The notes beneath the pieces are model-generated. The model was not told where the DNA came from. It searched no databases and saw only the letters and a program-made list of their open reading frames with translations. The position numbers and the translations under genes are program-made. Source: Gymnodinialimonas phycosphaerae (GTDB lineage: Bacteria > Pseudomonadota > Alphaproteobacteria > Rhodobacterales > Rhodobacteraceae). From it: 64,000 nucleotides of DNA. The stretch spans positions 2,604,001-2,668,000 of the forward strand of contig NZ_JAIMBW010000001.1 of assembly GCF_019195455.1 (NCBI RefSeq). The letters run 5' to 3'. Shown here one piece after another: positions 1 through 64,000 of this stretch. How positions within the stretch are numbered: the stretch's first letter is position 1; every line of letters starts with the position of its first letter.

Positions 1-108
1 GCCTATCTGGCGGAGTTGGTGGGCACGGGACGGTTGCGCGAAAACGAAGCCTTTGAGGTCGCCCACGACCTGACCTATCGCCTCGCCAAAGAGGCGTACC
101 GCCTATGA
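1..108 (+). CDS. uxaC: Glucuronate isomerase, C-terminal end (partial)
   Basis: Only the last 35 codons are present, ending in a tail with LRENEAFEVA and LAKEAYRL, which matches the C-terminus of the UxaC family (D-glucuronate to D-fructuronate, cytoplasmic). The TGA stop overlaps the ATG of the fructuronate reductase gene by four bases (ATGA), so the two are translationally coupled and form consecutive steps of one pathway. The identification rests on a short tail plus strong context; the rest of the gene lies outside the window. Confidence 0.75.
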   Translation, partial: AYLAELVGTGRLRENEAFEVAHDLTYRLAKEAYRL

Positions 109-1547
109 AACCGCCGCGACTGACGCGCACCGGCGATGCCGCCCCCCCGGGCATCGTACATTTCGGCCCCGGCGCGTTCTTCCGCGCCCATCTGGCCCCC
201 TATACTGATGAGGCCCTGCAGGCCGCAGGCGGCGATTGGGGGATTGTCGCGGTCTCGCTGAAAAGCCCCACCGCCCGGGATCAATTAGCCCCTCAGGGCG
301 GCGTCTACACCTCCGTCGCCCTCGCGGCAGATGGGATGGCGCCAAAGGTCATTTCCGCCATCACCGACGTTCTTGTTGCGCCGGAAGACCCCGACGCGGT
401 CATCGATGTGCTGGCAGACCCAGCAATCCGAATTGTATCCCTGACGATCACCGAAAAGGGCTATGGCTATGATCCGGCAACCGGCGGCCTTGATCCCGCT
501 CATCCAGACATCGCCCATGACTTGTCCAATCCAAATTTCCCGACATCTGCCATCGGATTCATCGTGGCGGGGCTAGAAGTGCGGCGCCAATCCGACACGC
601 CGCCCTTTGCCGTGCTGTCGTGCGACAACCTCCCGTCGAACGGCGCGCTGACCCGTGCCGTGACCCTGGATTTCGCGCGCCGCGTCTCCCCTGACATTGC
701 GGATTGGATAGCGGCCGAAGTCTCCTTCCCCTCCACGATGGTCGACCGCATCACACCCGCCACGACCGACGCGAACCGGGCGGCGCTTGTGGACCTCACC
801 GGCACCATGGATTCCGCCGCCGTCTTTCACGAACCCTTCCGCCAATGGGTGATCGAGGATGATTTCCCCACCGGGCGCCCCGAGTGGGAGGCAGCAGGCG
901 CGCAACTGGTGCGTAATGTCGAGGCCCATGAACTGATGAAACTGCGGTGTCTGAACGGCACCCATTCGGCGCTGGCCTACCTTGGCTATCTTGCGGGGTA
1001 CGAAACCATCGCCGACACCGTCGCGAACCCCAATTTCGCGCGGTTCTGCGAGGTTCTGTGGCGCGAAGAAATTACCCCAACGGTGCCCAAGCCGGAGGGC
1101 GAGGACCTGTCCGCCTATTGCGCCACCCTGATGCGACGCTACCGCGATCCGGCAATCCGGCATCGGACATGGCAGATCGCTATGGATGGCAGCCAGAAGT
1201 TGCCGCAGAGATTACTGGGAACAATCGCCGACACACTCGCGATGGGGCGCGTTCCGCACGGGCTCTGCCTCGCGGTGGCGGGATGGATGCGCTACGTGGG
1301 CGCGGTGGACGAGGACGGCCAGCCCATCGATGTGCGCGACCCTATGGCAGAGCGCTTGCAAGCGGCGGGAACGGTCGAGGCCTTGCTTGCGATACGAGAG
1401 ATATTTTCGGAGAATTTGGTCGTCCAGTCAGATTTCCGTGACGGCGTGCGGGCCGCCTACCGCGCCTTGGAGCGGGATGGCGCGCGTGCGACAGTGCGTG
1501 CTTTCGTGGCGGCGCACGAAAATGGGCTTGCGAACGATCAGGATTGA
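105..1547 (+). CDS. uxuB: D-mannonate oxidoreductase / fructuronate reductase (UxuB)
   Basis: A 480-residue member of the polyol-specific long-chain dehydrogenase family, which reduces D-fructuronate to D-mannonate with NADH. The N-terminus carries the nucleotide-binding start GIVHFGPGAFFRAH. Further in are TITEKGYGYDPATGGLD and the active-site block KLRCLNGTHSALAYLGYLAG, which includes the catalytic Lys, Asn and His of this family. The length is normal. It is coupled to uxaC upstream and converges on uxuA, so the isomerase, reductase and dehydratase that turn glucuronate into KDG lie side by side. Mannitol dehydrogenase is the main alternative in the same superfamily, but uxaC and uxuA next to it favour UxuB. 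Confidence 0.92.
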   Translation: MKPPRLTRTGDAAPPGIVHFGPGAFFRAHLAPYTDEALQAAGGDWGIVAVSLKSPTARDQLAPQGGVYTSVALAADGMAPKVISAITDVLVAPEDPDAVIDVLADPAIRIVSLTITEKGYGYDPATGGLDPAHPDIAHDLSNPNFPTSAIGFIVAGLEVRRQSDTPPFAVLSCDNLPSNGALTRAVTLDFARRVSPDIADWIAAEVSFPSTMVDRITPATTDANRAALVDLTGTMDSAAVFHEPFRQWVIEDDFPTGRPEWEAAGAQLVRNVEAHELMKLRCLNGTHSALAYLGYLAGYETIADTVANPNFARFCEVLWREEITPTVPKPEGEDLSAYCATLMRRYRDPAIRHRTWQIAMDGSQKLPQRLLGTIADTLAMGRVPHGLCLAVAGWMRYVGAVDEDGQPIDVRDPMAERLQAAGTVEALLAIREIFSENLVVQSDFRDGVRAAYRALERDGARATVRAFVAAHENGLANDQD

Positions 1548-1575
1548 GCCGGGCCCACAGGGCCAACACGTGGCG

Positions 1576-2724
1576 TCAGCCGCGCGCGGCGATGACACCG
1601 CGTAGCTCGGCCAAGCCACGAAGACGGCCGATCAGGGGATAGCCGGGATGGGTTTGACGGCCCGTATCGCTCAGCAGGTCATGGCCGTGATCGGGGCGGA
1701 AGGGAATGACGGTGTCGCGGCGGCTTTCCGCCTTCAACAACTCATCAATGACGGCGACCATGTCGGTGTCCCCCTCCAGATGCGCCGCTTCCTGAAAGGA
1801 CCCATCGGGGTCCTTGGCGACATTGCGCAGATGGGCGAAGGGGATGCGGTCGCCAAAGCGCCGGACGATATTTGGAAGGTCGTTCGCCGGGTTCGCCCCG
1901 AGAGAGCCAGTGCAAAGCGTCAACCCGTTTTCAGGCGTGTCCACGGCATCCAGAAGCCAGGCGATGTCGTCCGCGTCCGACACAATACGCGGAAGACCAA
2001 GAATATCGCGGGGCGGGTCATCTGGGTGGATGCCCATCGCCATGCCGAGGTCTTGCGCGGTCGGAATAACCTCTTCGAGAAACCGTTTGAGATTGGCCCG
2101 CAAGTCTGCGCGGGATAGGCCATCATACGCGCGCAGGGCGCTGCGCAGCTTTCGGATGTCGTAGCGATCATAGGCTCCAGGCAGGCCCGACATGACGGCG
2201 GCCAACAACTCGGCGTGTTGCGCCTCGGTCGCGCCCTCGAACCAGCTGCGGGCGGCGGCGAGCACCTCGGCACTGTAGGTATCCTCTGCACCGGCGCGCT
2301 TGACCATATGCACCTCGAACGCGGCCATCTTTGCGGCCTCGAACCGAAGGCAAGTACCGCCGCGCGGCAGGGGATGGGCAAGGTCGGTACGGGTCCAGTC
2401 CAACAACGGCATGAAGTTATAGCAGATTGTACGGACCCCGTTGGTCGCAAGGTTGGCCATGGATTGGCGATAATTGGCAAACAAGCCGCTTAGATCGCCC
2501 TCGCCGCGCTTGATCGCCTCATGGATGGGAAGGCTTTCGACCACGTCCCATGTGAAGCCTGCGTCCGTTATCTGTGCGTTGCGTGCGGCGATGGCCTCTG
2601 CGCTCCAGACCTCGCCATAGGGAATTTCGTGTAATGCCGTCACGATTCCGGCCGCGCCGGTTTGCGCAATCTCCGGCAATGTCAGCGCATCTAGGGACCC
2701 GAACCAACGCCACGTTTCCCGCAT
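1576..2724 (-). CDS. uxuA: Mannonate dehydratase
   Basis: The 382-residue protein dehydrates D-mannonate to 2-keto-3-deoxygluconate (KDG). It begins MRETWRWFG, the usual UxuA start, so I chose this ATG over one five codons upstream (2739). Family motifs visible are MGIHPDDPPRDILGLPR (metal/substrate loop), LTLCTGSLGANPANDLP and IPFAHLRNV. It is transcribed away from kdgF, and the 170 bp between them hold an operator-like inverted repeat. It converges on uxuB with a 28-bp gap. No KDG kinase or KDPG aldolase is in this locus, so KDG must be processed by genes elsewhere. Confidence 0.93.
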   Translation of the reverse strand: MRETWRWFGSLDALTLPEIAQTGAAGIVTALHEIPYGEVWSAEAIAARNAQITDAGFTWDVVESLPIHEAIKRGEGDLSGLFANYRQSMANLATNGVRTICYNFMPLLDWTRTDLAHPLPRGGTCLRFEAAKMAAFEVHMVKRAGAEDTYSAEVLAAARSWFEGATEAQHAELLAAVMSGLPGAYDRYDIRKLRSALRAYDGLSRADLRANLKRFLEEVIPTAQDLGMAMGIHPDDPPRDILGLPRIVSDADDIAWLLDAVDTPENGLTLCTGSLGANPANDLPNIVRRFGDRIPFAHLRNVAKDPDGSFQEAAHLEGDTDMVAVIDELLKAESRRDTVIPFRPDHGHDLLSDTGRQTHPGYPLIGRLRGLAELRGVIAARG

Positions 2725-2846
2725 TTCAACGCCCCTCATCGCTGTAAGACCCGAGATCGTTCATCGGGACCGAGCCGCACCCCTGCAACCCAGCACTCGC
2801 GCCAATGGCGCGCATGCCGACGCACATTCTACTTTCATTGTCCAAA

Positions 2847-2866
2847 CTGGTATACTATCATACCAG
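2847..2866. promoter_or_regulatory. Operator-like inverted repeat between uxuA and kdgF
   Basis: CTGGTATACTATCATACCAG has perfect 7-bp arms (CTGGTAT / ATACCAG) around a 6-bp centre. It sits in the divergent promoter region, about 120 bp from the uxuA start and 33 bp from the kdgF start. The TGGTATAC half resembles operators of FadR-subfamily GntR regulators of hexuronate genes (UxuR/ExuR-type TGGTATACCA). The same half-site recurs at 15106 and, as CTGGAATACTA, at 15127 and on the minus strand at 18619. I infer it is bound by the GntR protein encoded at 16550-17236. Confidence 0.65.
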
Positions 2867-2898
2867 ATAGGAAAAGCCCGGAATGAAAGAGTAGGACC

Positions 2899-3210
2899 AT
2901 GGCAGAATTCCCCATCGTGGAGGCGGGCAAAAACGTCACGCGTCAGGTGCTTGCAGATCATCCTGACCTGATGGTCGTGGCGTTCACGTTCGGCGCTGAA
3001 GGCGCGGAGGGCGCGCTACACAACCACGTCCACGTCCAGTCCACCTTCGTCGAAAGCGGGCGCTTTCGCTTCACGCTGGATGGCGAGCCGATGGAAATCG
3101 GCCCCGGGGATAGCTTCGTGATCCCCTCCAACGCGGTCCATGGCTGCGTGTGCTTGGAACCCGGGCGCCTCGTGGATTGCTTCACGCCCCGCCGCGACGA
3201 CTTTCTGTAA
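2899..3210 (+). CDS. kdgF: KdgF-like cupin, unsaturated uronate lineariser
   Basis: A 103-residue single-domain cupin. Metal-binding motif 1 is HNHVHVQSTFVESGRF, motif 2 is GDSFVIPSNAVHGC, and the C-terminus VDCFTPRRDDFL is the signature end of KdgF proteins. KdgF converts the 4,5-unsaturated monouronates released by lyases into the linear 5-keto-4-deoxyuronate. Its place directly before kduI and kduD, which take that product further, agrees with this role. It is first in a plus-strand operon and has a start-proximal GTAGG-type ribosome site. No signal peptide is seen, so it is cytoplasmic. Confidence 0.85.
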   Translation: MAEFPIVEAGKNVTRQVLADHPDLMVVAFTFGAEGAEGALHNHVHVQSTFVESGRFRFTLDGEPMEIGPGDSFVIPSNAVHGCVCLEPGRLVDCFTPRRDDFL

Positions 3211-3236
3211 CGCCCTGACCCTGCAAGGACGACCCC

Positions 3237-4064
3237 ATGACCCTGAAAACCGAGACGCGCTACGCCATTGATCCTGCCCACACCAAGACGCTCGACACCG
3301 AGGGGCTGCGCAGCCATTTCCACAAGGATGGGCTGTTCGCGGAGGGGGAGATCAACCTCGTCTACACGCACTATGACCGCTTGATCCTTGGCTCTGCCGT
3401 GCCGGGCGCGGGCACGCTGACGCTGGATCACATGGCAGAGACCGGGACGCCGAATTTCCTCGATCGCCGCGAGATGGGCATCTTGAACATCGGTGACACG
3501 GGACAGGTCAGCGTCGGCGGCGACACCCACACATTGGAGCGGGGTGAACTGCTCTACATCGGAATGGGTGCGGGCGCGGTAACATTCTCGGGCGCGGGTC
3601 GGTTCTATATCACCTCTTCGCCCGCCCACCGCACCTGCCCCACCAAGCTGATCAAACTGGACCAGGCGCGCCGGGTCGAGTTGGGATCTCGCGAGGCGGC
3701 CAATGAGCGGGTGATCATCCAATTCCTTCATCCTGAGGTTTGTGAGACCTGTCAGCTGTTGATGGGCTACACGCAGTTCGCGCCCGGGTCCTTGTGGAAC
3801 ACGATGCCCGCGCACCTGCACGATCGCCGGATGGAGGCCTACCTCTATTTCGACGTCCCCGAGGACGCACGCGTCTTCCACTTCATGGGCAAACCTGAAG
3901 AAACCCGGCATCTGGTGATGGCCAATGAAGAGGCCGTGATCTCTCCGCCGTGGTCGATTCACTGCGGTGCGGGCACCTCGGCCTATACGTTCTGCTGGAC
4001 GATGGCGGGCGACAACGTCGACTTCGCCGACATGGACATGGTCGGCATGGACGCATTGCGATGA
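3237..4064 (+). CDS. kduI: 5-keto-4-deoxyuronate isomerase
   Basis: The 275-residue protein isomerises 5-keto-4-deoxyuronate (DKI) to 2,5-diketo-3-deoxygluconate. The zinc-binding block MPAHLHDRRMEAYLYFDV and the closing PPWSIHCGAGTSAYTFCWTM, which ends with DNVDFADMDMV, are standard KduI sequence, and the length is standard. A ribosome site (AAGGACGACCCC) precedes the ATG. The stop overlaps kduD by four bases (ATGA). KduI/KduD handle products of glucuronate- or galacturonate-containing polymers; alginate-derived DEH is usually reduced by a different enzyme, so this argues for a non-alginate substrate. Confidence 0.95.
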   Translation: MTLKTETRYAIDPAHTKTLDTEGLRSHFHKDGLFAEGEINLVYTHYDRLILGSAVPGAGTLTLDHMAETGTPNFLDRREMGILNIGDTGQVSVGGDTHTLERGELLYIGMGAGAVTFSGAGRFYITSSPAHRTCPTKLIKLDQARRVELGSREAANERVIIQFLHPEVCETCQLLMGYTQFAPGSLWNTMPAHLHDRRMEAYLYFDVPEDARVFHFMGKPEETRHLVMANEEAVISPPWSIHCGAGTSAYTFCWTMAGDNVDFADMDMVGMDALR

Positions 4065-4786
4065 CCCCTTTCTCGCTGGACGGACAAACGGCGCTGGTGA
4101 CGGGGGCCAACACGGGCATCGGACAGGCGATTGCCGTGGCCATGGGTCGTGCCGGTGCCCATGTAATCTGTGCGGGGCGATCGTCGTGTGACGAGACGGT
4201 TGCCATGATCGAGAAGGCCGAGGCGCTGACGCTCGACTTTGCCGATCCAATGGCGGCAAAAGATGTGTTCGCCGCGCGCCGGGTCGATATCCTCGTCAAC
4301 AATGCGGGCATTATCCGGCGTGACGATATCGTCGATTTCTCCGAAGCCGATTGGGATGCCGTCCTGGACGTGAACCTGAAGGCCGCGTTCTTCACCTGCC
4401 AGGCATTCGCCCGCGCCGCCCTGCCACGCGGCGCCGGGAAGATCGTCAACATCGCGTCCCTGTTGTCGTTTCAAGGCGGCATCCGCGTACCAAGCTACAC
4501 CGCTTCCAAGCACGGGATTGCCGGGCTGACCAAGATCATGTGCAACGAGTGGGCGGCGAAGGGCATCAACGTCAACGCCATTGCACCGGGCTATATCGAG
4601 ACGAACAACACTGAGGCCCTGCGCGCAGACCCGGATCGCAACAAGGCCATTTTGGATCGCATCCCTGCGGGCCGCTGGGGCAAGGCCGATGACATCGCCG
4701 AGACGGCAGTGTTCCTGTCCTCGCCTGCGGCAAATTACATTCACGGCGCGGTGCTGAACGTGGACGGCGGGTGGCTGGCGCGCTAG
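4061..4786 (+). CDS. kduD: 2-deoxy-D-gluconate 3-dehydrogenase / DKII reductase
   Basis: A 241-residue classical short-chain dehydrogenase. It has the NAD-binding TGANTGIG, the structural NNAG motif, a catalytic Ser in NIASLLSFQGG and the YTASK active-site motif. KduD reduces 2,5-diketo-3-deoxygluconate to KDG, the point where this branch meets the UxuA branch. The start MTPFSLDGQTALVTG overlaps the kduI stop and is preferred over longer in-frame starts. The protein ends VDGGWLAR, typical of KduD. Specific KduD assignment relies on the coupling to kduI. Confidence 0.9.
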   Translation: MTPFSLDGQTALVTGANTGIGQAIAVAMGRAGAHVICAGRSSCDETVAMIEKAEALTLDFADPMAAKDVFAARRVDILVNNAGIIRRDDIVDFSEADWDAVLDVNLKAAFFTCQAFARAALPRGAGKIVNIASLLSFQGGIRVPSYTASKHGIAGLTKIMCNEWAAKGINVNAIAPGYIETNNTEALRADPDRNKAILDRIPAGRWGKADDIAETAVFLSSPAANYIHGAVLNVDGGWLAR

Positions 4787-4796
4787 GCTGACTAAC

Positions 4797-5333
4797 ATGG
4801 ACATCGTGTCGTTCGACAACCTTGAGGTCCCGCCGGATCTTAAAGCCTGTGCCGATGCGCTGCTGCGCGAGGCTAATGGGCAAGACGGCGACGCTGATGA
4901 TGTGGAAGTAGATACAGACGGCAACCCGCCGGAGGCTTACCGCGCGTTTCTGGCCGTGGACGCGTCCGGCAAAGTCGTCGGACACCTCGCCGCGTACATC
5001 CGGGGCGTGGACCAAGGCAGCGCTTCCATGACCGTCGGCATGATCGGCAACGTCGCGACGCGCAAGACCTTTCGGCGACGCGGGATCGCAAAGTCTTTGG
5101 TGGACGCGTCCCATCGGTACTTCCGGGATGCGGGGGCCCGGTTCTCGATACTGTTTGCCTACGATCTACCGGTCTATGTGTCCTATGGGTATCGGCTGAT
5201 GCGCGATCAGGTGACGTTCGTAGAGCGCGCCGCAGCGGTCAAGACGTGCGTCCTTCCCGGCAGTATGCTGTGCGAATTGACGACGCGCCCCCAGCGTGCG
5301 GGCACCGTCAATCTAACCGGACCCCCGGTATGA
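4797..5333 (+). CDS. GNAT-family N-acetyltransferase
   Basis: A 178-residue protein with a GNAT fold. The acetyl-CoA pyrophosphate-binding motif is in MIGNVATRKTFRRRGIAKSL (about residues 82-101), followed by a YRYFRDAGARFSILFAYDLP-like beta5 region and YVSYGYRLMRD. The start is only 10 bp after kduD, so it is very likely in the same transcript. The substrate is unknown. The C-terminus (RAGTVNLTGPPV) is not part of the fold. It is the first of three consecutive, dissimilar GNAT genes. Confidence 0.8.
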   Translation: MDIVSFDNLEVPPDLKACADALLREANGQDGDADDVEVDTDGNPPEAYRAFLAVDASGKVVGHLAAYIRGVDQGSASMTVGMIGNVATRKTFRRRGIAKSLVDASHRYFRDAGARFSILFAYDLPVYVSYGYRLMRDQVTFVERAAAVKTCVLPGSMLCELTTRPQRAGTVNLTGPPV

Positions 5334-5354
5334 GAGGCCGCGTGTGATGACCCC

Positions 5355-5795
5355 ATGATCCGCCCTGCGACACAGGATGATGTGGTCGCAATTGCAGACA
5401 TCTCGCGGCTTGCGCGCACAACGGCAATGCCTTGGCTGCCGGTTCTGCATGCCATTGAAGGGGACCGAAAGCTCTTCGACACCCGCGTGTTGCCGCAGGA
5501 CGATGTGGTCGTCGCCGAAACAGATGGCGTGATCGCGGGCTTCATGGCCCGCCACGGGGACTGGATCGAGCATCTTTATATCGCCCCCGCCCACCAGCGG
5601 CAGGGTTTGGGCGCAGCCTTCATCGCTCGCGCAAAGGCACAGGTGCCTTACCTGCAACTGTGGGTTTTCGCCAGAAACCACGCGGCGCAAACCTTCTACG
5701 CCGCCCACGGATTTGAAGAGGTCGAACGGACCGATGGGCAAAACAATGAAGAGAAGACCCCCGACATCCGCATGGAATGGCGTGCCCTCTCATGA
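5355..5795 (+). CDS. GNAT-family N-acetyltransferase
   Basis: A 146-residue small GNAT protein starting MIRPATQDDVVAIADISRLA. Motif A, LYIAPAHQRQGLGAAFIARA (about residues 75-94), contains the Q/RxxGxG/A acetyl-CoA loop. The C-terminal NHAAQTFYAAHGFEEVERT is the usual family end, as in RimI-like enzymes. It lies 21 bp after the previous GNAT gene and 30 bp before the next. The acceptor is unknown; small polyamine, antibiotic or peptide N-termini are all possible. Confidence 0.82.
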   Translation: MIRPATQDDVVAIADISRLARTTAMPWLPVLHAIEGDRKLFDTRVLPQDDVVVAETDGVIAGFMARHGDWIEHLYIAPAHQRQGLGAAFIARAKAQVPYLQLWVFARNHAAQTFYAAHGFEEVERTDGQNNEEKTPDIRMEWRALS

Positions 5796-5825
5796 CGTGT
5801 CATGCGTTGCCAGGGGAAAACCGTG

Positions 5826-6377
5826 ATGCCTGAACCCTACGATATTCGCCCAGAGGTCCGCCGGGACCACGTCGCAATCGACGCGGTTCACAATGCGGCG
5901 TTCGGCAGTGATGCTGACATCCCCGCCCTTGTCCGTGACCTGCGCGCCGCAGACGCGCCGTTCCCAACACTTTCCGTCGTGGCAACTCATGACGGGACGG
6001 CGGTCGGACACGTCATGGCGTCCCACGCGTGGCTCGACGGACCACGCGAGTTGATTGACGTCCTGGTCCTCAGCCCCCTTGGCGTGCATCCGGCGCACCA
6101 GCGCAAAGGGCTTGGCACCGCGTTGATAGCTGCGGTGCTGCGTGCCGCAGAGGGCAAAGGCGCGCCGATGGTTCTGTTGGAAGGCAGCCCCGGATACTAC
6201 GGCGCGCGTGGGTTTGAACCGGCAAGTGCGCAAGACATCCGCCGCCCATCCCTGCGCATCCCATCGCCCGCTTTCCAGGTGGCCACCCTGCCCGCCTACA
6301 CGCCGGATATGACCGGCACGTTTATCTACCGCGATGTACATTGGCGCCACGGGGTGGGTCTTTACAAGACGTCCTAG
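5826..6377 (+). CDS. GNAT-family N-acetyltransferase, YhbS-like
   Basis: A 183-residue GNAT protein. The start MPEPYDIRPEVRRDHVAID is chosen over an ATG eight codons earlier because it matches usual starts of this family. The acetyl-CoA loop is HPAHQRKGLGTALIAAVLRA and the beta6 region reads VLLEGSPGYYGARGFEPASA, both typical of the YhbS group of uncharacterised acetyltransferases. Its TAG stop is shared back-to-back with the TAG stop of the converging gene through a CTAG tetranucleotide at 6374-6377. Its substrate is unknown. Confidence 0.82.
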   Translation: MPEPYDIRPEVRRDHVAIDAVHNAAFGSDADIPALVRDLRAADAPFPTLSVVATHDGTAVGHVMASHAWLDGPRELIDVLVLSPLGVHPAHQRKGLGTALIAAVLRAAEGKGAPMVLLEGSPGYYGARGFEPASAQDIRRPSLRIPSPAFQVATLPAYTPDMTGTFIYRDVHWRHGVGLYKTS

Positions 6378-7042
6378 CCGAACAGCGAGACATCCGCATC
6401 CTTCATCGGCAACCCGTCAAAGGATTGCACGAAGATGCTGTGGCCGCCAAAAAGATCCGCGTCGTCAAAACAGAATTGCACCATTGCGCCAGTCACGGAC
6501 GCGCTGACAAGGCCGTTCGTTTGCTGAAATTCGGTCTTGGTCAGGAGGGGGCCGTCAACCTCTCGGTACGTCCCGTCACCGTTCGCTTCGTAGACCGAGC
6601 GCCAGTCATTATTGTACCGCTCCAGCAGGTGATCCGCCGCGATGGCGCTGGCCTCTGCTTCCAGAACTTCCAATGTCTTCCCAACCGTCTGCGCGATGAC
6701 GAGGCTGGTCTCAAGGTCCGGCCCGTCCGGATCGATGCGAAGGGGAACCGAGCGCCCATGCAACGGGATCGTCGCGATCAGGCATCCGGCTAGTTTGGGA
6801 TCTTTGACCAATGGTCCCAGCACTGGATCAACGCGCGAGGCTTCCCCGGACGCTCTGCCCGAGCGCCCCTTGGCGTTCGGCGATATCAATCGTTGGATCC
6901 ACGCTTTGAGTTTGTGCACGACATCCGCCTCTGAACCGATGGGTTGGCCCCAACCGAACAACATCCTGCCAATGATGTCGACATTTGTACCGGCACTGAA
7001 CGCGCTGTCCATGTACGCAGGCTGTCTGAGATGGCTGTGCAC
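6374..7042 (-). CDS. DUF2262-like protein with SDR-derived N-terminus
   Basis: The 222-residue protein (GTG start at 7042; an ATG at 7012 is possible) has a C-terminal region ending in FCFDDADLFGGHSIFVQSF and GLPMKDADVSLFG. That is the conserved end of DUF2262, a domain of unknown function found in proteins of unclear role. Residues 11-31 (DSAFSAGTNVDIIGRMLFGW) closely resemble the last 20 residues of the SDR encoded just upstream (DSAFMTGTNIDINGGMLFS). The N-terminus therefore looks like a captured SDR tail rather than DUF2262 sequence. Whether the chimera is expressed is uncertain; no good ribosome site is visible. Confidence 0.55.
   Translation of the reverse strand: MHSHLRQPAYMDSAFSAGTNVDIIGRMLFGWGQPIGSEADVVHKLKAWIQRLISPNAKGRSGRASGEASRVDPVLGPLVKDPKLAGCLIATIPLHGRSVPLRIDPDGPDLETSLVIAQTVGKTLEVLEAEASAIAADHLLERYNNDWRSVYEANGDGTYREVDGPLLTKTEFQQTNGLVSASVTGAMVQFCFDDADLFGGHSIFVQSFDGLPMKDADVSLFG
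6954..7010. repeat. 57-bp decayed duplicate of the SDR gene 3' end
   Basis: These 57 bp align without gaps to 7276-7332, the last 19 codons of the neighbouring SDR gene, with 44 of 57 identical bases by hand count. The similarity stops sharply on both sides. It encodes the N-terminal stretch of the DUF2262-like protein, in the same reading frame as in the SDR. Confidence 0.65.
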
Positions 7043-7271
7043 CGTCCGAGCAACAGTACAGCGTGTCCCTGCAGTCCCGCCGCTCCTGTTCCGGATCCGG
7101 GTCCTAGCCGAGCGTCCTTCAGGCCCGGCGTCGCGTTTCAGGACACTGACCCAGCGGATTGCCGACCACTATCACGCAAGGCCGCAACTATCGTTGGCCT
7201 GGGAATTGATCGAACTGATGGCCCAGGCGATAGGACGAACGGTGAAATCGCCTGGACCGTGGCTTTTCATA
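7043..7271. other. Non-coding gap with no recognised feature
   Basis: These 229 bp between the SDR stop and the start of the DUF2262-like gene hold no convincing reading frame, hairpin or repeat that I can see. Given the duplicated SDR tail next to it, it may be the scar of a rearrangement, but nothing here can be assigned. Confidence 0.4.
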
Positions 7272-8015
7272 TCAGCTGAACAGCATCCCGCCGTTGATGT
7301 CGATGTTGGTGCCGGTCATGAATGCGCTGTCCTCACAGGCAAGAAACAGGACGAGGTTCGCCACATCCATCGGCACGCCTTGCCGTTTCACGGGGGCGTT
7401 TGCCTCGAACGCGCGGCGGCCCGCGTCGGGTGTGTGGATGTTGTGGAAATCCGTATCGACCATGCCGGGGCACAGACCGTTGACGCGCACGTCCGGCCCA
7501 AGTTCCTTCGCCAAGCCCCGCGTCATCGTCATCACCGCGCCCTTGGAGGACGCATAAGCGACCGAGCCGGGGCCACCGCCATCACGCGCCGCTTGGCTGG
7601 CGAGGTTGACGATCGTGCCCTTACCCATGTGCGGGCCCACGGCCTTGACCATCAGGAAGGTACTGGTCACGTTCAGGGCCATCACGTCGTTCCAATGCTC
7701 CAGCGACATCTCGGCGAAGGTCTTGCGCGCGATCAGGCCGCCAGAGTTGTTGACCAGCACATCGACGGACCCGAATTCTTCAACCGTTTTCCCCACGAGC
7801 GTGTCCACGCCCTCTTGTGTGGTAAGATCGCCCTGCACGGCGATCGCCTTGCCGCCAGCGGCCGTGATTTCGGCCACTGTTTCGTCCGCGCCTTTGGAGC
7901 TTGCGAAGTAGTTTATCGCGACGTTCGCGCCTTCCGATGCCAGCAGGACAGCGCATGCGCGTCCAATGTCGCGCCCGCCGCCGGTGATGATTGCTGTTTT
8001 GCCCGCAAGTTTCAT
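7272..8015 (-). CDS. Short-chain dehydrogenase/reductase in the oligo-uronide operon
   Basis: A 247-residue classical SDR. It has the nucleotide-binding TGGGRDIG, an NNSG motif (VLVNNSGGL), catalytic Ser in NLASQAA, the YASSK motif, and the C-terminal MTGTNIDINGGMLFS. The residues after the second beta strand (NYFASSKGADET) suggest NADP(H) preference. It is the sixth gene of the minus-strand transporter operon, 31 bp after the lyase gene, with a good ribosome site (AAAGGAAAA). By position it should act on a lyase product or on the released keto-sugar acid; the exact substrate cannot be read from sequence. Confidence 0.85.
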   Translation of the reverse strand: MKLAGKTAIITGGGRDIGRACAVLLASEGANVAINYFASSKGADETVAEITAAGGKAIAVQGDLTTQEGVDTLVGKTVEEFGSVDVLVNNSGGLIARKTFAEMSLEHWNDVMALNVTSTFLMVKAVGPHMGKGTIVNLASQAARDGGGPGSVAYASSKGAVMTMTRGLAKELGPDVRVNGLCPGMVDTDFHNIHTPDAGRRAFEANAPVKRQGVPMDVANLVLFLACEDSAFMTGTNIDINGGMLFS

Positions 8016-8046
8016 GGTGTTTTCCTTTTGTTGTTACAGATCTGGC

Positions 8047-10362
8047 CTAGGCGCCAACATCGAAAGTCTTGGGAACGACAACCTTGAAGCTTTGGTCGTC
8101 TGCATCAGTGAAATAGAGGTCGCAGTCGTAGCCCTGGTCATCCAGGAAGCTGAACACGCGGCGTGGGTCGCTGTTGGGATACGGCACCAGAAGCGTGGCG
8201 ATCCGGTGGCGCGTGGCCTTGGGGAACTTGGCCGTCAGGCAGGTGCTGACGGGCAAGCCTTCGAATTCCGCCGGGTCCACACCGGGGAAGCCGGTGTTCT
8301 GGCTCAACGTCGGCTGGCCTGCCTCGGACCACAGGAATTTGCCGTAGAAGCCGGCACGCTCTCCGGCGTAACGGAAGGTGCTGTCGCCCAGGGTCATGGG
8401 CGCATTGGCGTGCAGCAGCCAGTAGATCTCCACCGGATCGGAGGCGTCGACATTGTCGACGATCACGAAATACTGGTTGCGCACGAAATAGACGTCGCGG
8501 GTAACGGATGTGACCTCGGGCGACATCGTGCGGTAAGCCGCCGTCGCATCTCCTTGCATGAAGATGTGATCTTCGCGCGCCTCGGCCACGTTGATTTGTC
8601 CGGCCGAGGCCATCGCCATGACCTTGTCCTTGCCCGCGTATTGACCCTTCCCGTTGATCAGGATCGCGTTCTTCGACACCGTTTGCCGCCGCCACGCCTG
8701 GTGCATGGTGGAATTGAACGCGACGTAGTGGCCTGATTGAATGGCCAGGTCCTCACCAAAACCCGCCAGACAGAAGGCGTTCTGGTCGCCGTGGGAGTGG
8801 CTGATTGAGCCGTAGGGCGAAGATTTCATTACGAACTGGATGTGGTTATCGGGGTCCTGCATCCGGTGCTGGATCGCGGCCCACCCAATGCCCTTGAACC
8901 AGCGCAACTGATCGTCATCGGAAGGCGGAACGGCCTCGACCACCGGGAAATCGGTGCGGTAGGCCAGTTCGTCAAAATTGAAGTCCCACCAGCCCCAATT
9001 GTAGAATGCCATTTCAGTGCCCGGATTGGTGCGCTTGATCTCGTCATAATACCATTGATACGCGCCGTTGCCCGTGACGCCCGCGAACTGACGCAGGTTG
9101 TAGCCGATCTTGACCGAGGGCAGATCACCCATGGTGCTGTCATCGCCAAAGGTGGCGCGCTTCGTGTCTGGGGCCTTCGTGTAAAGCGGAAAATCGCCCG
9201 TGCGCTGGAAGAACGGGCGCTGGTAAAGATCGATGCCGGAATAGCCCTTCAGCAGGTTCGCGGCGTCGATCAGGTAGGCCATTCCCGTCATCCAGTAGTG
9301 CGGCCCCTCGGCCCAACCTCCATCGGCATCGCCCCAGGGCGAATAAACGGTGGATAGGAACTCGACGGAGTAATGCAACCAATCCTTCGCCTCGGGCGCG
9401 TCATCCAAAAGCGCGATGCAGGCGGGGATCAGGACGGCAGAGACGGCGCGGACGGCATGGCTGTCGAACGGGAACAGCTGGATGTTGGCGTTCTTGATGA
9501 TGTGATCGGCGGTCTCGCGGGTGCGAGCCAGAAGCGCCTCGCGCACGGTCGCCCGTTCGTCTTCGGTCACCTGATCGAACAACCAGTCATAGCCCCACGC
9601 CAGCGCAAGGTTCACGCGGAACGCCCATTCGTCGGTGTAGGCGCGGGACGTGGTGCCCGTGGGGTTCCAGGACGCCGCCTCCAGCAACCACGCCTTGGCG
9701 TGGTCGAGCATCGCCTGATCATTAGTCACCTTTCCGCCCACCGCGAGGTGACGGATCGCGTAGAGAAGTTCCTGACAGTCGATATAGGTCTGCCGCCAGA
9801 TCGGCGCGGTGCGCTTGTGGCCGGGGTAGCCTGCGGGCTCGGCCATGACATCACGGTCCATCCAAGGCGTCACGGACTTCTCATAGAAGATGTTCCATGT
9901 ATGGGTTGTGGGATCAGCGGCCACCTCCTTGCGGAAGCTATCCAGCCGTTCCGGCGTGAGCCACAGGCGCGGATGCGCGCGGGTGGTTTTGGCGAAGCGG
10001 TCGGCGCGCGAGGGCAGCGGTGTCTCGGGCAAGCCCTCGGTGATGGTGAATGTGCGCGAAGTGCTCCACGCGGTTACGGGCATGCCCTTGGCGTCGCACA
10101 CGGCGTAGGACCAGTAATACTCACCCGCCGGAAAGGTCACATCGGGGGTGAAGAAATTCAGCGGGATGTCTGCGAATGTCTCGGTCGCCTTGGCCGGGTA
10201 AGATGCGTCCGCACTTACGCGCAGCACAAATCGCGCCTCATCCTCGATCACGGGAAGCCATGTAAAACGTGGCGGATTCTCGGTGATCACGTGGCCCGCA
10301 TCAGGAGCGTACTGGATCGTGAGACGGCCTGTCTTCGGCTCATCAAGCATGGGGGCGGTCAT
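8047..10362 (-). CDS. Heparinase II/III-fold polysaccharide or oligosaccharide lyase
   Basis: A 771-residue protein. The start MTAPMLDEPKTGRLT is preferred over a longer frame reaching into the preceding gene. Domain order by eye: an N-terminal beta domain of DUF4962 type (about 15-130, with WLPVIEDEARFVLRVS), a helical toroid (about 150-450), and a beta-sandwich heparinase II/III-like domain containing the SISHSHGDQNAFCLAGFGED block (near residue 524) and WRRQTVSKNAILINGKGQ. Enzymes of this build (PL15/PL17/PL21 neighbourhood) cleave uronate-containing glycans by beta-elimination. No signal peptide is present, so it probably degrades imported oligosaccharides in the cytoplasm. The specific polysaccharide is not known. 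Confidence 0.82.
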   Translation of the reverse strand: MTAPMLDEPKTGRLTIQYAPDAGHVITENPPRFTWLPVIEDEARFVLRVSADASYPAKATETFADIPLNFFTPDVTFPAGEYYWSYAVCDAKGMPVTAWSTSRTFTITEGLPETPLPSRADRFAKTTRAHPRLWLTPERLDSFRKEVAADPTTHTWNIFYEKSVTPWMDRDVMAEPAGYPGHKRTAPIWRQTYIDCQELLYAIRHLAVGGKVTNDQAMLDHAKAWLLEAASWNPTGTTSRAYTDEWAFRVNLALAWGYDWLFDQVTEDERATVREALLARTRETADHIIKNANIQLFPFDSHAVRAVSAVLIPACIALLDDAPEAKDWLHYSVEFLSTVYSPWGDADGGWAEGPHYWMTGMAYLIDAANLLKGYSGIDLYQRPFFQRTGDFPLYTKAPDTKRATFGDDSTMGDLPSVKIGYNLRQFAGVTGNGAYQWYYDEIKRTNPGTEMAFYNWGWWDFNFDELAYRTDFPVVEAVPPSDDDQLRWFKGIGWAAIQHRMQDPDNHIQFVMKSSPYGSISHSHGDQNAFCLAGFGEDLAIQSGHYVAFNSTMHQAWRRQTVSKNAILINGKGQYAGKDKVMAMASAGQINVAEAREDHIFMQGDATAAYRTMSPEVTSVTRDVYFVRNQYFVIVDNVDASDPVEIYWLLHANAPMTLGDSTFRYAGERAGFYGKFLWSEAGQPTLSQNTGFPGVDPAEFEGLPVSTCLTAKFPKATRHRIATLLVPYPNSDPRRVFSFLDDQGYDCDLYFTDADDQSFKVVVPKTFDVGA

Positions 10363-10404
10363 CTGGACACTCTCGGAAATAGGGGTGGTGACGTAGGCGA
10401 TTTG

Positions 10405-10434
10405 GGCGTGCGGCCCGGTGACAGGCCGCACGCC
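10405..10434 (-). terminator. Stem-loop between binding-protein and lyase genes
   Basis: A perfect 11-bp inverted repeat (GGCGTGCGGCC / GGCCGCACGCC) with an 8-base loop lies 18 bp after the binding-protein stop and 43 bp before the lyase start. There is no T-run, so it is more likely an mRNA-stabilising or partially attenuating hairpin that raises binding-protein expression over downstream genes than a full terminator. An equivalent hairpin follows the second binding-protein gene (49319-49346). Confidence 0.65.
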
Positions 10435-10451
10435 GGATTGCTTAGGCGGCT

Positions 10452-12017
10452 TTAGCCGTACTGGCGGGCGTAGGCGGAGTTCATCACTTCGATGACCTGG
10501 TCGTAGCCCATGTCGTTGAGGGTCTCGATGTAGTCGGCCCAATCCTCTTCAACGTCGCCGGATCCAAGGATCCACGCCTGCTGACGCTCCAGCATGTAGG
10601 TGCGGATAGACGGCCAATACCGGTCATAGATCGCCTGCTCTTGCTGGTTGAACGCCACGCCCAGGAACTGGTCAACCAGCAGGTCGTTGGCGGAATACAA
10701 CTCGATGCCCTCGCGAGCAGCCTCCGCCGTCCACTGCCATTCGTAGCGGTAGTCCTGCCAGTAGCCGCGCTGGATCTGCGCGCCTTCCAGATACATCTGG
10801 CTGTTGACGGCCTGATCGGAATTCAACACCTCGTCGGTGAAGATCGGCTCTCCATCGACCATGTTCCACGTGCGGCCTTCAACGCCGAAGTTGGCAAGGT
10901 TGCGGCCTTCTTCGGTGAACCAGAAGTCAAAGTACCGGATCGTCTCGATCACGTGCTCGTTGGAATAGCTGATCGCCCAACCATCGGGCTTGATCGGGAT
11001 GCGACGATGCTCTTCCATGCGCACACCACCGGCGGAGGCAGGCGGCAAGAACGGGATGAAGTTGAAGCCCGGAACGGCTTCCGCCAACGCAGAATTGTAG
11101 CCGGACGTCGACGCAAACCAATCATGGGTCATACCGCCAAGGTTCTCGGACAGGAGGTAGTCCCGCGAGGAGGAACCGCGCGTGAAGATCTCGGGATCAA
11201 TCAGGCCTTCCTCATACCACTGAGCGATGTTGGACAGGCCCACGCGATAGGCGTCCTGCGCATAGGGGTGAACGATCTCACCTGCATCGTTGACGTAGAA
11301 ATCGTGGTAGGTGTCAGAGCCGGACGACCGGGCGTCCCACAGCGTCAACAGGCGGTTCACCTCTTGCCACTGACGCGCGAAGTACGGAATCTCGTCCGCT
11401 TCGCCGTTGCCGTTGGGATCGCCATCGCGGAACGCAACCAGCGTGGTGTAGAGCTCGTCCACGTTTTGCGGCTGCTCAAGACCAAGCGCATCCAGCCAGT
11501 CCTGACGGATAAACCACGCGCGGCCGAATTCACCATCGGGCAGGTATGGAATATAGTAATAATTGCCGTCATAGGCCGAGATCGCGGCTTGAAGATCCGG
11601 GTTTTCATCCCAGAACGCCTGTATATTCGGCGCATGCTCTGCGACCAGATCGTTGAGCGGCAGGAACGCGCCCTCGGGCCCGAACTGGTTGACTGGCTGT
11701 TGGATCAGGTGCCCGCCGACGATGTCGGGCATCTCGCCCATCGCCAGAAGCAGGTTCATCGCTTCGCCACTGTCGGTGGTGTTCGCGCCCATGGTGTCGT
11801 CGACCAGGCTGATGCCGGTCAAGCGACGCGCTTCCAGCTCGACCGGATAGATCTCGCTGGTTTCGCCGCCAACGCCGTAGCCTTGGGCACGGGGCCAGTG
11901 CATGTGGATCGTCAGCTCAAGCGGCTCTTCCACGATCATCAGATGGCCGTCTGCGAAGACGGGGCTGGTCAGCGCCGTTGTCGCCAGAATGGCCGAGGCT
12001 AGTGAAACTTTACGCAT
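10452..12017 (-). CDS. Extracellular solute-binding protein, LplA/AlgQ type
   Basis: A 521-residue periplasmic binding protein with a Sec signal peptide (cleavage likely after SPVFA, residue 22). It carries a DPNGNGEADEIP loop near residue 200, which matches the calcium-binding loop of alginate-oligosaccharide binding proteins AlgQ1/AlgQ2. Length and overall layout fit the large LplA/AlgQ binding proteins rather than the shorter maltose-type ones. It is fourth in the operon, after ATPase and two permeases, with a strong ribosome site (AGGGAGGACTACC). By context the ligand is an oligo-uronide, probably with an unsaturated end. Confidence 0.88.
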   Translation of the reverse strand: MRKVSLASAILATTALTSPVFADGHLMIVEEPLELTIHMHWPRAQGYGVGGETSEIYPVELEARRLTGISLVDDTMGANTTDSGEAMNLLLAMGEMPDIVGGHLIQQPVNQFGPEGAFLPLNDLVAEHAPNIQAFWDENPDLQAAISAYDGNYYYIPYLPDGEFGRAWFIRQDWLDALGLEQPQNVDELYTTLVAFRDGDPNGNGEADEIPYFARQWQEVNRLLTLWDARSSGSDTYHDFYVNDAGEIVHPYAQDAYRVGLSNIAQWYEEGLIDPEIFTRGSSSRDYLLSENLGGMTHDWFASTSGYNSALAEAVPGFNFIPFLPPASAGGVRMEEHRRIPIKPDGWAISYSNEHVIETIRYFDFWFTEEGRNLANFGVEGRTWNMVDGEPIFTDEVLNSDQAVNSQMYLEGAQIQRGYWQDYRYEWQWTAEAAREGIELYSANDLLVDQFLGVAFNQQEQAIYDRYWPSIRTYMLERQQAWILGSGDVEEDWADYIETLNDMGYDQVIEVMNSAYARQYG

Positions 12018-12047
12018 GGTAGTCCTCCCTATATGCGGTAGTTCAGG

Positions 12048-12929
12048 TTATTCCTTCACGCCGCCCAACATGATGCCCTTGCTGAAATACTTCTGCAGGA
12101 ACGGGTAGATGAGCAGGATGGGGATGATCGAACAGACAATGATCGCAGCACTGACGGTCTCGAACGAATAGGTGGCATCCAAGAGCGTCGCGGCGAATTC
12201 CTCGTCGTCGCTGAGCTCCAGAATGACATGGCGCAGGTAAACTTGCAGCGGGATCTTGTCCTCGTCTTGCAACAACACCATGGCCCAGAAGAAGCCGTTC
12301 CAGCGCGACACGATGCAGAACAACGCGACCGTGGCGATCGCGGGCTTGGAGAGTGGCATGTAGACCTTCCACAGCACCTGGAATTCATTGGCGCCGTCCA
12401 TACGGGCGGCCTCTTCGAACGATTGCGGGATACCCTCGAAGAAGTTGCGCAAAAGGATGATGTTGAAGCCGTTTACGGCGAAGCCGATGATGATGCCGAA
12501 ATAGCTGTCCAGCAGCCCCAGATCGCGCATGTTCAGGAAGAACGGGATCATGCCGGCGTGAAACCACATGGTGAACGCCACCATCAGGTTCCAGAAACGG
12601 CGCCCGTACAGCTGGCGGCGCGACAGGGCGTAGGCGCCGGGGATGATGAACGCGAGGCTCATCAGCGTGCCGCCGATGGTGTAGATGAACGTGTTACCGT
12701 AGCTGACCCAGAACATCCGCTCGGACAGGACCTGGGCGTAGGCGTCCAGTGTGAAGCCTACCGGCGTCAGAACCACGTTGCCCGCCCGCGCCTCGAAACC
12801 GGTGCTCATCGACAGGGACGCGATGTAGATGAAAGGATAAAGCGCCGAGATCGTGAAAACCGCGATCAGGAACATGTTGAGAATGACGAAGGCTTTGTCA
12901 CCGCGCGAATAGAGGTTCATGTTGGCCAT
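12048..12929 (-). CDS. ABC permease, YtcP/AlgM2 type
   Basis: The 293-residue inner-membrane protein has six predicted membrane segments. The cytoplasmic EAA loop, FEEAARMDGANEFQVLWKVY, contacts the ATPase. The C-terminus PFLQKYFSKGIMLGGVKE is the hallmark of the YtcP/LplC subfamily. It pairs with the LplB-type permease 12 bp upstream and the binding protein 30 bp downstream. Together they form the CUT1-like importer for the oligosaccharides cut by the lyase. Confidence 0.92.
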   Translation of the reverse strand: MANMNLYSRGDKAFVILNMFLIAVFTISALYPFIYIASLSMSTGFEARAGNVVLTPVGFTLDAYAQVLSERMFWVSYGNTFIYTIGGTLMSLAFIIPGAYALSRRQLYGRRFWNLMVAFTMWFHAGMIPFFLNMRDLGLLDSYFGIIIGFAVNGFNIILLRNFFEGIPQSFEEAARMDGANEFQVLWKVYMPLSKPAIATVALFCIVSRWNGFFWAMVLLQDEDKIPLQVYLRHVILELSDDEEFAATLLDATYSFETVSAAIIVCSIIPILLIYPFLQKYFSKGIMLGGVKE

Positions 12930-12941
12930 GGCTCTGTCCCC

Positions 12942-13943
12942 CTACCACAAGGATGTGCGCGAATAGCGCTTGGAAATTGCGTTGGCGCTCATCACCAGGA
13001 CGAAGGCCACGACCGCGTTGAACAGGCCCGCGGCGGCAGCAAGGTCGTATTGGCCGCCCTGCAAGCCCTGACGATAAATGAACGTGTTCACGACGTCCGC
13101 CGTCTCGTAGGTGGCGGGCTGATAGAGCAGGATGATCATCTCGAAGCTGACTTCGAGCATGTTGCCGATGCGGATGATCAGCATGATGATGATCGTTGGC
13201 AGGATCGACGGGATGGTGATCTTCCACATCATCTGCCAGCGGCTGGCACCATCCACCACGGCGGATTCATAGAGCGTCGGTGAGACACCCGCGATAGCCG
13301 CGAGGTAAACGATGGATTGGAACCCGGCCTCTTGCCAGATCGTAGTGCCGACAAAGATCGGCCTGAACCATTCGGGCCGCGTCAAGAAGTAGATCGACTC
13401 ACCGCCGAACCATTCCAGTACCGTGTTGACGATACCCGCCGAGGGCGAGAAGCCCGTGATCACGATGCCCGCGATGATCACGGATGAGATGAAGTGCGGC
13501 AGGTAGACGATGGTTTGCGCCGTCTTCTTGAACCATTCGCGCAGGATCTCATTAAACATAAGCGCAAGAATGATCGGCATCGGGAAACCGAACAGCAGGC
13601 TTAGGCCCGAGATATAAATGGTATTGCGAAGGGCGCGGAGGAATTGGTCGTTGTTGAAAAGCGTCTCGAAATGCTCGAACCCGATCCACGGGCTGGCGGC
13701 GACGCCGCGGAAGACCGAATAATCCCTGAACGCGATCTGAAGTCCGTACATCGGCTTGTAAAGGAAGACGAGCAGCCAGATGATCGTGGGGATCAGCATG
13801 GCGTAGAGCTGCCATTCCCGCTTCAGGTGGTCCCCAACCCGCACCATGCGGCTGGGGCGTGTTGTGTGCAGAGCCTCTTTGGCAAGTAAAACGGTCTCTT
13901 CCGTCTTGCCGGGGCCGCCAACATTTGTGCCCGGGGTACTCAT
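12942..13943 (-). CDS. ABC permease, LplB/AlgM1 type
   Basis: A 333-residue integral membrane protein with a 35-residue cytoplasmic N-terminal extension, then the LplB-typical REWQLYAMLIPTIIWLLVFL segment and the conserved YKPMYGLQIAFRDYSVFRG. The EAA loop is LYESAVVDGASRWQMMWKIT. The start overlaps the stop of the ATPase gene by four bases (ATGA). With its YtcP partner it builds the transmembrane channel of the oligo-uronide importer. Confidence 0.92.
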   Translation of the reverse strand: MSTPGTNVGGPGKTEETVLLAKEALHTTRPSRMVRVGDHLKREWQLYAMLIPTIIWLLVFLYKPMYGLQIAFRDYSVFRGVAASPWIGFEHFETLFNNDQFLRALRNTIYISGLSLLFGFPMPIILALMFNEILREWFKKTAQTIVYLPHFISSVIIAGIVITGFSPSAGIVNTVLEWFGGESIYFLTRPEWFRPIFVGTTIWQEAGFQSIVYLAAIAGVSPTLYESAVVDGASRWQMMWKITIPSILPTIIIMLIIRIGNMLEVSFEMIILLYQPATYETADVVNTFIYRQGLQGGQYDLAAAAGLFNAVVAFVLVMSANAISKRYSRTSLW

Positions 13944-15043
13944 GCGACACGCGTTTGGCCGGACAGGGCCAATCCAGTTTGCGCGTCGAAGACCTTGATC
14001 AGATCCGGCTGCGCCGTGAAACCTGTCACGGCATCCAGCTTTTCGATGTTGCCGAGTGTCTCGGTTCGGATCACGAAGGGCTCTCCGCCGACGGTCATGT
14101 GTAACAACGCCTCGGAACCGAGCGTTTCGACAAGGTCCAGATCGCCCATCACAGCCCCATCGGTAGCGTCCGTCACGATCTGGCTATACTCGGGCCTGAT
14201 GCCGACGATCACTTCGCGACCCACTGCGTTTTGCAGGCCCGACAGTGGCGCAAGCGCGATCTTCTGCCCCGCGAATTCCGCCATCGGCCCATTGGTCCCA
14301 TCGGCAATCGTCGCCTTGATCTGGTTCATCGGGGGCGCCCCCAGGAAGCCCGCGACGAAGGCATTGGCGGGATTGAGGAAAAGCTCCATCGGGGTGCCGA
14401 TCTGCTCGATCCGGCCGTCATTCATCACGACGATCCGGTCCGCCAGCGTCATTGCCTCCACCTGATCGTGGGTCACGTAGATGCTGGTCACGCCAAGGCG
14501 TTTGTGCAGGCGCTTGATCTCGGCGCGCATCTGGGTGCGCAGCTTCGCGTCAAGGTTCGAGAGCGGTTCATCAAAGAGGAAAACCTTGGGGCGGCGCACG
14601 ATGGCACGACCCATGGCAACGCGCTGACGCTGACCACCGGACAGGTCTGCGGGCCGACGTTCAAGGTACTCTTTCAGGCCCAGAATACCTGCGACTTCCT
14701 CGATCGAGTCCTCGATGACCTGCTTGCTCTCCTTGCGGATGCGCAGGCCGAAGGCGATATTTTCGGCCACGTTGAGATGCGGGTAAAGCGCGTAGTTCTG
14801 AAACACCATCGCGACATCGCGATCTTTGGGAGCGACCCGGTTCATCACACGGCCGTCAATCGTCAGATCGCCGTCCGAAATTTCTTCCAGGCCAGCAATC
14901 ATCCGCAGCGTTGTGGACTTGCCACAACCAGACGGGCCAACGAGGACCACGAACTCTTGTTCCTGCACCTCAAGATCAATCCCGTGAACGACCTGGACCG
15001 CGCCATACGCCTTCACGATGTTCTTCAAGATAACGCCGGACAT
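13940..15043 (-). CDS. Sugar ABC transporter ATPase, UgpC/MsmX/AlgS type
   Basis: A 367-residue ATPase. Walker A is GPSGCGKST, the Q-loop MVFQNYALYPH, the signature [14 protein letters not shown], Walker [13 protein letters not shown] and the switch [11 protein letters not shown]. The C-terminal 120 residues form the regulatory MOP/OB domain common to MalK/UgpC. The start MSGVILKNIVKAYG was chosen over an upstream ATG because GGAGGGG sits just before it. It is the first gene of the importer-lyase operon. Its promoter is shared with the divergent glucarate dehydratase gene and contains two operator-like sites. Confidence 0.94.
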   Translation of the reverse strand: MSGVILKNIVKAYGAVQVVHGIDLEVQEQEFVVLVGPSGCGKSTTLRMIAGLEEISDGDLTIDGRVMNRVAPKDRDVAMVFQNYALYPHLNVAENIAFGLRIRKESKQVIEDSIEEVAGILGLKEYLERRPADLSGGQRQRVAMGRAIVRRPKVFLFDEPLSNLDAKLRTQMRAEIKRLHKRLGVTSIYVTHDQVEAMTLADRIVVMNDGRIEQIGTPMELFLNPANAFVAGFLGAPPMNQIKATIADGTNGPMAEFAGQKIALAPLSGLQNAVGREVIVGIRPEYSQIVTDATDGAVMGDLDLVETLGSEALLHMTVGGEPFVIRTETLGNIEKLDAVTGFTAQPDLIKVFDAQTGLALSGQTRVA

Positions 15044-15105
15044 GGCCCCTCCCCGAGCTTGAATATACGCCCCCATCCCAGCAGGATGATTCGCGCTCCC
15101 TCAAG

Positions 15106-15142
15106 TGGTATACTAGTTTGCTTAATCTGGAATACTAGTATT
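15106..15142. promoter_or_regulatory. Two operator-like sites in the importer / glucarate dehydratase promoter region
   Basis: Site A (15106-15117) reads TGGTATACTAGT. Site B (15126-15142) reads TCTGGAATACTAGTATT and ends in a perfect 12-bp palindrome, AATACTAGTATT (15131-15142). Their 5' parts repeat the TGGTATACTA half-site found at 2848, and ATCTGGAATACTAGT (15125-15139) is found again exactly, on the other strand, at 18619-18633. The sites lie 63-100 bp from the ATPase start and 50-87 bp from the glucarate dehydratase start. They probably control both directions through the GntR regulator encoded at 16550-17236. Confidence 0.7.
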
Positions 15143-15192
15143 GATTTTTTCTTTTTGAGTGGCCTAGGGTGAGTAACCCGAGGAGTCACCGC

Positions 15193-16455
15193 ATGAGAAT
15201 TACTGAGGTTATCGTCACACCGATCGCGATCCCGGACGTGCCCCTGGCAAACACCAAGGGCGTGCATCCGTCGGTATTTCTGCGCGCCGTCATCGAGGTG
15301 AAAACAGACACCGGCCTTGTCGGTCTGGGCGAGGCCTATGGCGCAAAGCGTACGCTGACGGGCTTGCAGACCGTGGCCCCCACGCTTGAGGGGCTAGATC
15401 CCTATGATCTGCGCGACTTGCGTCGCCGCGTGGAACAAGCGCTGCCAAACAGCGGTGGCGTGAACGCCCCCACGGCCCTGGCCGATCACAAGGTGATCGA
15501 CGTCGTCTATTCGGCCTACGAGATCGCCTTGCTGGACATTCGCGGCAAGGAAGTTGGGCGCCCGCTTTACGACCTGCTTGGCGGCGCCGTGCGCAAGACG
15601 ATCCCTTTCGGCGGTTATCTCTTCTACAAGTTCGCCAAGCAGGATCTGACCTTCGGCCCCGATATCATGGGAGAGGTCATGACGCCCGACACCCTTGTGG
15701 CGCAGGCCCGCGAATTTGCGGCCGAGTACGGCTTCAAATCCTGGAAGTTGAAGGGCGGCGTCCTGCATCCCGACGAAGAAGTCGAAACGCTTTTGAAGTT
15801 GCGAGAGGTCTTCCCCAACGACGGCCTGCGCATCGACCCGATGGGGGGCTGGACCGTTGAGACCTCTCTTAAGGTGATCGACCAGCTTGGCGGCACCGCG
15901 GGGGGCGTTCTGGAATACCTTGAAGACCCGGTGCGTGGGATGGACGCAATGTCGGAGCTGTCGGCACAAACTGATCTGCCATTGGCCACCAATCTTGTGG
16001 TGGTGGAGTTCGAGCAAATCATTGAGGCCGTCAAGAAAGACGCCGTGCAGATCGTGCTGTCGGATCATCATTATTGGCGCGGTGCGACGGGGGCCGTTCA
16101 TCTGGGCGAGATCTGCCGTGCGGCAGGATTGGGCGTGTCGATGCACTCCAACTCTCACCTCGGGATATCGTTGGCCGCGATGCGCCACGTGGCCGCCGCC
16201 ACCCCGAACCTGACCTATGATTGCGACACCCATTACCCCTGGTCGACGAAAGAGATCATCAAGGGCGGTCGCCCGACGTTCAGGAACGGGACGCTACAGG
16301 TGCCCGAGGGGCCCGGACTTGGGGTGGAGCTGGACCACGAAGCCGTGGCCGAGCTTCATGCGTTGTACAACAATGCCATGGTGAAGGACCGCGACGACAC
16401 GGACGAGATGATGAAATACATTCCGGATTATGTCCGCAAAGTGCCCAGATGGTAG
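15193..16455 (+). CDS. gudD: Glucarate dehydratase-family enolase
   Basis: The 420-residue enolase-superfamily protein has the KLK motif of the mandelate racemase/glucarate dehydratase branch (KSWKLKGGVLHPDEE), metal ligands in RIDPMGGWTVE, YLEDPVRG and ATNLVVVEF, and the HSNSHLGISLAAMRHVAAA block with the catalytic His typical of GlucD. It should convert D-glucarate (or L-idarate) to 5-keto-4-deoxyglucarate in the cytoplasm. The start follows GAGGAG; a longer frame beginning at 15169 lacks a ribosome site. It is divergent from the importer operon and followed by the gntR gene. A neighbouring GlucD-like specificity such as galactarate cannot be excluded. Confidence 0.85.
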   Translation: MRITEVIVTPIAIPDVPLANTKGVHPSVFLRAVIEVKTDTGLVGLGEAYGAKRTLTGLQTVAPTLEGLDPYDLRDLRRRVEQALPNSGGVNAPTALADHKVIDVVYSAYEIALLDIRGKEVGRPLYDLLGGAVRKTIPFGGYLFYKFAKQDLTFGPDIMGEVMTPDTLVAQAREFAAEYGFKSWKLKGGVLHPDEEVETLLKLREVFPNDGLRIDPMGGWTVETSLKVIDQLGGTAGGVLEYLEDPVRGMDAMSELSAQTDLPLATNLVVVEFEQIIEAVKKDAVQIVLSDHHYWRGATGAVHLGEICRAAGLGVSMHSNSHLGISLAAMRHVAAATPNLTYDCDTHYPWSTKEIIKGGRPTFRNGTLQVPEGPGLGVELDHEAVAELHALYNNAMVKDRDDTDEMMKYIPDYVRKVPRW

Positions 16456-16549
16456 ACGTTAGCTGCTTGAAGTGCTGGCCATTGCCGACGAAAGGCTGGT
16501 CATTCGGAAAACCGCGAATTATGTCCGAACTCGAAAGGAAGGCCCAAAC

Positions 16550-17236
16550 ATGGCATCAGTAGTGCGCGCCAGAGATCGCAAGACCAGCGTCGATGTGGTG
16601 TTCGATCACCTCTACAGTTCGATCGTGAAGCTTGAATTGCTTCCCGGCGACAAAATCTCGGAAGCAGAGATCGCAGCGCAGTTCGGCGTGTCTCGGCAAC
16701 CGGTTCGGGATGCCTTCAGCCGTCTTGAGAACCTTGATCTGCTGCTGATCCAACCGCAGAAGGCCACCGAGGTCAAACGGTTCTCTTTGCATGAAATTAC
16801 AAAGTCGCGTTTTGTGCGGGCAAGTGTCGAAGCAGAGGTTCTGCGCCGGGCCGCCAAGGAAGCGACACCTGCGGATGGGACTTTGCTGGACGCCTGCCTT
16901 GCACAGCAGGCGGAGGTCGTCGCGACCTTGGACTTTGAGGCATTCGGCAAGCTGGACTACGAATTTCACGAGACGTTGTGCAAAGTGGCCAAGGTGGAAT
17001 TCGCCTTCGAGGTAATCTCTTTCGAGAAGGCCAATGTCGACCGGCTGTGCATGCTGAGCATTTCCACCAAGGAAGATCGGATGGAGCAATTGCTGGCGGA
17101 TCACACGGCCATCGCGGATTGCGTGAAAGCCGGTGACGGCGAAGGGGCAGTGGCGGCCGGGATGATCCATCTGTCACGGCTGGATGCGACGATCCAGAAA
17201 ATCTGCAAAGACAACCCCGACTACTTCGAAGCCTAG
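16550..17236 (+). CDS. GntR-family (FadR subfamily) transcriptional regulator
   Basis: A 228-residue regulator with an N-terminal winged helix (ILKLELLPGDKISEAEIAAQ-like region with FGVSRQPVRDAFSRLENLDLL) and a C-terminal all-helical FCD ligand domain. FCD metal/ligand residues are suggested by DYEFHETL and by DHTAIADCVKAGDGEGA. The start MASVVRARD follows AAGGAAGG, and upstream in-frame ATGs are rejected. It is 94 bp after glucarate dehydratase. It probably senses a uronate or keto-deoxy acid and binds the TGGTATACTA-type sites in the region. Its stop codon is shared through CTAG with the converging MATE gene. Confidence 0.88.
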   Translation: MASVVRARDRKTSVDVVFDHLYSSIVKLELLPGDKISEAEIAAQFGVSRQPVRDAFSRLENLDLLLIQPQKATEVKRFSLHEITKSRFVRASVEAEVLRRAAKEATPADGTLLDACLAQQAEVVATLDFEAFGKLDYEFHETLCKVAKVEFAFEVISFEKANVDRLCMLSISTKEDRMEQLLADHTAIADCVKAGDGEGAVAAGMIHLSRLDATIQKICKDNPDYFEA

Positions 17237-18582
17237 ACGTCGTCGACGTTCGCCCGTTTCCAATCGCCGCGCCAAAGCCGCCTGTGGAACATCGGAAGCT
17301 TTACGATCTCTTCCATCAGAAACAGCGAAAACACCCAGGCCACGGGGACGTCCCACACAAGCACAAGCAGCAGCGTCATGGGCACCTTGAACAGCCATTG
17401 CGACGCCACGAAGATGTTCATGACACGCAAGGTATCCCCTGCGGCCCGCAGGGTTTGGCCACAGATGGCGTTCGAGCCCTTTGGGAATGGCAAAAGCAGT
17501 AGCGTCGGCAAGAACATCCAAAGAGCGGCGCGCGTCTCGACCTCCAACCCCGCGTAGATCCACGGCGACAGCAGGCATAGAACCAGGTACATTCCCGAGA
17601 CGACGGCGGCGGCCACGAATGCCGCCCGCCATGCCCGGCTGAGGAACGTGTCCAATGTAGCCTCATCTGCCCCGGCGCCCAAAAGCTGCGCCACCAGAAT
17701 GCCCGTCGCCTGCGCCCAACTCATGCCGAAGGTTCCCGCGACCTGAACCCATGGCATGATAAGCGTAATCGCCGCGAAATCATTGATGCTCATCCGGGCA
17801 TAGATCAACACGCACACCTGCGTGCCGATTGTCATGCTGAGGAACGTGCCCGCGATGGGGAGCGAAAAGAGCAAATGGCGCTTGAATGCCATGGCGAAGC
17901 TGTCCCGCAACCAGCCTTTCACGTCGAGGAACAACCGGTTCTCGCGGAAGAATTTGACCCCCATGAACATGACCCGCGTCAGCGAGGCGATGGCGCTTCC
18001 ATATGCAGCCCCCGCCACCCCAAGCTCTGGCGCGCCGTAGAGGCCGTAGATAAGGATGATGCTTGCGCCGATGTTGATCGGCATGGCGATCAGATAGCTG
18101 TAGAAGGTCACGCGCGGGTTGCCGCATCCGTTGAAGTGGCTGCCCAGGCATTGGCCGATCGCTTCTGCGAAGACGACGATCAGAAAGACCTGCAGATACG
18201 ACATGGCCTGAGCAGCAATCCAGTCAGTCTGGGCCGCGCTTTCAATCACCGCGCGCCCGAATAGCGCCACAAGGCCTACGCCGATCAGGACCGATCCCAA
18301 ATTGATCACCAACCCGCAATAAAACGCTGTCTTCAATCTTACCTGCCCGGTCGCTCCGAACGACTGGGCGATCCGGATTTGGGTCGCGTTCGAGAAGGCA
18401 AAGAGGATTCCTAGCAATAGCCCCACCAATGCACCGGCCAACCCCATTGCGGCCAATGCCTCTTCCCCAAGGGCCGAGATCAGGTAGGCGTCGATCACAA
18501 CGATGCCGTGCAGCATCAACGCCTTGAGCGTCAGCGGCCAGGCTACGGCGTAGATCGCCGAAACGTTTGGGGCAGTCGTCAT
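17233..18582 (-). CDS. MATE-family efflux transporter
   Basis: The 449-residue membrane protein has about twelve predicted membrane segments in two related halves. It has the usual MATE start (IYAVAWPLTLKALMLHGIVV) and the MGLAGALVGLLLGILFAFSN segment. MATE proteins export cations, drugs or metabolites using Na+ or H+. It converges on gntR, sharing the CTAG stop. Thirty-seven bp before its start lies a 15-bp exact copy of the operator-like sequence from the importer promoter, so it appears to belong to the uronate regulon, which is unusual for this family. The exported compound is unknown. Confidence 0.87.
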   Translation of the reverse strand: MTTAPNVSAIYAVAWPLTLKALMLHGIVVIDAYLISALGEEALAAMGLAGALVGLLLGILFAFSNATQIRIAQSFGATGQVRLKTAFYCGLVINLGSVLIGVGLVALFGRAVIESAAQTDWIAAQAMSYLQVFLIVVFAEAIGQCLGSHFNGCGNPRVTFYSYLIAMPINIGASIILIYGLYGAPELGVAGAAYGSAIASLTRVMFMGVKFFRENRLFLDVKGWLRDSFAMAFKRHLLFSLPIAGTFLSMTIGTQVCVLIYARMSINDFAAITLIMPWVQVAGTFGMSWAQATGILVAQLLGAGADEATLDTFLSRAWRAAFVAAAVVSGMYLVLCLLSPWIYAGLEVETRAALWMFLPTLLLLPFPKGSNAICGQTLRAAGDTLRVMNIFVASQWLFKVPMTLLLVLVWDVPVAWVFSLFLMEEIVKLPMFHRRLWRGDWKRANVDDV

Positions 18583-18618
18583 ATCGGGGAAATCCGTTCA
18601 ATCCACTCCACAATGCCG

Positions 18619-18633
18619 ACTAGTATTCCAGAT
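18619..18633 (-). promoter_or_regulatory. Operator-like site upstream of the MATE gene
   Basis: The minus strand reads ATCTGGAATACTAGT, identical over 15 bp to 15125-15139 in the importer/glucarate dehydratase promoter region. It is 37 bp upstream of the MATE start codon. This is a single half-site arrangement with no second copy visible nearby. Confidence 0.65.
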
Positions 18634-18763
18634 GTAAATGGACAGCCCTGCACAAATCCTGCACGAAACGCCCTTGCCGACTGCACGCCTTGGGCGGCTT
18701 GCCTGCAAACGCCTGTGCCAAATCTGGCGTCAACAGATGACGCATCACACAAGGACAGGTTTC

Positions 18764-20257
18764 ATGGGCGAGCAATTGGTTATTCGCGGGGTTCCCACTC
18801 GGATCAAGATGGATGCGTGGTGGTTTGGGGACGATGTGATCGAGAGCACCACAGCGCCCGGCCTCGGCCAGATCGGGACACGGAAAGATCGCACAAACCT
18901 GTCGCCGAAGGCCTTGGGAACCTTGGTGGTCCTGGTCGTCCTGGGCGACGTGATGTTCTGGGAGACAGACCTTGGCATCTCGGTCGCAATCTACGCCGTT
19001 GTACTATCGGCCTGCATGATCGCGCTCAAGCCGGGCGGGGTCAGCGCGAGAGAAGCCGCCATTGCGATGGGGCTGATCACCCTTTGCGAAGCCCCGGTGT
19101 TGGAAGCAGTCCATCCCTTGTCGCTGGTGTTCTGCGGCGCCGGCGTCTTTGGGCTTTTGATATGGATCACTCTGGGCAGTACGCCCAAAGCTTCGCAGGC
19201 GTTGCAGACCGTGTTCGACATTGCCTTCATCGGCCCCTTCACCCTACCGCTAGAGATCGCGTCAGATCTGCGCCGGGCCGCCTCGGGCGTGAACCGCCAA
19301 GCCATCGCGCGCACCGCCGCCCTGCCCCTTGGCCTCGGCGGGGCGTATCTCGGGCTTTTCGCGGTGGCCAATCCCTTGGTGGAAAACGCGCTGAGCCACG
19401 TCACGTCGTTCAATCCGCTCTCGCCCGAGACACTTTCGCGGGCCACGTTCTGGATCATCGGTGCCTGCGTGGCGTGGCCCTATCTGAACGGCCACACCCA
19501 CTGGCGGACCGTGGCGCAAACACCGTTGCGGATCACCGTTCCATCCAGCGTATTGATCAACCCGGTCTCGGTGCGCAACTCGCTGATCCTGTTCAACGTG
19601 ATGTTTGCGTTGCAAACCCTCTCGGACATTGGCGTGTTTACCGGCGGTGTCGCCCTGCCCGAAGGAATGACCTAAGCGGGCTACGCTCACCGCGGTGCCT
19701 ATCCTCTTCTGGCGACGGCGCTTTTGGCGGGTGCGTTTGCATTGGCGACACAGCGGATGGTGGCTGAAAGCCCATTCCTGCGCAGCCTCATGTACCTGTG
19801 GTTGGCGCAGACGCTGTTTCTTGTGCTGAACGCCGCCGTGCGCCTTGCACTTTAAGTTGAGGCCTACGGCCTGACGCACCTGCGCGTTGCCGCTTTCATC
19901 TGGATGGCGCTGATCTTCATGGGTCTCTTGCTGGTCATCGTGAAAATGGTGCGGCAAAAGCCGTTCGGGTGGCTGGTCAAGGCCAACCTGATCACCTTGA
20001 CCGGCACGCTCTATCTCTGTTGCTTCATCAACTTTCCCTACCTGATCACCGACTACAACATGGCCCACACCGCGCCCGAAGCACTGGATCTTGCCTACCT
20101 TTGCGGATTGGGGGAACAGGCGATCCCGGCAATGATGGACTTCGGCCAGATCACGGATCAGACCGCCTGTGGGCGGGGCGAACTCCCCGCCATCGGGTTC
20201 GAGCCAATCGAACACTGGCCGGAATGGGGCTTTCGCCGGTGGCGCCTGCAACGCTAA
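18764..20257 (+). pseudogene. DUF4173-type membrane protein gene with two in-frame stops
   Basis: One continuous frame of about 497 codons encodes a polytopic membrane protein (start MGEQLVIRG after AAGGACAGG). It contains the DUF4173 landmarks LFNVMFALQTLSDIGVFTGG, YAHRGAYPLLATALLAGAF and VEAYGLTHLRVAAFIWM. It is interrupted by TAA at 19673-19675 and at 19853-19855, without any frame shift. In this family a tyrosine is expected at both places (GMT-Y-AGYAHRG and RLAL-Y-VEAYGLT), so each looks like TAC/TAT changed to TAA. TAA is also used as a normal stop in this window, for example in the genes at 3210 and 39560, so recoding is unlikely. It precedes the two-component genes and may once have been functionally linked to them. 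Confidence 0.8.
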
Positions 20258-20291
20258 CTTGAGACGTACCACGATCTGTGAGGCCACGCCG

Positions 20292-20978
20292 ATGCCCCCG
20301 AAGATTCTCATCGTCGATGACGACCCCAACATCAAAGACGTCATCGGCTTCGCCGTCGAGGCGGCGGGGTTCACCCCCGCCTTTGCCGCCGACGGGGCCG
20401 AGGGCTTGGCCAAGGCGCAGTCCGGCGCGTTCGATCTGGTGGTTCTCGACATCGGTCTGCCCGAGAAGGACGGATTGGAGGTCTGCAAAACCCTGCGCAA
20501 AACTTCGGACATACCGATCCTGTTCCTGACAGCCCGCGATGATGAGATCGACCGCGTGCTGGGTATGGAAATCGGCGGCGACGACTACGTCATCAAGCCG
20601 TTCAGCCCCCGAGAGCTTGTGGCGCGGATCAAGGCGATCCTGAAGCGCACGTCGCGAGTGGAAGCGGCAACTGGACCGCTGACGTGCGGTGCGCTCAGCG
20701 TCGATACCGACCGGCACCTGTGTCGCGTGGCGGGGGCGGAAGTTGCCCTGACCACCTCGGAATTCGCCCTGCTGGCGGCACTGCTGCGGCGGCCCGATCA
20801 CGTCGTCTCGCGGGCGCAGTTGGTGGATGAGGTTTATGGCACCAACATCCACGTCTCGGATCGCACGATCGACAGCCACATCCGGAACCTGCGCGCCAAA
20901 CTGAAGGACGCGGGCCTTGGCGAGGCGGTCGTGACCGTGCACGGCATTGGCCTTCGGATGGGCCCATGCACGCCGTAG
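20292..20978 (+). CDS. OmpR-family response regulator, CreB-like
   Basis: A 228-residue regulator. The receiver domain has the acidic pair in IVDDDPN (residues 9-11), the phosphorylated Asp in LVVLDIGLPEKDG (near residue 54), Thr in LFLTARDD and Lys in YVIKPFSPREL. A C-terminal OmpR/PhoB winged helix follows (LTTSEFALLAALLRRPDHVV and VSDRTIDSHIRNLRAKLKDA). The start MPPKILIVDDD is 34 bp after the broken DUF4173 gene. It overlaps the kinase gene by 13 bp, so it is co-translated with its partner. The target genes cannot be told from sequence. Confidence 0.9.
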   Translation: MPPKILIVDDDPNIKDVIGFAVEAAGFTPAFAADGAEGLAKAQSGAFDLVVLDIGLPEKDGLEVCKTLRKTSDIPILFLTARDDEIDRVLGMEIGGDDYVIKPFSPRELVARIKAILKRTSRVEAATGPLTCGALSVDTDRHLCRVAGAEVALTTSEFALLAALLRRPDHVVSRAQLVDEVYGTNIHVSDRTIDSHIRNLRAKLKDAGLGEAVVTVHGIGLRMGPCTP

Positions 20979-22477
20979 ATCGCCGAAAATGGCGGCCCGG
21001 CCTGTGGGCGGTGATCCTCGTGGTGCTTGGCCTCGTGCTATGCCTGCCCATCGCGGGCCTGTTCCTGTTCCGCTTCTACGCCAACCAACTGGTCCAGCAG
21101 ACCGAGGAGAGCTTGCTGATGCAGGCCGCCGTCCTGACCGCTGCCTACGAGCAACTTTACCGTCACGCCGCCGACCTGCCGGACACTCCAACCGTCTTGC
21201 CCACCGAGCGGAATTTCCAGCCGCTGTTTCCCTCGGTCACCATGAACCCACAGGCGATCCTGCCACCGCGCCCAAATGCCCGGACGGCGACAGAGGCGAT
21301 CGGCGTGCCCTACGCGCAAATCGGCCCGCAACTCTCTCGAATGGCCCTGCGTGCGCAGGAGCAGACCTTGGCAGGCTACCGCTTTCTCGACCGCCATGGC
21401 ACCGTCATCGGCGGCAGTGCCGAGGGGGGCGCGTACCTCGGCCACGTCAACGAAGTGGCGCTGGCCCTGAACGGAGATGTGGCCTCCGTCGCCCGGACCC
21501 GTGTGCGCGAAAGCGGCGAGCGGGTGCTTTATACGCTGTCCCAGGGCTCTCGCGTTCGGATCTTCGTGGCGATGCCCGCTATGGTGGATGAGGATATCAT
21601 CGGCGTCGTCTACATCAGTCGCACCCCCAATCACATCTTCCGCTTCCTCTATGGTGAGCGCTGGAACCTTGTCCAGGCCGCCGCCTTCGTGCTGTTTTCC
21701 ACCGGGTTGATCGGTTTCGTCTTCTGGCGGTTCGTCTCGCAACCGCTGCGTGCCCTGATCCGGCGCACCGACGCGATGGACGGTGCCTCCAAGTGGGAAC
21801 CGCTGGAGCACTATGGCACCCGGGAGGTGGAGACGCTGGCCCGAAGCTTTCAAGCCCTGACAGAGCGCCTGCACCAAAGCCGCGATACGCTGACGACCTA
21901 CACCGCCCACGTCAGTCACGAGATGAAATCGCCGCTGACGTCCATCAAGGGCGCGGCAGAACTGATGCAGGACGATATGCCTCCCGAGACCCGCGCGCGG
22001 TTTCTCGACAACATCCGCAACGATGCCGCGCGGATCGAGGATCTGCTGGCTCGCATGCGCGACTACAGCGCCGTGGGTGCGACGCCCCTGCGCGGGAAAT
22101 GCCGGGTGTCGGAGGTTGTACCGCTGGTCGAAGGCGTGTCGGTGACGGTCACCCCCGAACGCGCCACGGCCCCAATCCCCGGTGACGTGCTGACCATGGT
22201 CCTGACCCATCTGCTGGAAAATGCCGCCGAGCATGGCGCCCAAACCGTGCAGATCACGGTGGACGCCACCGGCATGACCATCACCGACGATGGTGCAGGC
22301 ATCAGCGAGGGCAACCGCGCCCGCGTGTTCGAGCCGTTCTTCACCACGCGCCGTCGCGACGGTGGAACGGGGATGGGTCTGAACATCGTCCGCTCCGGGA
22401 TTGAGGCCACGGGCGGGGCGATCACGTTGGAACCCTCAGAAAAGGGGACCCGCTTCCGGATCAGTTTCACGCGCTAG
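20966..22477 (+). CDS. Sensor histidine kinase, CreC-like
   Basis: A 503-residue membrane kinase. The first membrane segment is about residues 13-35 (VILVVLGLVLCLPIAGLFLF), followed by a periplasmic sensor of about 200 residues and a second segment near 235-255. Then come a HAMP linker, the HisKA box VSHEMKSPLTSIKGAAELMQ with the phospho-His, and the ATPase domain (N box HLLENAAEHGAQT, G1 ITDDGAGI, F box FEPFFTTRRRDGG, G2 GTGMGLNIVRSG). The SHEMKSPL form of the H box and the periplasmic domain resemble CreC. It phosphorylates the regulator encoded immediately upstream. Confidence 0.9.
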   Translation: MHAVDRRKWRPGLWAVILVVLGLVLCLPIAGLFLFRFYANQLVQQTEESLLMQAAVLTAAYEQLYRHAADLPDTPTVLPTERNFQPLFPSVTMNPQAILPPRPNARTATEAIGVPYAQIGPQLSRMALRAQEQTLAGYRFLDRHGTVIGGSAEGGAYLGHVNEVALALNGDVASVARTRVRESGERVLYTLSQGSRVRIFVAMPAMVDEDIIGVVYISRTPNHIFRFLYGERWNLVQAAAFVLFSTGLIGFVFWRFVSQPLRALIRRTDAMDGASKWEPLEHYGTREVETLARSFQALTERLHQSRDTLTTYTAHVSHEMKSPLTSIKGAAELMQDDMPPETRARFLDNIRNDAARIEDLLARMRDYSAVGATPLRGKCRVSEVVPLVEGVSVTVTPERATAPIPGDVLTMVLTHLLENAAEHGAQTVQITVDATGMTITDDGAGISEGNRARVFEPFFTTRRRDGGTGMGLNIVRSGIEATGGAITLEPSEKGTRFRISFTR

Positions 22478-22509
22478 ACTCGGCGGCGCGATAAAGCTTA
22501 CCTGCAAAG

Positions 22510-22526
22510 GATTGAAATTCCTTATC
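22510..22526. promoter_or_regulatory. LysR-type box upstream of lysR
   Basis: GATTGAAATTCCTTATC contains a T-N11-A LysR core with a GAT/ATC dyad. It ends 12 bp before the lysR start codon, a place suited to autorepression. A second copy at 23416-23432 differs at only one of 17 positions. Confidence 0.65.
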
Positions 22527-22538
22527 GGACTGCGCCTG

Positions 22539-23420
22539 ATGATCAAAAGCCGGATCACCCTCAAGCAACTGGAGGCCTTCGTCTGCGTCGTCGACGCCGG
22601 CACCTTCCGCAAGGCGGCCAGCATCCTGGGCACGACACAGCCCAACATCTCTACCCGAATTGCAGCGCTGGAGTCGGTACTTGGCACCGTCCTGATGCAC
22701 CGCGATGCGGGCTCAGTGCGCGTGACCGAGAAGGGTACGGCGCTTTTGGCAGCCGCCCGGAAGGTGCTGCTGGCGGGTGAGACGTTTCTGGAAGTCGCCG
22801 ATCGCCAGGACCTGATCGAAGATCGTCTGCGCCTTGGCGTGACCGAACTGATCGCCTGCACATGGCTGCACGACTTCCTGCGCGCGTTCAAAGGGCTCTA
22901 CCCCGGCGTACGGGTTGAGCTGGACGTAAACCTTTCGGCCGAGATCGAGAAGGATCTGATCGCGGGCCAACTGGATCTTGCCCTGCAAACAGGGCCATTC
23001 AGCCGCCAGATGGACGGCTCGCTGCCCCTTGGCACCTATCCGTATTGCTGGGTCGTGGCCCCGTCGCTGACCCCGCCCGCGACGTTCGCCGCGCTTTTCG
23101 ACGGCCCTGTAATCAGCCACGGCAGGCATACCCGCGCGTCGCTTGGCTTGGCAGACGCCGCGCGGGCCCGGGGCCTCGCGGTCAACCAGATCGTCCATTC
23201 CAGCAGCCTGACATCTTGTGTCGCGATGGCCGTGGACGCCATGGGTCCGGCGCTTCTGCCGCGCCAGATGGTAATGGACGACATCGCGCAAGCACGGTTG
23301 ACAGAATTCACCTGCGAATGGCTTCCTGATACGCTGGACGTCTTCGCCCGCTTCGATCCCAAGCGCACCCCGCATTTCGTGCGCGCTGCTGCAGAACTGG
23401 CCGTGGATACCGCACGATAG
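22539..23420 (+). CDS. LysR-family transcriptional regulator
   Basis: A 293-residue regulator with an N-terminal helix-turn-helix (LKQLEAFVCVVDAGTFRKAA, then LGTTQPNISTRIAALE). A periplasmic-binding-fold effector domain follows from about residue 90 (RLRLGVTELIACTWLHDFLR). The start MIKSRITLKQLEAF is preferred over an upstream TTG that lies inside the kinase gene. It has LysR boxes both before its start and overlapping its stop. It is followed 93 bp later by hyuA on the same strand, so it very likely controls the hydantoinase genes. Confidence 0.9.
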   Translation: MIKSRITLKQLEAFVCVVDAGTFRKAASILGTTQPNISTRIAALESVLGTVLMHRDAGSVRVTEKGTALLAAARKVLLAGETFLEVADRQDLIEDRLRLGVTELIACTWLHDFLRAFKGLYPGVRVELDVNLSAEIEKDLIAGQLDLALQTGPFSRQMDGSLPLGTYPYCWVVAPSLTPPATFAALFDGPVISHGRHTRASLGLADAARARGLAVNQIVHSSSLTSCVAMAVDAMGPALLPRQMVMDDIAQARLTEFTCEWLPDTLDVFARFDPKRTPHFVRAAAELAVDTAR

Positions 23421-23432
23421 AAATTCCTTATC
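23416..23432. promoter_or_regulatory. LysR-type box overlapping the lysR stop, upstream of hyuA
   Basis: GATAGAAATTCCTTATC is a GATA/TATC dyad with a T-N11-A core. It includes the lysR TAG stop and lies about 80 bp before the hyuA start, a usual activation distance. It differs by one base from the copy upstream of lysR at 22510-22526. Confidence 0.7.
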
Positions 23433-23512
23433 AGGGGTGGCAGTTCTATTGATTGGACGCCTCCTCGGCCTTGGCGTTGAATACGCACGCACAACCGCCA
23501 AGGATCATCGCC

Positions 23513-25600
23513 ATGCCCTCTGCCTTTTACCGCCTCGGCGTCGATATCGGCGGCACGTTCACGGATGTCGTGCTGGAGGGGGCGGGCGTGCAGGTTTCCA
23601 CCAAAGTGCTGACGACCTATGCAGCACCCGAGGACGCAATCATTGATGGCATGCACCAGGTCTGCGTCAAGGCAGGCATCACGCCGGCGCAAATCGGGCA
23701 GATCATCCATGGCACCACGCTGGCCACAAATGCCCTGATCGAGCGGCGCGGGGCAAAGACCGCGCTGATCACCACCGAAGGCTTTCGCGATGTGATCGAG
23801 ATGCGGACAGAAAGCCGGTTCGAGCAATACGACCTGAACCTGACGCTGCCCGAACCGCTTCTGCCGCGCCAGATGCGCTTCACGGTGGCCGAGCGGGTGA
23901 ACGCCAAGGGCGAGGTGATGATTGACCTCGATCTGGATGAAGTTCGGGCGGTGGCCGAGCGGATCAAGGAGGCAGGCTTCGACAGCGTCGCCGTGGGCCT
24001 GATCCATTCCTATCTCAATCCCGCCCATGAACGCAGGATCCGCGATGTGCTGGCCGACGTCGTGCCCGATGTCGCGGTCTCCCTGTCGTGCGAGGTCTCG
24101 CCCCAGATGCGGGAGTACGAACGCTTCAATACCGTGGTAGCCAATGCCTATATCAAGCCACTGATGGCGTCCTATCTTGGCCGACTGGAAGGGCGCTTGA
24201 AAGATGAGGGCGCCACCTGCCGTATCTTCCTGATGCACTCGGGCGGGGGCATCATCTCGATCGAGAACGCCGCAGAGTTTCCTGTGCGTTTGGTCGAATC
24301 CGGACCCGCGGGCGGCGCGGTTTTCGCAGCGCATATTGCCGCGCGCTACGGGCTGGATAAAGTGCTGTCGTTCGATATGGGGGGAACAACCGCGAAGATC
24401 TGCCTGATCAAGAACCAGACCCCCAAGACTTCTCGTGTGTTCGAGGTCGCGCGGACCTATCGGTTCAAGAAGGGATCAGGCATGCCGATTTCCATTCCGG
24501 TGATCGACATGGTCGAGATTGGGGCCGGCGGCGGGTCCCTCGCCCATGTGGACCCGATGCGTCAGATCCGCGTCGGGCCGGAAAGCGCGGGGTCCGAACC
24601 GGGGCCTGCCTGTTACGGACGCGGCGGCGCCCGGCCCGCGGTGACAGACGCGGACCTGATCCTTGGCAAGCTGGACCCCCAGAACTTCGCGGGCGGGTCC
24701 ATGCAGCTTGATCTGACCGCCTCTGAAATTGCTATGCGCGCCCATGTGGGCGAGGTGCTGGACATGGACAAGGTCGAGGCCGCCTTCGGCGTGGCCGAAG
24801 TGGTCGACGAGAACATGGCCAACGCCGCACGCGTCCACGCGGTTGAGAACGGTGAGGACTTGAGTGATTACACGATGATCGCCTTCGGCGGCGCCGCACC
24901 GATCCACGCCGCACGGCTCTGTGAGAAACTGGGCATCGACCGTTGCCTTGTGCCGCCCGGTGCAGGCGTGGGCAGCGCCATCGGCTTCCTGCGAGCGCCG
25001 TTTTCGTTCGAGGCCAACCGCTCCGTCTACATGAAACTGTCAGACTTCGCGCCCGACACCATCAAGGCGCTGCTATCCGAGCTTCAGCAGGAAGCCACGG
25101 GCTTTGTGCGCACCTGCGATGCAGACGCGCCGATCCAAAGCGAGTTCAAGGTCTACATGCGCTACACAGGCCAGGGCTGGGAAATCCCCATCCCCCTGAC
25201 CGAGGCGGAAGCCATGGCCCCCGACGCAGCCACCTTCCAGAAACGGTTCGAAGAGGAATACACCAAGCTGTTCTCGCGCACCGTCGCAGGCATGGATGTG
25301 GAAATCACTGTCTGGTCGGTCAACGCCACCACGCCCCCCGCCCCGGTGGACCGCACACCGGAAGTGACCGATCGCAAGACCGCCGTCATCAGCGGCAAAT
25401 GCGACCTGTTCGATCCGGCCGAAGGGCGCTTCCTGTCCGGCTATCGCTATGACCGAGCCACGCTGGAACCGGGCCGTCACATCGATTTTCCCGCACGGAT
25501 CACCGAGGATGAAACCACCATCATCCTGCCCAAAAGCCGAGAGGCCGTGATTCAGCCAGACGGCTGCGTGGACATCACGACCAAGGAGGCATGCCCATGA
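23513..25600 (+). CDS. hyuA: Hydantoinase/oxoprolinase family protein, subunit A
   Basis: The 695-residue protein has an actin/ASKHA-type ATP-binding N-terminus (LGVDIGGTFTDVVLEG), a second phosphate loop (LSFDMGGTTAKICLIKNQ), EIGAGGGSLAHVD, and SAGSEPGPACYGRGGARPAV, all standard for HyuA. With HyuB it hydrolyses a cyclic amide such as N-methylhydantoin, 5-oxoproline or a related lactam, using ATP. The start MPSAFYRLGVDIGG follows AAGGATCATC. The stop overlaps hyuB (ATGA). The substrate is not determinable from sequence; the LysR regulator and the quaternary-amine cluster downstream are the only hints. Confidence 0.9.
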   Translation: MPSAFYRLGVDIGGTFTDVVLEGAGVQVSTKVLTTYAAPEDAIIDGMHQVCVKAGITPAQIGQIIHGTTLATNALIERRGAKTALITTEGFRDVIEMRTESRFEQYDLNLTLPEPLLPRQMRFTVAERVNAKGEVMIDLDLDEVRAVAERIKEAGFDSVAVGLIHSYLNPAHERRIRDVLADVVPDVAVSLSCEVSPQMREYERFNTVVANAYIKPLMASYLGRLEGRLKDEGATCRIFLMHSGGGIISIENAAEFPVRLVESGPAGGAVFAAHIAARYGLDKVLSFDMGGTTAKICLIKNQTPKTSRVFEVARTYRFKKGSGMPISIPVIDMVEIGAGGGSLAHVDPMRQIRVGPESAGSEPGPACYGRGGARPAVTDADLILGKLDPQNFAGGSMQLDLTASEIAMRAHVGEVLDMDKVEAAFGVAEVVDENMANAARVHAVENGEDLSDYTMIAFGGAAPIHAARLCEKLGIDRCLVPPGAGVGSAIGFLRAPFSFEANRSVYMKLSDFAPDTIKALLSELQQEATGFVRTCDADAPIQSEFKVYMRYTGQGWEIPIPLTEAEAMAPDAATFQKRFEEEYTKLFSRTVAGMDVEITVWSVNATTPPAPVDRTPEVTDRKTAVISGKCDLFDPAEGRFLSGYRYDRATLEPGRHIDFPARITEDETTIILPKSREAVIQPDGCVDITTKEACP

Positions 25601-27288
25601 CTGATCTTTCCACCGTCGCAGCCCAAGTCATGTGGAACCGCTTGATTTCCATCGTGGAAGAGCAGGCGCAGGCCCTTGTGCGCACGGCGTTCTCGACCTC
25701 TGTCCGAGAAGCCGGGGACCTCTCTGCGGGCGTTTACGACACCCATGGCCGGATGCTGGCCCAAGCCGTCACCGGCACCCCCGGCCACGTCAATGCCATG
25801 GCCGACGCCGTGCCCCATTTCATCCGCCGCATCGGGCGAGACACAATGGTAGAGGGCGACGTCTACATCACCAACGACCCGTGGGAGGGCACGGGGCATT
25901 TGCACGACATCACCATGGTGACGCCCTCGTTCCATCAGGACGCGCTCGTTGGGTTCTTCGCTTGCACGGCCCATGTGGTGGACGTGGGCGGGCGCGGCTT
26001 CGGGGCTGATGCACATTCGGTCTATGAAGAAGGGATTTACCTGCCGATCATGCGCTTCGCCTCTGCCGGAGAGGTAGACGCCACCCTGATCCAGATCGTG
26101 CGCGGCAATGTGCGCGAGCCCGATCAACTGATCGGCGACATGTACGCTTTGGCCACCTGTAACGAGATCGGCCACCGCCGCCTGATCGACATGATGGAAG
26201 AATTCGCGCTGGCTGATCTGGACGGCATCGCGGAATTCATCCTCTCCAACTCCCGCCGTGCCACGCTGGAACGGATCAACGCCCTGCCCCGCACGGCGGC
26301 GGATGGAGAGATGACGATGGACGGCTTCGACGTGCCCATCACCCTGTGCGCTCGTGTCAGCGTCGAGCAGGACCGCATCGTCACCGATTTCACCGGCACG
26401 TCTGGCGTCGACAAGAAGGGCATCAACTGCCCGATGGTCTACACCAAGGCCTATGCCTGCTACGCGCTGAAGGTCGCGATCGCGCCGGAAATCCCCAACA
26501 ACGCGGCGTCTCTGGCACCATTCGAAGTGACCGCGCCCGAGGGCACGATCGTCAATGCGGTCCACCCCGCGCCCGTGGCCTTGCGCCATATCGTGGGGCA
26601 TTTCGTGCCAGATGTCGTCTTCGACGCCTTCGACAAGATCGTTCCCGGATTTGTCCCCGCCGAGGGCGCCGGGTGTCTATGCAATTTCCAGATGTCGGTG
26701 CGGCCGACCGCGCCGGGCGGCAGGCGGGCGGAGGTGTTGACCTTCAACTCCGGCGGATCCGGGGCGCGGCCCGGTTTTGACGGGCTGAACGCCACGGCCT
26801 TCCCCTCGGGCGTGATGACGATGCCGATCGAGGCGACGGAACACGCAGGCCCGGTCATCGTCTGGCGCAAGGAGCTTCGCCCCGGCTCCGGCGGGGCGGG
26901 AAAGACGCGCGGGGGGCTTGGCCAATACATGGACGTCAGCGCGATGCCCGGGCACGAGTTCGACCTGCAAGCAATGTTCGACCGGGGCGATCATCCGGCA
27001 CGCGGGCGGCGCGGTGGCGCGCCCGGTGCACCGACAACCATCGAGCAAGATGACGGCACGAAAATGCGCGTCAAAGGCAAGCAATTCGTGCCCGAGGGGC
27101 GGCGTGTGCACATGGCCTTCCCAGGCGGTGCGGGCTATGGCGACGCCGCCGAGCGCGACCCGGACTTAGTGAAACGAGACCTTGCGCGCGGCTATATCAG
27201 CACAGAGGAAGCTGTGCGTGATTACGGGTTGTCGGCGAAGGATATCGCGGCCGTCGAGGCCGCCGTGCGGCGCGGCGAAGATGTCTAG
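25597..27288 (+). CDS. hyuB: Hydantoinase/oxoprolinase family protein, subunit B
   Basis: The 563-residue protein begins MTDLSTVAAQVMWNRLISIV. It carries the family blocks YDTHGRMLAQAVTGTPGHVN, GDVYITNDPWEGTGHLHDIT and SGGSGARPGFDGLNATAFPS. It is the partner of HyuA and is translated by coupling at an ATGA overlap. The length is typical of the separate HyuB form; 5-oxoprolinase fuses A and B in one chain. It converges on the ThDP enzyme gene with a 78-bp gap. Confidence 0.9.
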   Translation: MTDLSTVAAQVMWNRLISIVEEQAQALVRTAFSTSVREAGDLSAGVYDTHGRMLAQAVTGTPGHVNAMADAVPHFIRRIGRDTMVEGDVYITNDPWEGTGHLHDITMVTPSFHQDALVGFFACTAHVVDVGGRGFGADAHSVYEEGIYLPIMRFASAGEVDATLIQIVRGNVREPDQLIGDMYALATCNEIGHRRLIDMMEEFALADLDGIAEFILSNSRRATLERINALPRTAADGEMTMDGFDVPITLCARVSVEQDRIVTDFTGTSGVDKKGINCPMVYTKAYACYALKVAIAPEIPNNAASLAPFEVTAPEGTIVNAVHPAPVALRHIVGHFVPDVVFDAFDKIVPGFVPAEGAGCLCNFQMSVRPTAPGGRRAEVLTFNSGGSGARPGFDGLNATAFPSGVMTMPIEATEHAGPVIVWRKELRPGSGGAGKTRGGLGQYMDVSAMPGHEFDLQAMFDRGDHPARGRRGGAPGAPTTIEQDDGTKMRVKGKQFVPEGRRVHMAFPGGAGYGDAAERDPDLVKRDLARGYISTEEAVRDYGLSAKDIAAVEAAVRRGEDV

Positions 27289-27341
27289 GAACGGCGCAAA
27301 AAGTTGCGCAAGGTCGTTAGGGGCCGGCTGATTCTGGGATC

Positions 27342-27357
27342 CCGGGCCAAGGCCCGG
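27342..27357. terminator. Inverted repeat between converging hyuB and ThDP-enzyme genes
   Basis: CCGGGCCAAGGCCCGG is a perfect 7+7-bp inverted repeat, sitting between the two convergent stops. It is G+C-rich with no T-run on either strand. It may act as a bidirectional, factor-assisted terminator. Confidence 0.45.
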
Positions 27358-27366
27358 TCTACCGGG

Positions 27367-28938
27367 TCAGTCCACGATCAAATCAATCAGATAGGCACTG
27401 CCTGCCGCCTTGGCGCGCTTTAGCGCGGCGATCAGACCATCCGTTCCCTCGACCCGCTCGGCGGGCATTCCATAGGCCTTGGCGACGGCCGCAAAATCAG
27501 GGGCCGAGGGTTTGACCCCTTCGGGCGTGATCTGGTTTTCGCGCATGTAGCGCTCGATCTCTTGGTAGCCGTTGTTATTCCAGACGAGGAAGATGACGGG
27601 CGTCCTCTCATCCACTGCCGTGCCAAGCTCGGACAGGCAGAATTGCAGACCACCGTCACCGGTGATGCAGACCGTTGGGGCCCTATCGCCAAGCGCCGCG
27701 CCAATAGCCGCTGACGCGCCATAGCCCAATGCGCCATAGCCGGTGGCGGCGTTGAACCAACCGCGCGGCTGCGAGATGTCGGCGTACATGTTGCCTGCGT
27801 AAACGACCTGCGTGCTGTCGCCCACGATGCGAACGCCGGGGAGAGCCTGGGTGATCGTGTCAATCAAGGCGATGTGGGATCGGTAGACGTCATCGAGGCT
27901 GTTCAAGGCGCTTTTCCGTGTGGCGTCCGCGCGGCTTGCACCACCGGTGGTTCTGGGCTGAAGGCTCTGCGACAGTGCCTCCACCGCCAACTGGGCGTCT
28001 GCCACGATGGCAGTGTCCGGCAAGCGACCCCGGGTTATCTGCATTGCATCGCAGTCGACGCGGATCAGATGCGCCAGCGCAGGGGCCGCGCCGTCGTCGT
28101 ACATGTCGTAATCCGTGCGCCCGAACTGCGTGCCGATAGCAAGCACCACATCGGCGTCAGCCATCAGCGCACGCACCGCAGGCAGCGTGGGACTTGCAGG
28201 CACGCGCAAGGGGTGATCGCCGAGGATTCCACGGGCATTGGTCGTCGTGACAACGGGGGCGTCCAGCTTCTCTGCCAGCGCCCGGATCTCATCTGCCGCC
28301 CCGATAGCGCCACCCCCAGCAAGAACCAGCGGTCGCTTGGCAGTGTCCAGATCGGCAGAGGCCTTTATGATCAAAGTCGGGTCCGGCACGCGGCATGTCT
28401 CTATCGCGGCGCGTACCGGCGGCACATCGATCCGCTGCTTCATCACATCCAGCGGCACTTCGATATGCACCGGGCCGGGGCGCGCGCCGGTCATGGCGGC
28501 AAAGGCCCGGTCAAGGACACGCTCCAGATCCTCTGCCCGATGAAGTGTTTGAGACAGCAGTGCCACCTGCGCCATCATCGCTTGCTGGTCGGGCAACTCA
28601 TGCAGAAAGCCTTCCTCCTGCCCGAAGGTCGCGACACGGTTCACGCCCGAGATGACCAACATCGGGATGCTGTCGGCGCGCGCCTGGGCCATCGGCGTGA
28701 TCGCATTGGTCACGCCCGGCCCGGTGATCAACAGACATACGCCCGGTTTACCCGAAGCCCGCGCGTAGCCGTCAGCCATGAACCCCGCGCTTTGCTCGTG
28801 TCGTGGCGTGATGTGGCGGATGCCCGCGCCGTCAAGGCCACGATACATCTCGACCGTATGCACGCCGGGGATGCCGAAAATCACCTCGACCCCGCGCCGC
28901 TGCAACAGTGTGATAAGCACTTCGCCTACGGTTTTCAT
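27367..28938 (-). CDS. ThDP-dependent decarboxylase/synthase, AruI-like
   Basis: A 523-residue ThDP enzyme. The N-terminal PYR domain has the catalytic Glu in RHEQSAGFMADGYAR, with TGPGVTNAITPMAQA and a central Rossmann-like domain. The C-terminal PP domain has ITGDGGLQFCLSELGTAVDE and the NNN ending of the ThDP motif (VWNNNGYQEIERYM). The opening KTVGEVLITLLQRRGVEVIF and IPGVHTVEMYRGLDGAGIRH strongly recall AruI, the 5-guanidino-2-oxopentanoate decarboxylase of the arginine transaminase route. An acetolactate-synthase-like activity cannot be excluded. The ATG overlaps the araC stop (TGATG) with GGAGGGG before it, so the pair is one operon. Confidence 0.75.
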   Translation of the reverse strand: MKTVGEVLITLLQRRGVEVIFGIPGVHTVEMYRGLDGAGIRHITPRHEQSAGFMADGYARASGKPGVCLLITGPGVTNAITPMAQARADSIPMLVISGVNRVATFGQEEGFLHELPDQQAMMAQVALLSQTLHRAEDLERVLDRAFAAMTGARPGPVHIEVPLDVMKQRIDVPPVRAAIETCRVPDPTLIIKASADLDTAKRPLVLAGGGAIGAADEIRALAEKLDAPVVTTTNARGILGDHPLRVPASPTLPAVRALMADADVVLAIGTQFGRTDYDMYDDGAAPALAHLIRVDCDAMQITRGRLPDTAIVADAQLAVEALSQSLQPRTTGGASRADATRKSALNSLDDVYRSHIALIDTITQALPGVRIVGDSTQVVYAGNMYADISQPRGWFNAATGYGALGYGASAAIGAALGDRAPTVCITGDGGLQFCLSELGTAVDERTPVIFLVWNNNGYQEIERYMRENQITPEGVKPSAPDFAAVAKAYGMPAERVEGTDGLIAALKRAKAAGSAYLIDLIVD

Positions 28939-29906
28939 CACGTCCCCTCCGATAGCCTCGCGGCCCGTGCGGCAGAGGGGGTGATCCCGAACTCGGCCTT
29001 GAAGGCGCGCGCCATAGCCGTCGCATCGCGGTAGCCCGAGCGCAAGGCCACCTCCGCCACGCAGTCGCGGGTCTCCTCCAACCGACGCCGGGCATGGGCC
29101 AACCTGATGGAGCGGTAGAGCTGGCCCGGCGACATCCGTGTGTGGGCTTGGAACGCCAGCTCCAACGCTCGCCGACTAAGGCCCAAACGCATGCCGATGA
29201 TGTCGATGGTCAGTGGCTCTTCCACGTGGCGGCGCATCAGGGCGGCGGCGGCCTGCACGGTCCGATGGGTGGGGATCAGGCGGTTGGGATCGAGTGTCGG
29301 CGCCCGTTCACCATACATGAACAACGCTGCCACTTCGAGCGAGAGGGACGCACCATGGCGTTGTTCTATGATTTCCAACATCAACTCCAACGTCGTCGTG
29401 GCCCCGCCGCATGACGCGCGATTGCCGTCGATGACAAAACGATCCTCGGTGAAGATAACTTCGGGGAACGCCTCCTCTGCCTGGCTGAGAATGTCCCAAT
29501 GGCAGGTGGCTTTGCGCCCGTCCAGAAGGCCCGCATGGGCCAGCAGATAGGCCCCTGTATCCAGGCCCACCAGGGTGTCGAACCGCGCAGCGGCCGCGCG
29601 CAACGCGCGTGCAGTCGCAGGCGCGGCGAGCGCCTCGAAGCCGTAACTTGGCATGACGAACAGATAGGCGCCGGAAAGCTGCGAGGAAAGCGGCGTTGCC
29701 TGGACAGGCAACCCGCTGGAAGAGTGGACGGGCGCGTCGCTCAGCGCGGCAAAGGTCCAGTCGTAAAGCTGCGCACGGGCCAGCGCATTGGCCGCGCGCA
29801 AGGGCTCTACCGCATTGGCGAGGCAGAGGTTCGAGAACCCTTCAAACAGCAGCATGGAAAACGTATCCGGCATGTTTTCTGCGTATACCGCATGTTGATC
29901 CCTCAC
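28938..29906 (-). CDS. GlxA-family AraC-type regulator with DJ-1/PfpI domain
   Basis: A 322-residue regulator. Residues about 15-190 form a DJ-1/PfpI-like sensor (MLLFEGFSNLCLANAVEPLR, GLDTGAYLLAHAGLLDGRKA). The last 100 residues form the double AraC helix-turn-helix (MRLGLSRRALELAFQAHTRM, VALRSGYRDATAMARAFKAE). Regulators of this architecture control carnitine, glycine betaine and arginine catabolism in pseudomonads (CdhR, GbdR, ArgR), which agrees with the carnitine-type genes that start 42 bp away on the other strand. It is coupled to the AruI-like gene. A start 11 codons later (29873) is also possible. Confidence 0.87.
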   Translation of the reverse strand: MRDQHAVYAENMPDTFSMLLFEGFSNLCLANAVEPLRAANALARAQLYDWTFAALSDAPVHSSSGLPVQATPLSSQLSGAYLFVMPSYGFEALAAPATARALRAAAARFDTLVGLDTGAYLLAHAGLLDGRKATCHWDILSQAEEAFPEVIFTEDRFVIDGNRASCGGATTTLELMLEIIEQRHGASLSLEVAALFMYGERAPTLDPNRLIPTHRTVQAAAALMRRHVEEPLTIDIIGMRLGLSRRALELAFQAHTRMSPGQLYRSIRLAHARRRLEETRDCVAEVALRSGYRDATAMARAFKAEFGITPSAARAARLSEGT

Positions 29907-29948
29907 AAGAGCGCTAACAATTCACGCCATTGAGCGAGGAACACACCT

Positions 29949-31109
29949 ATGGATTTTGGCCTGAGCGATGAACAGGAGATGATCGTTTCCACCGTCCGCA
30001 GCTTCGTCGAGAACGAGATTTATCCCTTCGAGGCAGAGGTCGAGCGCAGGGGTCACGTACCGCCGGAGCTGGGGGAGGAGATCAAGCGCAAGGTGATTGA
30101 TCTGGGGTTTTACGCCTGCAACTTCCCCGAAAGCGTCGGTGGCGCGGGCCTCAGCCATCTCGATTTCACGCTCGTGGAACGCGAGCTGGGGCGCGGCTCC
30201 ATGGCGCTGACGCATTTTTTCGCTCGCCCCCAGAATATCCTGATGGCCTGCAAAGGCGAGCAGGTGGAGCGTTACCTGCTGCCAACCGTGCGCGGCGACA
30301 GAATGGACGCGCTGGCAATGACCGAGCCCGACGCAGGTTCCGACGTGCGCGGCATGAAGTGCAGCGCCGTCCGCGATGGGGGCGACTGGGTGGTGAACGG
30401 GTCCAAGCACTTCATTTCCGGCGCTGAACACGCTGATTTCTTTATCGTCTTCCTGGCCACTGGCGTGGACGAGACACCCAAGGGGCCGAAGAAGCGGATC
30501 ACCTGTTTCCTTGTGGATCGCGGCCATTCCGGCTTCGAGGTCCGCGATGGCTATAACTCTGTCAGCCACAGGGGCTACAAGAACTGCATCCTGAATTTCG
30601 ACGATTGCCGCCTGCCAGATGCGCAGGTTCTGGGCGAGGTCGACGGCGGTTTTGCGGTGATGAACGATTGGCTCTACGCCACCCGCCTGACCGTTGCAGC
30701 GTTCAGCGTGGGCCGAGCACGGCGGTGCTTCGACTACGCCTTGGACTACGCCGCACAGCGCAAGCAATTCGGCCAAGCAATTGCGAAGTTCCAGGGCGTC
30801 AGCTTTCAGGTTGCGGACATGATCACCGAGATCGACGCCGCGGATCATTTGACCCTCGCGGGGGCGTGGCGCTTGGATCAAGGCCTGTCCGCCAACCGCG
30901 AGATCGCAAGCGCCAAACTATACGCCACCGAGATGCTGGCCCGCGTCACCGACACCACTTTGCAGATTTTCGGCGGCATGGGGCTGATGGATGATTTCCC
31001 CATCGAGCGCTTCTGGCGCGATGCGAGGGTGGAGAGAATCTGGGACGGCACCTCTGAAATCCAGCGCCACATCATCAGTCGTGACTTGTTCCGACCGTTG
31101 GGCGCGTAA
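29949..31109 (+). CDS. Acyl-CoA dehydrogenase, probably for gamma-butyrobetainyl-CoA
   Basis: A 386-residue flavoprotein of the acyl-CoA dehydrogenase family, with ALAMTEPDAGSDVRGMKCSA (FAD/substrate loop), QRKQFGQAIAKFQGVSFQVA and the C-terminal RIWDGTSEIQRHIIS. The position of the usual catalytic Glu in the YEGT motif is Asp here (WDGT), a variant also seen in some family members. Its partners downstream are a CoA ligase and a CaiD homologue, so I infer it oxidises gamma-butyrobetainyl-CoA to crotonobetainyl-CoA (or the reverse of CaiA). The substrate is inferred only from context. Confidence 0.85.
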   Translation: MDFGLSDEQEMIVSTVRSFVENEIYPFEAEVERRGHVPPELGEEIKRKVIDLGFYACNFPESVGGAGLSHLDFTLVERELGRGSMALTHFFARPQNILMACKGEQVERYLLPTVRGDRMDALAMTEPDAGSDVRGMKCSAVRDGGDWVVNGSKHFISGAEHADFFIVFLATGVDETPKGPKKRITCFLVDRGHSGFEVRDGYNSVSHRGYKNCILNFDDCRLPDAQVLGEVDGGFAVMNDWLYATRLTVAAFSVGRARRCFDYALDYAAQRKQFGQAIAKFQGVSFQVADMITEIDAADHLTLAGAWRLDQGLSANREIASAKLYATEMLARVTDTTLQIFGGMGLMDDFPIERFWRDARVERIWDGTSEIQRHIISRDLFRPLGA

Positions 31110-31159
31110 GATCAGGTGTCGGGTTTGCATATTTTTGGAACAAAGATGGAGGGGGTCGC

Positions 31160-33193
31160 GTGAGCCGCGATCTGTCGCGCCTGTTGAGACCGAAGTCGAT
31201 TGCAGTAGTGGGCGGCGGCGCGTGGTGCGAAGCCGTCGTGCGGGAATGCAGCAAGATCGGCTTTGGCGGGGCGATCTGGCCGGTACATCCGACGAAGGCA
31301 GAAATCGGTGGCCAGCAGACCTACGGGGCAATCGCCGATCTGCCGAGCGCGCCCGATGCCGCGTTTGTCGGCGTCAACCGCCTTGTAACGGTTGAGGTGA
31401 TAGCCGCCCTCGCCGCGCTTGGATCCGGGGGCGCGATCTGTTTCGCCTCGGGCTTTCAAGAGGCCATGGAGGAATTGGCCGACGGCGCCGACTTGCAAAG
31501 CGCGCTGTTGAAGGCAGCGGGTGAGATGCCGATCCTCGGGCCCAATTGCTACGGCATGGTCAACGGACTCGACCGAGTGGCGCTGTGGCCGGACCACCAT
31601 GGGATGGTGCCCGTCGACAGTGGGGTGGCGCTTGTCACGCAATCGTCCAACATCGCGATCAACCTGACGATGCAGCGACGCGGCCTGCCAATTGCCTACA
31701 TGGTAACGGCCGGCAATCAGGCTCAGACGGACGTAGCGCAGATTGGGATGGCGCTATTGGGTGACCCACGGGTCACCGCGCTTGGGCTGCATATCGAGGG
31801 CATCCCGGACATCCGCCGGATGGAAGCTTTGGCCGAGATGGCGCGCGCCTTGGGAAAGCCGATTGTGGCGCTGAAGGTGGGTGCTTCTGATCAGGCGCAG
31901 GCGGGGACCGTGTCCCACACGGCGTCGCTCGCGGGCAGCTACGCGGGGGCAAGAGCGCTGTTGGCGCGGTTGGGAATTGGGCAGGTCAGTGGTTTGTCCG
32001 CCCTTTTGGAGGCGCTCAAGCTGCTCCATATGACGGGACCGCTGGCAAACAATCGCATCGCCTCCATGTCCTGTTCCGGCGGAGAGGCCTGCCTGATGGC
32101 CGACACCGCCTTGGCTTATGACGTGGAGCTTCCGGACCTCTCGGATCGTCAGAAGGTGAAACTGCGCGCGGTCCTTGGGCCCAAGGTCGCGCTTGCCAAC
32201 CCCCTGGATTACCACACCTATATCTGGGGCGATCGCGCCGCGATGGCCGCTTGTTTCTCCGCGATGATGGATGAGGGTTTGGCGCTCGGCCTCGTGGTTC
32301 TCGACTTCCCCCGGTCCGACCGCTGCCCCGCGCCTGATTGGGATTTGGTCATCGACGCGGTGGCGGACGCACAGGCGGCGTCTGGCCACGAGATCGCGAT
32401 CCTCGCCAGCCTGCCCGATACGATGCCCGAGGAGATCGCGCAAAAGATCATGGCGCAGGGGATCGTGCCCATGTGCGGCTTGTCGGAAACGTTGGAGGCG
32501 ATAGCCGTCGCTGCCATCGCCCGTCCCGGCGGGGCCGCGCCGGTGCTTCTGCCGGGCGCCGATGGGCCGACATTCACGCTGACGGAAGACGCCGCAAAGG
32601 CGCGATTGGTTGCCCATGGCGTGCCCGTACCCGCGTCTTGTCGCGCCGCCTCTCCCAAGGCGGCGGCAGAAGCTGCCGCTCACCTCGGCGGCACAGTGGC
32701 GCTGAAGGGCGCAGGCGTGGCCCACAAGACGGAAGCCGGGGCAGTGCGCCTGAACCTGAAGGCAGGACAGGTTGAGGAGGCCGCCAAAGCGATGCCGACC
32801 AATGAATATCTTGTAGAAGAAATGATCGACGATCCCGCCACCGAATTGCTGATCGGTGTCGTGCGCGACCCGGCCCATGGCTATGTGCTGACACTCGGCG
32901 CTGGTGGCACCTTCACTGAAATCCTTTGTGACACCACGCATCTCCTGCTGCCCTGCACGGCGACGGACATACGGCACGCGTTGACCCGCCTGCGCATCGC
33001 GCCGCGCCTAGATGGATATCGTGGTGCCCCGCCCGCCGACATCGCAGCGATTGCCAGCGCCGTGCTGGCCGTGCAGGACTATGTCGCGGCCCACGCCGAC
33101 GAAATCTTCGAAGTCGAAATCAACCCGCTGATGTGCACCCCCACCCGCGCGGTCGCCGCTGACGCCCTCATCCGTATAAGGCAGACTCCATGA
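31160..33193 (+). CDS. ADP-forming acyl-CoA ligase (CoA-binding plus ATP-grasp fusion)
   Basis: A 677-residue protein with a GTG start after GGAGGGGG. Domain order is an N-terminal CoA-binding Rossmann domain (LLRPKSIAVVGGGAWCEAVV), a succinyl-CoA-ligase-like domain (ILGPNCYGMVNGLDRV, VSHTASLAGSYAGARALLAR) and a C-terminal ATP-grasp domain (VALKGAGVAHKTEAGAVRLN, ending VEINPLM). Such enzymes form acyl-CoA from acid, ATP and CoA. Between the acyl-CoA dehydrogenase and caiD it would fill the activation step done in enterobacteria by CaiC or the CaiB CoA-transferase. It overlaps caiD by four bases. Confidence 0.85.
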   Translation: MSRDLSRLLRPKSIAVVGGGAWCEAVVRECSKIGFGGAIWPVHPTKAEIGGQQTYGAIADLPSAPDAAFVGVNRLVTVEVIAALAALGSGGAICFASGFQEAMEELADGADLQSALLKAAGEMPILGPNCYGMVNGLDRVALWPDHHGMVPVDSGVALVTQSSNIAINLTMQRRGLPIAYMVTAGNQAQTDVAQIGMALLGDPRVTALGLHIEGIPDIRRMEALAEMARALGKPIVALKVGASDQAQAGTVSHTASLAGSYAGARALLARLGIGQVSGLSALLEALKLLHMTGPLANNRIASMSCSGGEACLMADTALAYDVELPDLSDRQKVKLRAVLGPKVALANPLDYHTYIWGDRAAMAACFSAMMDEGLALGLVVLDFPRSDRCPAPDWDLVIDAVADAQAASGHEIAILASLPDTMPEEIAQKIMAQGIVPMCGLSETLEAIAVAAIARPGGAAPVLLPGADGPTFTLTEDAAKARLVAHGVPVPASCRAASPKAAAEAAAHLGGTVALKGAGVAHKTEAGAVRLNLKAGQVEEAAKAMPTNEYLVEEMIDDPATELLIGVVRDPAHGYVLTLGAGGTFTEILCDTTHLLLPCTATDIRHALTRLRIAPRLDGYRGAPPADIAAIASAVLAVQDYVAAHADEIFEVEINPLMCTPTRAVAADALIRIRQTP

Positions 33194-33975
33194 CCGACAC
33201 CCCGATCAAGACCACCCGCCGCGGCGATGTCCTTGAGGTCACACTGGAGCGCGGCAAGGCCAATGCGATCGACCTCGCGACCAGCCGGATCATGGGCGAT
33301 GTTTTTACCAACTTCCGCGATGATCCTGACCTCCGCGTGGCGATCATAGCTGGCGCAGGGGAAAAGTTCTTCTGTCCCGGCTGGGACCTGAAAGCCGCCG
33401 CCGACGGCGACGCAGTGGATGGCGACTATGGTGTGGGCGGCTTCGGCGGCTTGCAGGAACTGAGGGGCCTCAACAAGCCGGTGATCGCGGCGGTAAACGG
33501 CATTTGCTGTGGCGGCGGGCTTGAACTGGCGCTGTCGGCGGACATGATCTTGGCGGCGGATCATGCAAGCTTTGCACTGCCCGAGATCCGATCCGGCACC
33601 GTGGCCGATGCGGCCTCGATCAAGCTGCCCAAGCGCATCCCCTACCACATCGCGATGGAGATGCTGTTCACGGGCCGCTGGCTGGACGCGGAAGAAGCGG
33701 CGCGATGGGGAATGATCAACCGGGTTGTGCCAGCCGCTGACCTGATGAATCAGGCGCGCGACTTGGCCGATCTGTTGGCGAGCGGGCCGCCACTGGTCTA
33801 TGCGGCGATAAAGGAGATCGTGCGCGAGGCCGAGGACATGAAGTTCCAGGACGCGCTCAACAAGATCACCAAGAGCCAATTCGAGACGGTGGAAAAGCTC
33901 TACCGCTCAGAGGATCAACTGGAAGGCGCCCGCGCCTTTGCCGAGAAACGCGACCCGATTTGGCGGGGCAAATAG
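33190..33975 (+). CDS. caiD: Carnitinyl-CoA dehydratase (CaiD-like enoyl-CoA hydratase)
   Basis: A 261-residue crotonase whose sequence follows enterobacterial CaiD as I remember it almost throughout: KANAIDLATSRIMGDVFTNF, NFRDDPDLRVAIIAGAGEKF, PGWDLKAAADGDA, KPVIAAVNGICCGGGLELAL, and the C-terminus EGARAFAEKRDPIW. Both active-site glutamates are kept (GGGLELAL and SFALPEIRSG). It should interconvert crotonobetainyl-CoA and L-carnitinyl-CoA. The ATG overlaps the CoA ligase stop. This is the strongest evidence that the three-gene block handles carnitine-type compounds rather than ordinary fatty acids. Confidence 0.87.
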   Translation: MTDTPIKTTRRGDVLEVTLERGKANAIDLATSRIMGDVFTNFRDDPDLRVAIIAGAGEKFFCPGWDLKAAADGDAVDGDYGVGGFGGLQELRGLNKPVIAAVNGICCGGGLELALSADMILAADHASFALPEIRSGTVADAASIKLPKRIPYHIAMEMLFTGRWLDAEEAARWGMINRVVPAADLMNQARDLADLLASGPPLVYAAIKEIVREAEDMKFQDALNKITKSQFETVEKLYRSEDQLEGARAFAEKRDPIWRGK

Positions 33976-34006
33976 CTTATGGGACGGCGGGTGGGGCGAG
34001 GCGTGC

Positions 34007-34027
34007 ATCTTTTGTAACACAAAAGAT
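34007..34027. promoter_or_regulatory. A+T-rich perfect inverted repeat upstream of the BKACE operon
   Basis: ATCTTTTGT / ACAAAAGAT are perfect 9-bp arms around AAC, 31 bp after the caiD stop and 40 bp before the BKACE start. It could be an operator or a hairpin. A weaker relative, CATATTTTTGGAACAAAGATG, lies at 31127-31147 in front of the CoA ligase gene. Similar TTTTTGGAACAAAGATG strings may be widespread intergenic sequence in this bacterial family, so a regulatory role is only a guess. Confidence 0.45.
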
Positions 34028-34067
34028 CGCAGGCCAGCGTCACCCCGGCCCCTGAAAGGAAACGACG

Positions 34068-34976
34068 ATGCCATTGGCCATGAACAAAGACGTCTTCATC
34101 ACCTGCGCCGTTACGGGCTCGGGCTCTACCCAAGACCGCAGCCCCCATGTCCCCCGCTCGCCGCAGCAAATCGCCGAAAGCGCCATCGACGCCGCCAAAG
34201 CTGGCGCGGCCGTCGTTCATTGCCACGTTCGTGACCCCGATACCGGCGCACCATCGCGCGATCTTGCCTACTACCGCGAAGTCACCGACCGCATCCGCGA
34301 CGCCGAGATCGACGTCGTTCTGAACCTGACGGCGGGCATGGGCGGGGATATCGTCTTTGGCCCCACCGACGCGCCATTGCCGCCACGCGAGGGCACCGAC
34401 ATGGTCGGCGCGGCGGAGCGCGTGGCCCATATCGCAGACTGCCTGCCCGAGATTTGCACTCTGGATTGCGGCACGATGAATTTCGCCGAGGCCGATTACG
34501 TCATGACCAACACCCCGGGTATGCTGCGCGCCATGGGACGGATGATGACGGATTTGGGTGTGAAGCCCGAGATCGAAGCCTTTGACACCGGCCATTTGTG
34601 GTTCGCCAAGGAACTGGTCAAGGAGGGTGTGTTGGACGCGCCCGCGCTGGTGCAGCTATGTATGGGCGTGCCTTGGGGGGCACCCGATGATCTGAACACA
34701 TTCATGGCGATGGCGAACAACGTACCCGAAGATTGGACGTTTTCGGCCTTTGCCTTGGGACGCAATCAAATGGCCTATGTGGCAGCCTCGGTCCTGGCGG
34801 GTGGTAACGTGCGTGTGGGGTTGGAGGATAACCTATGGCTCGACAAGGGTGTCCTGGCGACGAATGCGCAACTGGTGGAGCGGGCTGTGGGGATCATCGA
34901 AGGGATGGGCGCGAAGATCATCGGCCCGGCAGAAGTACGAGCGAAGCTTGGCCTGACGAAGCAGGCCCCGAAATGA
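34068..34976 (+). CDS. BKACE-family 3-dehydrocarnitine cleavage enzyme
   Basis: A 302-residue beta-keto acid cleavage enzyme (DUF849). The zinc site begins with VVHCHVRDPDTGAPS (two His). Also present are EIEAFDTGHLWFAKELVKEG and NVRVGLEDNLWLDKGVLATN, typical of the family. Next to a carnitine dehydrogenase it should condense 3-dehydrocarnitine with acetyl-CoA to give betainyl-CoA and acetoacetate. The start MPLAMNKDVFITCAVTG follows AAAGGAAACG. Its stop overlaps the lipocalin start (ATGA). The reaction rests on the pairing with the dehydrogenase-thioesterase fusion two genes on. Confidence 0.88.
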   Translation: MPLAMNKDVFITCAVTGSGSTQDRSPHVPRSPQQIAESAIDAAKAGAAVVHCHVRDPDTGAPSRDLAYYREVTDRIRDAEIDVVLNLTAGMGGDIVFGPTDAPLPPREGTDMVGAAERVAHIADCLPEICTLDCGTMNFAEADYVMTNTPGMLRAMGRMMTDLGVKPEIEAFDTGHLWFAKELVKEGVLDAPALVQLCMGVPWGAPDDLNTFMAMANNVPEDWTFSAFALGRNQMAYVAASVLAGGNVRVGLEDNLWLDKGVLATNAQLVERAVGIIEGMGAKIIGPAEVRAKLGLTKQAPK

Positions 34977-35524
34977 TGCGCCTTCCGGTCAAGCCCGCCC
35001 TTTTTTCAGCGCTATCCCTTCTCGCTGTCGCCTCTTGTGGGGCGGTTCTCGGGCCATCGTACCGGGATGAGAACGTCACCATCGCCTCCTCAGCCAACTT
35101 CGACGCGTCCCGCTATGTGGGGCGCTGGTATGAGGTGGCTCGGTATCCAAACCTGTTCCAGGCCGAGTGTCCGGGCGCGATTGCCGAGTACGGCGCCTCA
35201 GGCACACCAGGTGTCCTGACGGTGCGCAACACCTGCCTGGACGCCAGCGGCCAGCCCACCGAAGTGATCACCGGCACGGCCACGGACGAAGGCCTTGGCC
35301 GATTGTCCGTCCGCCTTCAGGGCGTGCCCGTCGCTGCCCCCTATTGGGTGCTGTGGGTCGATGAAGGCTACCGCACAGCAGTCGTCGGCGCGCCCAACGG
35401 GCGTGTCGGCTGGATCCTCAACCGCGACCCGGAAATCCCGGCGGATCGTCTGGCCGCGGCGCGTGAAGTGCTGGATTTCAACGGCTATGACCTGAGCCGG
35501 CTACAACGGAGCGTGACACCATGA
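34973..35524 (+). CDS. Lipocalin-family outer-membrane lipoprotein (Blc-like)
   Basis: A 183-residue protein with a lipoprotein signal peptide (lipobox VASC, Cys near residue 23). The bacterial lipocalin motif follows (FDASRYVGRWYEVARYPNLF), then the conserved Cys pair region (QAECPGAIAEY, VRNTCLD) and the C-terminal ILNRDPEIP. Blc-type lipocalins bind fatty acids or lysophospholipids at the outer membrane. It overlaps the BKACE gene and the carnitine dehydrogenase gene by four bases each, so it is translationally coupled inside a cytoplasmic pathway. Its role there is unknown; delivery or capture of acyl-carnitine or phospholipid-type substrates is one possibility. Confidence 0.88.
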   Translation: MMRLPVKPALFSALSLLAVASCGAVLGPSYRDENVTIASSANFDASRYVGRWYEVARYPNLFQAECPGAIAEYGASGTPGVLTVRNTCLDASGQPTEVITGTATDEGLGRLSVRLQGVPVAAPYWVLWVDEGYRTAVVGAPNGRVGWILNRDPEIPADRLAAAREVLDFNGYDLSRLQRSVTP

Positions 35525-36921
35525 AGGCAGCGATCATCGGCGGCGGCGTGATCGGCGGCGGATGGGCCGCGCGGTTCCTTTTGAACGGCTGGGACGTAGT
35601 TGTGTACGACCCGGACCCAGAGGCCGAGCGCAAGATTGGCGAGGTTTTGGCCAACGCCCGACGCGCGTTGCCGGCGCTTTACGACACCGCCTTGCCCTTC
35701 GAAGGCACCCTTCGGTTCACGGCTGACCTGGCGGAGGCCTGCGCAGGCGCGGATTGGGTACAAGAAAGCGTGCCGGAACGGCTCGACATCAAGCACAGGG
35801 TTCATGCGGAGTTGACGGCGTTATCCCCGGCGGAGGCCGTCATCGGCTCTTCCACCTCGGGGTTCAAACCGTCGGAGTTGACGGCAGAGGGCGCGCGCGT
35901 GATCGTCGCGCATCCGTTCAACCCGGTCTATCTTTTGCCACTGATCGAGTTGGTGGGCGACACGGACCATTGCGCCCGTGCGGCTACGCTTTTGCGCGAC
36001 ATCGGGATGTATCCTCTCTACGTCCGCAAAGAGATTGATGCGCATATCGCGGACCGTTTCCTGGAAGCGGTCTGGCGCGAGGCACTGTGGCTGGTCAAGG
36101 ACGGCATCGCCACCACCGAGGAAATCGACGAGGCGATCCGCATGGGCTTTGGCCTGCGGTGGGCGCAGATGGGCCTGTTCGAGACCTACCGCGTTGCGGG
36201 TGGTGAGGCGGGGATGAAGCATTTCATGGCGCAGTTCGGCCCCTGCCTGACGTGGCCCTGGACCAAGCTGATGGATGTACCGGAGTTTACCGACGAGTTG
36301 GTCGACCTGATCGCGGGCCAATCGGACGCGCAGTCCGGCCACATGAGCATCCGCGCGCTGGAGCGACTGCGCGACGATAACCTCGTGGGGATCATGCGCG
36401 CACTAAAGCACTCGGGCTCTGGCGCGGGCGGCGTTGTGGCGCGCCATGAAGCGACGCTTCCCAAGACCACGCAGCCGGTGACGCAGGACCGTCAGGTGCC
36501 GCAGATCTGGACCGACTACAACGGACACATGAATGAAGCGCACTTTCTGGAGACGGGCTCCAAGGCGACGGATCGGTTCATGGAGATGGTGGGCGCCGAT
36601 GCAGACTACATCGCGGGTGGTTTGAGCTATTTCACGGTGGAAAACCACGTCCGCTATCTGGATGAAGTCCACGCGGGCGACCGCCTGCGCGCCGAGACGC
36701 GCTTGTTGAGCGGCGAGGGCAAGAAGCTTCACCTGTTCCACACGTTGCTGCGTGGCGACGGGACGGCCGTGGCGACGGTCGAAAGCCTGTTGCTGCATGT
36801 GGATCTGGCGACACGCAAATCGTGTTTGCCCGGCGACGCCGTGGCTCGTGCCCTTGCGGCGATGACGAAGACGCTGGCGGGGCTGCCAATGCCGGAGGGC
36901 GCGGGCAAAGTCGGGCGCTAG
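35521..36921 (+). CDS. lcdH: L-carnitine dehydrogenase fused to betainyl-CoA thioesterase
   Basis: A 466-residue two-domain enzyme. Residues 1-310 form a 3-hydroxyacyl-CoA-dehydrogenase-type carnitine 3-dehydrogenase (AIIGGGVIGGGWAARFLLNG, SSTSGFKPSEL, HPFNPVYLLPLIELVG). Residues about 330-460 are a hotdog thioesterase (WTDYNGHMNEAHFLETG, FTVENHVRYLDEVHAGDRLR). The first half oxidises L-carnitine to 3-dehydrocarnitine and the second releases glycine betaine from betainyl-CoA, the product of the BKACE upstream. The same fusion is known from rhizobial carnitine catabolism. It ends the coupled BKACE-lipocalin-LcdH operon. Confidence 0.92.
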   Translation: MKAAIIGGGVIGGGWAARFLLNGWDVVVYDPDPEAERKIGEVLANARRALPALYDTALPFEGTLRFTADLAEACAGADWVQESVPERLDIKHRVHAELTALSPAEAVIGSSTSGFKPSELTAEGARVIVAHPFNPVYLLPLIELVGDTDHCARAATLLRDIGMYPLYVRKEIDAHIADRFLEAVWREALWLVKDGIATTEEIDEAIRMGFGLRWAQMGLFETYRVAGGEAGMKHFMAQFGPCLTWPWTKLMDVPEFTDELVDLIAGQSDAQSGHMSIRALERLRDDNLVGIMRALKHSGSGAGGVVARHEATLPKTTQPVTQDRQVPQIWTDYNGHMNEAHFLETGSKATDRFMEMVGADADYIAGGLSYFTVENHVRYLDEVHAGDRLRAETRLLSGEGKKLHLFHTLLRGDGTAVATVESLLLHVDLATRKSCLPGDAVARALAAMTKTLAGLPMPEGAGKVGR

Positions 36922-37024
36922 CCAGCCATCACGCAGACCGTTGAGGCCAATCACGAAAACCCATGATGCCATACCTTGCGCCGGTGTCAGGCCGGGTGCA
37001 TGACTTGAGCCATAGGGGGCGCAG

Positions 37025-38035
37025 ATGACCATCCGAGTTACGATCAATGGCTTTGGGCGGATCGGAAGATCCGTTCTGCGGGCGTGGGTACTAGGCGGCG
37101 GCCGTTTGGGACCGACCTGGCCCGAAATCGACATCGTGGCGGTCAACGACATCGCCGATGCCGCGACCTGCGCCTACCTGTTTGAATTCGACAGCGTGTT
37201 CGGAGCGTTTCCCGGCGAGGTCTCGGTCGAGGGGGACGCCTTGGTGGTCAATGGCCGTCGCATCCGCCTGAGCCAGGAGCGCGATACGGGAGCGCTGGAC
37301 CTTGCCGGGGTCGATATCCTGATGGAATGCACCGGGCGAGGATCTCGGGACGTGGCAGAAGCCGCATTGGACGCAGGTGCCGGGCGGGTTCTGATCTCGG
37401 GTCCGGCGCCGGAACCAGATTTGACGGTGGTGCTGGGGGCCAATGATGAAACCCTGATGCCACAGCACCGGATCGTATCGAATGCGTCGTGCACCACCAA
37501 TGCCATAGCACCACTGGTGCGGCTGATCGACGAGACTTGGGGGCTCGACTCTGCCCTGATGACGACGGTGCACTGTTATACAGGATCTCAACCGACGGTG
37601 GATATGCCGATGCGCGACCCTGCGCGATCGCGCGCCGCCGCGCTGAGCATGGTGCCGACGACAACCTCGGCCGAGCCACTCCTGGATATCGTTTTGCCGC
37701 ATCTGGCGGGGCGCGTGACGGGGTCCGCCGTGCGGGTGCCCGCCGCGTCGGTGTCTTGCGTTGATCTGGCGGTTATGACACGTGAAATGCCAAGCGAGGC
37801 AGAGGCGGAGGCCTTCTTGCGCGCGCAAACGGGGGGCGTCATAGGATTTACGGACAAACCGCTGGTCAGTAGTGACCTGCGCGCGCGACCCGAGTCGCTG
37901 ATCGTGGCGGGGCCGGAAATCAAACGCTCCAAGGGTGGCATGTTGCGCGTTTTTGGATGGTACGACAACGAATGGGGGTTCTCCTGCCGGATGCTGGACG
38001 TGGCACTAATCATGGGGAAGCAAGCCCTCAAGTAG
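37025..38035 (+). CDS. Divergent glyceraldehyde-3-phosphate dehydrogenase paralogue
   Basis: A 336-residue protein with the NAD-binding INGFGRIGRSVLRAW, active-site Cys in SNASCTTNAIAPL, catalytic His in TTVHCYTGSQ and the closing WYDNEWGFSCRMLD. The conserved phosphate-binding TGAAKA of typical GAPDH is replaced by TSAEPL, and several neighbouring residues differ. It could be a GapB/Epd-like enzyme with another cofactor or substrate preference. It starts 103 bp after the carnitine dehydrogenase gene and 76 bp before gabD. A role in the carnitine pathway is not evident. Confidence 0.82.
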   Translation: MTIRVTINGFGRIGRSVLRAWVLGGGRLGPTWPEIDIVAVNDIADAATCAYLFEFDSVFGAFPGEVSVEGDALVVNGRRIRLSQERDTGALDLAGVDILMECTGRGSRDVAEAALDAGAGRVLISGPAPEPDLTVVLGANDETLMPQHRIVSNASCTTNAIAPLVRLIDETWGLDSALMTTVHCYTGSQPTVDMPMRDPARSRAAALSMVPTTTSAEPLLDIVLPHLAGRVTGSAVRVPAASVSCVDLAVMTREMPSEAEAEAFLRAQTGGVIGFTDKPLVSSDLRARPESLIVAGPEIKRSKGGMLRVFGWYDNEWGFSCRMLDVALIMGKQALK

Positions 38036-38111
38036 CGGTGCGGTAGGGCGTAATAGAACCCGCCCTCAAGCAGCCCGAAGGGCGGTAGGGCACAGAAAAA
38101 GGAGAAACCCG

Positions 38112-39560
38112 ATGGCTGATTGGCAAGCATGGAAGAAGGAAGCGGCGTTCGTGGACGGAGCGTGGATTGGCGCCGATAGCGGCGAGAGCATCGACGTGAC
38201 GAACCCCGCCACCGGTGAGGTCATCGGAACGGTGCCGAACTGCGGCGACGCCGAGACGGCGCGCGCGATTTCAGCGGCAGAGGCCGCCTACGTAGGCTTC
38301 GCCGCGATGTCGTTGATGGAGCGTGTGGGGCTACTGTGGAAGCTGCACGATGCACTAATGGACAACCAGGACGCGCTGGGTGAATTGCTGACCGTCGAAA
38401 TGGGCAAGCCCCTGGCCGAGGCGAAAGGTGAGATCGCCATTGGCGCGCAGTACGTGCGCTGGTTCGCCGAGGAAGCGCGCCGCGCAAAAGGCGAGATCGT
38501 GCCAGCGGGCGTGAACGGCCGCCGCATTCTGGTGACCAAGCATCCAGTAGGCGTCGTGGGCATGATCACGCCGTGGAACTTCCCTTCGTCCATGCTGGCC
38601 CGCAAGGTCGCGCCTGCGCTTGCCGTCGGCTGCCCGGTGGTCGCGAAACCCGCAACGGCGACGCCGTATTCCGGTTTGGCCTGGGCTGCGTTGGCGGAAG
38701 ACGTGGGCTATCCCAAGGGCGTGGTGAACGTGTTGACGGGTTCAGCCCGGAAAATCGCGGGGGCGATGATGGAGTCTCCGGTCGTGCGGAAGATCACTTT
38801 CACGGGCTCGACCGAGGTCGGCAAGGAGCTGATCCGGCAGTCGGCGGATACCGTCAAGAAGGTCTCGATGGAATTGGGCGGCAACGCGCCGTTCATCGTC
38901 TTCGACGACGCCGATCTGGACAAGGCCGTTGAAGGGGCAATGGTTTCGAAGTTCCGCAACTCTGGCCAGACCTGCGTTTGCGCCAACCGGATTTATGTGC
39001 AGGCCGGCATTCATGACGCGTTTGTCGAGAAGCTGGTGGCCGAGACCCGCGCGATGAAGGTGGGTGATGGCCGTGAAGAGGGCGTTGTGCAAGGTCCGTT
39101 GATCGACGCGGACGCGGTCGAGAAAGTGCAGGAATTCCTGGACGACGCAACATCCAAGGGCGGCATGGTCGCCTCTGGCGGCAAGCCCCATGACCTGGGC
39201 GGCACGTTCTTTGAACCTACTGTGATCACCGGCGCAACGCAGGACATGACCTTCGCCCACGAAGAAATTTTCGGCCCACTGGCCCCCGTCTTCAAGTTCG
39301 ACACTGAAGAAGAGGCCATTGCCATGGCAAATGACACGGTGTTCGGCTTGGCGAGTTACGCCTACACGTCCGATCTGGGCCGCGCCTTCCGCCTGAACGA
39401 AGGGCTGAAATATGGGATGATCGGCATCAACTCGGGCCTGATCACTACGGTGGAGGCGCCGTTTGGCGGGGTCAAGGAGTCGGGCCTTGGCAAAGAGGGC
39501 GGAAGCCAAGGGTTGGAAGACTACCTGGAGACCAAATACGTCTGCATCGACGGGATTTAA
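38112..39560 (+). CDS. gabD: NAD(P)-dependent aldehyde dehydrogenase, GabD-like
   Basis: The 482-residue aldehyde dehydrogenase has the cofactor-site ITPWNFPSSMLARKVAPALA, FTGSTEVGKELIRQSADTVK, general base Glu in SMELGGNAPFIV, and nucleophile Cys in SGQTCVCANRIY. The end PFGGVKESGLGKEGGSQGLE, followed by a TKYVCI tail, is typical of succinate-semialdehyde dehydrogenases. A strong ribosome site (AAAAAGGAG) precedes it. In this setting trimethylaminobutyraldehyde, guanidinobutyraldehyde or succinate semialdehyde are all reasonable substrates. A double terminator structure follows. Confidence 0.85.
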   Translation: MADWQAWKKEAAFVDGAWIGADSGESIDVTNPATGEVIGTVPNCGDAETARAISAAEAAYVGFAAMSLMERVGLLWKLHDALMDNQDALGELLTVEMGKPLAEAKGEIAIGAQYVRWFAEEARRAKGEIVPAGVNGRRILVTKHPVGVVGMITPWNFPSSMLARKVAPALAVGCPVVAKPATATPYSGLAWAALAEDVGYPKGVVNVLTGSARKIAGAMMESPVVRKITFTGSTEVGKELIRQSADTVKKVSMELGGNAPFIVFDDADLDKAVEGAMVSKFRNSGQTCVCANRIYVQAGIHDAFVEKLVAETRAMKVGDGREEGVVQGPLIDADAVEKVQEFLDDATSKGGMVASGGKPHDLGGTFFEPTVITGATQDMTFAHEEIFGPLAPVFKFDTEEEAIAMANDTVFGLASYAYTSDLGRAFRLNEGLKYGMIGINSGLITTVEAPFGGVKESGLGKEGGSQGLEDYLETKYVCIDGI

Positions 39561-39567
39561 GGGGTTT

Positions 39568-39632
39568 CGCCCCGGCTGGCGCCGGGGCGACCAACCGGGG
39601 GGCTAGCCCCCCGGACCCCCCAGAGTTTTTCT
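39568..39632 (+). terminator. Terminator region after gabD (two hairpins, T-run)
   Basis: The first hairpin has 9-bp arms CGCCCCGGC / GCCGGGGCG (39568-39589). The second is a perfect 20-bp palindrome, CCGGGGGGCTAGCCCCCCGG (39595-39614), followed after 11 bases by TTTTT (39626-39630). The structure can end gabD transcription. It also separates it from the converging GH42 gene. Confidence 0.75.
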
Positions 39633-39652
39633 CGCAAGATGAAAGAGGGGCG

Positions 39653-41551
39653 TCAGCGCCAAGCCACGCCAGCGAAGGGGATTGTTTGGCCGTTGTAGAT
39701 AACGGGATCCGGGCCGTGGTTGAAGGTAAACTGCGTTTGCCCTGTATCGCGGATGCGGATGTCCTGGGGCAAATCCAGCGGGGTAAGGCCTGCTGCCGTT
39801 GCGGCGCGGGTCAGGATGCGGCGCAGGAGCGCCTCATCAGGCCAGCCTGCGAGATAGCCGAGATTGCCGGATTGGAGGAGGATCGGCGCGCCGTCTTGCG
39901 TGGCCTCAATCGCCATTTCGGAGGTGGTGATCTGCTCGAACCATAGTTTCACATGGCCGCCGTTCTTGGCGGCAATCGGCGTATCTACACGGATGGTTTC
40001 AACTCGCGAAATCGTCGCATCAAAGCCCGCGATCGCGGGCGGCAGCGGGATAGGCGTGCTGAGCGCGTGGGTCTTGGCATTGGTGCGAGGCCCGAGGATG
40101 ACTTGGGCTTTGGTGCCGGTGATTGCTGCCTTTAGCGGCTCTGACAGCGTGAGGACGCCCGGCGCAAGGACAAGGGCGTAGCCGTCCAGCGTTGCCGTGT
40201 CGGGCGAGATGATATCGACGGAAAGGCCCAGTTTGCGCAGTCCCCGGTAGACCTCGAACACCAGCCGGAAGTAGTCGCAGCCCGCGCCTTGCGGTTGCAC
40301 GGACCAGCCCCAGGCGCTGGCGTAGTCGAAGACGAGGGCGACCGGGGCTTGGGCGCTTTCGACCTTGGGCAAGTGTTTCAATTCGCGGGCTACTTGGGCG
40401 GCCTCGGCGAAGCCTTCGGCTTCGGCACCATCGGGACGCAGCAGACCTGCATGGTATTGTTCCTGCGCGAAGGGAGCTTGGCGCCACCGGAAATAGGCGA
40501 CGCATTCGGCGCCGTGGGCGAAAGCCTCCCATGTCCAGAAGCGGACCATGCCGGGCAGCGGCGCAGGGTTGTGGGGGGCCCAGTTAACAGGACCTGGTTG
40601 TTGCTCCATCACCCACCAACGCCCATCTTTTCCAACGGCGCGGTAAAGGTCGTGGTGGAAGGCCTGAAAATCCGGATCGCCCTGTCGAGCGTAGCGACGC
40701 TTGTGGGCCGCATCGTCTTCGAGGCGGTCTTCGAGGAAGCCGAGGGGGTAGCTGTCCCAGGTGGCGATTTCCATCTGGCGACCGGTGGCGAAGTGGTCGA
40801 ATTCCACGATCCGGCCCATGTAGTTGTGGCTGATGGGGGCGCTTGAGTGCGCGCGGATCGCGGCCACCTGCGCGCCGTTGAAGCGGGCGACTTGATCGGA
40901 GGAGAAGCGGCGGAAATCCAGCGCGTGGGCGGGGTTGGGTTCTGTGACGGTCAGGTTGGGGAGGTCGATGTCGTTGAAGCTGTCGTACTCCATCGACCAA
41001 AACACGTTACCCCAAGCGCGGTTCAAGGCGTCCGTCGATTGGTATTTTTGAGCCAGCCAGTCACGAAATGCCACGCGCGCCGCGTCGGAGTAGCTGTAGA
41101 TCGTGTCGTGGCAGCCGTATTCATTGTCGGTTTGCCAGGCCTCGACCTTCCCGCCGAACCGTTCGGCCAGCAGACGGGTTATACGGATCGCCTCGTCTCG
41201 GTAGCCGTCGTGGGAAAAGCAATAGTGTCTGCGGGAGCCGAATTTGCGAGGGTGCCCTTCATCGTCCACGGCCAGCATGTCGGGGTGCTTGGTCAGCATC
41301 CAGCGCGGCGGCGTGGCGGTGGGGGTGCCAAGCACGACCCTCAGGCCGGCACCGTGCAGTATGTCGATGGCGCGGTCGAGCCAGTCGAATTGAAGGTCGC
41401 CGGGGGCGGGTTCCAACCGGCTCCAGGCGAATTCACCGATGCGCACCCATGTGAGGCCAAGGTCGGCCATGCGGGCGGCGTCCTCTTCCCAGAAATCTTC
41501 GGGCCAATGTTCGGGGTAGTAGCAGGTGCCAAGGGTGCGTTGCAGGCTCAT
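39653..41551 (-). CDS. GH42 beta-galactosidase
   Basis: The 632-residue enzyme hydrolyses terminal beta-galactosides. It starts LGTCYYPEHWPEDFWEEDAA, the usual GH42 opening, has the acid/base Glu in AWQTDNEYGCHDT and the nucleophile Glu in WVMEQQPGPVNWAPHN. A trimerisation (glutamine amidotransferase-like) domain spans about 390-560 and a small beta domain ends the protein. No signal peptide is present, so it is cytoplasmic. It is the last gene of the minus-strand galactoside operon and overlaps the lactonase gene by four bases. Confidence 0.93.
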   Translation of the reverse strand: MSLQRTLGTCYYPEHWPEDFWEEDAARMADLGLTWVRIGEFAWSRLEPAPGDLQFDWLDRAIDILHGAGLRVVLGTPTATPPRWMLTKHPDMLAVDDEGHPRKFGSRRHYCFSHDGYRDEAIRITRLLAERFGGKVEAWQTDNEYGCHDTIYSYSDAARVAFRDWLAQKYQSTDALNRAWGNVFWSMEYDSFNDIDLPNLTVTEPNPAHALDFRRFSSDQVARFNGAQVAAIRAHSSAPISHNYMGRIVEFDHFATGRQMEIATWDSYPLGFLEDRLEDDAAHKRRYARQGDPDFQAFHHDLYRAVGKDGRWWVMEQQPGPVNWAPHNPAPLPGMVRFWTWEAFAHGAECVAYFRWRQAPFAQEQYHAGLLRPDGAEAEGFAEAAQVARELKHLPKVESAQAPVALVFDYASAWGWSVQPQGAGCDYFRLVFEVYRGLRKLGLSVDIISPDTATLDGYALVLAPGVLTLSEPLKAAITGTKAQVILGPRTNAKTHALSTPIPLPPAIAGFDATISRVETIRVDTPIAAKNGGHVKLWFEQITTSEMAIEATQDGAPILLQSGNLGYLAGWPDEALLRRILTRAATAAGLTPLDLPQDIRIRDTGQTQFTFNHGPDPVIYNGQTIPFAGVAWR

Positions 41552-42399
41552 AGCTGCACCTGATGTTCGCCCTGGCCTTGGGCCGCGACCGCCACGCGGA
41601 GGGTATGCCCCGACAACGGCGCGTCGTCTTTCGCCGCATCGGGGAGGCCTTGCAGCGCGGTCGTCACGTAAAGGTGGCCGTCCGCAAGTGCCGGGCAGGT
41701 CGGTTGTGGAACCGGAAGGGCGACTTCTTCTACAAGTTTCCCCGATGGGTCATAGCATGCTACCCGCGACGCACCCCATTCGGCGCACCAGAAGTTGCCT
41801 TGCGCATCGACGACAGCACCGTCGGGGTTGAGGCCGGTTGCGCGGTGATCGAGGTAGACGGCGGCTGCGCCTTGGGGCCAGCCGTCGGCGTCCAAGGCGT
41901 AGCGCCAGACAAGGTGCTTGGCGGTATCGGCGAAGTAGGCGTGGCAACCATCGGGGGTAAAACAGGTGGCATTGGGGATCGTGACATTGGCACGAAGCTT
42001 GCGAATTTCTCCGCGATGGTAGCGGTAAAGCGCGCCTGCCCCAGGTTCTGCATTGTGACCCATTGTGCCGATCCAGAATCCCCCCTGCGGATCAGCGCGG
42101 CCATCGTTGGAACGGGTCATGGGATTGTCAGCCTCCAACGAGGCGACGTATTCGGAGGTGCTTTCGCGCAGATCGAAGACGGACAGATCCTCATCCGAGG
42201 CGATCAGCAGGCGGTCTTCGTCCACCCACCCGGCGGCCGAAACGCAGCGATCGAATTGCCATTCCTGCGGACCGTCGGCGTCCCGCGTCAGAAGGCGTTG
42301 GCCGAGAATGTCGAACCAAAACAGCTGTTTGCGGATCGGGTGCCAAAGCGGCCCTTCCCCAAGGGCGCAGGGGCGATCGTCGAAGACCTCGACCGTCAT
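41548..42399 (-). CDS. SMP-30/gluconolactonase-family sugar lactonase
   Basis: A 283-residue six-bladed propeller. It starts [20 protein letters not shown] with the metal ligand Glu in GEGP. Further metal ligands are suggested by [37 protein letters not shown] and [20 protein letters not shown]. It should open the lactone made by the sugar dehydrogenase of the same operon, giving galactonate. The start overlaps the DgoA stop (ATGA); a much longer upstream frame is rejected because it runs through dgoA. Confidence 0.88.
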
Positions 42400-43013
42400 A
42401 CCATCGGGCCTTTGATCGCCGTGTCGTAGGCCTCGACAATCTTGGCGGCGCGCGCCGCGACCTCGTCCACCGCTAGGCCGGGTTTGTAGAGGGCCGAGCC
42501 GATGCCGAAACCATCCGCACTGGCGGCGATCCATTCGCCGAAGTTCTCTGGCCCCGCGCCACCCACGGCATAGACCTTGGTGCCGGACGGCAAGACGGCA
42601 CGCAGGGCCTTCAGCCCACCCGGCCCTGCCATGTTGCCGGGGAAGAGTTTCAGCCCGGTTGCCCCTGCCTGGATGGCGGTGAACGCCTCCGTCGGAGTAA
42701 AAATGCCAGGCCAGCAGGCCATGCCAAGATCTTCGGCCATCTCGATGACGCGCACATCGCAATTGGGCGACACGATCAACCTGCCGCCGGCATTTTGCAC
42801 GGCAACGACCTGATCACTGGTCAGCACCGTGCCAGCCCCGATCAGGGCGCGGTCGCCACAGGCTTGCGCCATGGCGGCGATGCTGTCGAGCGGAGATGGC
42901 GAATTGAGCGGTACTTCGATCCGGTCAATTCCGGCGGCGATCAAGGCCTCGGTTATGGGGACGGCCTCGGGCGGTGTGATGCCGCGCAGGATGGCGATCA
43001 GGGGGCGGGACAT
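42396..43013 (-). CDS. dgoA: 2-dehydro-3-deoxy-6-phosphogalactonate aldolase
   Basis: A 205-residue class I aldolase of the KDPG/KDPGal family. The active-site Glu is in [17 protein letters not shown] and the Schiff-base Lys in [40 protein letters not shown] is also typical. PLNSP-type sequence after the Glu is more like DgoA (KDPGal) than Eda. It cleaves KDPGal to pyruvate and glyceraldehyde-3-phosphate. The ATG directly follows the dgoK stop without spacing. Confidence 0.9.
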
Positions 43014-43937
43014 CTACGCGGTCTCCGTCAAGGTGGTGTGGACGCGCGCGAGGCCCGCCCGCGTGAGAGGAGCAGCGTCAAAGGTGCGCGCCTCGACCCC
43101 CTGGGTCATGAGCGCCTTGCTATAGGCGTCAATCAGCACGGGGCTTCCTGCAATCGCCACGTCTTGGCCAAGCCAATAGGGCTTGGTCGCGGCCAGTTCC
43201 GCGCCGATCAGGCAACCCGACAGGCGGGCGCGTGCGGTGGTGCCCTCCAACCCGTTGATGACGTTCTCGGCGCGCAGGGAAAACAGCCGTTGAGCCAGTT
43301 TCTCGGGGCGCGATATGATATCCGAGACGGCCTGCGCAAAGGCCCCCGCGTCCTCGCCCGCCGGGGCGATGGAATGACGTAGAACAGATTTTTCGGACAG
43401 CAGCTGGAACAATTCGCCGGTCATGCAGGTCTGGAAGCTGACGACTTCTTCGGCCGAAATGCGCACCCACTTGGTGTGGGTGCCGGGCAGACAAAGAACA
43501 CCATCAAATGTCTTGTTCGCCCCAAGGAACCCGGCGATCTGGGTTTCCTCGCCGCGCATAACGTCGGCCGGGTCAGTTTGTTTGAGACCAGGAATAATCA
43601 TCATGTTGAGGCGCGCGTCGTGTGTGGGAACCTGTACGGGCGCCAGGTCGCAAGGCTTGGCGGGGATGGCAACGTAGGGTGCCTCCAACCAACCTTGGCG
43701 CGCGCCGACCATACCACAGGCGACGACGGGCATCGTGCCCTGCCCCAGCCACGGCTCGATCAGGCGCAGGAGGGCAGGCTCGAAGGCGTCACGCTCCAGG
43801 GTGCCCATGCCGTCGTCGCTGGTGGCCTCGGCCTTCGCTGTGTCACCCACCATGGCCCACGCGCGCAGATGCGTCGTGCCCCAATCAACGGCGATCCAGT
43901 CGGCGTATGTCGTGTTGCTGCTCATCCCCCGGTTCAT
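43014..43937 (-). CDS. dgoK: 2-dehydro-3-deoxygalactonokinase
   Basis: A 307-residue ASKHA sugar-acid kinase. The phosphate-1 loop is DWIAVDWGTTHLRAWAM, followed by MPVVACGMVGARQGWLEAPY and VLCLPGTHTKWVRISAEEVV, which match DgoK. The C-terminus holds GCLIGAELAATKPYWLGQDV. The chosen ATG (43937) overlaps the SDR stop (ATGA); the next in-frame ATG four codons later (43925) is an alternative. It phosphorylates KDGal for DgoA, the next gene. Confidence 0.9.
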   Translation of the reverse strand: MNRGMSSNTTYADWIAVDWGTTHLRAWAMVGDTAKAEATSDDGMGTLERDAFEPALLRLIEPWLGQGTMPVVACGMVGARQGWLEAPYVAIPAKPCDLAPVQVPTHDARLNMMIIPGLKQTDPADVMRGEETQIAGFLGANKTFDGVLCLPGTHTKWVRISAEEVVSFQTCMTGELFQLLSEKSVLRHSIAPAGEDAGAFAQAVSDIISRPEKLAQRLFSLRAENVINGLEGTTARARLSGCLIGAELAATKPYWLGQDVAIAGSPVLIDAYSKALMTQGVEARTFDAAPLTRAGLARVHTTLTETA

Positions 43938-44704
43938 CCTGTCGTCACCACGCCACCGTCGATCACCATGGTCTGTCCGGTCATCGCCCTGGACACCTTG
44001 GAGGCCAGGAACAACACGCCGCCAACGATATCCTCGGGCTTCAGGTGTTCCTTCAGACACATCTTCTCCATATGCGCATCAAGATCTTCGGGAGAGGCCC
44101 AAAGTTCCAGTTGCTTGTCGGTCAGCACCCATCCCGGCGCCAGCGCGTTGACGCGGATGCGGTCGCCCCCGAATTCCCGCGCAAGGGAGCGGGTCATCGC
44201 GGTGATGCCGCCGTTCGCCGTGGTATAGGCGGGGTATCCCGAGTTGCCCATCATGTAGCTGATCGACGACATGTTGATGATCGAGCCGCCGCCGGCATCC
44301 TGCATACCCTCGATCACGGCCTGGCAGCCGAAGAAATAGGCCTTGACGTTGATGGATTGGGACCAATCCCAGAACGCCTCATCGACGTCCAGGGTCTTGT
44401 GGCGCTGATCATTGGCGGCGTTGTTGACCAGAACGGTGATGGGACCGTGGGCGGAAGCGGCCTCTGCGATGCAAGCGCGCAGACGCTCGGTATCGGTGAT
44501 GTCGCAGATCAGCGCGAGCGGACGATTGCCGGTCTTGGCCTCCATCTCATCCGCGAAGGGTGTGGCGTCCGAGCGTTGAACGAAGGCCACCTTCGCGCCT
44601 TGCCGCAGGAAGCCTTCCGTCAGGCTGGCACCAATGCCGGAGCCGCCGCCCGTGATGAACACCGAGGCGCCGTTGAGGTCGGGGTATGTCGCGATTTCTG
44701 TCAT
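43934..44704 (-). CDS. SDR, probable D-galactose 1-dehydrogenase, with Lys-to-Asn in the active site
   Basis: A 256-residue SDR related to the sugar 1-dehydrogenases of the XylB/galactose dehydrogenase type. It has ITGGGSGIGASLTEGFLRQG, VLVNNAANDQRHKTLDVDEA and SIINMSSISYMMGNSGYPAY. The usual YxxxK motif reads YTTAN (AAC codon), so the catalytic lysine is replaced by asparagine. The operon position before lactonase, DgoK and DgoA predicts galactose to galactonolactone. Both ends overlap neighbours by four bases. Activity is doubtful without the lysine unless another residue substitutes. Confidence 0.78.
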   Translation of the reverse strand: MTEIATYPDLNGASVFITGGGSGIGASLTEGFLRQGAKVAFVQRSDATPFADEMEAKTGNRPLALICDITDTERLRACIAEAASAHGPITVLVNNAANDQRHKTLDVDEAFWDWSQSINVKAYFFGCQAVIEGMQDAGGGSIINMSSISYMMGNSGYPAYTTANGGITAMTRSLAREFGGDRIRVNALAPGWVLTDKQLELWASPEDLDAHMEKMCLKEHLKPEDIVGGVLFLASKVSRAMTGQTMVIDGGVVTTG

Positions 44705-46809
44705 AGGCGTTCGCCCTCCAACACCCACATGGTATCAGGGTAATTCCACGGCAAGACCAGGCCATGATGCATCAGCCATGCGCCTGAGACCTCAACGGGC
44801 CCATTCTTCAGCGCAGGCATCCCCCGGCTGAGCGCCGGGGCGGTGCCACGGTTCATCAGGGTGATCTTGTAGCGCGCCGTGGCGTCCAAAGCCGTCAAGC
44901 GCAAGGGACGCGGTACGATTTGATGGGACGTCGCGGCCTTGCCTGCGAAGACGACGAACCTGTCACCCTCAGGTGACATCTGCTGTTCAGCGATGACCGC
45001 TGGATCAGCACTGTCGAGGCGCAGGATATCCGCCTGCAACATCCAGTCGCGGTTGTACTTCCACCACGCCGTGACCTCTCGTAGAACCGCCGCCTCATGG
45101 TCATCCAGCTCACGCGGATCCATCTCGAACCCCATGTGACGCTGCGCGGCAACCCATGCGCGGAATGAGATGTCGAAGATGCGGCCGGAAGTATGGCAGC
45201 GGCGCGGGCCGACGTGGGACCCGGTGACGGCAACGGGCAGGAACAGCGCCGCGTCGTGCTGAATGCGGAGGCGTTCGAGGGCGTCGTTGCTGTCGCTGAG
45301 CCAAACCCTTTGGGTACGCTGCATGATGCCGAAGTCGATGCGCCCGCCGCCGCTGGCGCAGGACTCGACCTCCACTTGCGGGAAGTCGGCGCGGAGGCGG
45401 TCGATCAGCGCGTAGGAGCCGCGCGTTTGGTCCGCGTCGGGCATCGGCAAGACACGGTTATGGTCCCACTTGATGTAGTCGATCGGATGCGCGGCAAGGA
45501 TCGCGGCCATGCGGTCGTAGATGAAATCACGCACCTCCGGCAGCGCCATGTTGAGCGCCTTTTGCTGACGTCCCAGCGTCTGATCCTCGCCCCCCAAGGC
45601 CCAATGGGGATTGGCGCGGTGGATGTCACTGTCGGGATTGATCATCTCGGGCTCGAACCAAATGCCGAACGTCATCCCGAGCGCATGAACATGGTCGATC
45701 AGAGGGCCGAGGCCATCGGGGTATTTGCGAATGTCGACCTCCCAATCGGACAGGCTGCGGGTGTCGTCATCGCGTTGGCCGAACCAGCCGTCATCGAGCA
45801 CGAAACGCTCGGCCCCGAGGTCAGCGGCGCGTTCAGCGATGTCCTTGAGGACGGGCAGCTTGTGGTCGAAGTAGACGGCTTCCCAGCAGTTATAATGCAC
45901 AGGGCGCAGGCGGTCGCGGTCTGGCCAAGTCACGATGCGGTCGCGCAGGTGGCGCTGAAAACTGACGGCACAGCCGTTCAGACCGTGGCTGGAATAGGTG
46001 ACATAAAGCGTCGCGGATTGAAACGTTCTGGCGGCCTGCGTCTCCATCCGGGCGGCATGGCCGAACTGGATCTGACGGCGGCCATCGGGGAGTTCCTCTG
46101 CAATCATCTTGTGGCCGCCAGACCAACCGTAGTGGAAGCCGTAGGCCTCGCCTTGCGTATTGGTGCAGCCCTTGAGCGGCACGAGGAGGCCGGGGAAGTG
46201 TTCGTGCCCCGTGCGGCCCGTGCGGTTCTCGCGGTAGCGCATGCCGGGCGACCAGGCGGTGCGGTTGGGCTGAAACTCACCACACCACCGGCCAGAGAAG
46301 TCGATCATCTCTTCCGCTTGCTGAGGGGCAGGAAGGACGGGCGCGGCTAGCCAATGCAGGTGCACGGGGCGCGTGGCGTCGAGGCGCGTTTGCGCGGTGA
46401 TGATGCGGGTCGAGCGATCGGTGGCGAAGGTGAAGGTCAGCGTCAGACCGTTGACCTCATCGGCGTAGGTCAGCGCCAACCCCTCCTCGCTGCGCTCCTC
46501 GCAGGTGTAGCAGAACTTGGGCAACAAGGGCGTGCCGTCGCCGTCGCGCAGGATCAGGCCGGGCTGGCCGGGGAAGGTACGGACCGCCTCGGGGCACAGC
46601 GATAGGTCCGGGTTTTCGTCCAGCATGCCGCCGGTCACGTCGAGGGCATGGGCCGCATGAAGAACGCGCAGATCCTCGTCCAACGGCAGCGGCGCCCCCC
46701 AATAGACGACCTGCGGAAGGCGGTCGCCTGTCGCCGCCAGCACCATGGTCTGACGCCCATCATCATCGAGCCGCCACGTGCGGATGCTGGTGGTCAGCGT
46801 GCCGTCCAT
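44701..46809 (-). CDS. GH36 alpha-galactosidase
   Basis: The 702-residue glycosidase has an N-terminal beta-supersandwich, then the TIM barrel. The barrel carries RPVHYNCWEAVYFDH, LGAERFVLDDGWFGQRDDDT, WFEPEMINPDSD, the nucleophile Asp in IDYIKWDHNRVLPM, and the acid/base Asp in VWLSDSNDALERL after CASGGGRIDFGIMQRTQ. It releases galactose from alpha-galactosides such as melibiose, raffinose or galactosylglycerol and lacks a signal peptide. The ATG overlaps the permease stop by one base (TGATG); a GTG one codon earlier is less likely. Confidence 0.95.
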   Translation of the reverse strand: MDGTLTTSIRTWRLDDDGRQTMVLAATGDRLPQVVYWGAPLPLDEDLRVLHAAHALDVTGGMLDENPDLSLCPEAVRTFPGQPGLILRDGDGTPLLPKFCYTCEERSEEGLALTYADEVNGLTLTFTFATDRSTRIITAQTRLDATRPVHLHWLAAPVLPAPQQAEEMIDFSGRWCGEFQPNRTAWSPGMRYRENRTGRTGHEHFPGLLVPLKGCTNTQGEAYGFHYGWSGGHKMIAEELPDGRRQIQFGHAARMETQAARTFQSATLYVTYSSHGLNGCAVSFQRHLRDRIVTWPDRDRLRPVHYNCWEAVYFDHKLPVLKDIAERAADLGAERFVLDDGWFGQRDDDTRSLSDWEVDIRKYPDGLGPLIDHVHALGMTFGIWFEPEMINPDSDIHRANPHWALGGEDQTLGRQQKALNMALPEVRDFIYDRMAAILAAHPIDYIKWDHNRVLPMPDADQTRGSYALIDRLRADFPQVEVESCASGGGRIDFGIMQRTQRVWLSDSNDALERLRIQHDAALFLPVAVTGSHVGPRRCHTSGRIFDISFRAWVAAQRHMGFEMDPRELDDHEAAVLREVTAWWKYNRDWMLQADILRLDSADPAVIAEQQMSPEGDRFVVFAGKAATSHQIVPRPLRLTALDATARYKITLMNRGTAPALSRGMPALKNGPVEVSGAWLMHHGLVLPWNYPDTMWVLEGERL

Positions 46810-47660
46810 CACTTCACCGCGCCCAGGGTGAGACCCGCAATAAAGTGCTTTTGCATCAGGAAGAACATCGCGACGGGCGGGATGGCCGCGACGATGCTGC
46901 CCGCGCTCATCATGTGATACATGGCGCGGAATTGGGCGTTGAACGCGGTGATGCCTGCGGTGACGGGTTGGGATTCAGGGCTTTGGGTGAGGACCACGGC
47001 CCAGAAGAAGTCGTTCCAGATGAAGGTAAAGATCAGCACGCACAGCGCCGCAATGGCAGGGCGCATCAGCGGCAGAACGACGTACCAGAAGATGCGGTAT
47101 TCGCTGACACCTTCCACGCGGGCGGCTTCGATGAGCTCACGGGGCAAGGCGCGGATGAAGTTGCGCATGAACAGCGTGCAGAATCCCGTCTGGAACGCGA
47201 TGTGGAAAAGGATCAGACCCATGCGCGTGTCATAAAGGCCCATCTGGTCTGTCAGGTCGCGCACAGGCACCATGAGGATCTGAAACGGAACGAAATTGCC
47301 CGCCACAAACATGAAGAAGATCAACAGGTTGCCCTTGAAGCGGTACACGCCCAAAGCGAAGCCCGTCATGCACGACAGCGCCACTGCGCCGATCATCGTA
47401 GGCACAGTAATCACGACCGAGTTCCACAGATAGCGCGGCATGTCGGACCCGGTGAAGACGGTCCAGTAGTTGCCAAGGCCTTGCAGGCCATCCTCGCCGA
47501 TGCCCCAGTAATTGCCCTGAGTGAAGTCGTTCCCGGATTTGATCGAGAAGAACATGACCGCCAGCAGCGGGATCAACCAGACCAGTAGCATGAACGGCAA
47601 AAGCAATTGGTAGCCGATGCGGACGGGGGCGGAATATTGTTCGATGGGACGTGGGAACAT
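46809..47660 (-). CDS. Sugar ABC permease, MalG type
   Basis: The 283-residue inner-membrane protein has six membrane segments and the EAA loop ELIEAARVEGVSEYRIFWYV. It ends FLMQKHFIAGLTLGAVK, typical of CUT1 MalG-like subunits. It is four bases after the MalF-type gene. Together with that subunit, the binding protein at 49365 and the ATPase encoded on the opposite strand at 51628 it forms the galactoside importer. Confidence 0.93.
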   Translation of the reverse strand: MFPRPIEQYSAPVRIGYQLLLPFMLLVWLIPLLAVMFFSIKSGNDFTQGNYWGIGEDGLQGLGNYWTVFTGSDMPRYLWNSVVITVPTMIGAVALSCMTGFALGVYRFKGNLLIFFMFVAGNFVPFQILMVPVRDLTDQMGLYDTRMGLILFHIAFQTGFCTLFMRNFIRALPRELIEAARVEGVSEYRIFWYVVLPLMRPAIAALCVLIFTFIWNDFFWAVVLTQSPESQPVTAGITAFNAQFRAMYHMMSAGSIVAAIPPVAMFFLMQKHFIAGLTLGAVK

Positions 47661-47664
47661 GGGG

Positions 47665-48699
47665 CTATACCTTCTCGTCCCGCCACATCTTCCACAGGAA
47701 GCCGGCGATATAGACCATCATGATCAGGAACAGGATAACGGCGATGGCCGAGCCGTAGCCCATGCGGAAGCCGAACTCGGACAGCGCCACGTCGTACATG
47801 TAGAACGCCAGCACAGAGGTGTTGTAGAACCCCGGCCCGCCGTTGGTCATGATGGTGATCAGATCGAACGACCGCAGCGCGCCGATGACCGTGACGACGA
47901 TGGCGATGAATGTGGCAGGCCAAAGCTGCGGGAGGACCACGTACCACAGCATCTTCGGCCCCTTGGCCCCATCCAGCCTCGCCGCCTCGATCTGTTCGGG
48001 GTCCACGGCGTTCAGGCCGGTCAGGTACAGGATCATGCAATAGGCGGTTTGCGGCCATAGGCCCGCGGCGATGATGCCGTAGGTGGCGGTGTCGTTGTTA
48101 CCAAGGATGTTCACCGGGCCTGCGCCGAACCACCCAAGGATCACGTTCAGCAAGCCTTCATCCGCACCGGGCAACATGAACCAGGAAAACACCAGACCCA
48201 CGACGACCTGGGACAGAACAAAGGGGAAGAAGAACAGCGACTTGTAAAGCCGCATCCCGAAGACCTTCTGATTCAGGAACAGCGAAATCATCAGTCCGCC
48301 AGGGATGGCGAGGAAGTAGAGCAGAAGCCAGATCACGTTGTTCTTCAGTGAGGTCCAGAAAAACGGATCGGCGTAGAGGTTCCGGTAGTTCTCCATCCCG
48401 ACGTATTCGGCGTTCCAGACGGTGTCGCCTGTCAACTCGCACCCCGGCTCGCGTCCGGCGCGGTTGCCAAGCTCAAGGCATTGCTGGTCGGTGAAGCCGT
48501 CGATGCCGCGGTATTGGGGGGAGTAGAGGCCGTTCCATTCGTAAAGCGAGATATAGAACGACTGGATGATCGGATAGAGCACGTAGGTCGCGAAGAAGAT
48601 GAACGCTGGCAGCAGGAACAGCCACGGCGCGATCGCCTGCTGGCTGATCTTGGACCGTGGGGCCGGATCGTTGGTAATGTTGGTCGCGACAGTGGCCAT
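47665..48699 (-). CDS. Sugar ABC permease, MalF type
   Basis: A 344-residue permease starting MATVATNITNDPAPRSKISQ, with GGACC seven bases before the ATG. The first membrane segment WLFLLPAFIFFATYVLYPII is followed by a periplasmic insert of about 70 residues (including two Cys), as in MalF-like proteins. The EAA loop is QIEAARLDGAKGPKMLWYVV. It pairs with the MalG-type protein encoded downstream. A longer upstream frame overlaps the preceding small secreted-protein gene and is rejected. Confidence 0.92.
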   Translation of the reverse strand: MATVATNITNDPAPRSKISQQAIAPWLFLLPAFIFFATYVLYPIIQSFYISLYEWNGLYSPQYRGIDGFTDQQCLELGNRAGREPGCELTGDTVWNAEYVGMENYRNLYADPFFWTSLKNNVIWLLLYFLAIPGGLMISLFLNQKVFGMRLYKSLFFFPFVLSQVVVGLVFSWFMLPGADEGLLNVILGWFGAGPVNILGNNDTATYGIIAAGLWPQTAYCMILYLTGLNAVDPEQIEAARLDGAKGPKMLWYVVLPQLWPATFIAIVVTVIGALRSFDLITIMTNGGPGFYNTSVLAFYMYDVALSEFGFRMGYGSAIAVILFLIMMVYIAGFLWKMWRDEKV

Positions 48700-48734
48700 C
48701 TGAATGGTCCTTAACGTGGGGTCGGATCGGGATC

Positions 48735-49232
48735 CTATTGGCAACCTTCAAACATCGCCGACAGGATATCGGACGAGCCCGAGAGGTGCATGGCAAATGT
48801 CGTTCCCGCCAAGCTGACAGAAGCGCGGGATTCCTGCCCCAACGCAGCGAACAGCGGGTCGGCTTGGTCAAGGGTGAACACCGGGTGGCCCGATCCGGTC
48901 ATCTCGGAATAGACCACCGTGCCGCTGACGGGAAAGGCGCTGCCGTCCACCACGACATTAGCCGTCAGGCGTTCTTGCGGGCCAAGGCCGGGGAAGGCGT
49001 TTTCGATGGTGATATCCACAGCCGGTGAGCCTGGGGTGCAACGCAGGTAAACCATGTCGAATTCCGGCGTGCAGGTGTTGTAGCTCGCGATGCCGCCGCC
49101 GCCCTGGTTGATCAGCGTGGCAGTCCAGCGGTGGCCTTGGGAACACGGCCCGTCAATCGACAATTCAGCAAAGGCGCTGCTGGCCGAAAGTCCAAGGGCG
49201 CCTGCAAAGCAGAATAGCAGATTACGCAGCAT
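48735..49232 (-). CDS. Small secreted protein of unknown function in the galactoside importer operon
   Basis: I do not recognise the family. The 165-residue precursor starts MLRNLLFCFAGALGLSASSA and is cleaved probably after AFA (residue 21). The mature chain of about 144 residues has four cysteines (GPCSQG, NTCTPE, LRCTPG and the C-terminal EGCQ), an even number compatible with two disulfides, and a beta-rich look without membrane segments. The gene lies between the binding-protein gene and the permeases in the same direction and after a hairpin, so it should be made at a level different from both. An accessory or second sugar-capturing protein is possible. Confidence 0.72.
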   Translation of the reverse strand: MLRNLLFCFAGALGLSASSAFAELSIDGPCSQGHRWTATLINQGGGGIASYNTCTPEFDMVYLRCTPGSPAVDITIENAFPGLGPQERLTANVVVDGSAFPVSGTVVYSEMTGSGHPVFTLDQADPLFAALGQESRASVSLAGTTFAMHLSGSSDILSAMFEGCQ

Positions 49233-49318
49233 CAAGCTCTCCTTGGGTTGGTTTTCATGGGCCATCTGGTGCGCCCGATGGGGGTAGCCGTAGGGCGGAC
49301 CCTGGCCCGCCGCGCGGT

Positions 49319-49346
49319 CGGGCGGCCCCGAGAAAGGAGCCGCCCG
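49319..49346 (-). terminator. Stem-loop after the galactoside binding-protein gene
   Basis: Perfect 8-bp arms CGGGCGGC / GCCGCCCG with a 12-base loop lie 18 bp after the binding-protein stop. There is no T-run. As in the first importer operon, it probably protects the binding-protein message or attenuates downstream genes. Confidence 0.6.
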
Positions 49347-49364
49347 AAGCATGTGTCAGCCGTT

Positions 49365-50627
49365 TTAGTAGATCCGGCCGCGTGCCTGCTCCAGGATCAT
49401 CAAGACCTGGTCCAGGGTGGAGGGATCGATCATGAACTGCTGGAAGCCCTGCATGGCGACCTGCGCCATTTCCGCCGGAGCATCGCGGTCGAAGAATTGC
49501 GCGATGCCACCGCCCGCGTTGTTCGACAGCATGTCGAAGCCCGCGTTCAGGAACTCGTCGTCATCGACTGCGGATCCGGAGTTCACCGGCAGCTGACCCA
49601 GGTTGTCACCGTTGTTGATGAGTGTCTGGTTTTCAGCGGATGTCACGAACAGAAGAAAGGCTTCCGCCGCTTCCACGTTCTCGGCGTTGGCCGCGATATG
49701 GAAGGTATCCGTGGGGGCATCTTCGCCCGGCTCAATCGCCGGATCGATCTGTGGGAACTGGTAGAAGCCCAACTGATCGTCGCTGAGACCCGCTTCACGC
49801 AGCGGCGCCACGGCGAAGTTGCCCATCAGGTAGGCGGCGGCCTCCCCGTTGACCATGAACGGCAACGCCTCCTGCCAGGAGTAGGACTGGTGGTCGTCGA
49901 TGAAGGCGCCCATGTCGATGAGGGTCTGCCAGTTCTCGAAGGTTGCGCGCACGCGCGGGTCCGTCCACTCGACCTCACCAGCGGTCAGGGCCATGTGGAA
50001 GTCATAGCCGTTGGTGCGCATGTTGAGGTAGTCGAACCAGCCGCCAGCAGTCCATAGGAACTGCGTGCCGATGGTATAGCAGGAACGGCCCGATTCAACG
50101 ATAGCGGCGCAGTTTGCCAGCTCTTCTTCCCAAGTCGTCGGAGCTTCAAGACCGAGTTCGGCGAAAATGTCTTCACGGTAGTACACGCCCCACTGGTAAT
50201 ACGTGTACGGCACGCCCCAGATGCCGCCATCCATGGTCATCGCGCCTTGGGTGGAGGCGAGCGTTTCCGACAAGCCACCCTCTTCCCAGAGGTCCGAGAT
50301 ATCCATGAACAGGCCCGCATCCACGTAGGGGCCCATGCGGTTGCCAGCGTACCAGTTCACCACGTCGGCGGTGCCGGACTGCAAGACGTTGCGAATCTGT
50401 GTCTTCCACGCTTCGCGGTCGGTGATGACCAGTTCCACCTCAACGCCGGGGTTCTCGGCGGTGAAACGCTCGACCATGCCTTCCATGACCGCGCGCGGTG
50501 CCGGGTTCGACATGTCCGAGAAGATGCGCAGGGGGCCAGAAACGCCGTGGCCTTCTGCATAGGCAACGCCCGTAAGCATGGTCGCTGCAGCCAGTGCTGC
50601 GGCACCGGTCTTGTAAATGGATCGCAT
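49365..50627 (-). CDS. Extracellular sugar-binding protein, CUT1 type
   Basis: A 420-residue periplasmic protein with a Sec signal peptide (cleavage likely after AYA, residue 24). It has the family layout of maltose-type binding proteins: LRIFSDMSNPAPRAVMEGMV opening, VNWYAGNRMGPYVDAGLFMD, NCAAIVESGRSCYTIGTQFL with a Cys pair, and a C-terminal MQGFQQFMIDPSTLDQVLMI helix. A strong ribosome site (AGGGAGGACACC) precedes it. It is the first gene of a ten-gene operon that ends with the GH42 gene, so it probably binds alpha- or beta-galactosides. Confidence 0.92.
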   Translation of the reverse strand: MRSIYKTGAAALAAATMLTGVAYAEGHGVSGPLRIFSDMSNPAPRAVMEGMVERFTAENPGVEVELVITDREAWKTQIRNVLQSGTADVVNWYAGNRMGPYVDAGLFMDISDLWEEGGLSETLASTQGAMTMDGGIWGVPYTYYQWGVYYREDIFAELGLEAPTTWEEELANCAAIVESGRSCYTIGTQFLWTAGGWFDYLNMRTNGYDFHMALTAGEVEWTDPRVRATFENWQTLIDMGAFIDDHQSYSWQEALPFMVNGEAAAYLMGNFAVAPLREAGLSDDQLGFYQFPQIDPAIEPGEDAPTDTFHIAANAENVEAAEAFLLFVTSAENQTLINNGDNLGQLPVNSGSAVDDDEFLNAGFDMLSNNAGGGIAQFFDRDAPAEMAQVAMQGFQQFMIDPSTLDQVLMILEQARGRIY

Positions 50628-50660
50628 GGTGTCCTCCCTAGGATCGTAAAAAATCTGGTT

Positions 50661-50693
50661 CCACTATGTGAAACTCGGTTTCTTATATTGAAA
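50661..50693. promoter_or_regulatory. Putative IclR operator between the divergent galactoside operons
   Basis: GAAACTCGGTTTC (50670-50682) is a perfect inverted repeat (GAAAC/GTTTC). It overlaps a TTTC-N7-GAAA dyad at 50679-50693, and TTCCACTATGTGAAA lies just before it. IclR-family regulators often bind GAAA/TTTC dyads. The cluster is 34-66 bp from the binding-protein start and about 120-150 bp from the iclR start. Confidence 0.55.
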
Positions 50694-50811
50694 TCTTAGG
50701 CCGAACCTGCCTAGTCTTGTCAACACCTAAGCGCGGCGGCTTCGCGCAAATCGCGGCAGACGGCTGGAAGATGTGGAGGACATCAACCAGCACCATAAGG
50801 GAGGAAAGACA

Positions 50812-51606
50812 GTGGTGGGCGACGTTGCCGACAGCCAAGACGGAACGGTGGGCAAGGCCCTGTCGGTGCTGGACGCCGTGGCCTCTTTCGGGCGGCCCGT
50901 ACGATTCGGTGAACTTCTGACCGAAAGCCCCTATCCCAAGGCAACGCTCTATCGATTGGTGCAGGTCCTGACCAAGCAATCGATGCTCGTCTATGATCCA
51001 GATCGCCAGACCTATTCCCCCGGCCTGCGCCTTGTGCGGCTTGCCCATGCGGCGTGGCAAACGACGTCGCTGGCTCCGGTGGCACGCCCATACCTGGAGG
51101 CCCTTTCGGCTGAGGTCGGAGAGACGATCCACCTTGCACAGCTTGATGGCGGCAGCGTGCTTTACGTCGACAAGATCAACGCCCGTGACCCGTTGCAGAT
51201 GTATTCCCAGGCCGGAAAAGTGGCGCCGTGCTATTGCACGGGCGTGGGTAAAGCGATGCTCGCCTTCCTGCCCGACGCGCAGTTGGAGCCGATCCTGCGC
51301 CAGCAAAGCTATCACGTGTTCACCGCACACACCTATCCCGATGCCGATGCCCTGCGCGCCGAGTTGCGCGCCATCGCCAAGCGCGGCCATGCCTATGACC
51401 GAGAGGAGCACGAGCCGGGAATCATCTGCGTTGCGGTCCCGATCCTGACCCGTGCGGGCCGCGTGTTGGGCGCGGTCTCGGTCACATCCTCGACGGAACG
51501 CACCACGCTTCAAGGGCTCGATGCCCACCTGCCGCGCATCCACGCTGCGGTCTCATCCATCGCGGGGGAGGCCCAGGACTGGCGCTTCCCCGACGCAGCA
51601 GAATAA
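50812..51606 (+). CDS. IclR-family transcriptional regulator
   Basis: The 264-residue regulator has an N-terminal winged helix (VGKALSVLDAVASFGRPVRF, YPKATLYRLVQVLTKQSMLV) and a C-terminal IclR effector domain (HLAQLDGGSVLYVDKINARD, APCYCTGVGKAMLAFLPDAQ, PGIICVAVPILTRAGRVLGA). I chose the GTG at 50812 because AGGGAGGAAAG sits in front of it; an earlier GTG at 50773 has a poor ribosome site. It is divergent from the galactoside operon and followed by the transporter ATPase gene, so it most likely controls both. The effector may be galactose or galactonate. Confidence 0.9.
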   Translation: MVGDVADSQDGTVGKALSVLDAVASFGRPVRFGELLTESPYPKATLYRLVQVLTKQSMLVYDPDRQTYSPGLRLVRLAHAAWQTTSLAPVARPYLEALSAEVGETIHLAQLDGGSVLYVDKINARDPLQMYSQAGKVAPCYCTGVGKAMLAFLPDAQLEPILRQQSYHVFTAHTYPDADALRAELRAIAKRGHAYDREEHEPGIICVAVPILTRAGRVLGAVSVTSSTERTTLQGLDAHLPRIHAAVSSIAGEAQDWRFPDAAE

Positions 51607-51627
51607 CCCAAGGGGAGGACGCGGCAC

Positions 51628-52683
51628 ATGTCGGGCCTGCAACTCACAGACGTGATCAAACGCTATGGCAAGACCCAGGTAATCCACGGAATCGACCTGA
51701 CGATTGAAGACGGGAAATTCTGCGTCTTCGTCGGTCCCTCGGGCTGTGGCAAATCCACGCTTCTGCGCATGGTTGCAGGGCTGGAGGAAACCACGGAAGG
51801 CACGATTGACATAGGCGGGCGCGACGTGACCCGCGCCGATCCCGCCGCCCGCGGTGTGGCGATGGTGTTCCAGACCTACGCGCTTTATCCGCATATGACA
51901 GTGGCCGAGAACATGGGCTTTGGCCTGAAGATGAACGGCTACCCCAAGGCTGAAATCGCCGAAAAGGTCGCGGAAGCCTCGCGCATCCTGAAGCTGGACG
52001 ACTATCTGGCGCGCAAGCCCAAGACCCTGTCCGGCGGTCAGCGCCAGCGTGTCGCCATTGGCCGCGCGATTGTACGGGGGCCAGAGGTGTTCCTGTTTGA
52101 CGAACCGCTATCAAACCTTGACGCCGAGCTGCGGGTGGAAATGCGGGTGGAAATCGCGCGCCTGCACAAGGAGATCGGGGCCACGATGATCTACGTGACA
52201 CACGACCAGGTCGAAGCGATGACGCTGGCCGACAAGATCGTTGTGCTGCGTGCAGGCTATATCGAACAGGTCGGCGCACCATTGGACCTCTATAACGATC
52301 CGGACAACAAATTCGTGGCGGGCTTCATCGGCTCGCCCGCGATGAATTTCTTCGATGGCGTGAACGCGGGCGGCTTGATCACTGTGTCTGCCCTTGGCGG
52401 CGCGGAATTTGCAGCGCCTTTGTCGATGGTCGGCGACGGCCCCGTGACCGTAGGCGTGCGTCCCAACAAGGTAACGCTGTCCGAGGGCGATACCCACCGC
52501 GTAGACTTGTCCGAGCGGTTGGGCGGCGTGAGCTATCACTACGTCTCTGCCGCCGACGGGTCCAGGATCGTCGTCGAGGCCCATGACCAGGAAGCTCCAC
52601 CGCCCGGCACGCCCACGGGAATCGCGTTCGACGTCGCCGATGCCTATTTCTTCGACACAAAGTCGGAAGCGCGGTTGCGCTAG
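51628..52683 (+). CDS. Sugar ABC transporter ATPase, UgpC/MalK type
   Basis: A 351-residue ATPase. Walker A is GPSGCGKST, the Q-loop [11 protein letters not shown], the signature [14 protein letters not shown], Walker [13 protein letters not shown] and the H-switch [14 protein letters not shown]-terminal MOP/OB domain follows from about residue 235. It lies 21 bp after iclR, behind AAGGGGAGGA. It supplies energy to the permeases encoded on the other strand. Its TAG stop is shared through CTAG with the converging sulfotransferase gene. Confidence 0.94.
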
Positions 52684-53489
52684 CGATCCTCTGCCGCGCG
52701 CACTTGCGCGGGCAGATCATAGCCTCGCAGGGACGCCAGTTTGTCACACCGGCGCGCGACAATGGCGGCGTCACGATGCGACAGGACCGTCTTCCATTGG
52801 TTTTTTTCGCGCCGGGCGTCGGACGCTTCCCACAGGCCTTCGGAGCACGGCACCTGAGCGAATTCCATCAAATCCGAGAGGGTGCCGGGCACGTTGTCCA
52901 GAATATCCTCGTAGCGGACTTCGATCATCCGCCGAGGCGCTGACTTTGCGATCGCGTCCCAGATCGTCACGGCTTCCAACCAGCAGTTGATCGCGCCATG
53001 CAGGTCAGGGATCAGAACTTGGCGGCCCAATTGCAAGCTGGCCACCACGTTGAGGGGGTTGCGCACCAGATGCACGATGCGGGCGCGCGGAAACTCGGAC
53101 AGGATCATCGGGAGTCCGTAGATGTTCTGAGGTGTCTTGTCGAACCAGCGAAATGGTTCGGACACGCCCTTGGCGGCGGCGAACGCGCTGATGTAGCGCC
53201 GTTGCAGATGCACCTTCGACGGGCTGCGTTTCAAGATAAGGTCGAAGACATCTTGGGTTACGCCATCCATTTCCCGGTGCTTGCGCAACAGTCGATTGTG
53301 GACATGCGGCGCCATTCCGCCGGGCGAGCGGAAGGCTTCCGACCAGCGCAGAAAATGCGTCTCTTCCGGGCAGATGAAATCAGGCACGCGCCGCAGCATG
53401 TCCCGCAACCACGTGCTTCCGGATCGCATCGACCCGACGATGAACAGAGGCATCTTGTCCGAGGCCAGCGGCGGGAGCGTTGCGGTCAT
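52680..53489 (-). CDS. Sulfotransferase
   Basis: The 269-residue cytoplasmic sulfotransferase transfers sulfate from PAPS. The 5'-phosphosulfate loop is [19 protein letters not shown] (residues about 17-35) and the 3'-phosphate site is [20 protein letters not shown] (about 135-155). [18 protein letters not shown], just before, is typical of this branch. It overlaps the glycosyltransferase gene by four bases (ATGA) and is the last gene of the rhamnose/polysaccharide block, so it probably sulfates the glycan or its precursor. No PAPS synthesis genes are nearby. Confidence 0.88.
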
Positions 53490-55945
53490 TCTGCGGCTTC
53501 CTTCGAGGCAATGCGCATGCGCAGCGTTTCGATCAGACGCGCGGTGCAGGTCTCCTTGGGCTCCAACGGCACGGCAAAGCCGTTGGCTGCCGCCGCCAGC
53601 GCGTCACCTTGCGCACCAAGGGCGAACCCCGCCACGGGCAGGCCCGTTCCCAGCGCCTCATGGGTGGTGAACGAGAACGTCTCGGGCCAGATCGCGGGCA
53701 CCAGCCAACCGGCCACGCCATAGTACTCTGCGAGATCTGCGATCTCTTCTCGTGCGTACGCCCCATGGAGCGTGACGTTACGCGGCAGCGGAATCGTGCT
53801 GTCTGCGTTACCGATCACAACGAAAGACTGCTCGGGGGAGTTCAGGGCAATCTCTCGCAACACCCAAGCGCCCTTCTGGTGATTGATGTTGCCCAACACG
53901 GCGATGCAGCCTGCATGGGTCGGGTGGGCCATGCGCACGGGCGTCGGCAAGCTATGAGGCCGCACCTTGATAGGCGCGTCAGGGTAGGCCTGCGCAAACA
54001 GCGCGGCGGAGGAAGCGGAGAACGCCGTCACCTCATCGGCAGTGGCGATAAGCGCGCCCCAAGCCGCGCGCCACTCGGCCAATGAGGCCGTTGTGCCATC
54101 GGGGCGAAGCACGGTGTGCGTCGGGTCCGTGTTGTCGAGGTCTGGCGTGCCGTTGAATTCGCCCTGCTCCAGCAACGTGTAGGATGGCGAGACGGAATAG
54201 AAGTCATGCAAATGCAAGGCGATGGTATCGCCCGCGCCCTCGCGGCGCAGGGCCATCAGAGACCCGGGCAAGGTGATCGGGTCCAGATCACCGACACCGC
54301 AGGAATAGATCAGCTCAAGGGCAGGCACCGGCTTCAGAAGCCGCGCGACCGTCTCAAGATCATCGGTCTGCCCTGCCATCAGTTGCCCATCGACTTGCAC
54401 ATCGACCTGCCACCGGCGCGGGCCACCAACCCGCAGGATTACAGCGACACCGCGTTTTTCGATCTCCATCTGCATGGCGATCTCGGACCCGCCGCCGAGT
54501 GTATGAGCCAGATAGACTGGCAGTCGCCCGCCTTCGGCCTTCGCTGCCCGGCACGCGGCCAGAACGATCCCCAGCGCAAGGCGTGGCGTGGCCAGCGGGT
54601 CCTCAGCAATGAATCGCTGCACATTGGCGTCGAACACAGGATAACGTTTTGAGATCAGAGCGTTGGATTTTCGCATCTGGCGCGACTTCTCTTCCGAGCC
54701 AAAGCTTTGGCCGCCGATATGCTCTACAAACAGTCGAGGCTGGCAAAGGTGCCGTGCGCCAAGCGCCTTGGTCTTCTGGCTCCAGTCGACTTCCTCGCCG
54801 TAACCGCGTCCGAAGGCGGGATCGAGGCGCGGCACCTTTGCCAGCCAACTTCGCGCCATCGCCATGCAGAAACCGACGCCCGTGGGCACATCGGGACATG
54901 TCTCGCCACCCAGCGCGGCGGCGGCGCGGTCGATCACGTCACCGTCGCCTTCGCCCAAGCTGATCCCTGGCCCCATGGTCGGGACCGACAGAACCTCTGC
55001 CGCGTTCGACATCGGCGTGACCGAAGCCACGCTGGGGTCGCTAAGCGGGGCGGTCAGGCCGCTGGCCCAGCCGTCCGGCACCATGGCGTCGGTGTTCAGC
55101 AGCACCACCGGGCCGTTGCCGCCCCGCGCCTCTGCCGCCTCAAGCCCCACGTTGACGGCACCGATGAACCCGAGGTTCCGCGCTTGAGGCAAATGCGTGA
55201 CCTTGCCGGGACGGGCGGCGGCCCAGGTCGTAAGCCAAGGGGCAAGCTCGGGATCAGTGGAGCCGTCGTCCACGGCGATCAGATGCCATGGCAAATCGGT
55301 ATGCGCCTCCACCCGCGCGAGGCATTTCTGCAAGTAGGGCAGCGCGTTGTAGATCGGCAGGACGATCGTGATCTCGGCAGTCGCAACCATCGGAGCGCGC
55401 CGCGCAGAGAACCACGATGGATCGATGAGATGCCCCCGGGCCACGACCTCTAGACCCAGGTCGCGCTTCACGGCGGTCTTGGTCTGCTGCGAGGGCGTCC
55501 TGCGGTAGCGGATCAGCGCGGGCATGGCGCGGGCCAGGTCCCGCAGGAACGCCCGACGCAGGCGGCGGTGGGCTGACGCGGGTGCAGGTTCTGCCGGGTG
55601 GGGCAAGGGGACGGAGAATACGCCGCCGGGGCCCTCGACATGCAAGGTCAAAGGGCGCGCACCGGCGGGGACCGCGCCCTCAAAACCGGAGTCAGGCCGA
55701 ATGCCGATCTGCGCTGCCACGTCGCCGCGATAGATGTCGGGGATCATCACCACTTCGCCGTCAGGCCATGTCACACGGATCCTGTCGGCGTTAGCCCAGC
55801 CGGTGATCTGGACCCGGTCATCGCGGCGCACGACCTGCTCGACCTGTCCGATACGTCGCCCAATACGCCCGAGGGCCACGCCCCTCAATCGGTCTTCATG
55901 GACCGCCGCATACCGCAGATAAAGCGCTTGGAGACGACGGAGCAC
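53486..55945 (-). CDS. Two-domain glycosyltransferase (GT2 plus GT4-like)
   Basis: An 819-residue protein. Residues 1-180 are an N-terminal extension with a beta-rich segment (QITGWANADRIRVTWPDGEV). A GT2 domain follows (about 190-450: ITIVLPIYNALPYLQKCLAR, IAVDDGSTDPELAPWLTTWA, LLNTDAMVPDGWA, GEEVDWSQKTKALGARH). A C-terminal GT4-like domain (about 480-800) contains GCIAVLGNINHQKGAWVLRE and LVPAIWPETFSFTTHEALGT. It likely adds two sugars in sequence to a surface polysaccharide. It is seven bases after rfbA and coupled to the sulfotransferase gene. The sugars are unknown; rhamnose is suggested by the neighbours. Confidence 0.87.
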   Translation of the reverse strand: MLRRLQALYLRYAAVHEDRLRGVALGRIGRRIGQVEQVVRRDDRVQITGWANADRIRVTWPDGEVVMIPDIYRGDVAAQIGIRPDSGFEGAVPAGARPLTLHVEGPGGVFSVPLPHPAEPAPASAHRRLRRAFLRDLARAMPALIRYRRTPSQQTKTAVKRDLGLEVVARGHLIDPSWFSARRAPMVATAEITIVLPIYNALPYLQKCLARVEAHTDLPWHLIAVDDGSTDPELAPWLTTWAAARPGKVTHLPQARNLGFIGAVNVGLEAAEARGGNGPVVLLNTDAMVPDGWASGLTAPLSDPSVASVTPMSNAAEVLSVPTMGPGISLGEGDGDVIDRAAAALGGETCPDVPTGVGFCMAMARSWLAKVPRLDPAFGRGYGEEVDWSQKTKALGARHLCQPRLFVEHIGGQSFGSEEKSRQMRKSNALISKRYPVFDANVQRFIAEDPLATPRLALGIVLAACRAAKAEGGRLPVYLAHTLGGGSEIAMQMEIEKRGVAVILRVGGPRRWQVDVQVDGQLMAGQTDDLETVARLLKPVPALELIYSCGVGDLDPITLPGSLMALRREGAGDTIALHLHDFYSVSPSYTLLEQGEFNGTPDLDNTDPTHTVLRPDGTTASLAEWRAAWGALIATADEVTAFSASSAALFAQAYPDAPIKVRPHSLPTPVRMAHPTHAGCIAVLGNINHQKGAWVLREIALNSPEQSFVVIGNADSTIPLPRNVTLHGAYAREEIADLAEYYGVAGWLVPAIWPETFSFTTHEALGTGLPVAGFALGAQGDALAAAANGFAVPLEPKETCTARLIETLRMRIASKEAAE

Positions 55946-55952
55946 CGCAGGT

Positions 55953-56825
55953 CTATCCTTTCGCGGTGGTCGCCAGATAGCGGCCGTATTGGGTCTTGCC
56001 GAATAATTTCGCGCGCTCGGCCAGACCGTCGGCGTCGATCCATCCCGCAGCGAAGGCGATCTCGTCCGGAGACCCCACCTGCAAGCCTTGCCGTTGGGTC
56101 AGCGTGCGCACGAAATTGCCAGCGTCCAGAAGGCTTTCATGGGTGCCTGTATCAAGCCACGCATAGCCCCGGCCCATGCGTTCCACCGTCAAGGCGCCTT
56201 CCTTCAGGTAGCTTTCCAACAGGCTGGTGATCTCCAACTCCCCCCTTGCGGAAGGGATGACGGCGGCGGCGCGTTCGGGCGCGGTGCCATCAAGGAAATA
56301 GAGGCCCGTGACCGCATAGTTTGACGGCGGCACCTCGGGCTTTTCGATAATCGAGGTCACGCTGCCGTCGGCGGCGAAATCGACGACGCCGTAACGCTCG
56401 GGGTCCGTCACGCGGTAGCCGAAGACCGTACCGCCCGTGGCGCGCGCATCGGCGGCGGCCAAGGCCTCCGGCAAGCCGTGGCCGAAGAAGATGTTGTCGC
56501 CCAGAACCATCGCCGAGGGCGCGCCATTGAGAAAATCCTTCGCCAGAAGGTACGCCTGCGCCAACCCATCGGGACTGGGCTGCTCGATATATGTCAGGCT
56601 GAGGCCCCATTGGCTGCCATCACCCAGGGTGCGCTGGAATTGCGCCTGGTCTTCCGGGGTGGTGATAATGGCAATCTCTTGGATCCCCGCCAGCATCAGG
56701 ACCGACAGCGCGTAATAGATCATCGGCTTGTCGTATATCGGCAGCAGTTGTTTCGAGACGCCAACCGTCACCGGGTAGAGACGCGTGCCGGACCCGCCTG
56801 CCAAAACAATTCCTTTTCGCGCCAT
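55953..56825 (-). CDS. rfbA: Glucose-1-phosphate thymidylyltransferase
   Basis: A 290-residue nucleotidyltransferase. It has MARKGIVLAGGSGTRLYPVT at the start, SKQLLPIYDKPMIYYALSVL, the metal-binding VLGDNIFFGHGLPEALAAAD and WLDTGTHESLLDAGNFVRTL, all standard RfbA/RmlA. It makes dTDP-glucose, the first step to dTDP-L-rhamnose. The start was set at MARKG; in-frame codons upstream are not conserved. It is separated from rfbD by 118 bp in which I see no gene, while the other rfb genes overlap. Confidence 0.95.
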   Translation of the reverse strand: MARKGIVLAGGSGTRLYPVTVGVSKQLLPIYDKPMIYYALSVLMLAGIQEIAIITTPEDQAQFQRTLGDGSQWGLSLTYIEQPSPDGLAQAYLLAKDFLNGAPSAMVLGDNIFFGHGLPEALAAADARATGGTVFGYRVTDPERYGVVDFAADGSVTSIIEKPEVPPSNYAVTGLYFLDGTAPERAAAVIPSARGELEITSLLESYLKEGALTVERMGRGYAWLDTGTHESLLDAGNFVRTLTQRQGLQVGSPDEIAFAAGWIDADGLAERAKLFGKTQYGRYLATTAKG

Positions 56826-56943
56826 TCTTAGCGTCTCCGTCTCGTGAGCTTTCGCCACGGGTAGCGTGTTTGGAAGGCCTTGCCAATGTGGCACACCACG
56901 ATGCCTCTAGTGCACCGACAGAGTTTACATGTGCTGAACACGC

Positions 56944-57789
56944 TCAGGGTTTTTGGATTTCCGCTAAGACATCGCGCAGACCGGCGCGCCAATCGGGACG
57001 GGCGATCCCGAAGCCCGCGCTGGTGGCCGCGCAATCAAGCCGTGAATTCAGGGGCCGCTTGGCGGGCGTGGGATAATCGGACGAGGGTATGTCCGTGACC
57101 AAGACGCTGAGCCCCGCCTCCTTGAAAATCACCCGCGCGAACTCGGCCCATGAGACATCCGGCGCGCCGGAGAAATGGTAGGTGCCGGATTTCGAGTGGT
57201 CACTTTGCAGCGCTTTGGCCATCGTTACGCAGGCCATTGCGATGGCGCGGGCCGAGGTTGGGCCACCGATCTGGTCCGCCACCACGGTCAAGGCGTCCCG
57301 CTCTGCGCCCAAGCGGAGCATGGTCTTGACGAAGTTGGCGCCATGGGCCGAGAACACCCAAGACGTGCGCAGGATTGCATGGGCAGCGCCCGAGGCACGT
57401 ACCGCGTCTTCCCCGGCCAGTTTTGTGCGCCCATAGACCCCCAGCGGCGCGGTCGGGTGATCCGGCGCGAATGGCGCCTGCCCTGCCCCATTAAACACAT
57501 AATCGGTGGAGATATGGACCAGTGGAATGCCCTTGGCCGCGCAGGCAAGCGCAATGGCGCCTGGCGCGTCCCCATTGACGGTTTGGGCCAAGGCCTCCTC
57601 GGTTTCGGCACGGTCCACCGCAGTGTAAGCGGCGGCGTTGATGATGGCATTAGCGTCCGTTGCCGCGATAAAATCAGCGCAGGCCTGTGGATCGCTAAGA
57701 TCCGCTTCGGCCCTGCCTACCGTTTGCACCCCAAGGCGCGCCAACTCTTTTGCGACCTGGCCGGTTTGGCCGAACGCCAACAGGCTCAT
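56944..57789 (-). CDS. rfbD: dTDP-4-dehydrorhamnose reductase
   Basis: A 281-residue extended SDR. It starts [20 protein letters not shown] (nucleotide loop GQTGQ) and has [20 protein letters not shown], then [20 protein letters not shown], and the catalytic [25 protein letters not shown] is typical of RfbD/RmlD. It produces dTDP-L-rhamnose. The ATG overlaps the rfbB stop (ATGA); a longer frame running back into rfbB is rejected. Confidence 0.95.
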
Positions 57790-58826
57790 GCGCTCGTCCC
57801 CAGCCGCTGACCTACACCGTCGCGAGCTTGCAACGCGCGCCACCAATCCTCGTTGGCGACAAACCAGTCCACGGTCTTGGCAAGGCCTTCTTCGACCGTC
57901 ACGGAGGGTGTCCACCCGAGCTCTTCCTGAATGCGGCTTGCGTCAATCGCATAGCGCATGTCGTGACCGGGGCGGTCTGTCACGAAGGTGATCAGGTCCG
58001 CGTGGGGCGCCTTTTCAGGACGCCGAGCGTCCAACAACCCGCAGATGGTGCGCACAAGATCGATGTTCGTCCGCTCATTGTGGCCGCCGATGTTGTAACT
58101 GCGCCCGACCGCGCCCTTCTCCAACACGCACAGAAGCGCGTCGGCGTGATCTTCGACATAGAGCCAGTCACGGATGTTGAGGCCATCGCCGTAGACGGGG
58201 ATCGGCTCTCCGGCCAAGGCCTTCAGGATCACCACGGGAATTAATTTTTCGGGGAAGTGATAGGGCCCATAATTATTGGAGCAATTGGTCAGCAGGACCG
58301 GAAGACCATAGGTTTCGGCCCAGGCGCGAACCAAATGGTCCGACGCGGCCTTGGAGGCGGAATAGGGCGAGTTGGGCGCATAGGGACTGTCTTCGGTGAA
58401 GAGACCAATGTCGCCCAGGGTGCCATAGACTTCGTCGGTGGAGACATGATGGAAGCGAAAGCCCACGGGCTTGCCGCGCGCTTCCCAATGGGCGCGGACA
58501 GCGTCGAGCAGGGTGTAGGTGCCGGTGACGTTGGTCTGGATGAAGGCTCCCGGACCGTCGATGGAGCGGTCTACATGGGATTCCGCCGCAAGGTGCAGAA
58601 CCGCATCCGGTTGGTGACGGGCAAGAAGGGTATCGACCGCCTCTCGATCACAAATATCAGCCTTCTCGAAGGTGTAGAGGTTGGAAGAGGCGACGGGTGC
58701 GACATTCTCTAGGCACGCGGCATAAGTCAGGGCATCGAGGTTGATGACCTCATGGCCGCGTGCCACAGCAAGGCGCACGACGGCGGATCCGATAAAACCC
58801 GCGCCGCCCGTGATCAGGATCTTCAT
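57786..58826 (-). CDS. rfbB: dTDP-glucose 4,6-dehydratase
   Basis: A 346-residue extended SDR. It has [40 protein letters not shown], the acid/base pair in [14 protein letters not shown], and YSASK ([20 protein letters not shown]). [20 protein letters not shown] is the substrate-site block of RfbB/RmlB. It converts dTDP-glucose to dTDP-4-keto-6-deoxyglucose. It overlaps rfbC by four bases and rfbD by four bases, within one operon. Confidence 0.96.
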
Positions 58827-59389
58827 GGCGTAGCCTCATAGGTGAAAGGGCTGTCGAGGTCTTTCAGACGCCCGGCGACAGCATCCTTGTCAGACAGCAC
58901 CGGCGCGGCCTCCAGGCGCCAATCGATCCCGATATCCGGATCATTCCAGATCACCGCGCCCTCCGTCTCGGGCGCGTAGAAGTCACTGCATTTGTAGATG
59001 ATTTCCGTCCCCGGCTCTTGCGTAACGAACCCATGGGCGAAGCCTGCCGGGACCAGCAATTGCTTGCCGTTCTCGAACGTCAACTCGATCCCGAACCAGT
59101 GACCGTAAGTGGGCGAGCCCTTGCGGATATCCACGGCCACGTCAAACAGCCGCCCGCGCCCACAGCGGACCAGCTTGGCCTGAGCGTGGGGCGGGGCCTG
59201 AAAATGCAGGCCCCGGATCGTACCGACTTCAGCCGACAGGGAATGGTTATCTTGCACGAAAGTGGTGGTGATGCCGTGGTCCGCCAGCTTGGTTGCGCTG
59301 TAGGTCTCGGCAAAAAAGCCCCGGGCATCGCCAAAGCGCGGTGGGGTGATCACCACAAGGCCGTCAAGGCCGGTCTGCTCAATGTCCAT
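58823..59389 (-). CDS. rfbC: dTDP-4-dehydrorhamnose 3,5-epimerase
   Basis: A 188-residue cupin-fold epimerase. It has [20 protein letters not shown], the active-site His in [40 protein letters not shown] and [20 protein letters not shown], all RfbC/RmlC hallmarks. The start [15 protein letters not shown] was chosen; the frame remains open further upstream through a palindrome-containing spacer but is not conserved there. It is the first gene of the rfbCBD-rfbA-glycosyltransferase-sulfotransferase block. Confidence 0.95.
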
Positions 59390-59460
59390 CGGGTCGCCTG
59401 CTCTGCCGCTTGTTTTGCGCGACAATGCCACGGGCGCGCGCCCCTCGCAACAGGCGCAAC

Positions 59461-59502
59461 CAAAGCCTTCGAAGGCTTTGTGCAAACCCTTGCAAGGGTT
59501 TG
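59461..59502. repeat. Two tandem perfect 20-bp palindromes between hemC and rfbC
   Basis: CAAAGCCTTCGAAGGCTTTG (59461-59480) and CAAACCCTTGCAAGGGTTTG (59483-59502) are each perfect palindromes and follow one pattern (CAAASCCTTS, then its complement). Their centres are 22 bp apart, about two helical turns. They lie 23 bp after the hemC stop and 71 bp before the rfbC start. They could be stacked hairpins ending hemC transcription or paired protein-binding sites in front of rfbC. Confidence 0.75.
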
Positions 59503-59525
59503 GGCCTGGCTGGACCCTTGGCGCT

Positions 59526-60482
59526 TCAATGCCAGTCGAAGAACCCGACCCCTGCCCGCGCGCGCAAGTCGCGGGCCATATCAGCACCAAGCGCTGCACC
59601 GTCCTCGATGGGCGCCGTACGATCGTCAGTCAACACTTCAGAGCCATCGGGGCGCAAGATTTCGCCGCGCAGCCGCAACGTGCCGCCGTCCAGTTCCGCC
59701 AGCGCCGCAATGGGCGTCTGGCAGGATCCGTCGAGGCCCTTGAGAAACGACCGCTCTGCCGCAAGCCTTTGTCCTGTCTCGACATTATGGATCGCGGCCA
59801 GCATGTCGGCGGCGCGTGTATCACTCACCCGCCGCTCAATCCCAATGGCCCCTTGGGCTACAGCCGGCAACATATCTTCGACCTCGATCGCAGACTTCAC
59901 GACATCTTCCATGCCAAGTCTGCGCAAACCTGCCATGGCAAGGAAGGTGGCATCGGCCACGCCGTCCCCAAGCTTCTTCATCCGCGTCTGCACATTCCCG
60001 CGAAATTCCACCACGTTCAGGTCAGGCCTGCGGGCAAACAGCTGCGCGCGGCGGCGCAACGATGACGAGCCGACAACAGCCCCTTCCGGCAAGGCGTGAA
60101 GCCCGTCATGGTTGATCGACACAAAGGCATCGCGCACATCTTCGCGCGGCAGATAGCAATCGAGCATCAGCCCCTCGGGTTGCACCGTCGGCATGTCCTT
60201 CATCGAATGGACCGCGATGTCGATGGAGGCACTGATCATGTCCTCTTCGATTTCCTTGGTGAACAGGCCCTTGCCACCAAGCTCTTTCAACGCAACGTCC
60301 GCATCGATCAAGGAGCGGTCATCACCCGTCGTTTTTATCACAACGATTTCAAAAGCTTCCTCGGGCAAATCCCAAGCCGCCATCAGGCGGGCCCTGGTCT
60401 CTCGGGCTTGTGCCAAGGCGAGGGGGGACCCTCGGGTTCCGATTCGGAGGGGTGCGGCGGGGGTTGGCAAATCGGTCGTCAT
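59526..60482 (-). CDS. hemC: Porphobilinogen deaminase
   Basis: A 318-residue enzyme that polymerises four porphobilinogen units to hydroxymethylbilane. It has [73 protein letters not shown], and the cofactor-binding Cys in [20 protein letters not shown]. The length is normal. It starts [15 protein letters not shown] behind AGAGGGAC and is divergent from hemE over 102 bp that contain a PpsR/CrtJ-like site. Confidence 0.96.
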
Positions 60483-60498
60483 AGTCCCTCTTTAGATG

Positions 60499-60516
60499 TG
60501 TCAACTTGGGTTGACA
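60499..60516. promoter_or_regulatory. PpsR/CrtJ-like TGT-N12-ACA palindrome in the hemC-hemE intergenic region
   Basis: TGTCAACTTGGGTTGACA is a perfect 7+7-bp dyad and matches the TGT-N12-ACA consensus (with the favoured TGTC/GACA ends) of the photosynthesis repressor PpsR/CrtJ. Its right half contains TTGACA (60511-60516), which could be the -35 box for hemE. hemC and hemE are known PpsR targets in purple bacteria. No photosynthesis gene or ppsR is in the window, so phototrophy of this organism is only suggested. Confidence 0.7.
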
Positions 60517-60584
60517 ACGCTGTTCCGTGTGACACTCATAAGGCGAGAAACCCGACCACCCTTACGACCCTGAGGATATCTGAC

Positions 60585-61616
60585 ATGGCCGACAAGAAAA
60601 AACTTCTCCGCTCACTCGCGGGCGAGGCCATGGATGTGCCGCCCGTATGGTTGATGCGCCAAGCGGGCCGATATTTGCCTGAGTATCGTGCCACCAGGGC
60701 CCAGGCCGGCGACTTCCTGTCGCTGTGCTACAACCCTGAATTGGCGGCAGAAGTTACCTTGCAGCCGATTCGCCGCTTCGGGTTCGACGCCGCGATCCTT
60801 TTCGCCGACATCCTGTTGATCCCGGAGGCCCTTGGTGCCGATCTTTGGTTCGTCACGGGCGAAGGCCCGCGCCTGTCGACCATCACCGACGCCTCCGGCA
60901 TGGCGCGGCTGAAGACGGCGGATGACGTGCACGCTCACCTGAACCCAATTTATGAGACCGTGAAGATCCTTGCAGAAGAACTGCCCAAGGAAACCACGCT
61001 CATTGGCTTTGCGGGGGCGCCCTGGACCGTGGCGACCTACATGATTGCCGGGCGTGGTACGCCGGATCAGGCCCCTGCCCACAAGCTGCGCGAGGGTGAT
61101 CCTGCAACGTTTGACGCGCTGATGGACCTGATCACTGCTGCCACGATCGAATACCTGGACATGCAGGTGAAGGCGGGCGCCGAGGTCGTGAAGATCTTCG
61201 ATTCCTGGGCCGGGTCCCTGAAGGGAGAGGCGTTCGACAAATACGCCCTTGCCCCCACAAAACGCATCATTGGCGAACTGAAATCCCGCCACCCAGACCT
61301 TCCGATCATTGCCTTCCCCCGTGAAGCCGGAGAGAAATATGTGGGCTTTTCCAAGGCTGTAGGGGCTGACTGCCTTGCCATCGACACCTCGGTCGATGCC
61401 ACGTGGGCGGCGGAGAATCTGCAGGTCGACGGCTGCGTTCAGGGCAACCTCGACCCCAAACTGATGGTGACAGGCGGTAACGCCCTGGTGACAGAAGCCA
61501 AGCGCATTCGCGATGCGCTGAAAGGCGGCCCGCATATCTTCAATCTGGGCCACGGAATCACCCCCGATGCGGACCCGGAAAACGTTCACGTCCTACTGGA
61601 TGCGATCCGCAACTGA
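60585..61616 (+). CDS. hemE: Uroporphyrinogen decarboxylase
   Basis: A 343-residue enzyme that decarboxylates uroporphyrinogen III to coproporphyrinogen III. It has the N-terminal signature [56 protein letters not shown], the second signature IFDSWAGSL, and [20 protein letters not shown]. The start [17 protein letters not shown] follows AGGA; a longer open frame upstream crosses the promoter region and is rejected. It is divergent from hemC. Confidence 0.97.
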
Positions 61617-61647
61617 ACCCGGATCTAGCGAGCTTTTTGCGACAGGT

Positions 61648-62418
61648 TCACCTGTCACTGTTGACCATTCCATAAGGTACGATAAGCCGCGTCGCACCGG
61701 GCCAGCGGATCAATTGGCGCAGGCCCATGCGGGTCTGTGACCAGATGCGTCTAAGCTTCTGCGAGCGCGACTTGGGACCTGTGGGGCGCGGTTCTGAGTC
61801 AATGACGCTGACGGTCGCAAGCGGCGGAGACATTCCATAAGCTTCACACATGTCCAACTGACAAGCGATCGCGGGCACGGCTTGCCATGCTGAAACGTCG
61901 TAGGCCGCACACAAAATGGCATCAGCGAGGCCCGGCGCCTTCGCAACCCGCGCCAGTAACTTGCGCGCCCCCGCCGGGCGCAAAACATAGGCAGCCGCGC
62001 CAGAGCGATCCTGCCAAAGTCGATGGATGAGGGCCTGCGGATGGTTCTTGCGAGAGATGAGTTTGGCGCGACCTCGGGTTTCCAAAGAAACCAATTCGGC
62101 CTCGTCGATCGGCGCAACCGCTCCAAGAAATGATGGCGTTACCCCGTGCAACAAGGCGTCGTCTTCCAGAATCAGCATCGGCGCGTCCTCTTCCAGCACG
62201 CGGCTCCACGCCGCCCGGTGAGAGGCCATCGCCGCCATTTCCGTGGTCCGCAGGGGGCGTTCCCAAAGGCTCCAGTAAGGGTCATTTGGTGGCGGCGACA
62301 GGGTGTCCGGCGTCGTGGCTTGTAGCCGGTCAAACGCAATGCCAAGGGCCGCCAATTGCTCGGCCATGAAGGCCATCCGCGCAACTTCACCGTCGAGGTT
62401 TATCACCAGCGCCTTCAA
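61648..62418 (-). CDS. GT25-family glycosyltransferase
   Basis: A 256-residue protein of the LPS glycosyltransferase family 25. It opens MKALVINLDGEVARMAFMAE, with the aspartate-rich MLILEDDALLHGVTPSFLGA near residue 80, after MAAMASHRAAWSRVLEED. Such enzymes transfer galactose or glucose to lipooligosaccharide or capsule. It is coupled to the GT4 gene by a four-base overlap. A 6-bp hairpin (GACAGG/CCTGTC, 61641-61656) overlaps its stop codon and separates it from hemE. The acceptor is unknown. Confidence 0.85.
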   Translation of the reverse strand: MKALVINLDGEVARMAFMAEQLAALGIAFDRLQATTPDTLSPPPNDPYWSLWERPLRTTEMAAMASHRAAWSRVLEEDAPMLILEDDALLHGVTPSFLGAVAPIDEAELVSLETRGRAKLISRKNHPQALIHRLWQDRSGAAAYVLRPAGARKLLARVAKAPGLADAILCAAYDVSAWQAVPAIACQLDMCEAYGMSPPLATVSVIDSEPRPTGPKSRSQKLRRIWSQTRMGLRQLIRWPGATRLIVPYGMVNSDR

Positions 62419-63452
62419 CGGGTTAACTCCCCCCTAAAGGCCGCAAGGTAAGCGTCCACGACAGCATCTTCGCTGAACATTTCGGCAAGACGGGCCGGAC
62501 CCGCAGCCGCGTATTTGGCACGCAAGGCGGGATCGTCTTTCAGGGATTGGAGGCCGGCGGTCAAACCCTCCAGATCATCAATCTCGACCATGATCCCATC
62601 GGTCTCATTGCGCAGAAACCAGTCGGGCCCCTCGGCGCGGGTGCTGACGACGGGAACGCCTGCTTGCCATGCATCAAGGATGACGTTGCCCAACGGCTCA
62701 TGGCGCGACGGGAAGGCCACGGCGTCGGCGGCCGCCAGATGGTGGACCGGCTCGTCCACCCAACCGATGAAACGCGTACGCTCGGCGATGCCGACCTCTT
62801 GCGCGAGGGATTCGAGTACGGGACGCTCCTTCCCGTCTCCAATAAGCCAAAGGTAGGCGCCATCGACACCTGCTGCCGCGCGGATCGCCAGATCAAGGCC
62901 CTTGCGGTTCACGAAACGACCTGCGCCGGCGATGAGGAAGGCATCGTTCGGCGTGTCATGGGCGGCGCGAGAAACGGGCTTGGGCGTCACGGGACGCGCG
63001 AAGTTACTTATGACAAGACCGGCTTTCTTCCATCCAAGGCCCTGGCAATGCTTGATAATGTCGGGCGTATTGGCAACAAGCGCGTCGCAGCGTTGGAAGT
63101 GGTCGAGGTGCTGAGGATAATCCCCCAGTCGGGTCATTTTCACCGCACCCGGCCAATCGGGAATGGCGCGGGCGGCGCGGGGCATCCAGGCGAGGATAGC
63201 GTCGGGCTGCCATGTTCGGCAGGTCTGGCGCAGCTTCCACTCCAGCCAGAAGCGGCTCAGGGACAAATAGCGGTAATTGTCGCGGATCACCGGACCGAGC
63301 GCGGCGATTTCCCCCTCCCACGATCGGTTCGGGCGAATGGCGAAGCGCTGCTCGACCCCGCGCCTGTCGAAGGCTTTGGCGAGGTTGACGAAGAACCGCT
63401 CAGCCCCGCCTTCCTTGCCGAAATGAATATGGAGGACTTTCGGAGCGCTCAT
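62415..63452 (-). CDS. GT4-family glycosyltransferase
   Basis: A 345-residue GT-B enzyme. Its N-terminal domain opens VLHIHFGKEGGAERFFVNLA, and the C-terminal donor domain has LIAGAGRFVNRKGLDLAIRA, YLWLIGDGKERPVLESLAQE, VAFPSRHEPLGNVILDAWQA and GVPVVSTRAEGPDWFL, as in WaaG-like transferases. It overlaps both neighbouring GT25 genes by four bases, so the three make one surface-glycan block. The start MSAPKVLHIHFG overlaps the upstream stop (ATGA). The sugar and acceptor are unknown. Confidence 0.9.
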   Translation of the reverse strand: MSAPKVLHIHFGKEGGAERFFVNLAKAFDRRGVEQRFAIRPNRSWEGEIAALGPVIRDNYRYLSLSRFWLEWKLRQTCRTWQPDAILAWMPRAARAIPDWPGAVKMTRLGDYPQHLDHFQRCDALVANTPDIIKHCQGLGWKKAGLVISNFARPVTPKPVSRAAHDTPNDAFLIAGAGRFVNRKGLDLAIRAAAGVDGAYLWLIGDGKERPVLESLAQEVGIAERTRFIGWVDEPVHHLAAADAVAFPSRHEPLGNVILDAWQAGVPVVSTRAEGPDWFLRNETDGIMVEIDDLEGLTAGLQSLKDDPALRAKYAAAGPARLAEMFSEDAVVDAYLAAFRGELTR

Positions 63453-64000
63453 TTGGGGCCTCGCGCACGGTGCCACCTTAGGGCAATTTGATAGGAAATC
63501 TGCGTGCGCAAGCCACGCCAGAGACGTCTTGGGCCAGAGGATGCCGCGTCCCGGCGGGCGTTGCCGATGGTCCCGGTAACGGCTTGTTGGTCGCCGACCT
63601 TGATCGGCGCAGGCAGGGTCAAGGCAACGCGCAGGCCGGTTTCCCAGAAATACTTCTGGTCCTCGTCCACGGGGCGGAAGAAGGGGACGGCGCGCGCGAC
63701 AAGGCGCTGCGCGGCGGGTTTCGTAAGGCCGTACCCGATAAGGCAGGTCGGCACGCGGAAAGGGATCACGAGGCGGATAGTGTCGGTCAGACGACGGCTG
63801 CTGACGGTCTTGGCGTCGGGGTCGAAGGTGAAGAGTTTCACCATATCCCAGTCGCTCCCGCCATCCTCGGTCAGTGCTTTCAGGGTGGGTGCCAAGGTGG
63901 CGTCAGCCTCGAAGTCATCCTCGAAAATGAAGCCGCCCGGCGCATCGCCCTCCGCGATCGCGCGCCATGCATCGATATGGGAAAGGTAGCAGCCGATTTC
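63449..64000 (-). CDS. GT25-family glycosyltransferase (5' end outside window)
   Basis: The frame runs off the window edge. The visible 183 residues contain EIGCYLSHIDAWRAIAEGDA and GGFIFEDDFEADATLAPTLK, the core motifs of family 25, with the acidic EDD. They also contain VPTCLIGYGLTKPAAQRLVA and DEDQKYFWETGLRVALTLP, also typical. It is a second GT25 beside the one at 61648, but the two differ clearly in sequence. Missing at the start are probably about 60-90 residues. Confidence 0.85.
   Translation of the reverse strand, partial: EIGCYLSHIDAWRAIAEGDAPGGFIFEDDFEADATLAPTLKALTEDGGSDWDMVKLFTFDPDAKTVSSRRLTDTIRLVIPFRVPTCLIGYGLTKPAAQRLVARAVPFFRPVDEDQKYFWETGLRVALTLPAPIKVGDQQAVTGTIGNARRDAASSGPRRLWRGLRTQISYQIALRWHRARGPK

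Follow-up and report, generated by a model that had tools for sequence, protein, structure and literature searches.

A FadR-type GntR regulator and its predicted operators at an alginate oligosaccharide utilization locus of Gymnodinialimonas phycosphaerae

Several described regulators of acidic-sugar metabolism resemble the one considered here in part. AusR of Zobellia galactanivorans is a GntR-family repressor of alginate catabolism genes that is released by alginate products; it serves flavobacterial alginate PULs, whereas the present locus is of the alphaproteobacterial AlgQ-type ABC kind, and the likeness is one of description (GntR family, alginate genes, release by alginate products) (PMC8286568). 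UxuR/ExuR-type regulators of the FadR subfamily control hexuronate genes through an A/T-rich TKGT/ACMA operator. Like the regulator described here, they are FCD-domain GntR proteins of sugar-acid metabolism, and the UxuR operator, compared by spacing alone, likewise has two bases between GT and AC (PMC4494728). The passages of PMC10016265 did not give the operator of E. coli UxuR, and the terms uxur and uronate do not occur in PMC5343134. NanR of E. coli is a FadR-type repressor of acidic-sugar genes that resembles the present system in its GGTATA core, in having several dimers per operator and in an asymmetric pose (PMC8012715). The alginate locus of Vibrio sp. C42 also places gntR genes inside the locus, together with kdgF and a DEH reductase gene, and two of the three rise with alginate; no operator was defined there, as the main text does not mention EMSA, promoter or repress (PMC13390454). 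For the alphaproteobacterial alginate system of Sphingomonas sp. A1, the transcriptional regulator is algO (PMC8286568).

The window is the whole 64,000-nucleotide stretch of DNA that was analysed; its features are collected in Table 1. It contains both an AlgQ-like importer and an oligoalginate lyase, which identifies an alginate-oligosaccharide utilization locus and makes the substrate, originally predicted as uronate, more precisely alginate oligosaccharide. The AlgQ1/AlgQ2 structures matched by the binding protein presumably come from Sphingomonas sp. A1, and we take the lyase to belong to family PL15. We infer that the short-chain dehydrogenase (SDR) downstream of the lyase is the DEH reductase. 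The transporter gene does encode a MATE-family protein, as predicted; the putative export role given to it derives from the family name.

Table 1. Genes and predicted operators of the window (window coordinates)
Feature	Coordinates	Strand	Details
uxuB-like, mannitol dehydrogenase family	105..1547	+	
uxuA (mannonate dehydratase)	1576..2739	-	PF03786, 389 bits
Operator 1	2846..2859	+	ACTGGTATACTATC; 2 mismatches to 14-bp consensus; uxuA/kdgF divergent region
Operator 1 composite	2847-2866		CTGGTATACTATCATACCAG; operator 1 plus overlapping inverted dyad
kdgF-like cupin	2899..3210	+	Pfam Cupin_2; name kdgF inferred
kduI	3237..4064	+	PF04962
kduD-like SDR	4061..4786	+	
Short-chain dehydrogenase	7272..8015	-	Best PDB match 4yqy, 'Putative Dehydrogenase'
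Oligoalginate lyase	8047..10476	-	1077 bits to 3a0o, 'Oligo alginate lyase'; DUF4962 and Hepar_II_III_C
Solute-binding protein, AlgQ1/AlgQ2-like (alginate)	10452..12017	-	560 / 553 bits
ABC permease	12048..12929	-	
ABC permease	12942..13943	-	
ABC transporter ATPase (MalK type)	13940..15040	-	ORF can open at 15076
Operator 2	15104..15117	+	AGTGGTATACTAGT; 1 mismatch; ABC ATPase/enolase divergent promoter
Operator 3	15126..15139	+	TCTGGAATACTAGT; 2 mismatches; 22 bp after operator 2
Enolase superfamily (MR_MLE)	15169..16455	+	Nearest are proteins named glucarate dehydratase; same strand as and upstream of gntR
Presumed regulator, GntR winged helix and FCD (FadR subfamily)	16550..17236	+	Start 16550 assumed; longer ORF opens at 16472
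MATE-family transporter	17233..18582	-	PF01554
Operator 4	18619..18632	-	TCTGGAATACTAGT; 2 mismatches; 37 bp before MATE

The original prediction united four copies of TGGWATACTA into one regulon. The motif is indeed exact at all four places: TGGTATACTA at 2848 and 15106 (plus strand), and TGGAATACTA at 15128 (plus strand) and 18621-18630 (minus strand). The reported 15-bp identity was also reproduced, with ATCTGGAATACTAGT at 15125-15139 (plus strand) and 18633-18619 (minus strand). All four sites are intergenic and close to gene starts, as had been proposed: the first is separated by ~40 bp from the kdgF ATG and by ~107 bp from the start of uxuA, and the nearer of the pair at 15.1 kb lies 30 bp before the start of the enolase-family ORF and 87 bp before that of the ATPase. 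At one mismatch or fewer, TGGWATACTA occurs five times in the 64 kb where 0.85 occurrences would be expected, and 0 of 100 shuffles reached five. The genome (4,324,088 bases) holds five exact copies, four of them in the window (reversed control: three); the fifth is inside an ORF that reads by eye as adenylate kinase. CTRGNATACTAGT (at most one mismatch) has four genome-wide matches, three of them in the window, and a scan of all 64 kb with the 14-bp consensus (at most two mismatches) returned the four sites only, with none beside the uxuB-like gene. A genome match at 2745706 (TTGGGATACTAGT, L130), which follows immediately on an SDR-like ORF and is overlapped by other open frames, was provisionally judged to be due to chance. 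Since the motif was taken from this very locus, its rarity cannot by itself serve as independent proof; that proof comes from the conservation tests below.

In a table of 83 sites, the operator is a 14-bp near-palindrome, ACTRGTA-TACYAGT, with FadR-type spacing; three of the four window sites carry two mismatches to it. TGGWATACTA had been described as a half-site, a reading that we reject because symmetric 14-mers (ACTGGTATACCAGT, ACTAGTATACTAGT) exist in relatives and the information spans the whole dyad: the 10-mer is its centre, nearly the whole operator. In the logo, the stronger right half is partly an artefact, each site having been oriented by that half. The inverted repeat proposed between uxuA and kdgF is present, but consists of two overlapping dyads 8 bp apart. 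Over the 83 sites, TRGT-AT-ACYA corresponds to the TKGT/ACMA palindrome of the FadR subfamily, in which 2-3 bases separate GT from AC (PMC4494728), although R/Y at the second position fits K/M only partly and the operator status is predicted. Asymmetric operators number 64 of 81, compared with 39.8 expected from independent halves when the kinship of sites is ignored. The outer bases of the UxuR consensus presumably differ from those of the window operator, and the target genes of UxuR/ExuR-type regulators differ from those of the window regulator.

Tandem operator pairs are common in relatives, and the commonest spacings between units are 20, 33 and 13 bp, with 8 bp found just twice. For NanR, the sites are direct repeats of GGTATA spaced by roughly half a turn of the helix, and a 32-residue N-terminal extension is required (PMC8012715); the present system appears instead to use 14-bp dyads at the three spacings just given, and the modelled regulator begins with a short, disordered N-terminus of ~9 residues. 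A NanR-type repeat binder was rejected on these grounds (dyad units, rare 8-bp spacing, short N-terminus).

The sequence TGnTATACT resembles an extended -10 element, and TGGTATACT differs from the consensus of that element at one position, so the motif could be a promoter element and not an operator. We consider this highly improbable. Both arms are conserved, including ACTAGT, symmetric forms exist, sites repeat in tandem, and the presence of the motif tracks the regulator gene. TTGACA occurs 14 times around the 83 sites, and in eight of these cases it stands exactly 8 bases ahead of the 14-mer; this is too close for the 14-mer to be the -10 and instead puts the operator in the promoter spacer. 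A consensus scan of 2740-2900 and 15030-15200 detected no sigma-70-like promoter, a result that counts against the operator reading as well. A possible co-evolution of operator and regulator, in which T at position 4 (ACTTGTA...) pairs with R or V at residue 58 (L026, L080, L091, L092), was set aside: the four loci require one change on the tree (support 68/54), and the pairing is therefore no independent support.

The predicted FadR-type GntR regulator is encoded between the sites, and its scores for PF00392 (57.2 bits) and PF07729 (73.0 bits) exceed the cut-offs; the N-terminal winged helix and C-terminal FCD domain place it in the FadR subfamily of the GntR family. AlgO, by comparison, is reportedly of the LacI type. 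In the AlphaFold model (pLDDT 91.4), the best PDB match is 7u5q, followed by VanR Atu1419, and the Foldseek matches include the FCD regulators 7u5q, VanR Atu1419, McbR and TM0439. Conserved Asp/His ligands mark metal-binding FCD regulators, and here D137, H141, H186 and H208 are invariant in 67/67 aligned rows of the pocket, with the metal itself predicted.

Conservation was assessed in a named set (26 of 33 loci; L030, L032, L033 and L035-L038 dropped as distant) and a family set (23 of 30 gntR loci; our own L069 and L093-L098, 50-55% identical, dropped). In 20/26 named and 19/23 family loci, an operator is present in the 400 bp that precede the orthologous GntR/FCD gene, as opposed to 0/1300 and 1/1150 simulated first-order sequences. 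Ten of the 49 orthologues have no operator upstream of gntR at two mismatches: in four it precedes the enolase gene instead (L009, L071, L072, L080), L026 has a 3-mismatch variant, the one operator of L084 is downstream, the sites of L007, L008 and L010 are confined to other parts of the locus, and L020 has none. CTGGWATACTAGT is present in 21/30 genomes with a close orthologue (20/29 without our own) versus 5/265 others (p 1e-20), at an ortholog cut-off of E 1.1e-63 chosen after the list was seen; its reversed control gives 3/30 versus 28/265 (p 1.0). Motif totals in the family are 34 against 32 for the reversed control, and only the distribution discriminates: of the 30 sites examined among these 34, 24 lie upstream of a gene homologous to one in the window, at a distance of no more than 600 bp, one is inside such a homologue and five are near none. 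Exact operators also occur at the ABC ATPase/enolase promoter in G146, G151, G243 and G205 (L041-L043, L045), and in G243 (L065) 32 bp before a MATE homologue, a gene present at 14/33 gntR loci. The operator is thus kept in relatives at ABC/gntR, ABC/enolase, SDR or MATE promoters. For these genes and the lyase, neither outcome that was to refute the original prediction was seen: matches are not equally common in coding DNA, given the genome counts and the absence of the operator from inside gntR (0/49), and relatives conserve the sites. Many related bacteria share this arrangement of regulator and predicted operator.

The sites could be genuine operators and yet be recognized by a different member of the FadR family, or by more than one: paralogues of 31-53% identity are found near similar sites in relatives, and in G078 and G084, without a close orthologue, an exact site precedes uxuA by 15-17 bp. 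This seems improbable, as the motif tracks this orthologue and sits at the promoter of gntR or of its operon, and the remaining FadR relatives in our genome are at most 34% identical (next best E 2e-18; all 21 candidates scored there, just nine per genome in most others).

The uxuA/kdgF site is different. The conservation expected of it largely failed, because it carries two mismatches and its composite recurs exactly in only 1/29 other kduI loci (before kdgF in G204, L128); CTRGTATACYAG, at one mismatch or fewer, is found in three (L100, L113, L128). By coordinates compared by hand, a GntR homologue lies within 10 kb of kduI in at least 26/29 other loci, and a sister motif, ACTRGNATAYYAGT, occurs in 10/29 versus 7/580 shuffled loci. 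On this evidence the regulon might be confined to importer, lyase, enolase, gntR and MATE, the kdgF/uxuA site being fortuitous or inactive. We think this unlikely: a site with at most two mismatches arose in only 1/2450 simulated 420-bp sequences, it lies 40 bp before kdgF, and a GntR dedicated to kduI is missing from our genome, in which the kduI-linked paralogue of relatives matches the alginate regulator (40%) and nothing else above 28% (E 1e-17). The kdgF/uxuA operator is probably weaker and lineage-specific. Relatives usually carry another GntR next to kduI, and the regulator of the kduI operon seems to change from one relative to another.

The single regulon first proposed is therefore retained in part. 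A regulon around the FadR-type GntR that comprises importer, lyase, SDR, enolase-family gene, MATE and gntR is strongly supported by the sequence comparisons, the operators being conserved; for kdgF-kduI-kduD/uxuA they are largely not. Our preferred reading, which we hold with good confidence, is that all four sites are operators of this GntR/FCD protein, a self-regulated alginate repressor whose regulon includes kdgF/uxuA. Each 14-bp operator would bind one regulator dimer. Without alginate, the regulator would occupy its promoters and repress the importer-lyase-SDR operon, its own enolase-gntR operon and MATE, and in this lineage repression would extend to uxuA and to the operon kdgF-kduI-kduD. 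Release would follow when a breakdown intermediate, with KDG and DEH as the likeliest candidates, is held in the metal-binding FCD pocket of the regulator. More tentatively, and with somewhat less than even confidence, we suggest that a family of alphaproteobacterial alginate repressors binds an intrinsically asymmetric operator (CTGGTA and CTAGTA halves) in cooperative arrays at 13/20/33 bp, and that the window lineage captured kdgF-kduI-kduD/uxuA after loss of the kduI-linked paralogue.

No description of the operator was found in open-licence papers, nor any relevant title for the motif string, among the matches listed. For specialists in regulation, the points of note are the operator asymmetry above the independent-halves expectation, with its tandem arrays, and the apparent rewiring of the kduI operon between relatives; otherwise this is an ordinary sugar-acid regulon. 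For a Rhodobacteraceae-type family living on algal carbon, the locus offers a candidate regulator of alginate use, and an operator to go with it, that can be put to the test.

The TGGWATACTA core that the original prediction placed at four positions is present at all four as described. Genome-wide (4,324,088 bases, two contigs) it has five exact matches, four inside one 16-kb stretch of the window and one within an ORF reading, by eye, as adenylate kinase; the reversed control has three. At ≤1 mismatch CTRGNATACTAGT has four genomic matches, three in the window stretch, and at ≤2 mismatches 56 versus 511 for its reversed control. A 14-bp operator scan of the entire window (≤2 mismatches) returned operators 1-4 and nothing else.

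Window coordinates of the operators and associated genes
Feature	Position	Strand	Remarks
Operator 1	2846		before kdgF/uxuA
Operators 2, 3	15104, 15126		ABC ATPase/enolase
Operator 4	18619		MATE
Enolase-family gene	15169-16455	+	precedes gntR
gntR	16550-17236	+	regulator
Binding protein, lyase, two permeases, ATPase, SDR	15040 down to 7272	-	six-gene run, gaps ≤31 bp
Three consecutive ORFs	4797-6377	as kduD	downstream of kduD; first with GNAT acetyltransferase domain

Sequence matches identify an alginate-oligosaccharide locus: its binding protein resembles AlgQ1/AlgQ2 (scores of 560 and 553 bits), and its lyase aligns at 1077 bits with an oligoalginate lyase of solved structure. The nearest relatives of the enolase-family protein are named glucarate dehydratase; MATE is a family name only. 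ORFs two and three downstream of kduD resemble, by eye, the GNAT acetyltransferase ORF. The regulator has GntR and FCD domains, and its AlphaFold model, with a mean pLDDT of 91.4, most resembles 7u5q (Brucella melitensis), followed by VanR Atu1419, McbR and PmiR structures. All 67 aligned rows share its four putative metal ligands. When all 21 candidates in its own genome were scored, no second close relative was found, the next-best FadR relative standing at 34% (E 2e-18).

A named-genome search with the regulator as query yielded 33 loci (627,960 bp), containing 25 exact TGGWATACTA versus 0 for the reversed control, and 77 versus 29 at one mismatch. The operator is conserved in relatives keeping the regulator: with ≤2 mismatches, it lies ≤400 bp upstream of gntR in 20 of 26 named loci with close orthologues and, where the family was sampled evenly, for 19 of 23 close orthologues, and inside gntR in neither set. 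Simulated sequences gave 0/1300 and 1/1150 in the same upstream test. Among the ten upstream misses, L009, L071, L072 and L080 share the window's arrangement, with an operator in front of the enolase gene that precedes gntR; in L026 the site is a three-mismatch variant, in L084 an operator occurs only downstream, and L007, L008 and L010 have operators only elsewhere in the locus, L020 being the sole locus where none was found. L007-L010 also carry a different conserved promoter ~700 bp after gntR (e.g. L007:11428; TTGACA at -24 before ACTAGTATACCTGT) and, beside the alginate ATPase, a 31-33% GntR paralogue with its own ACTAGTATATCAGT site.

Across 295 genomes, the totals of CTGGWATACTAGT do not discriminate, as the reversed control is about as frequent (34 occurrences in 26 genomes versus 32 in 31). 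Unlike these totals, its distribution does: CTGGWATACTAGT occurs in 21/30 genomes with a best GntR match of E 1.1e-63 or better, an orthologue cut-off chosen after the list had been seen (20/29 minus the own genome), and in 5/265 below it; the reversed control occurs in 3/30 and 28/265, respectively. Thirty family sites were examined: 24 lie ≤600 bp upstream of a window-gene homologue, one inside one and five near none. L050 (G084) and L052 (G078) lack a close GntR orthologue; in both, an exact operator stands 15-17 bp upstream of a uxuA homologue (49-50% identity), and in L052 a 37% GntR adjoins. In Aureimonas (L032:9919), ACTGGTATGCTAGT lies just upstream of a 39% regulator homologue with kduD, kduI, kdgF and uxuB all ≤8 kb away; the operator type therefore reaches beyond the family. 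Two MAG records, labelled Magnetovibrio (L011) and Granulosicoccaceae (L015), have Rhodobacteraceae-like regulators; L011, whose layout hardly differs from that of Sulfitobacter dubius L012, may be mislabelled or a transferred locus.

The core had been read as a half-site, but is instead nearly the whole putative operator, because 83 distinct sites at ≤1 mismatch, drawn from L006-L034, L039-L098 and the window's first 20 kb, define a 14-bp near-palindrome, (A/T)CTGGTA|TACTAGT, with flanks carrying little information, because relatives also have fully symmetric forms, and because FadR-subfamily sites have TRGT-AT-ACYA-like spacing, GT and AC being two bases apart in UxuR too (PMC4494728). TTGACA occurs 14 times around these sites, in eight cases at exactly -8 relative to the operator and in four at -24; the operator at the -8 offset therefore occupies the promoter spacer. 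Operator 1 has TTGTCC at this offset, and a promoter consensus scan called none around operator 1 or at 15030-15200. In Tateyamaria, an operator with TTGACA at -8 (L024:11311; similar site L021:11291) lies ~130 bp before an ORF, L024:11455-12435, with the look of a TRAP-type solute-binding protein, a hint that the regulon has a second importer there. Neighbouring sites are spaced by 20 bp (17 pairs), 33 (9), 13 (6), 22 (2), 8 (2) and others once each, which suggests several regulator dimers per promoter. From operator placement we infer repression, by dimers that would sit within promoter spacers; the effector, guessed from the pathway, might be KDG or DEH.

The predicted single regulon including kdgF-kduI-kduD and uxuA holds in its conserved operator-regulator pair, but the composite before kdgF, CTRGTATACTATCATACYAG, is exact in just one (G204) of 29 other kduI loci. 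A 12-bp operator (≤1 mismatch) occurs in 3/29, and a GntR homologue lies ≤10 kb from kduI in at least 26/29 (coordinates compared by hand). A sister motif, ACTRGNATAYYAGT, occurs in 10/29 (L100-L128) versus 7/580 shuffles; its probable reader is the GntR paralogue next to kduI. Searched in the own genome, this paralogue found the alginate regulator at 40%, then nothing above 28%; by sequence, the genome lacks it. Because the composite is rare elsewhere and a kduI-linked GntR is usual in relatives and absent here, either the alginate regulator took over the kduI operon, the favoured reading, or the kdgF site is fortuitous.

AusR, a flavobacterial GntR alginate repressor, is likewise tied to alginate genes (PMC8286568). 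In a Vibrio alginate locus, two gntR genes go up in response to alginate, and deletions of them were made; no operator is given for them (PMC13390454), and the matches listed in our literature search contain no description of the present one. On the sequence evidence, the alginate locus has a real, conserved operator-regulator pair, and its regulon appears extended in a lineage-specific way. The operator asymmetry is unusual: position 4 is G in one half and A in the other in 64/81 sites, versus 39.8 expected with independent halves (nominal p 3e-8, kinship among sites ignored). An asymmetric binding pose is plausible, since NanR places one of its domains on GGTATA while its second domain contacts a non-consensus stretch (PMC8012715).
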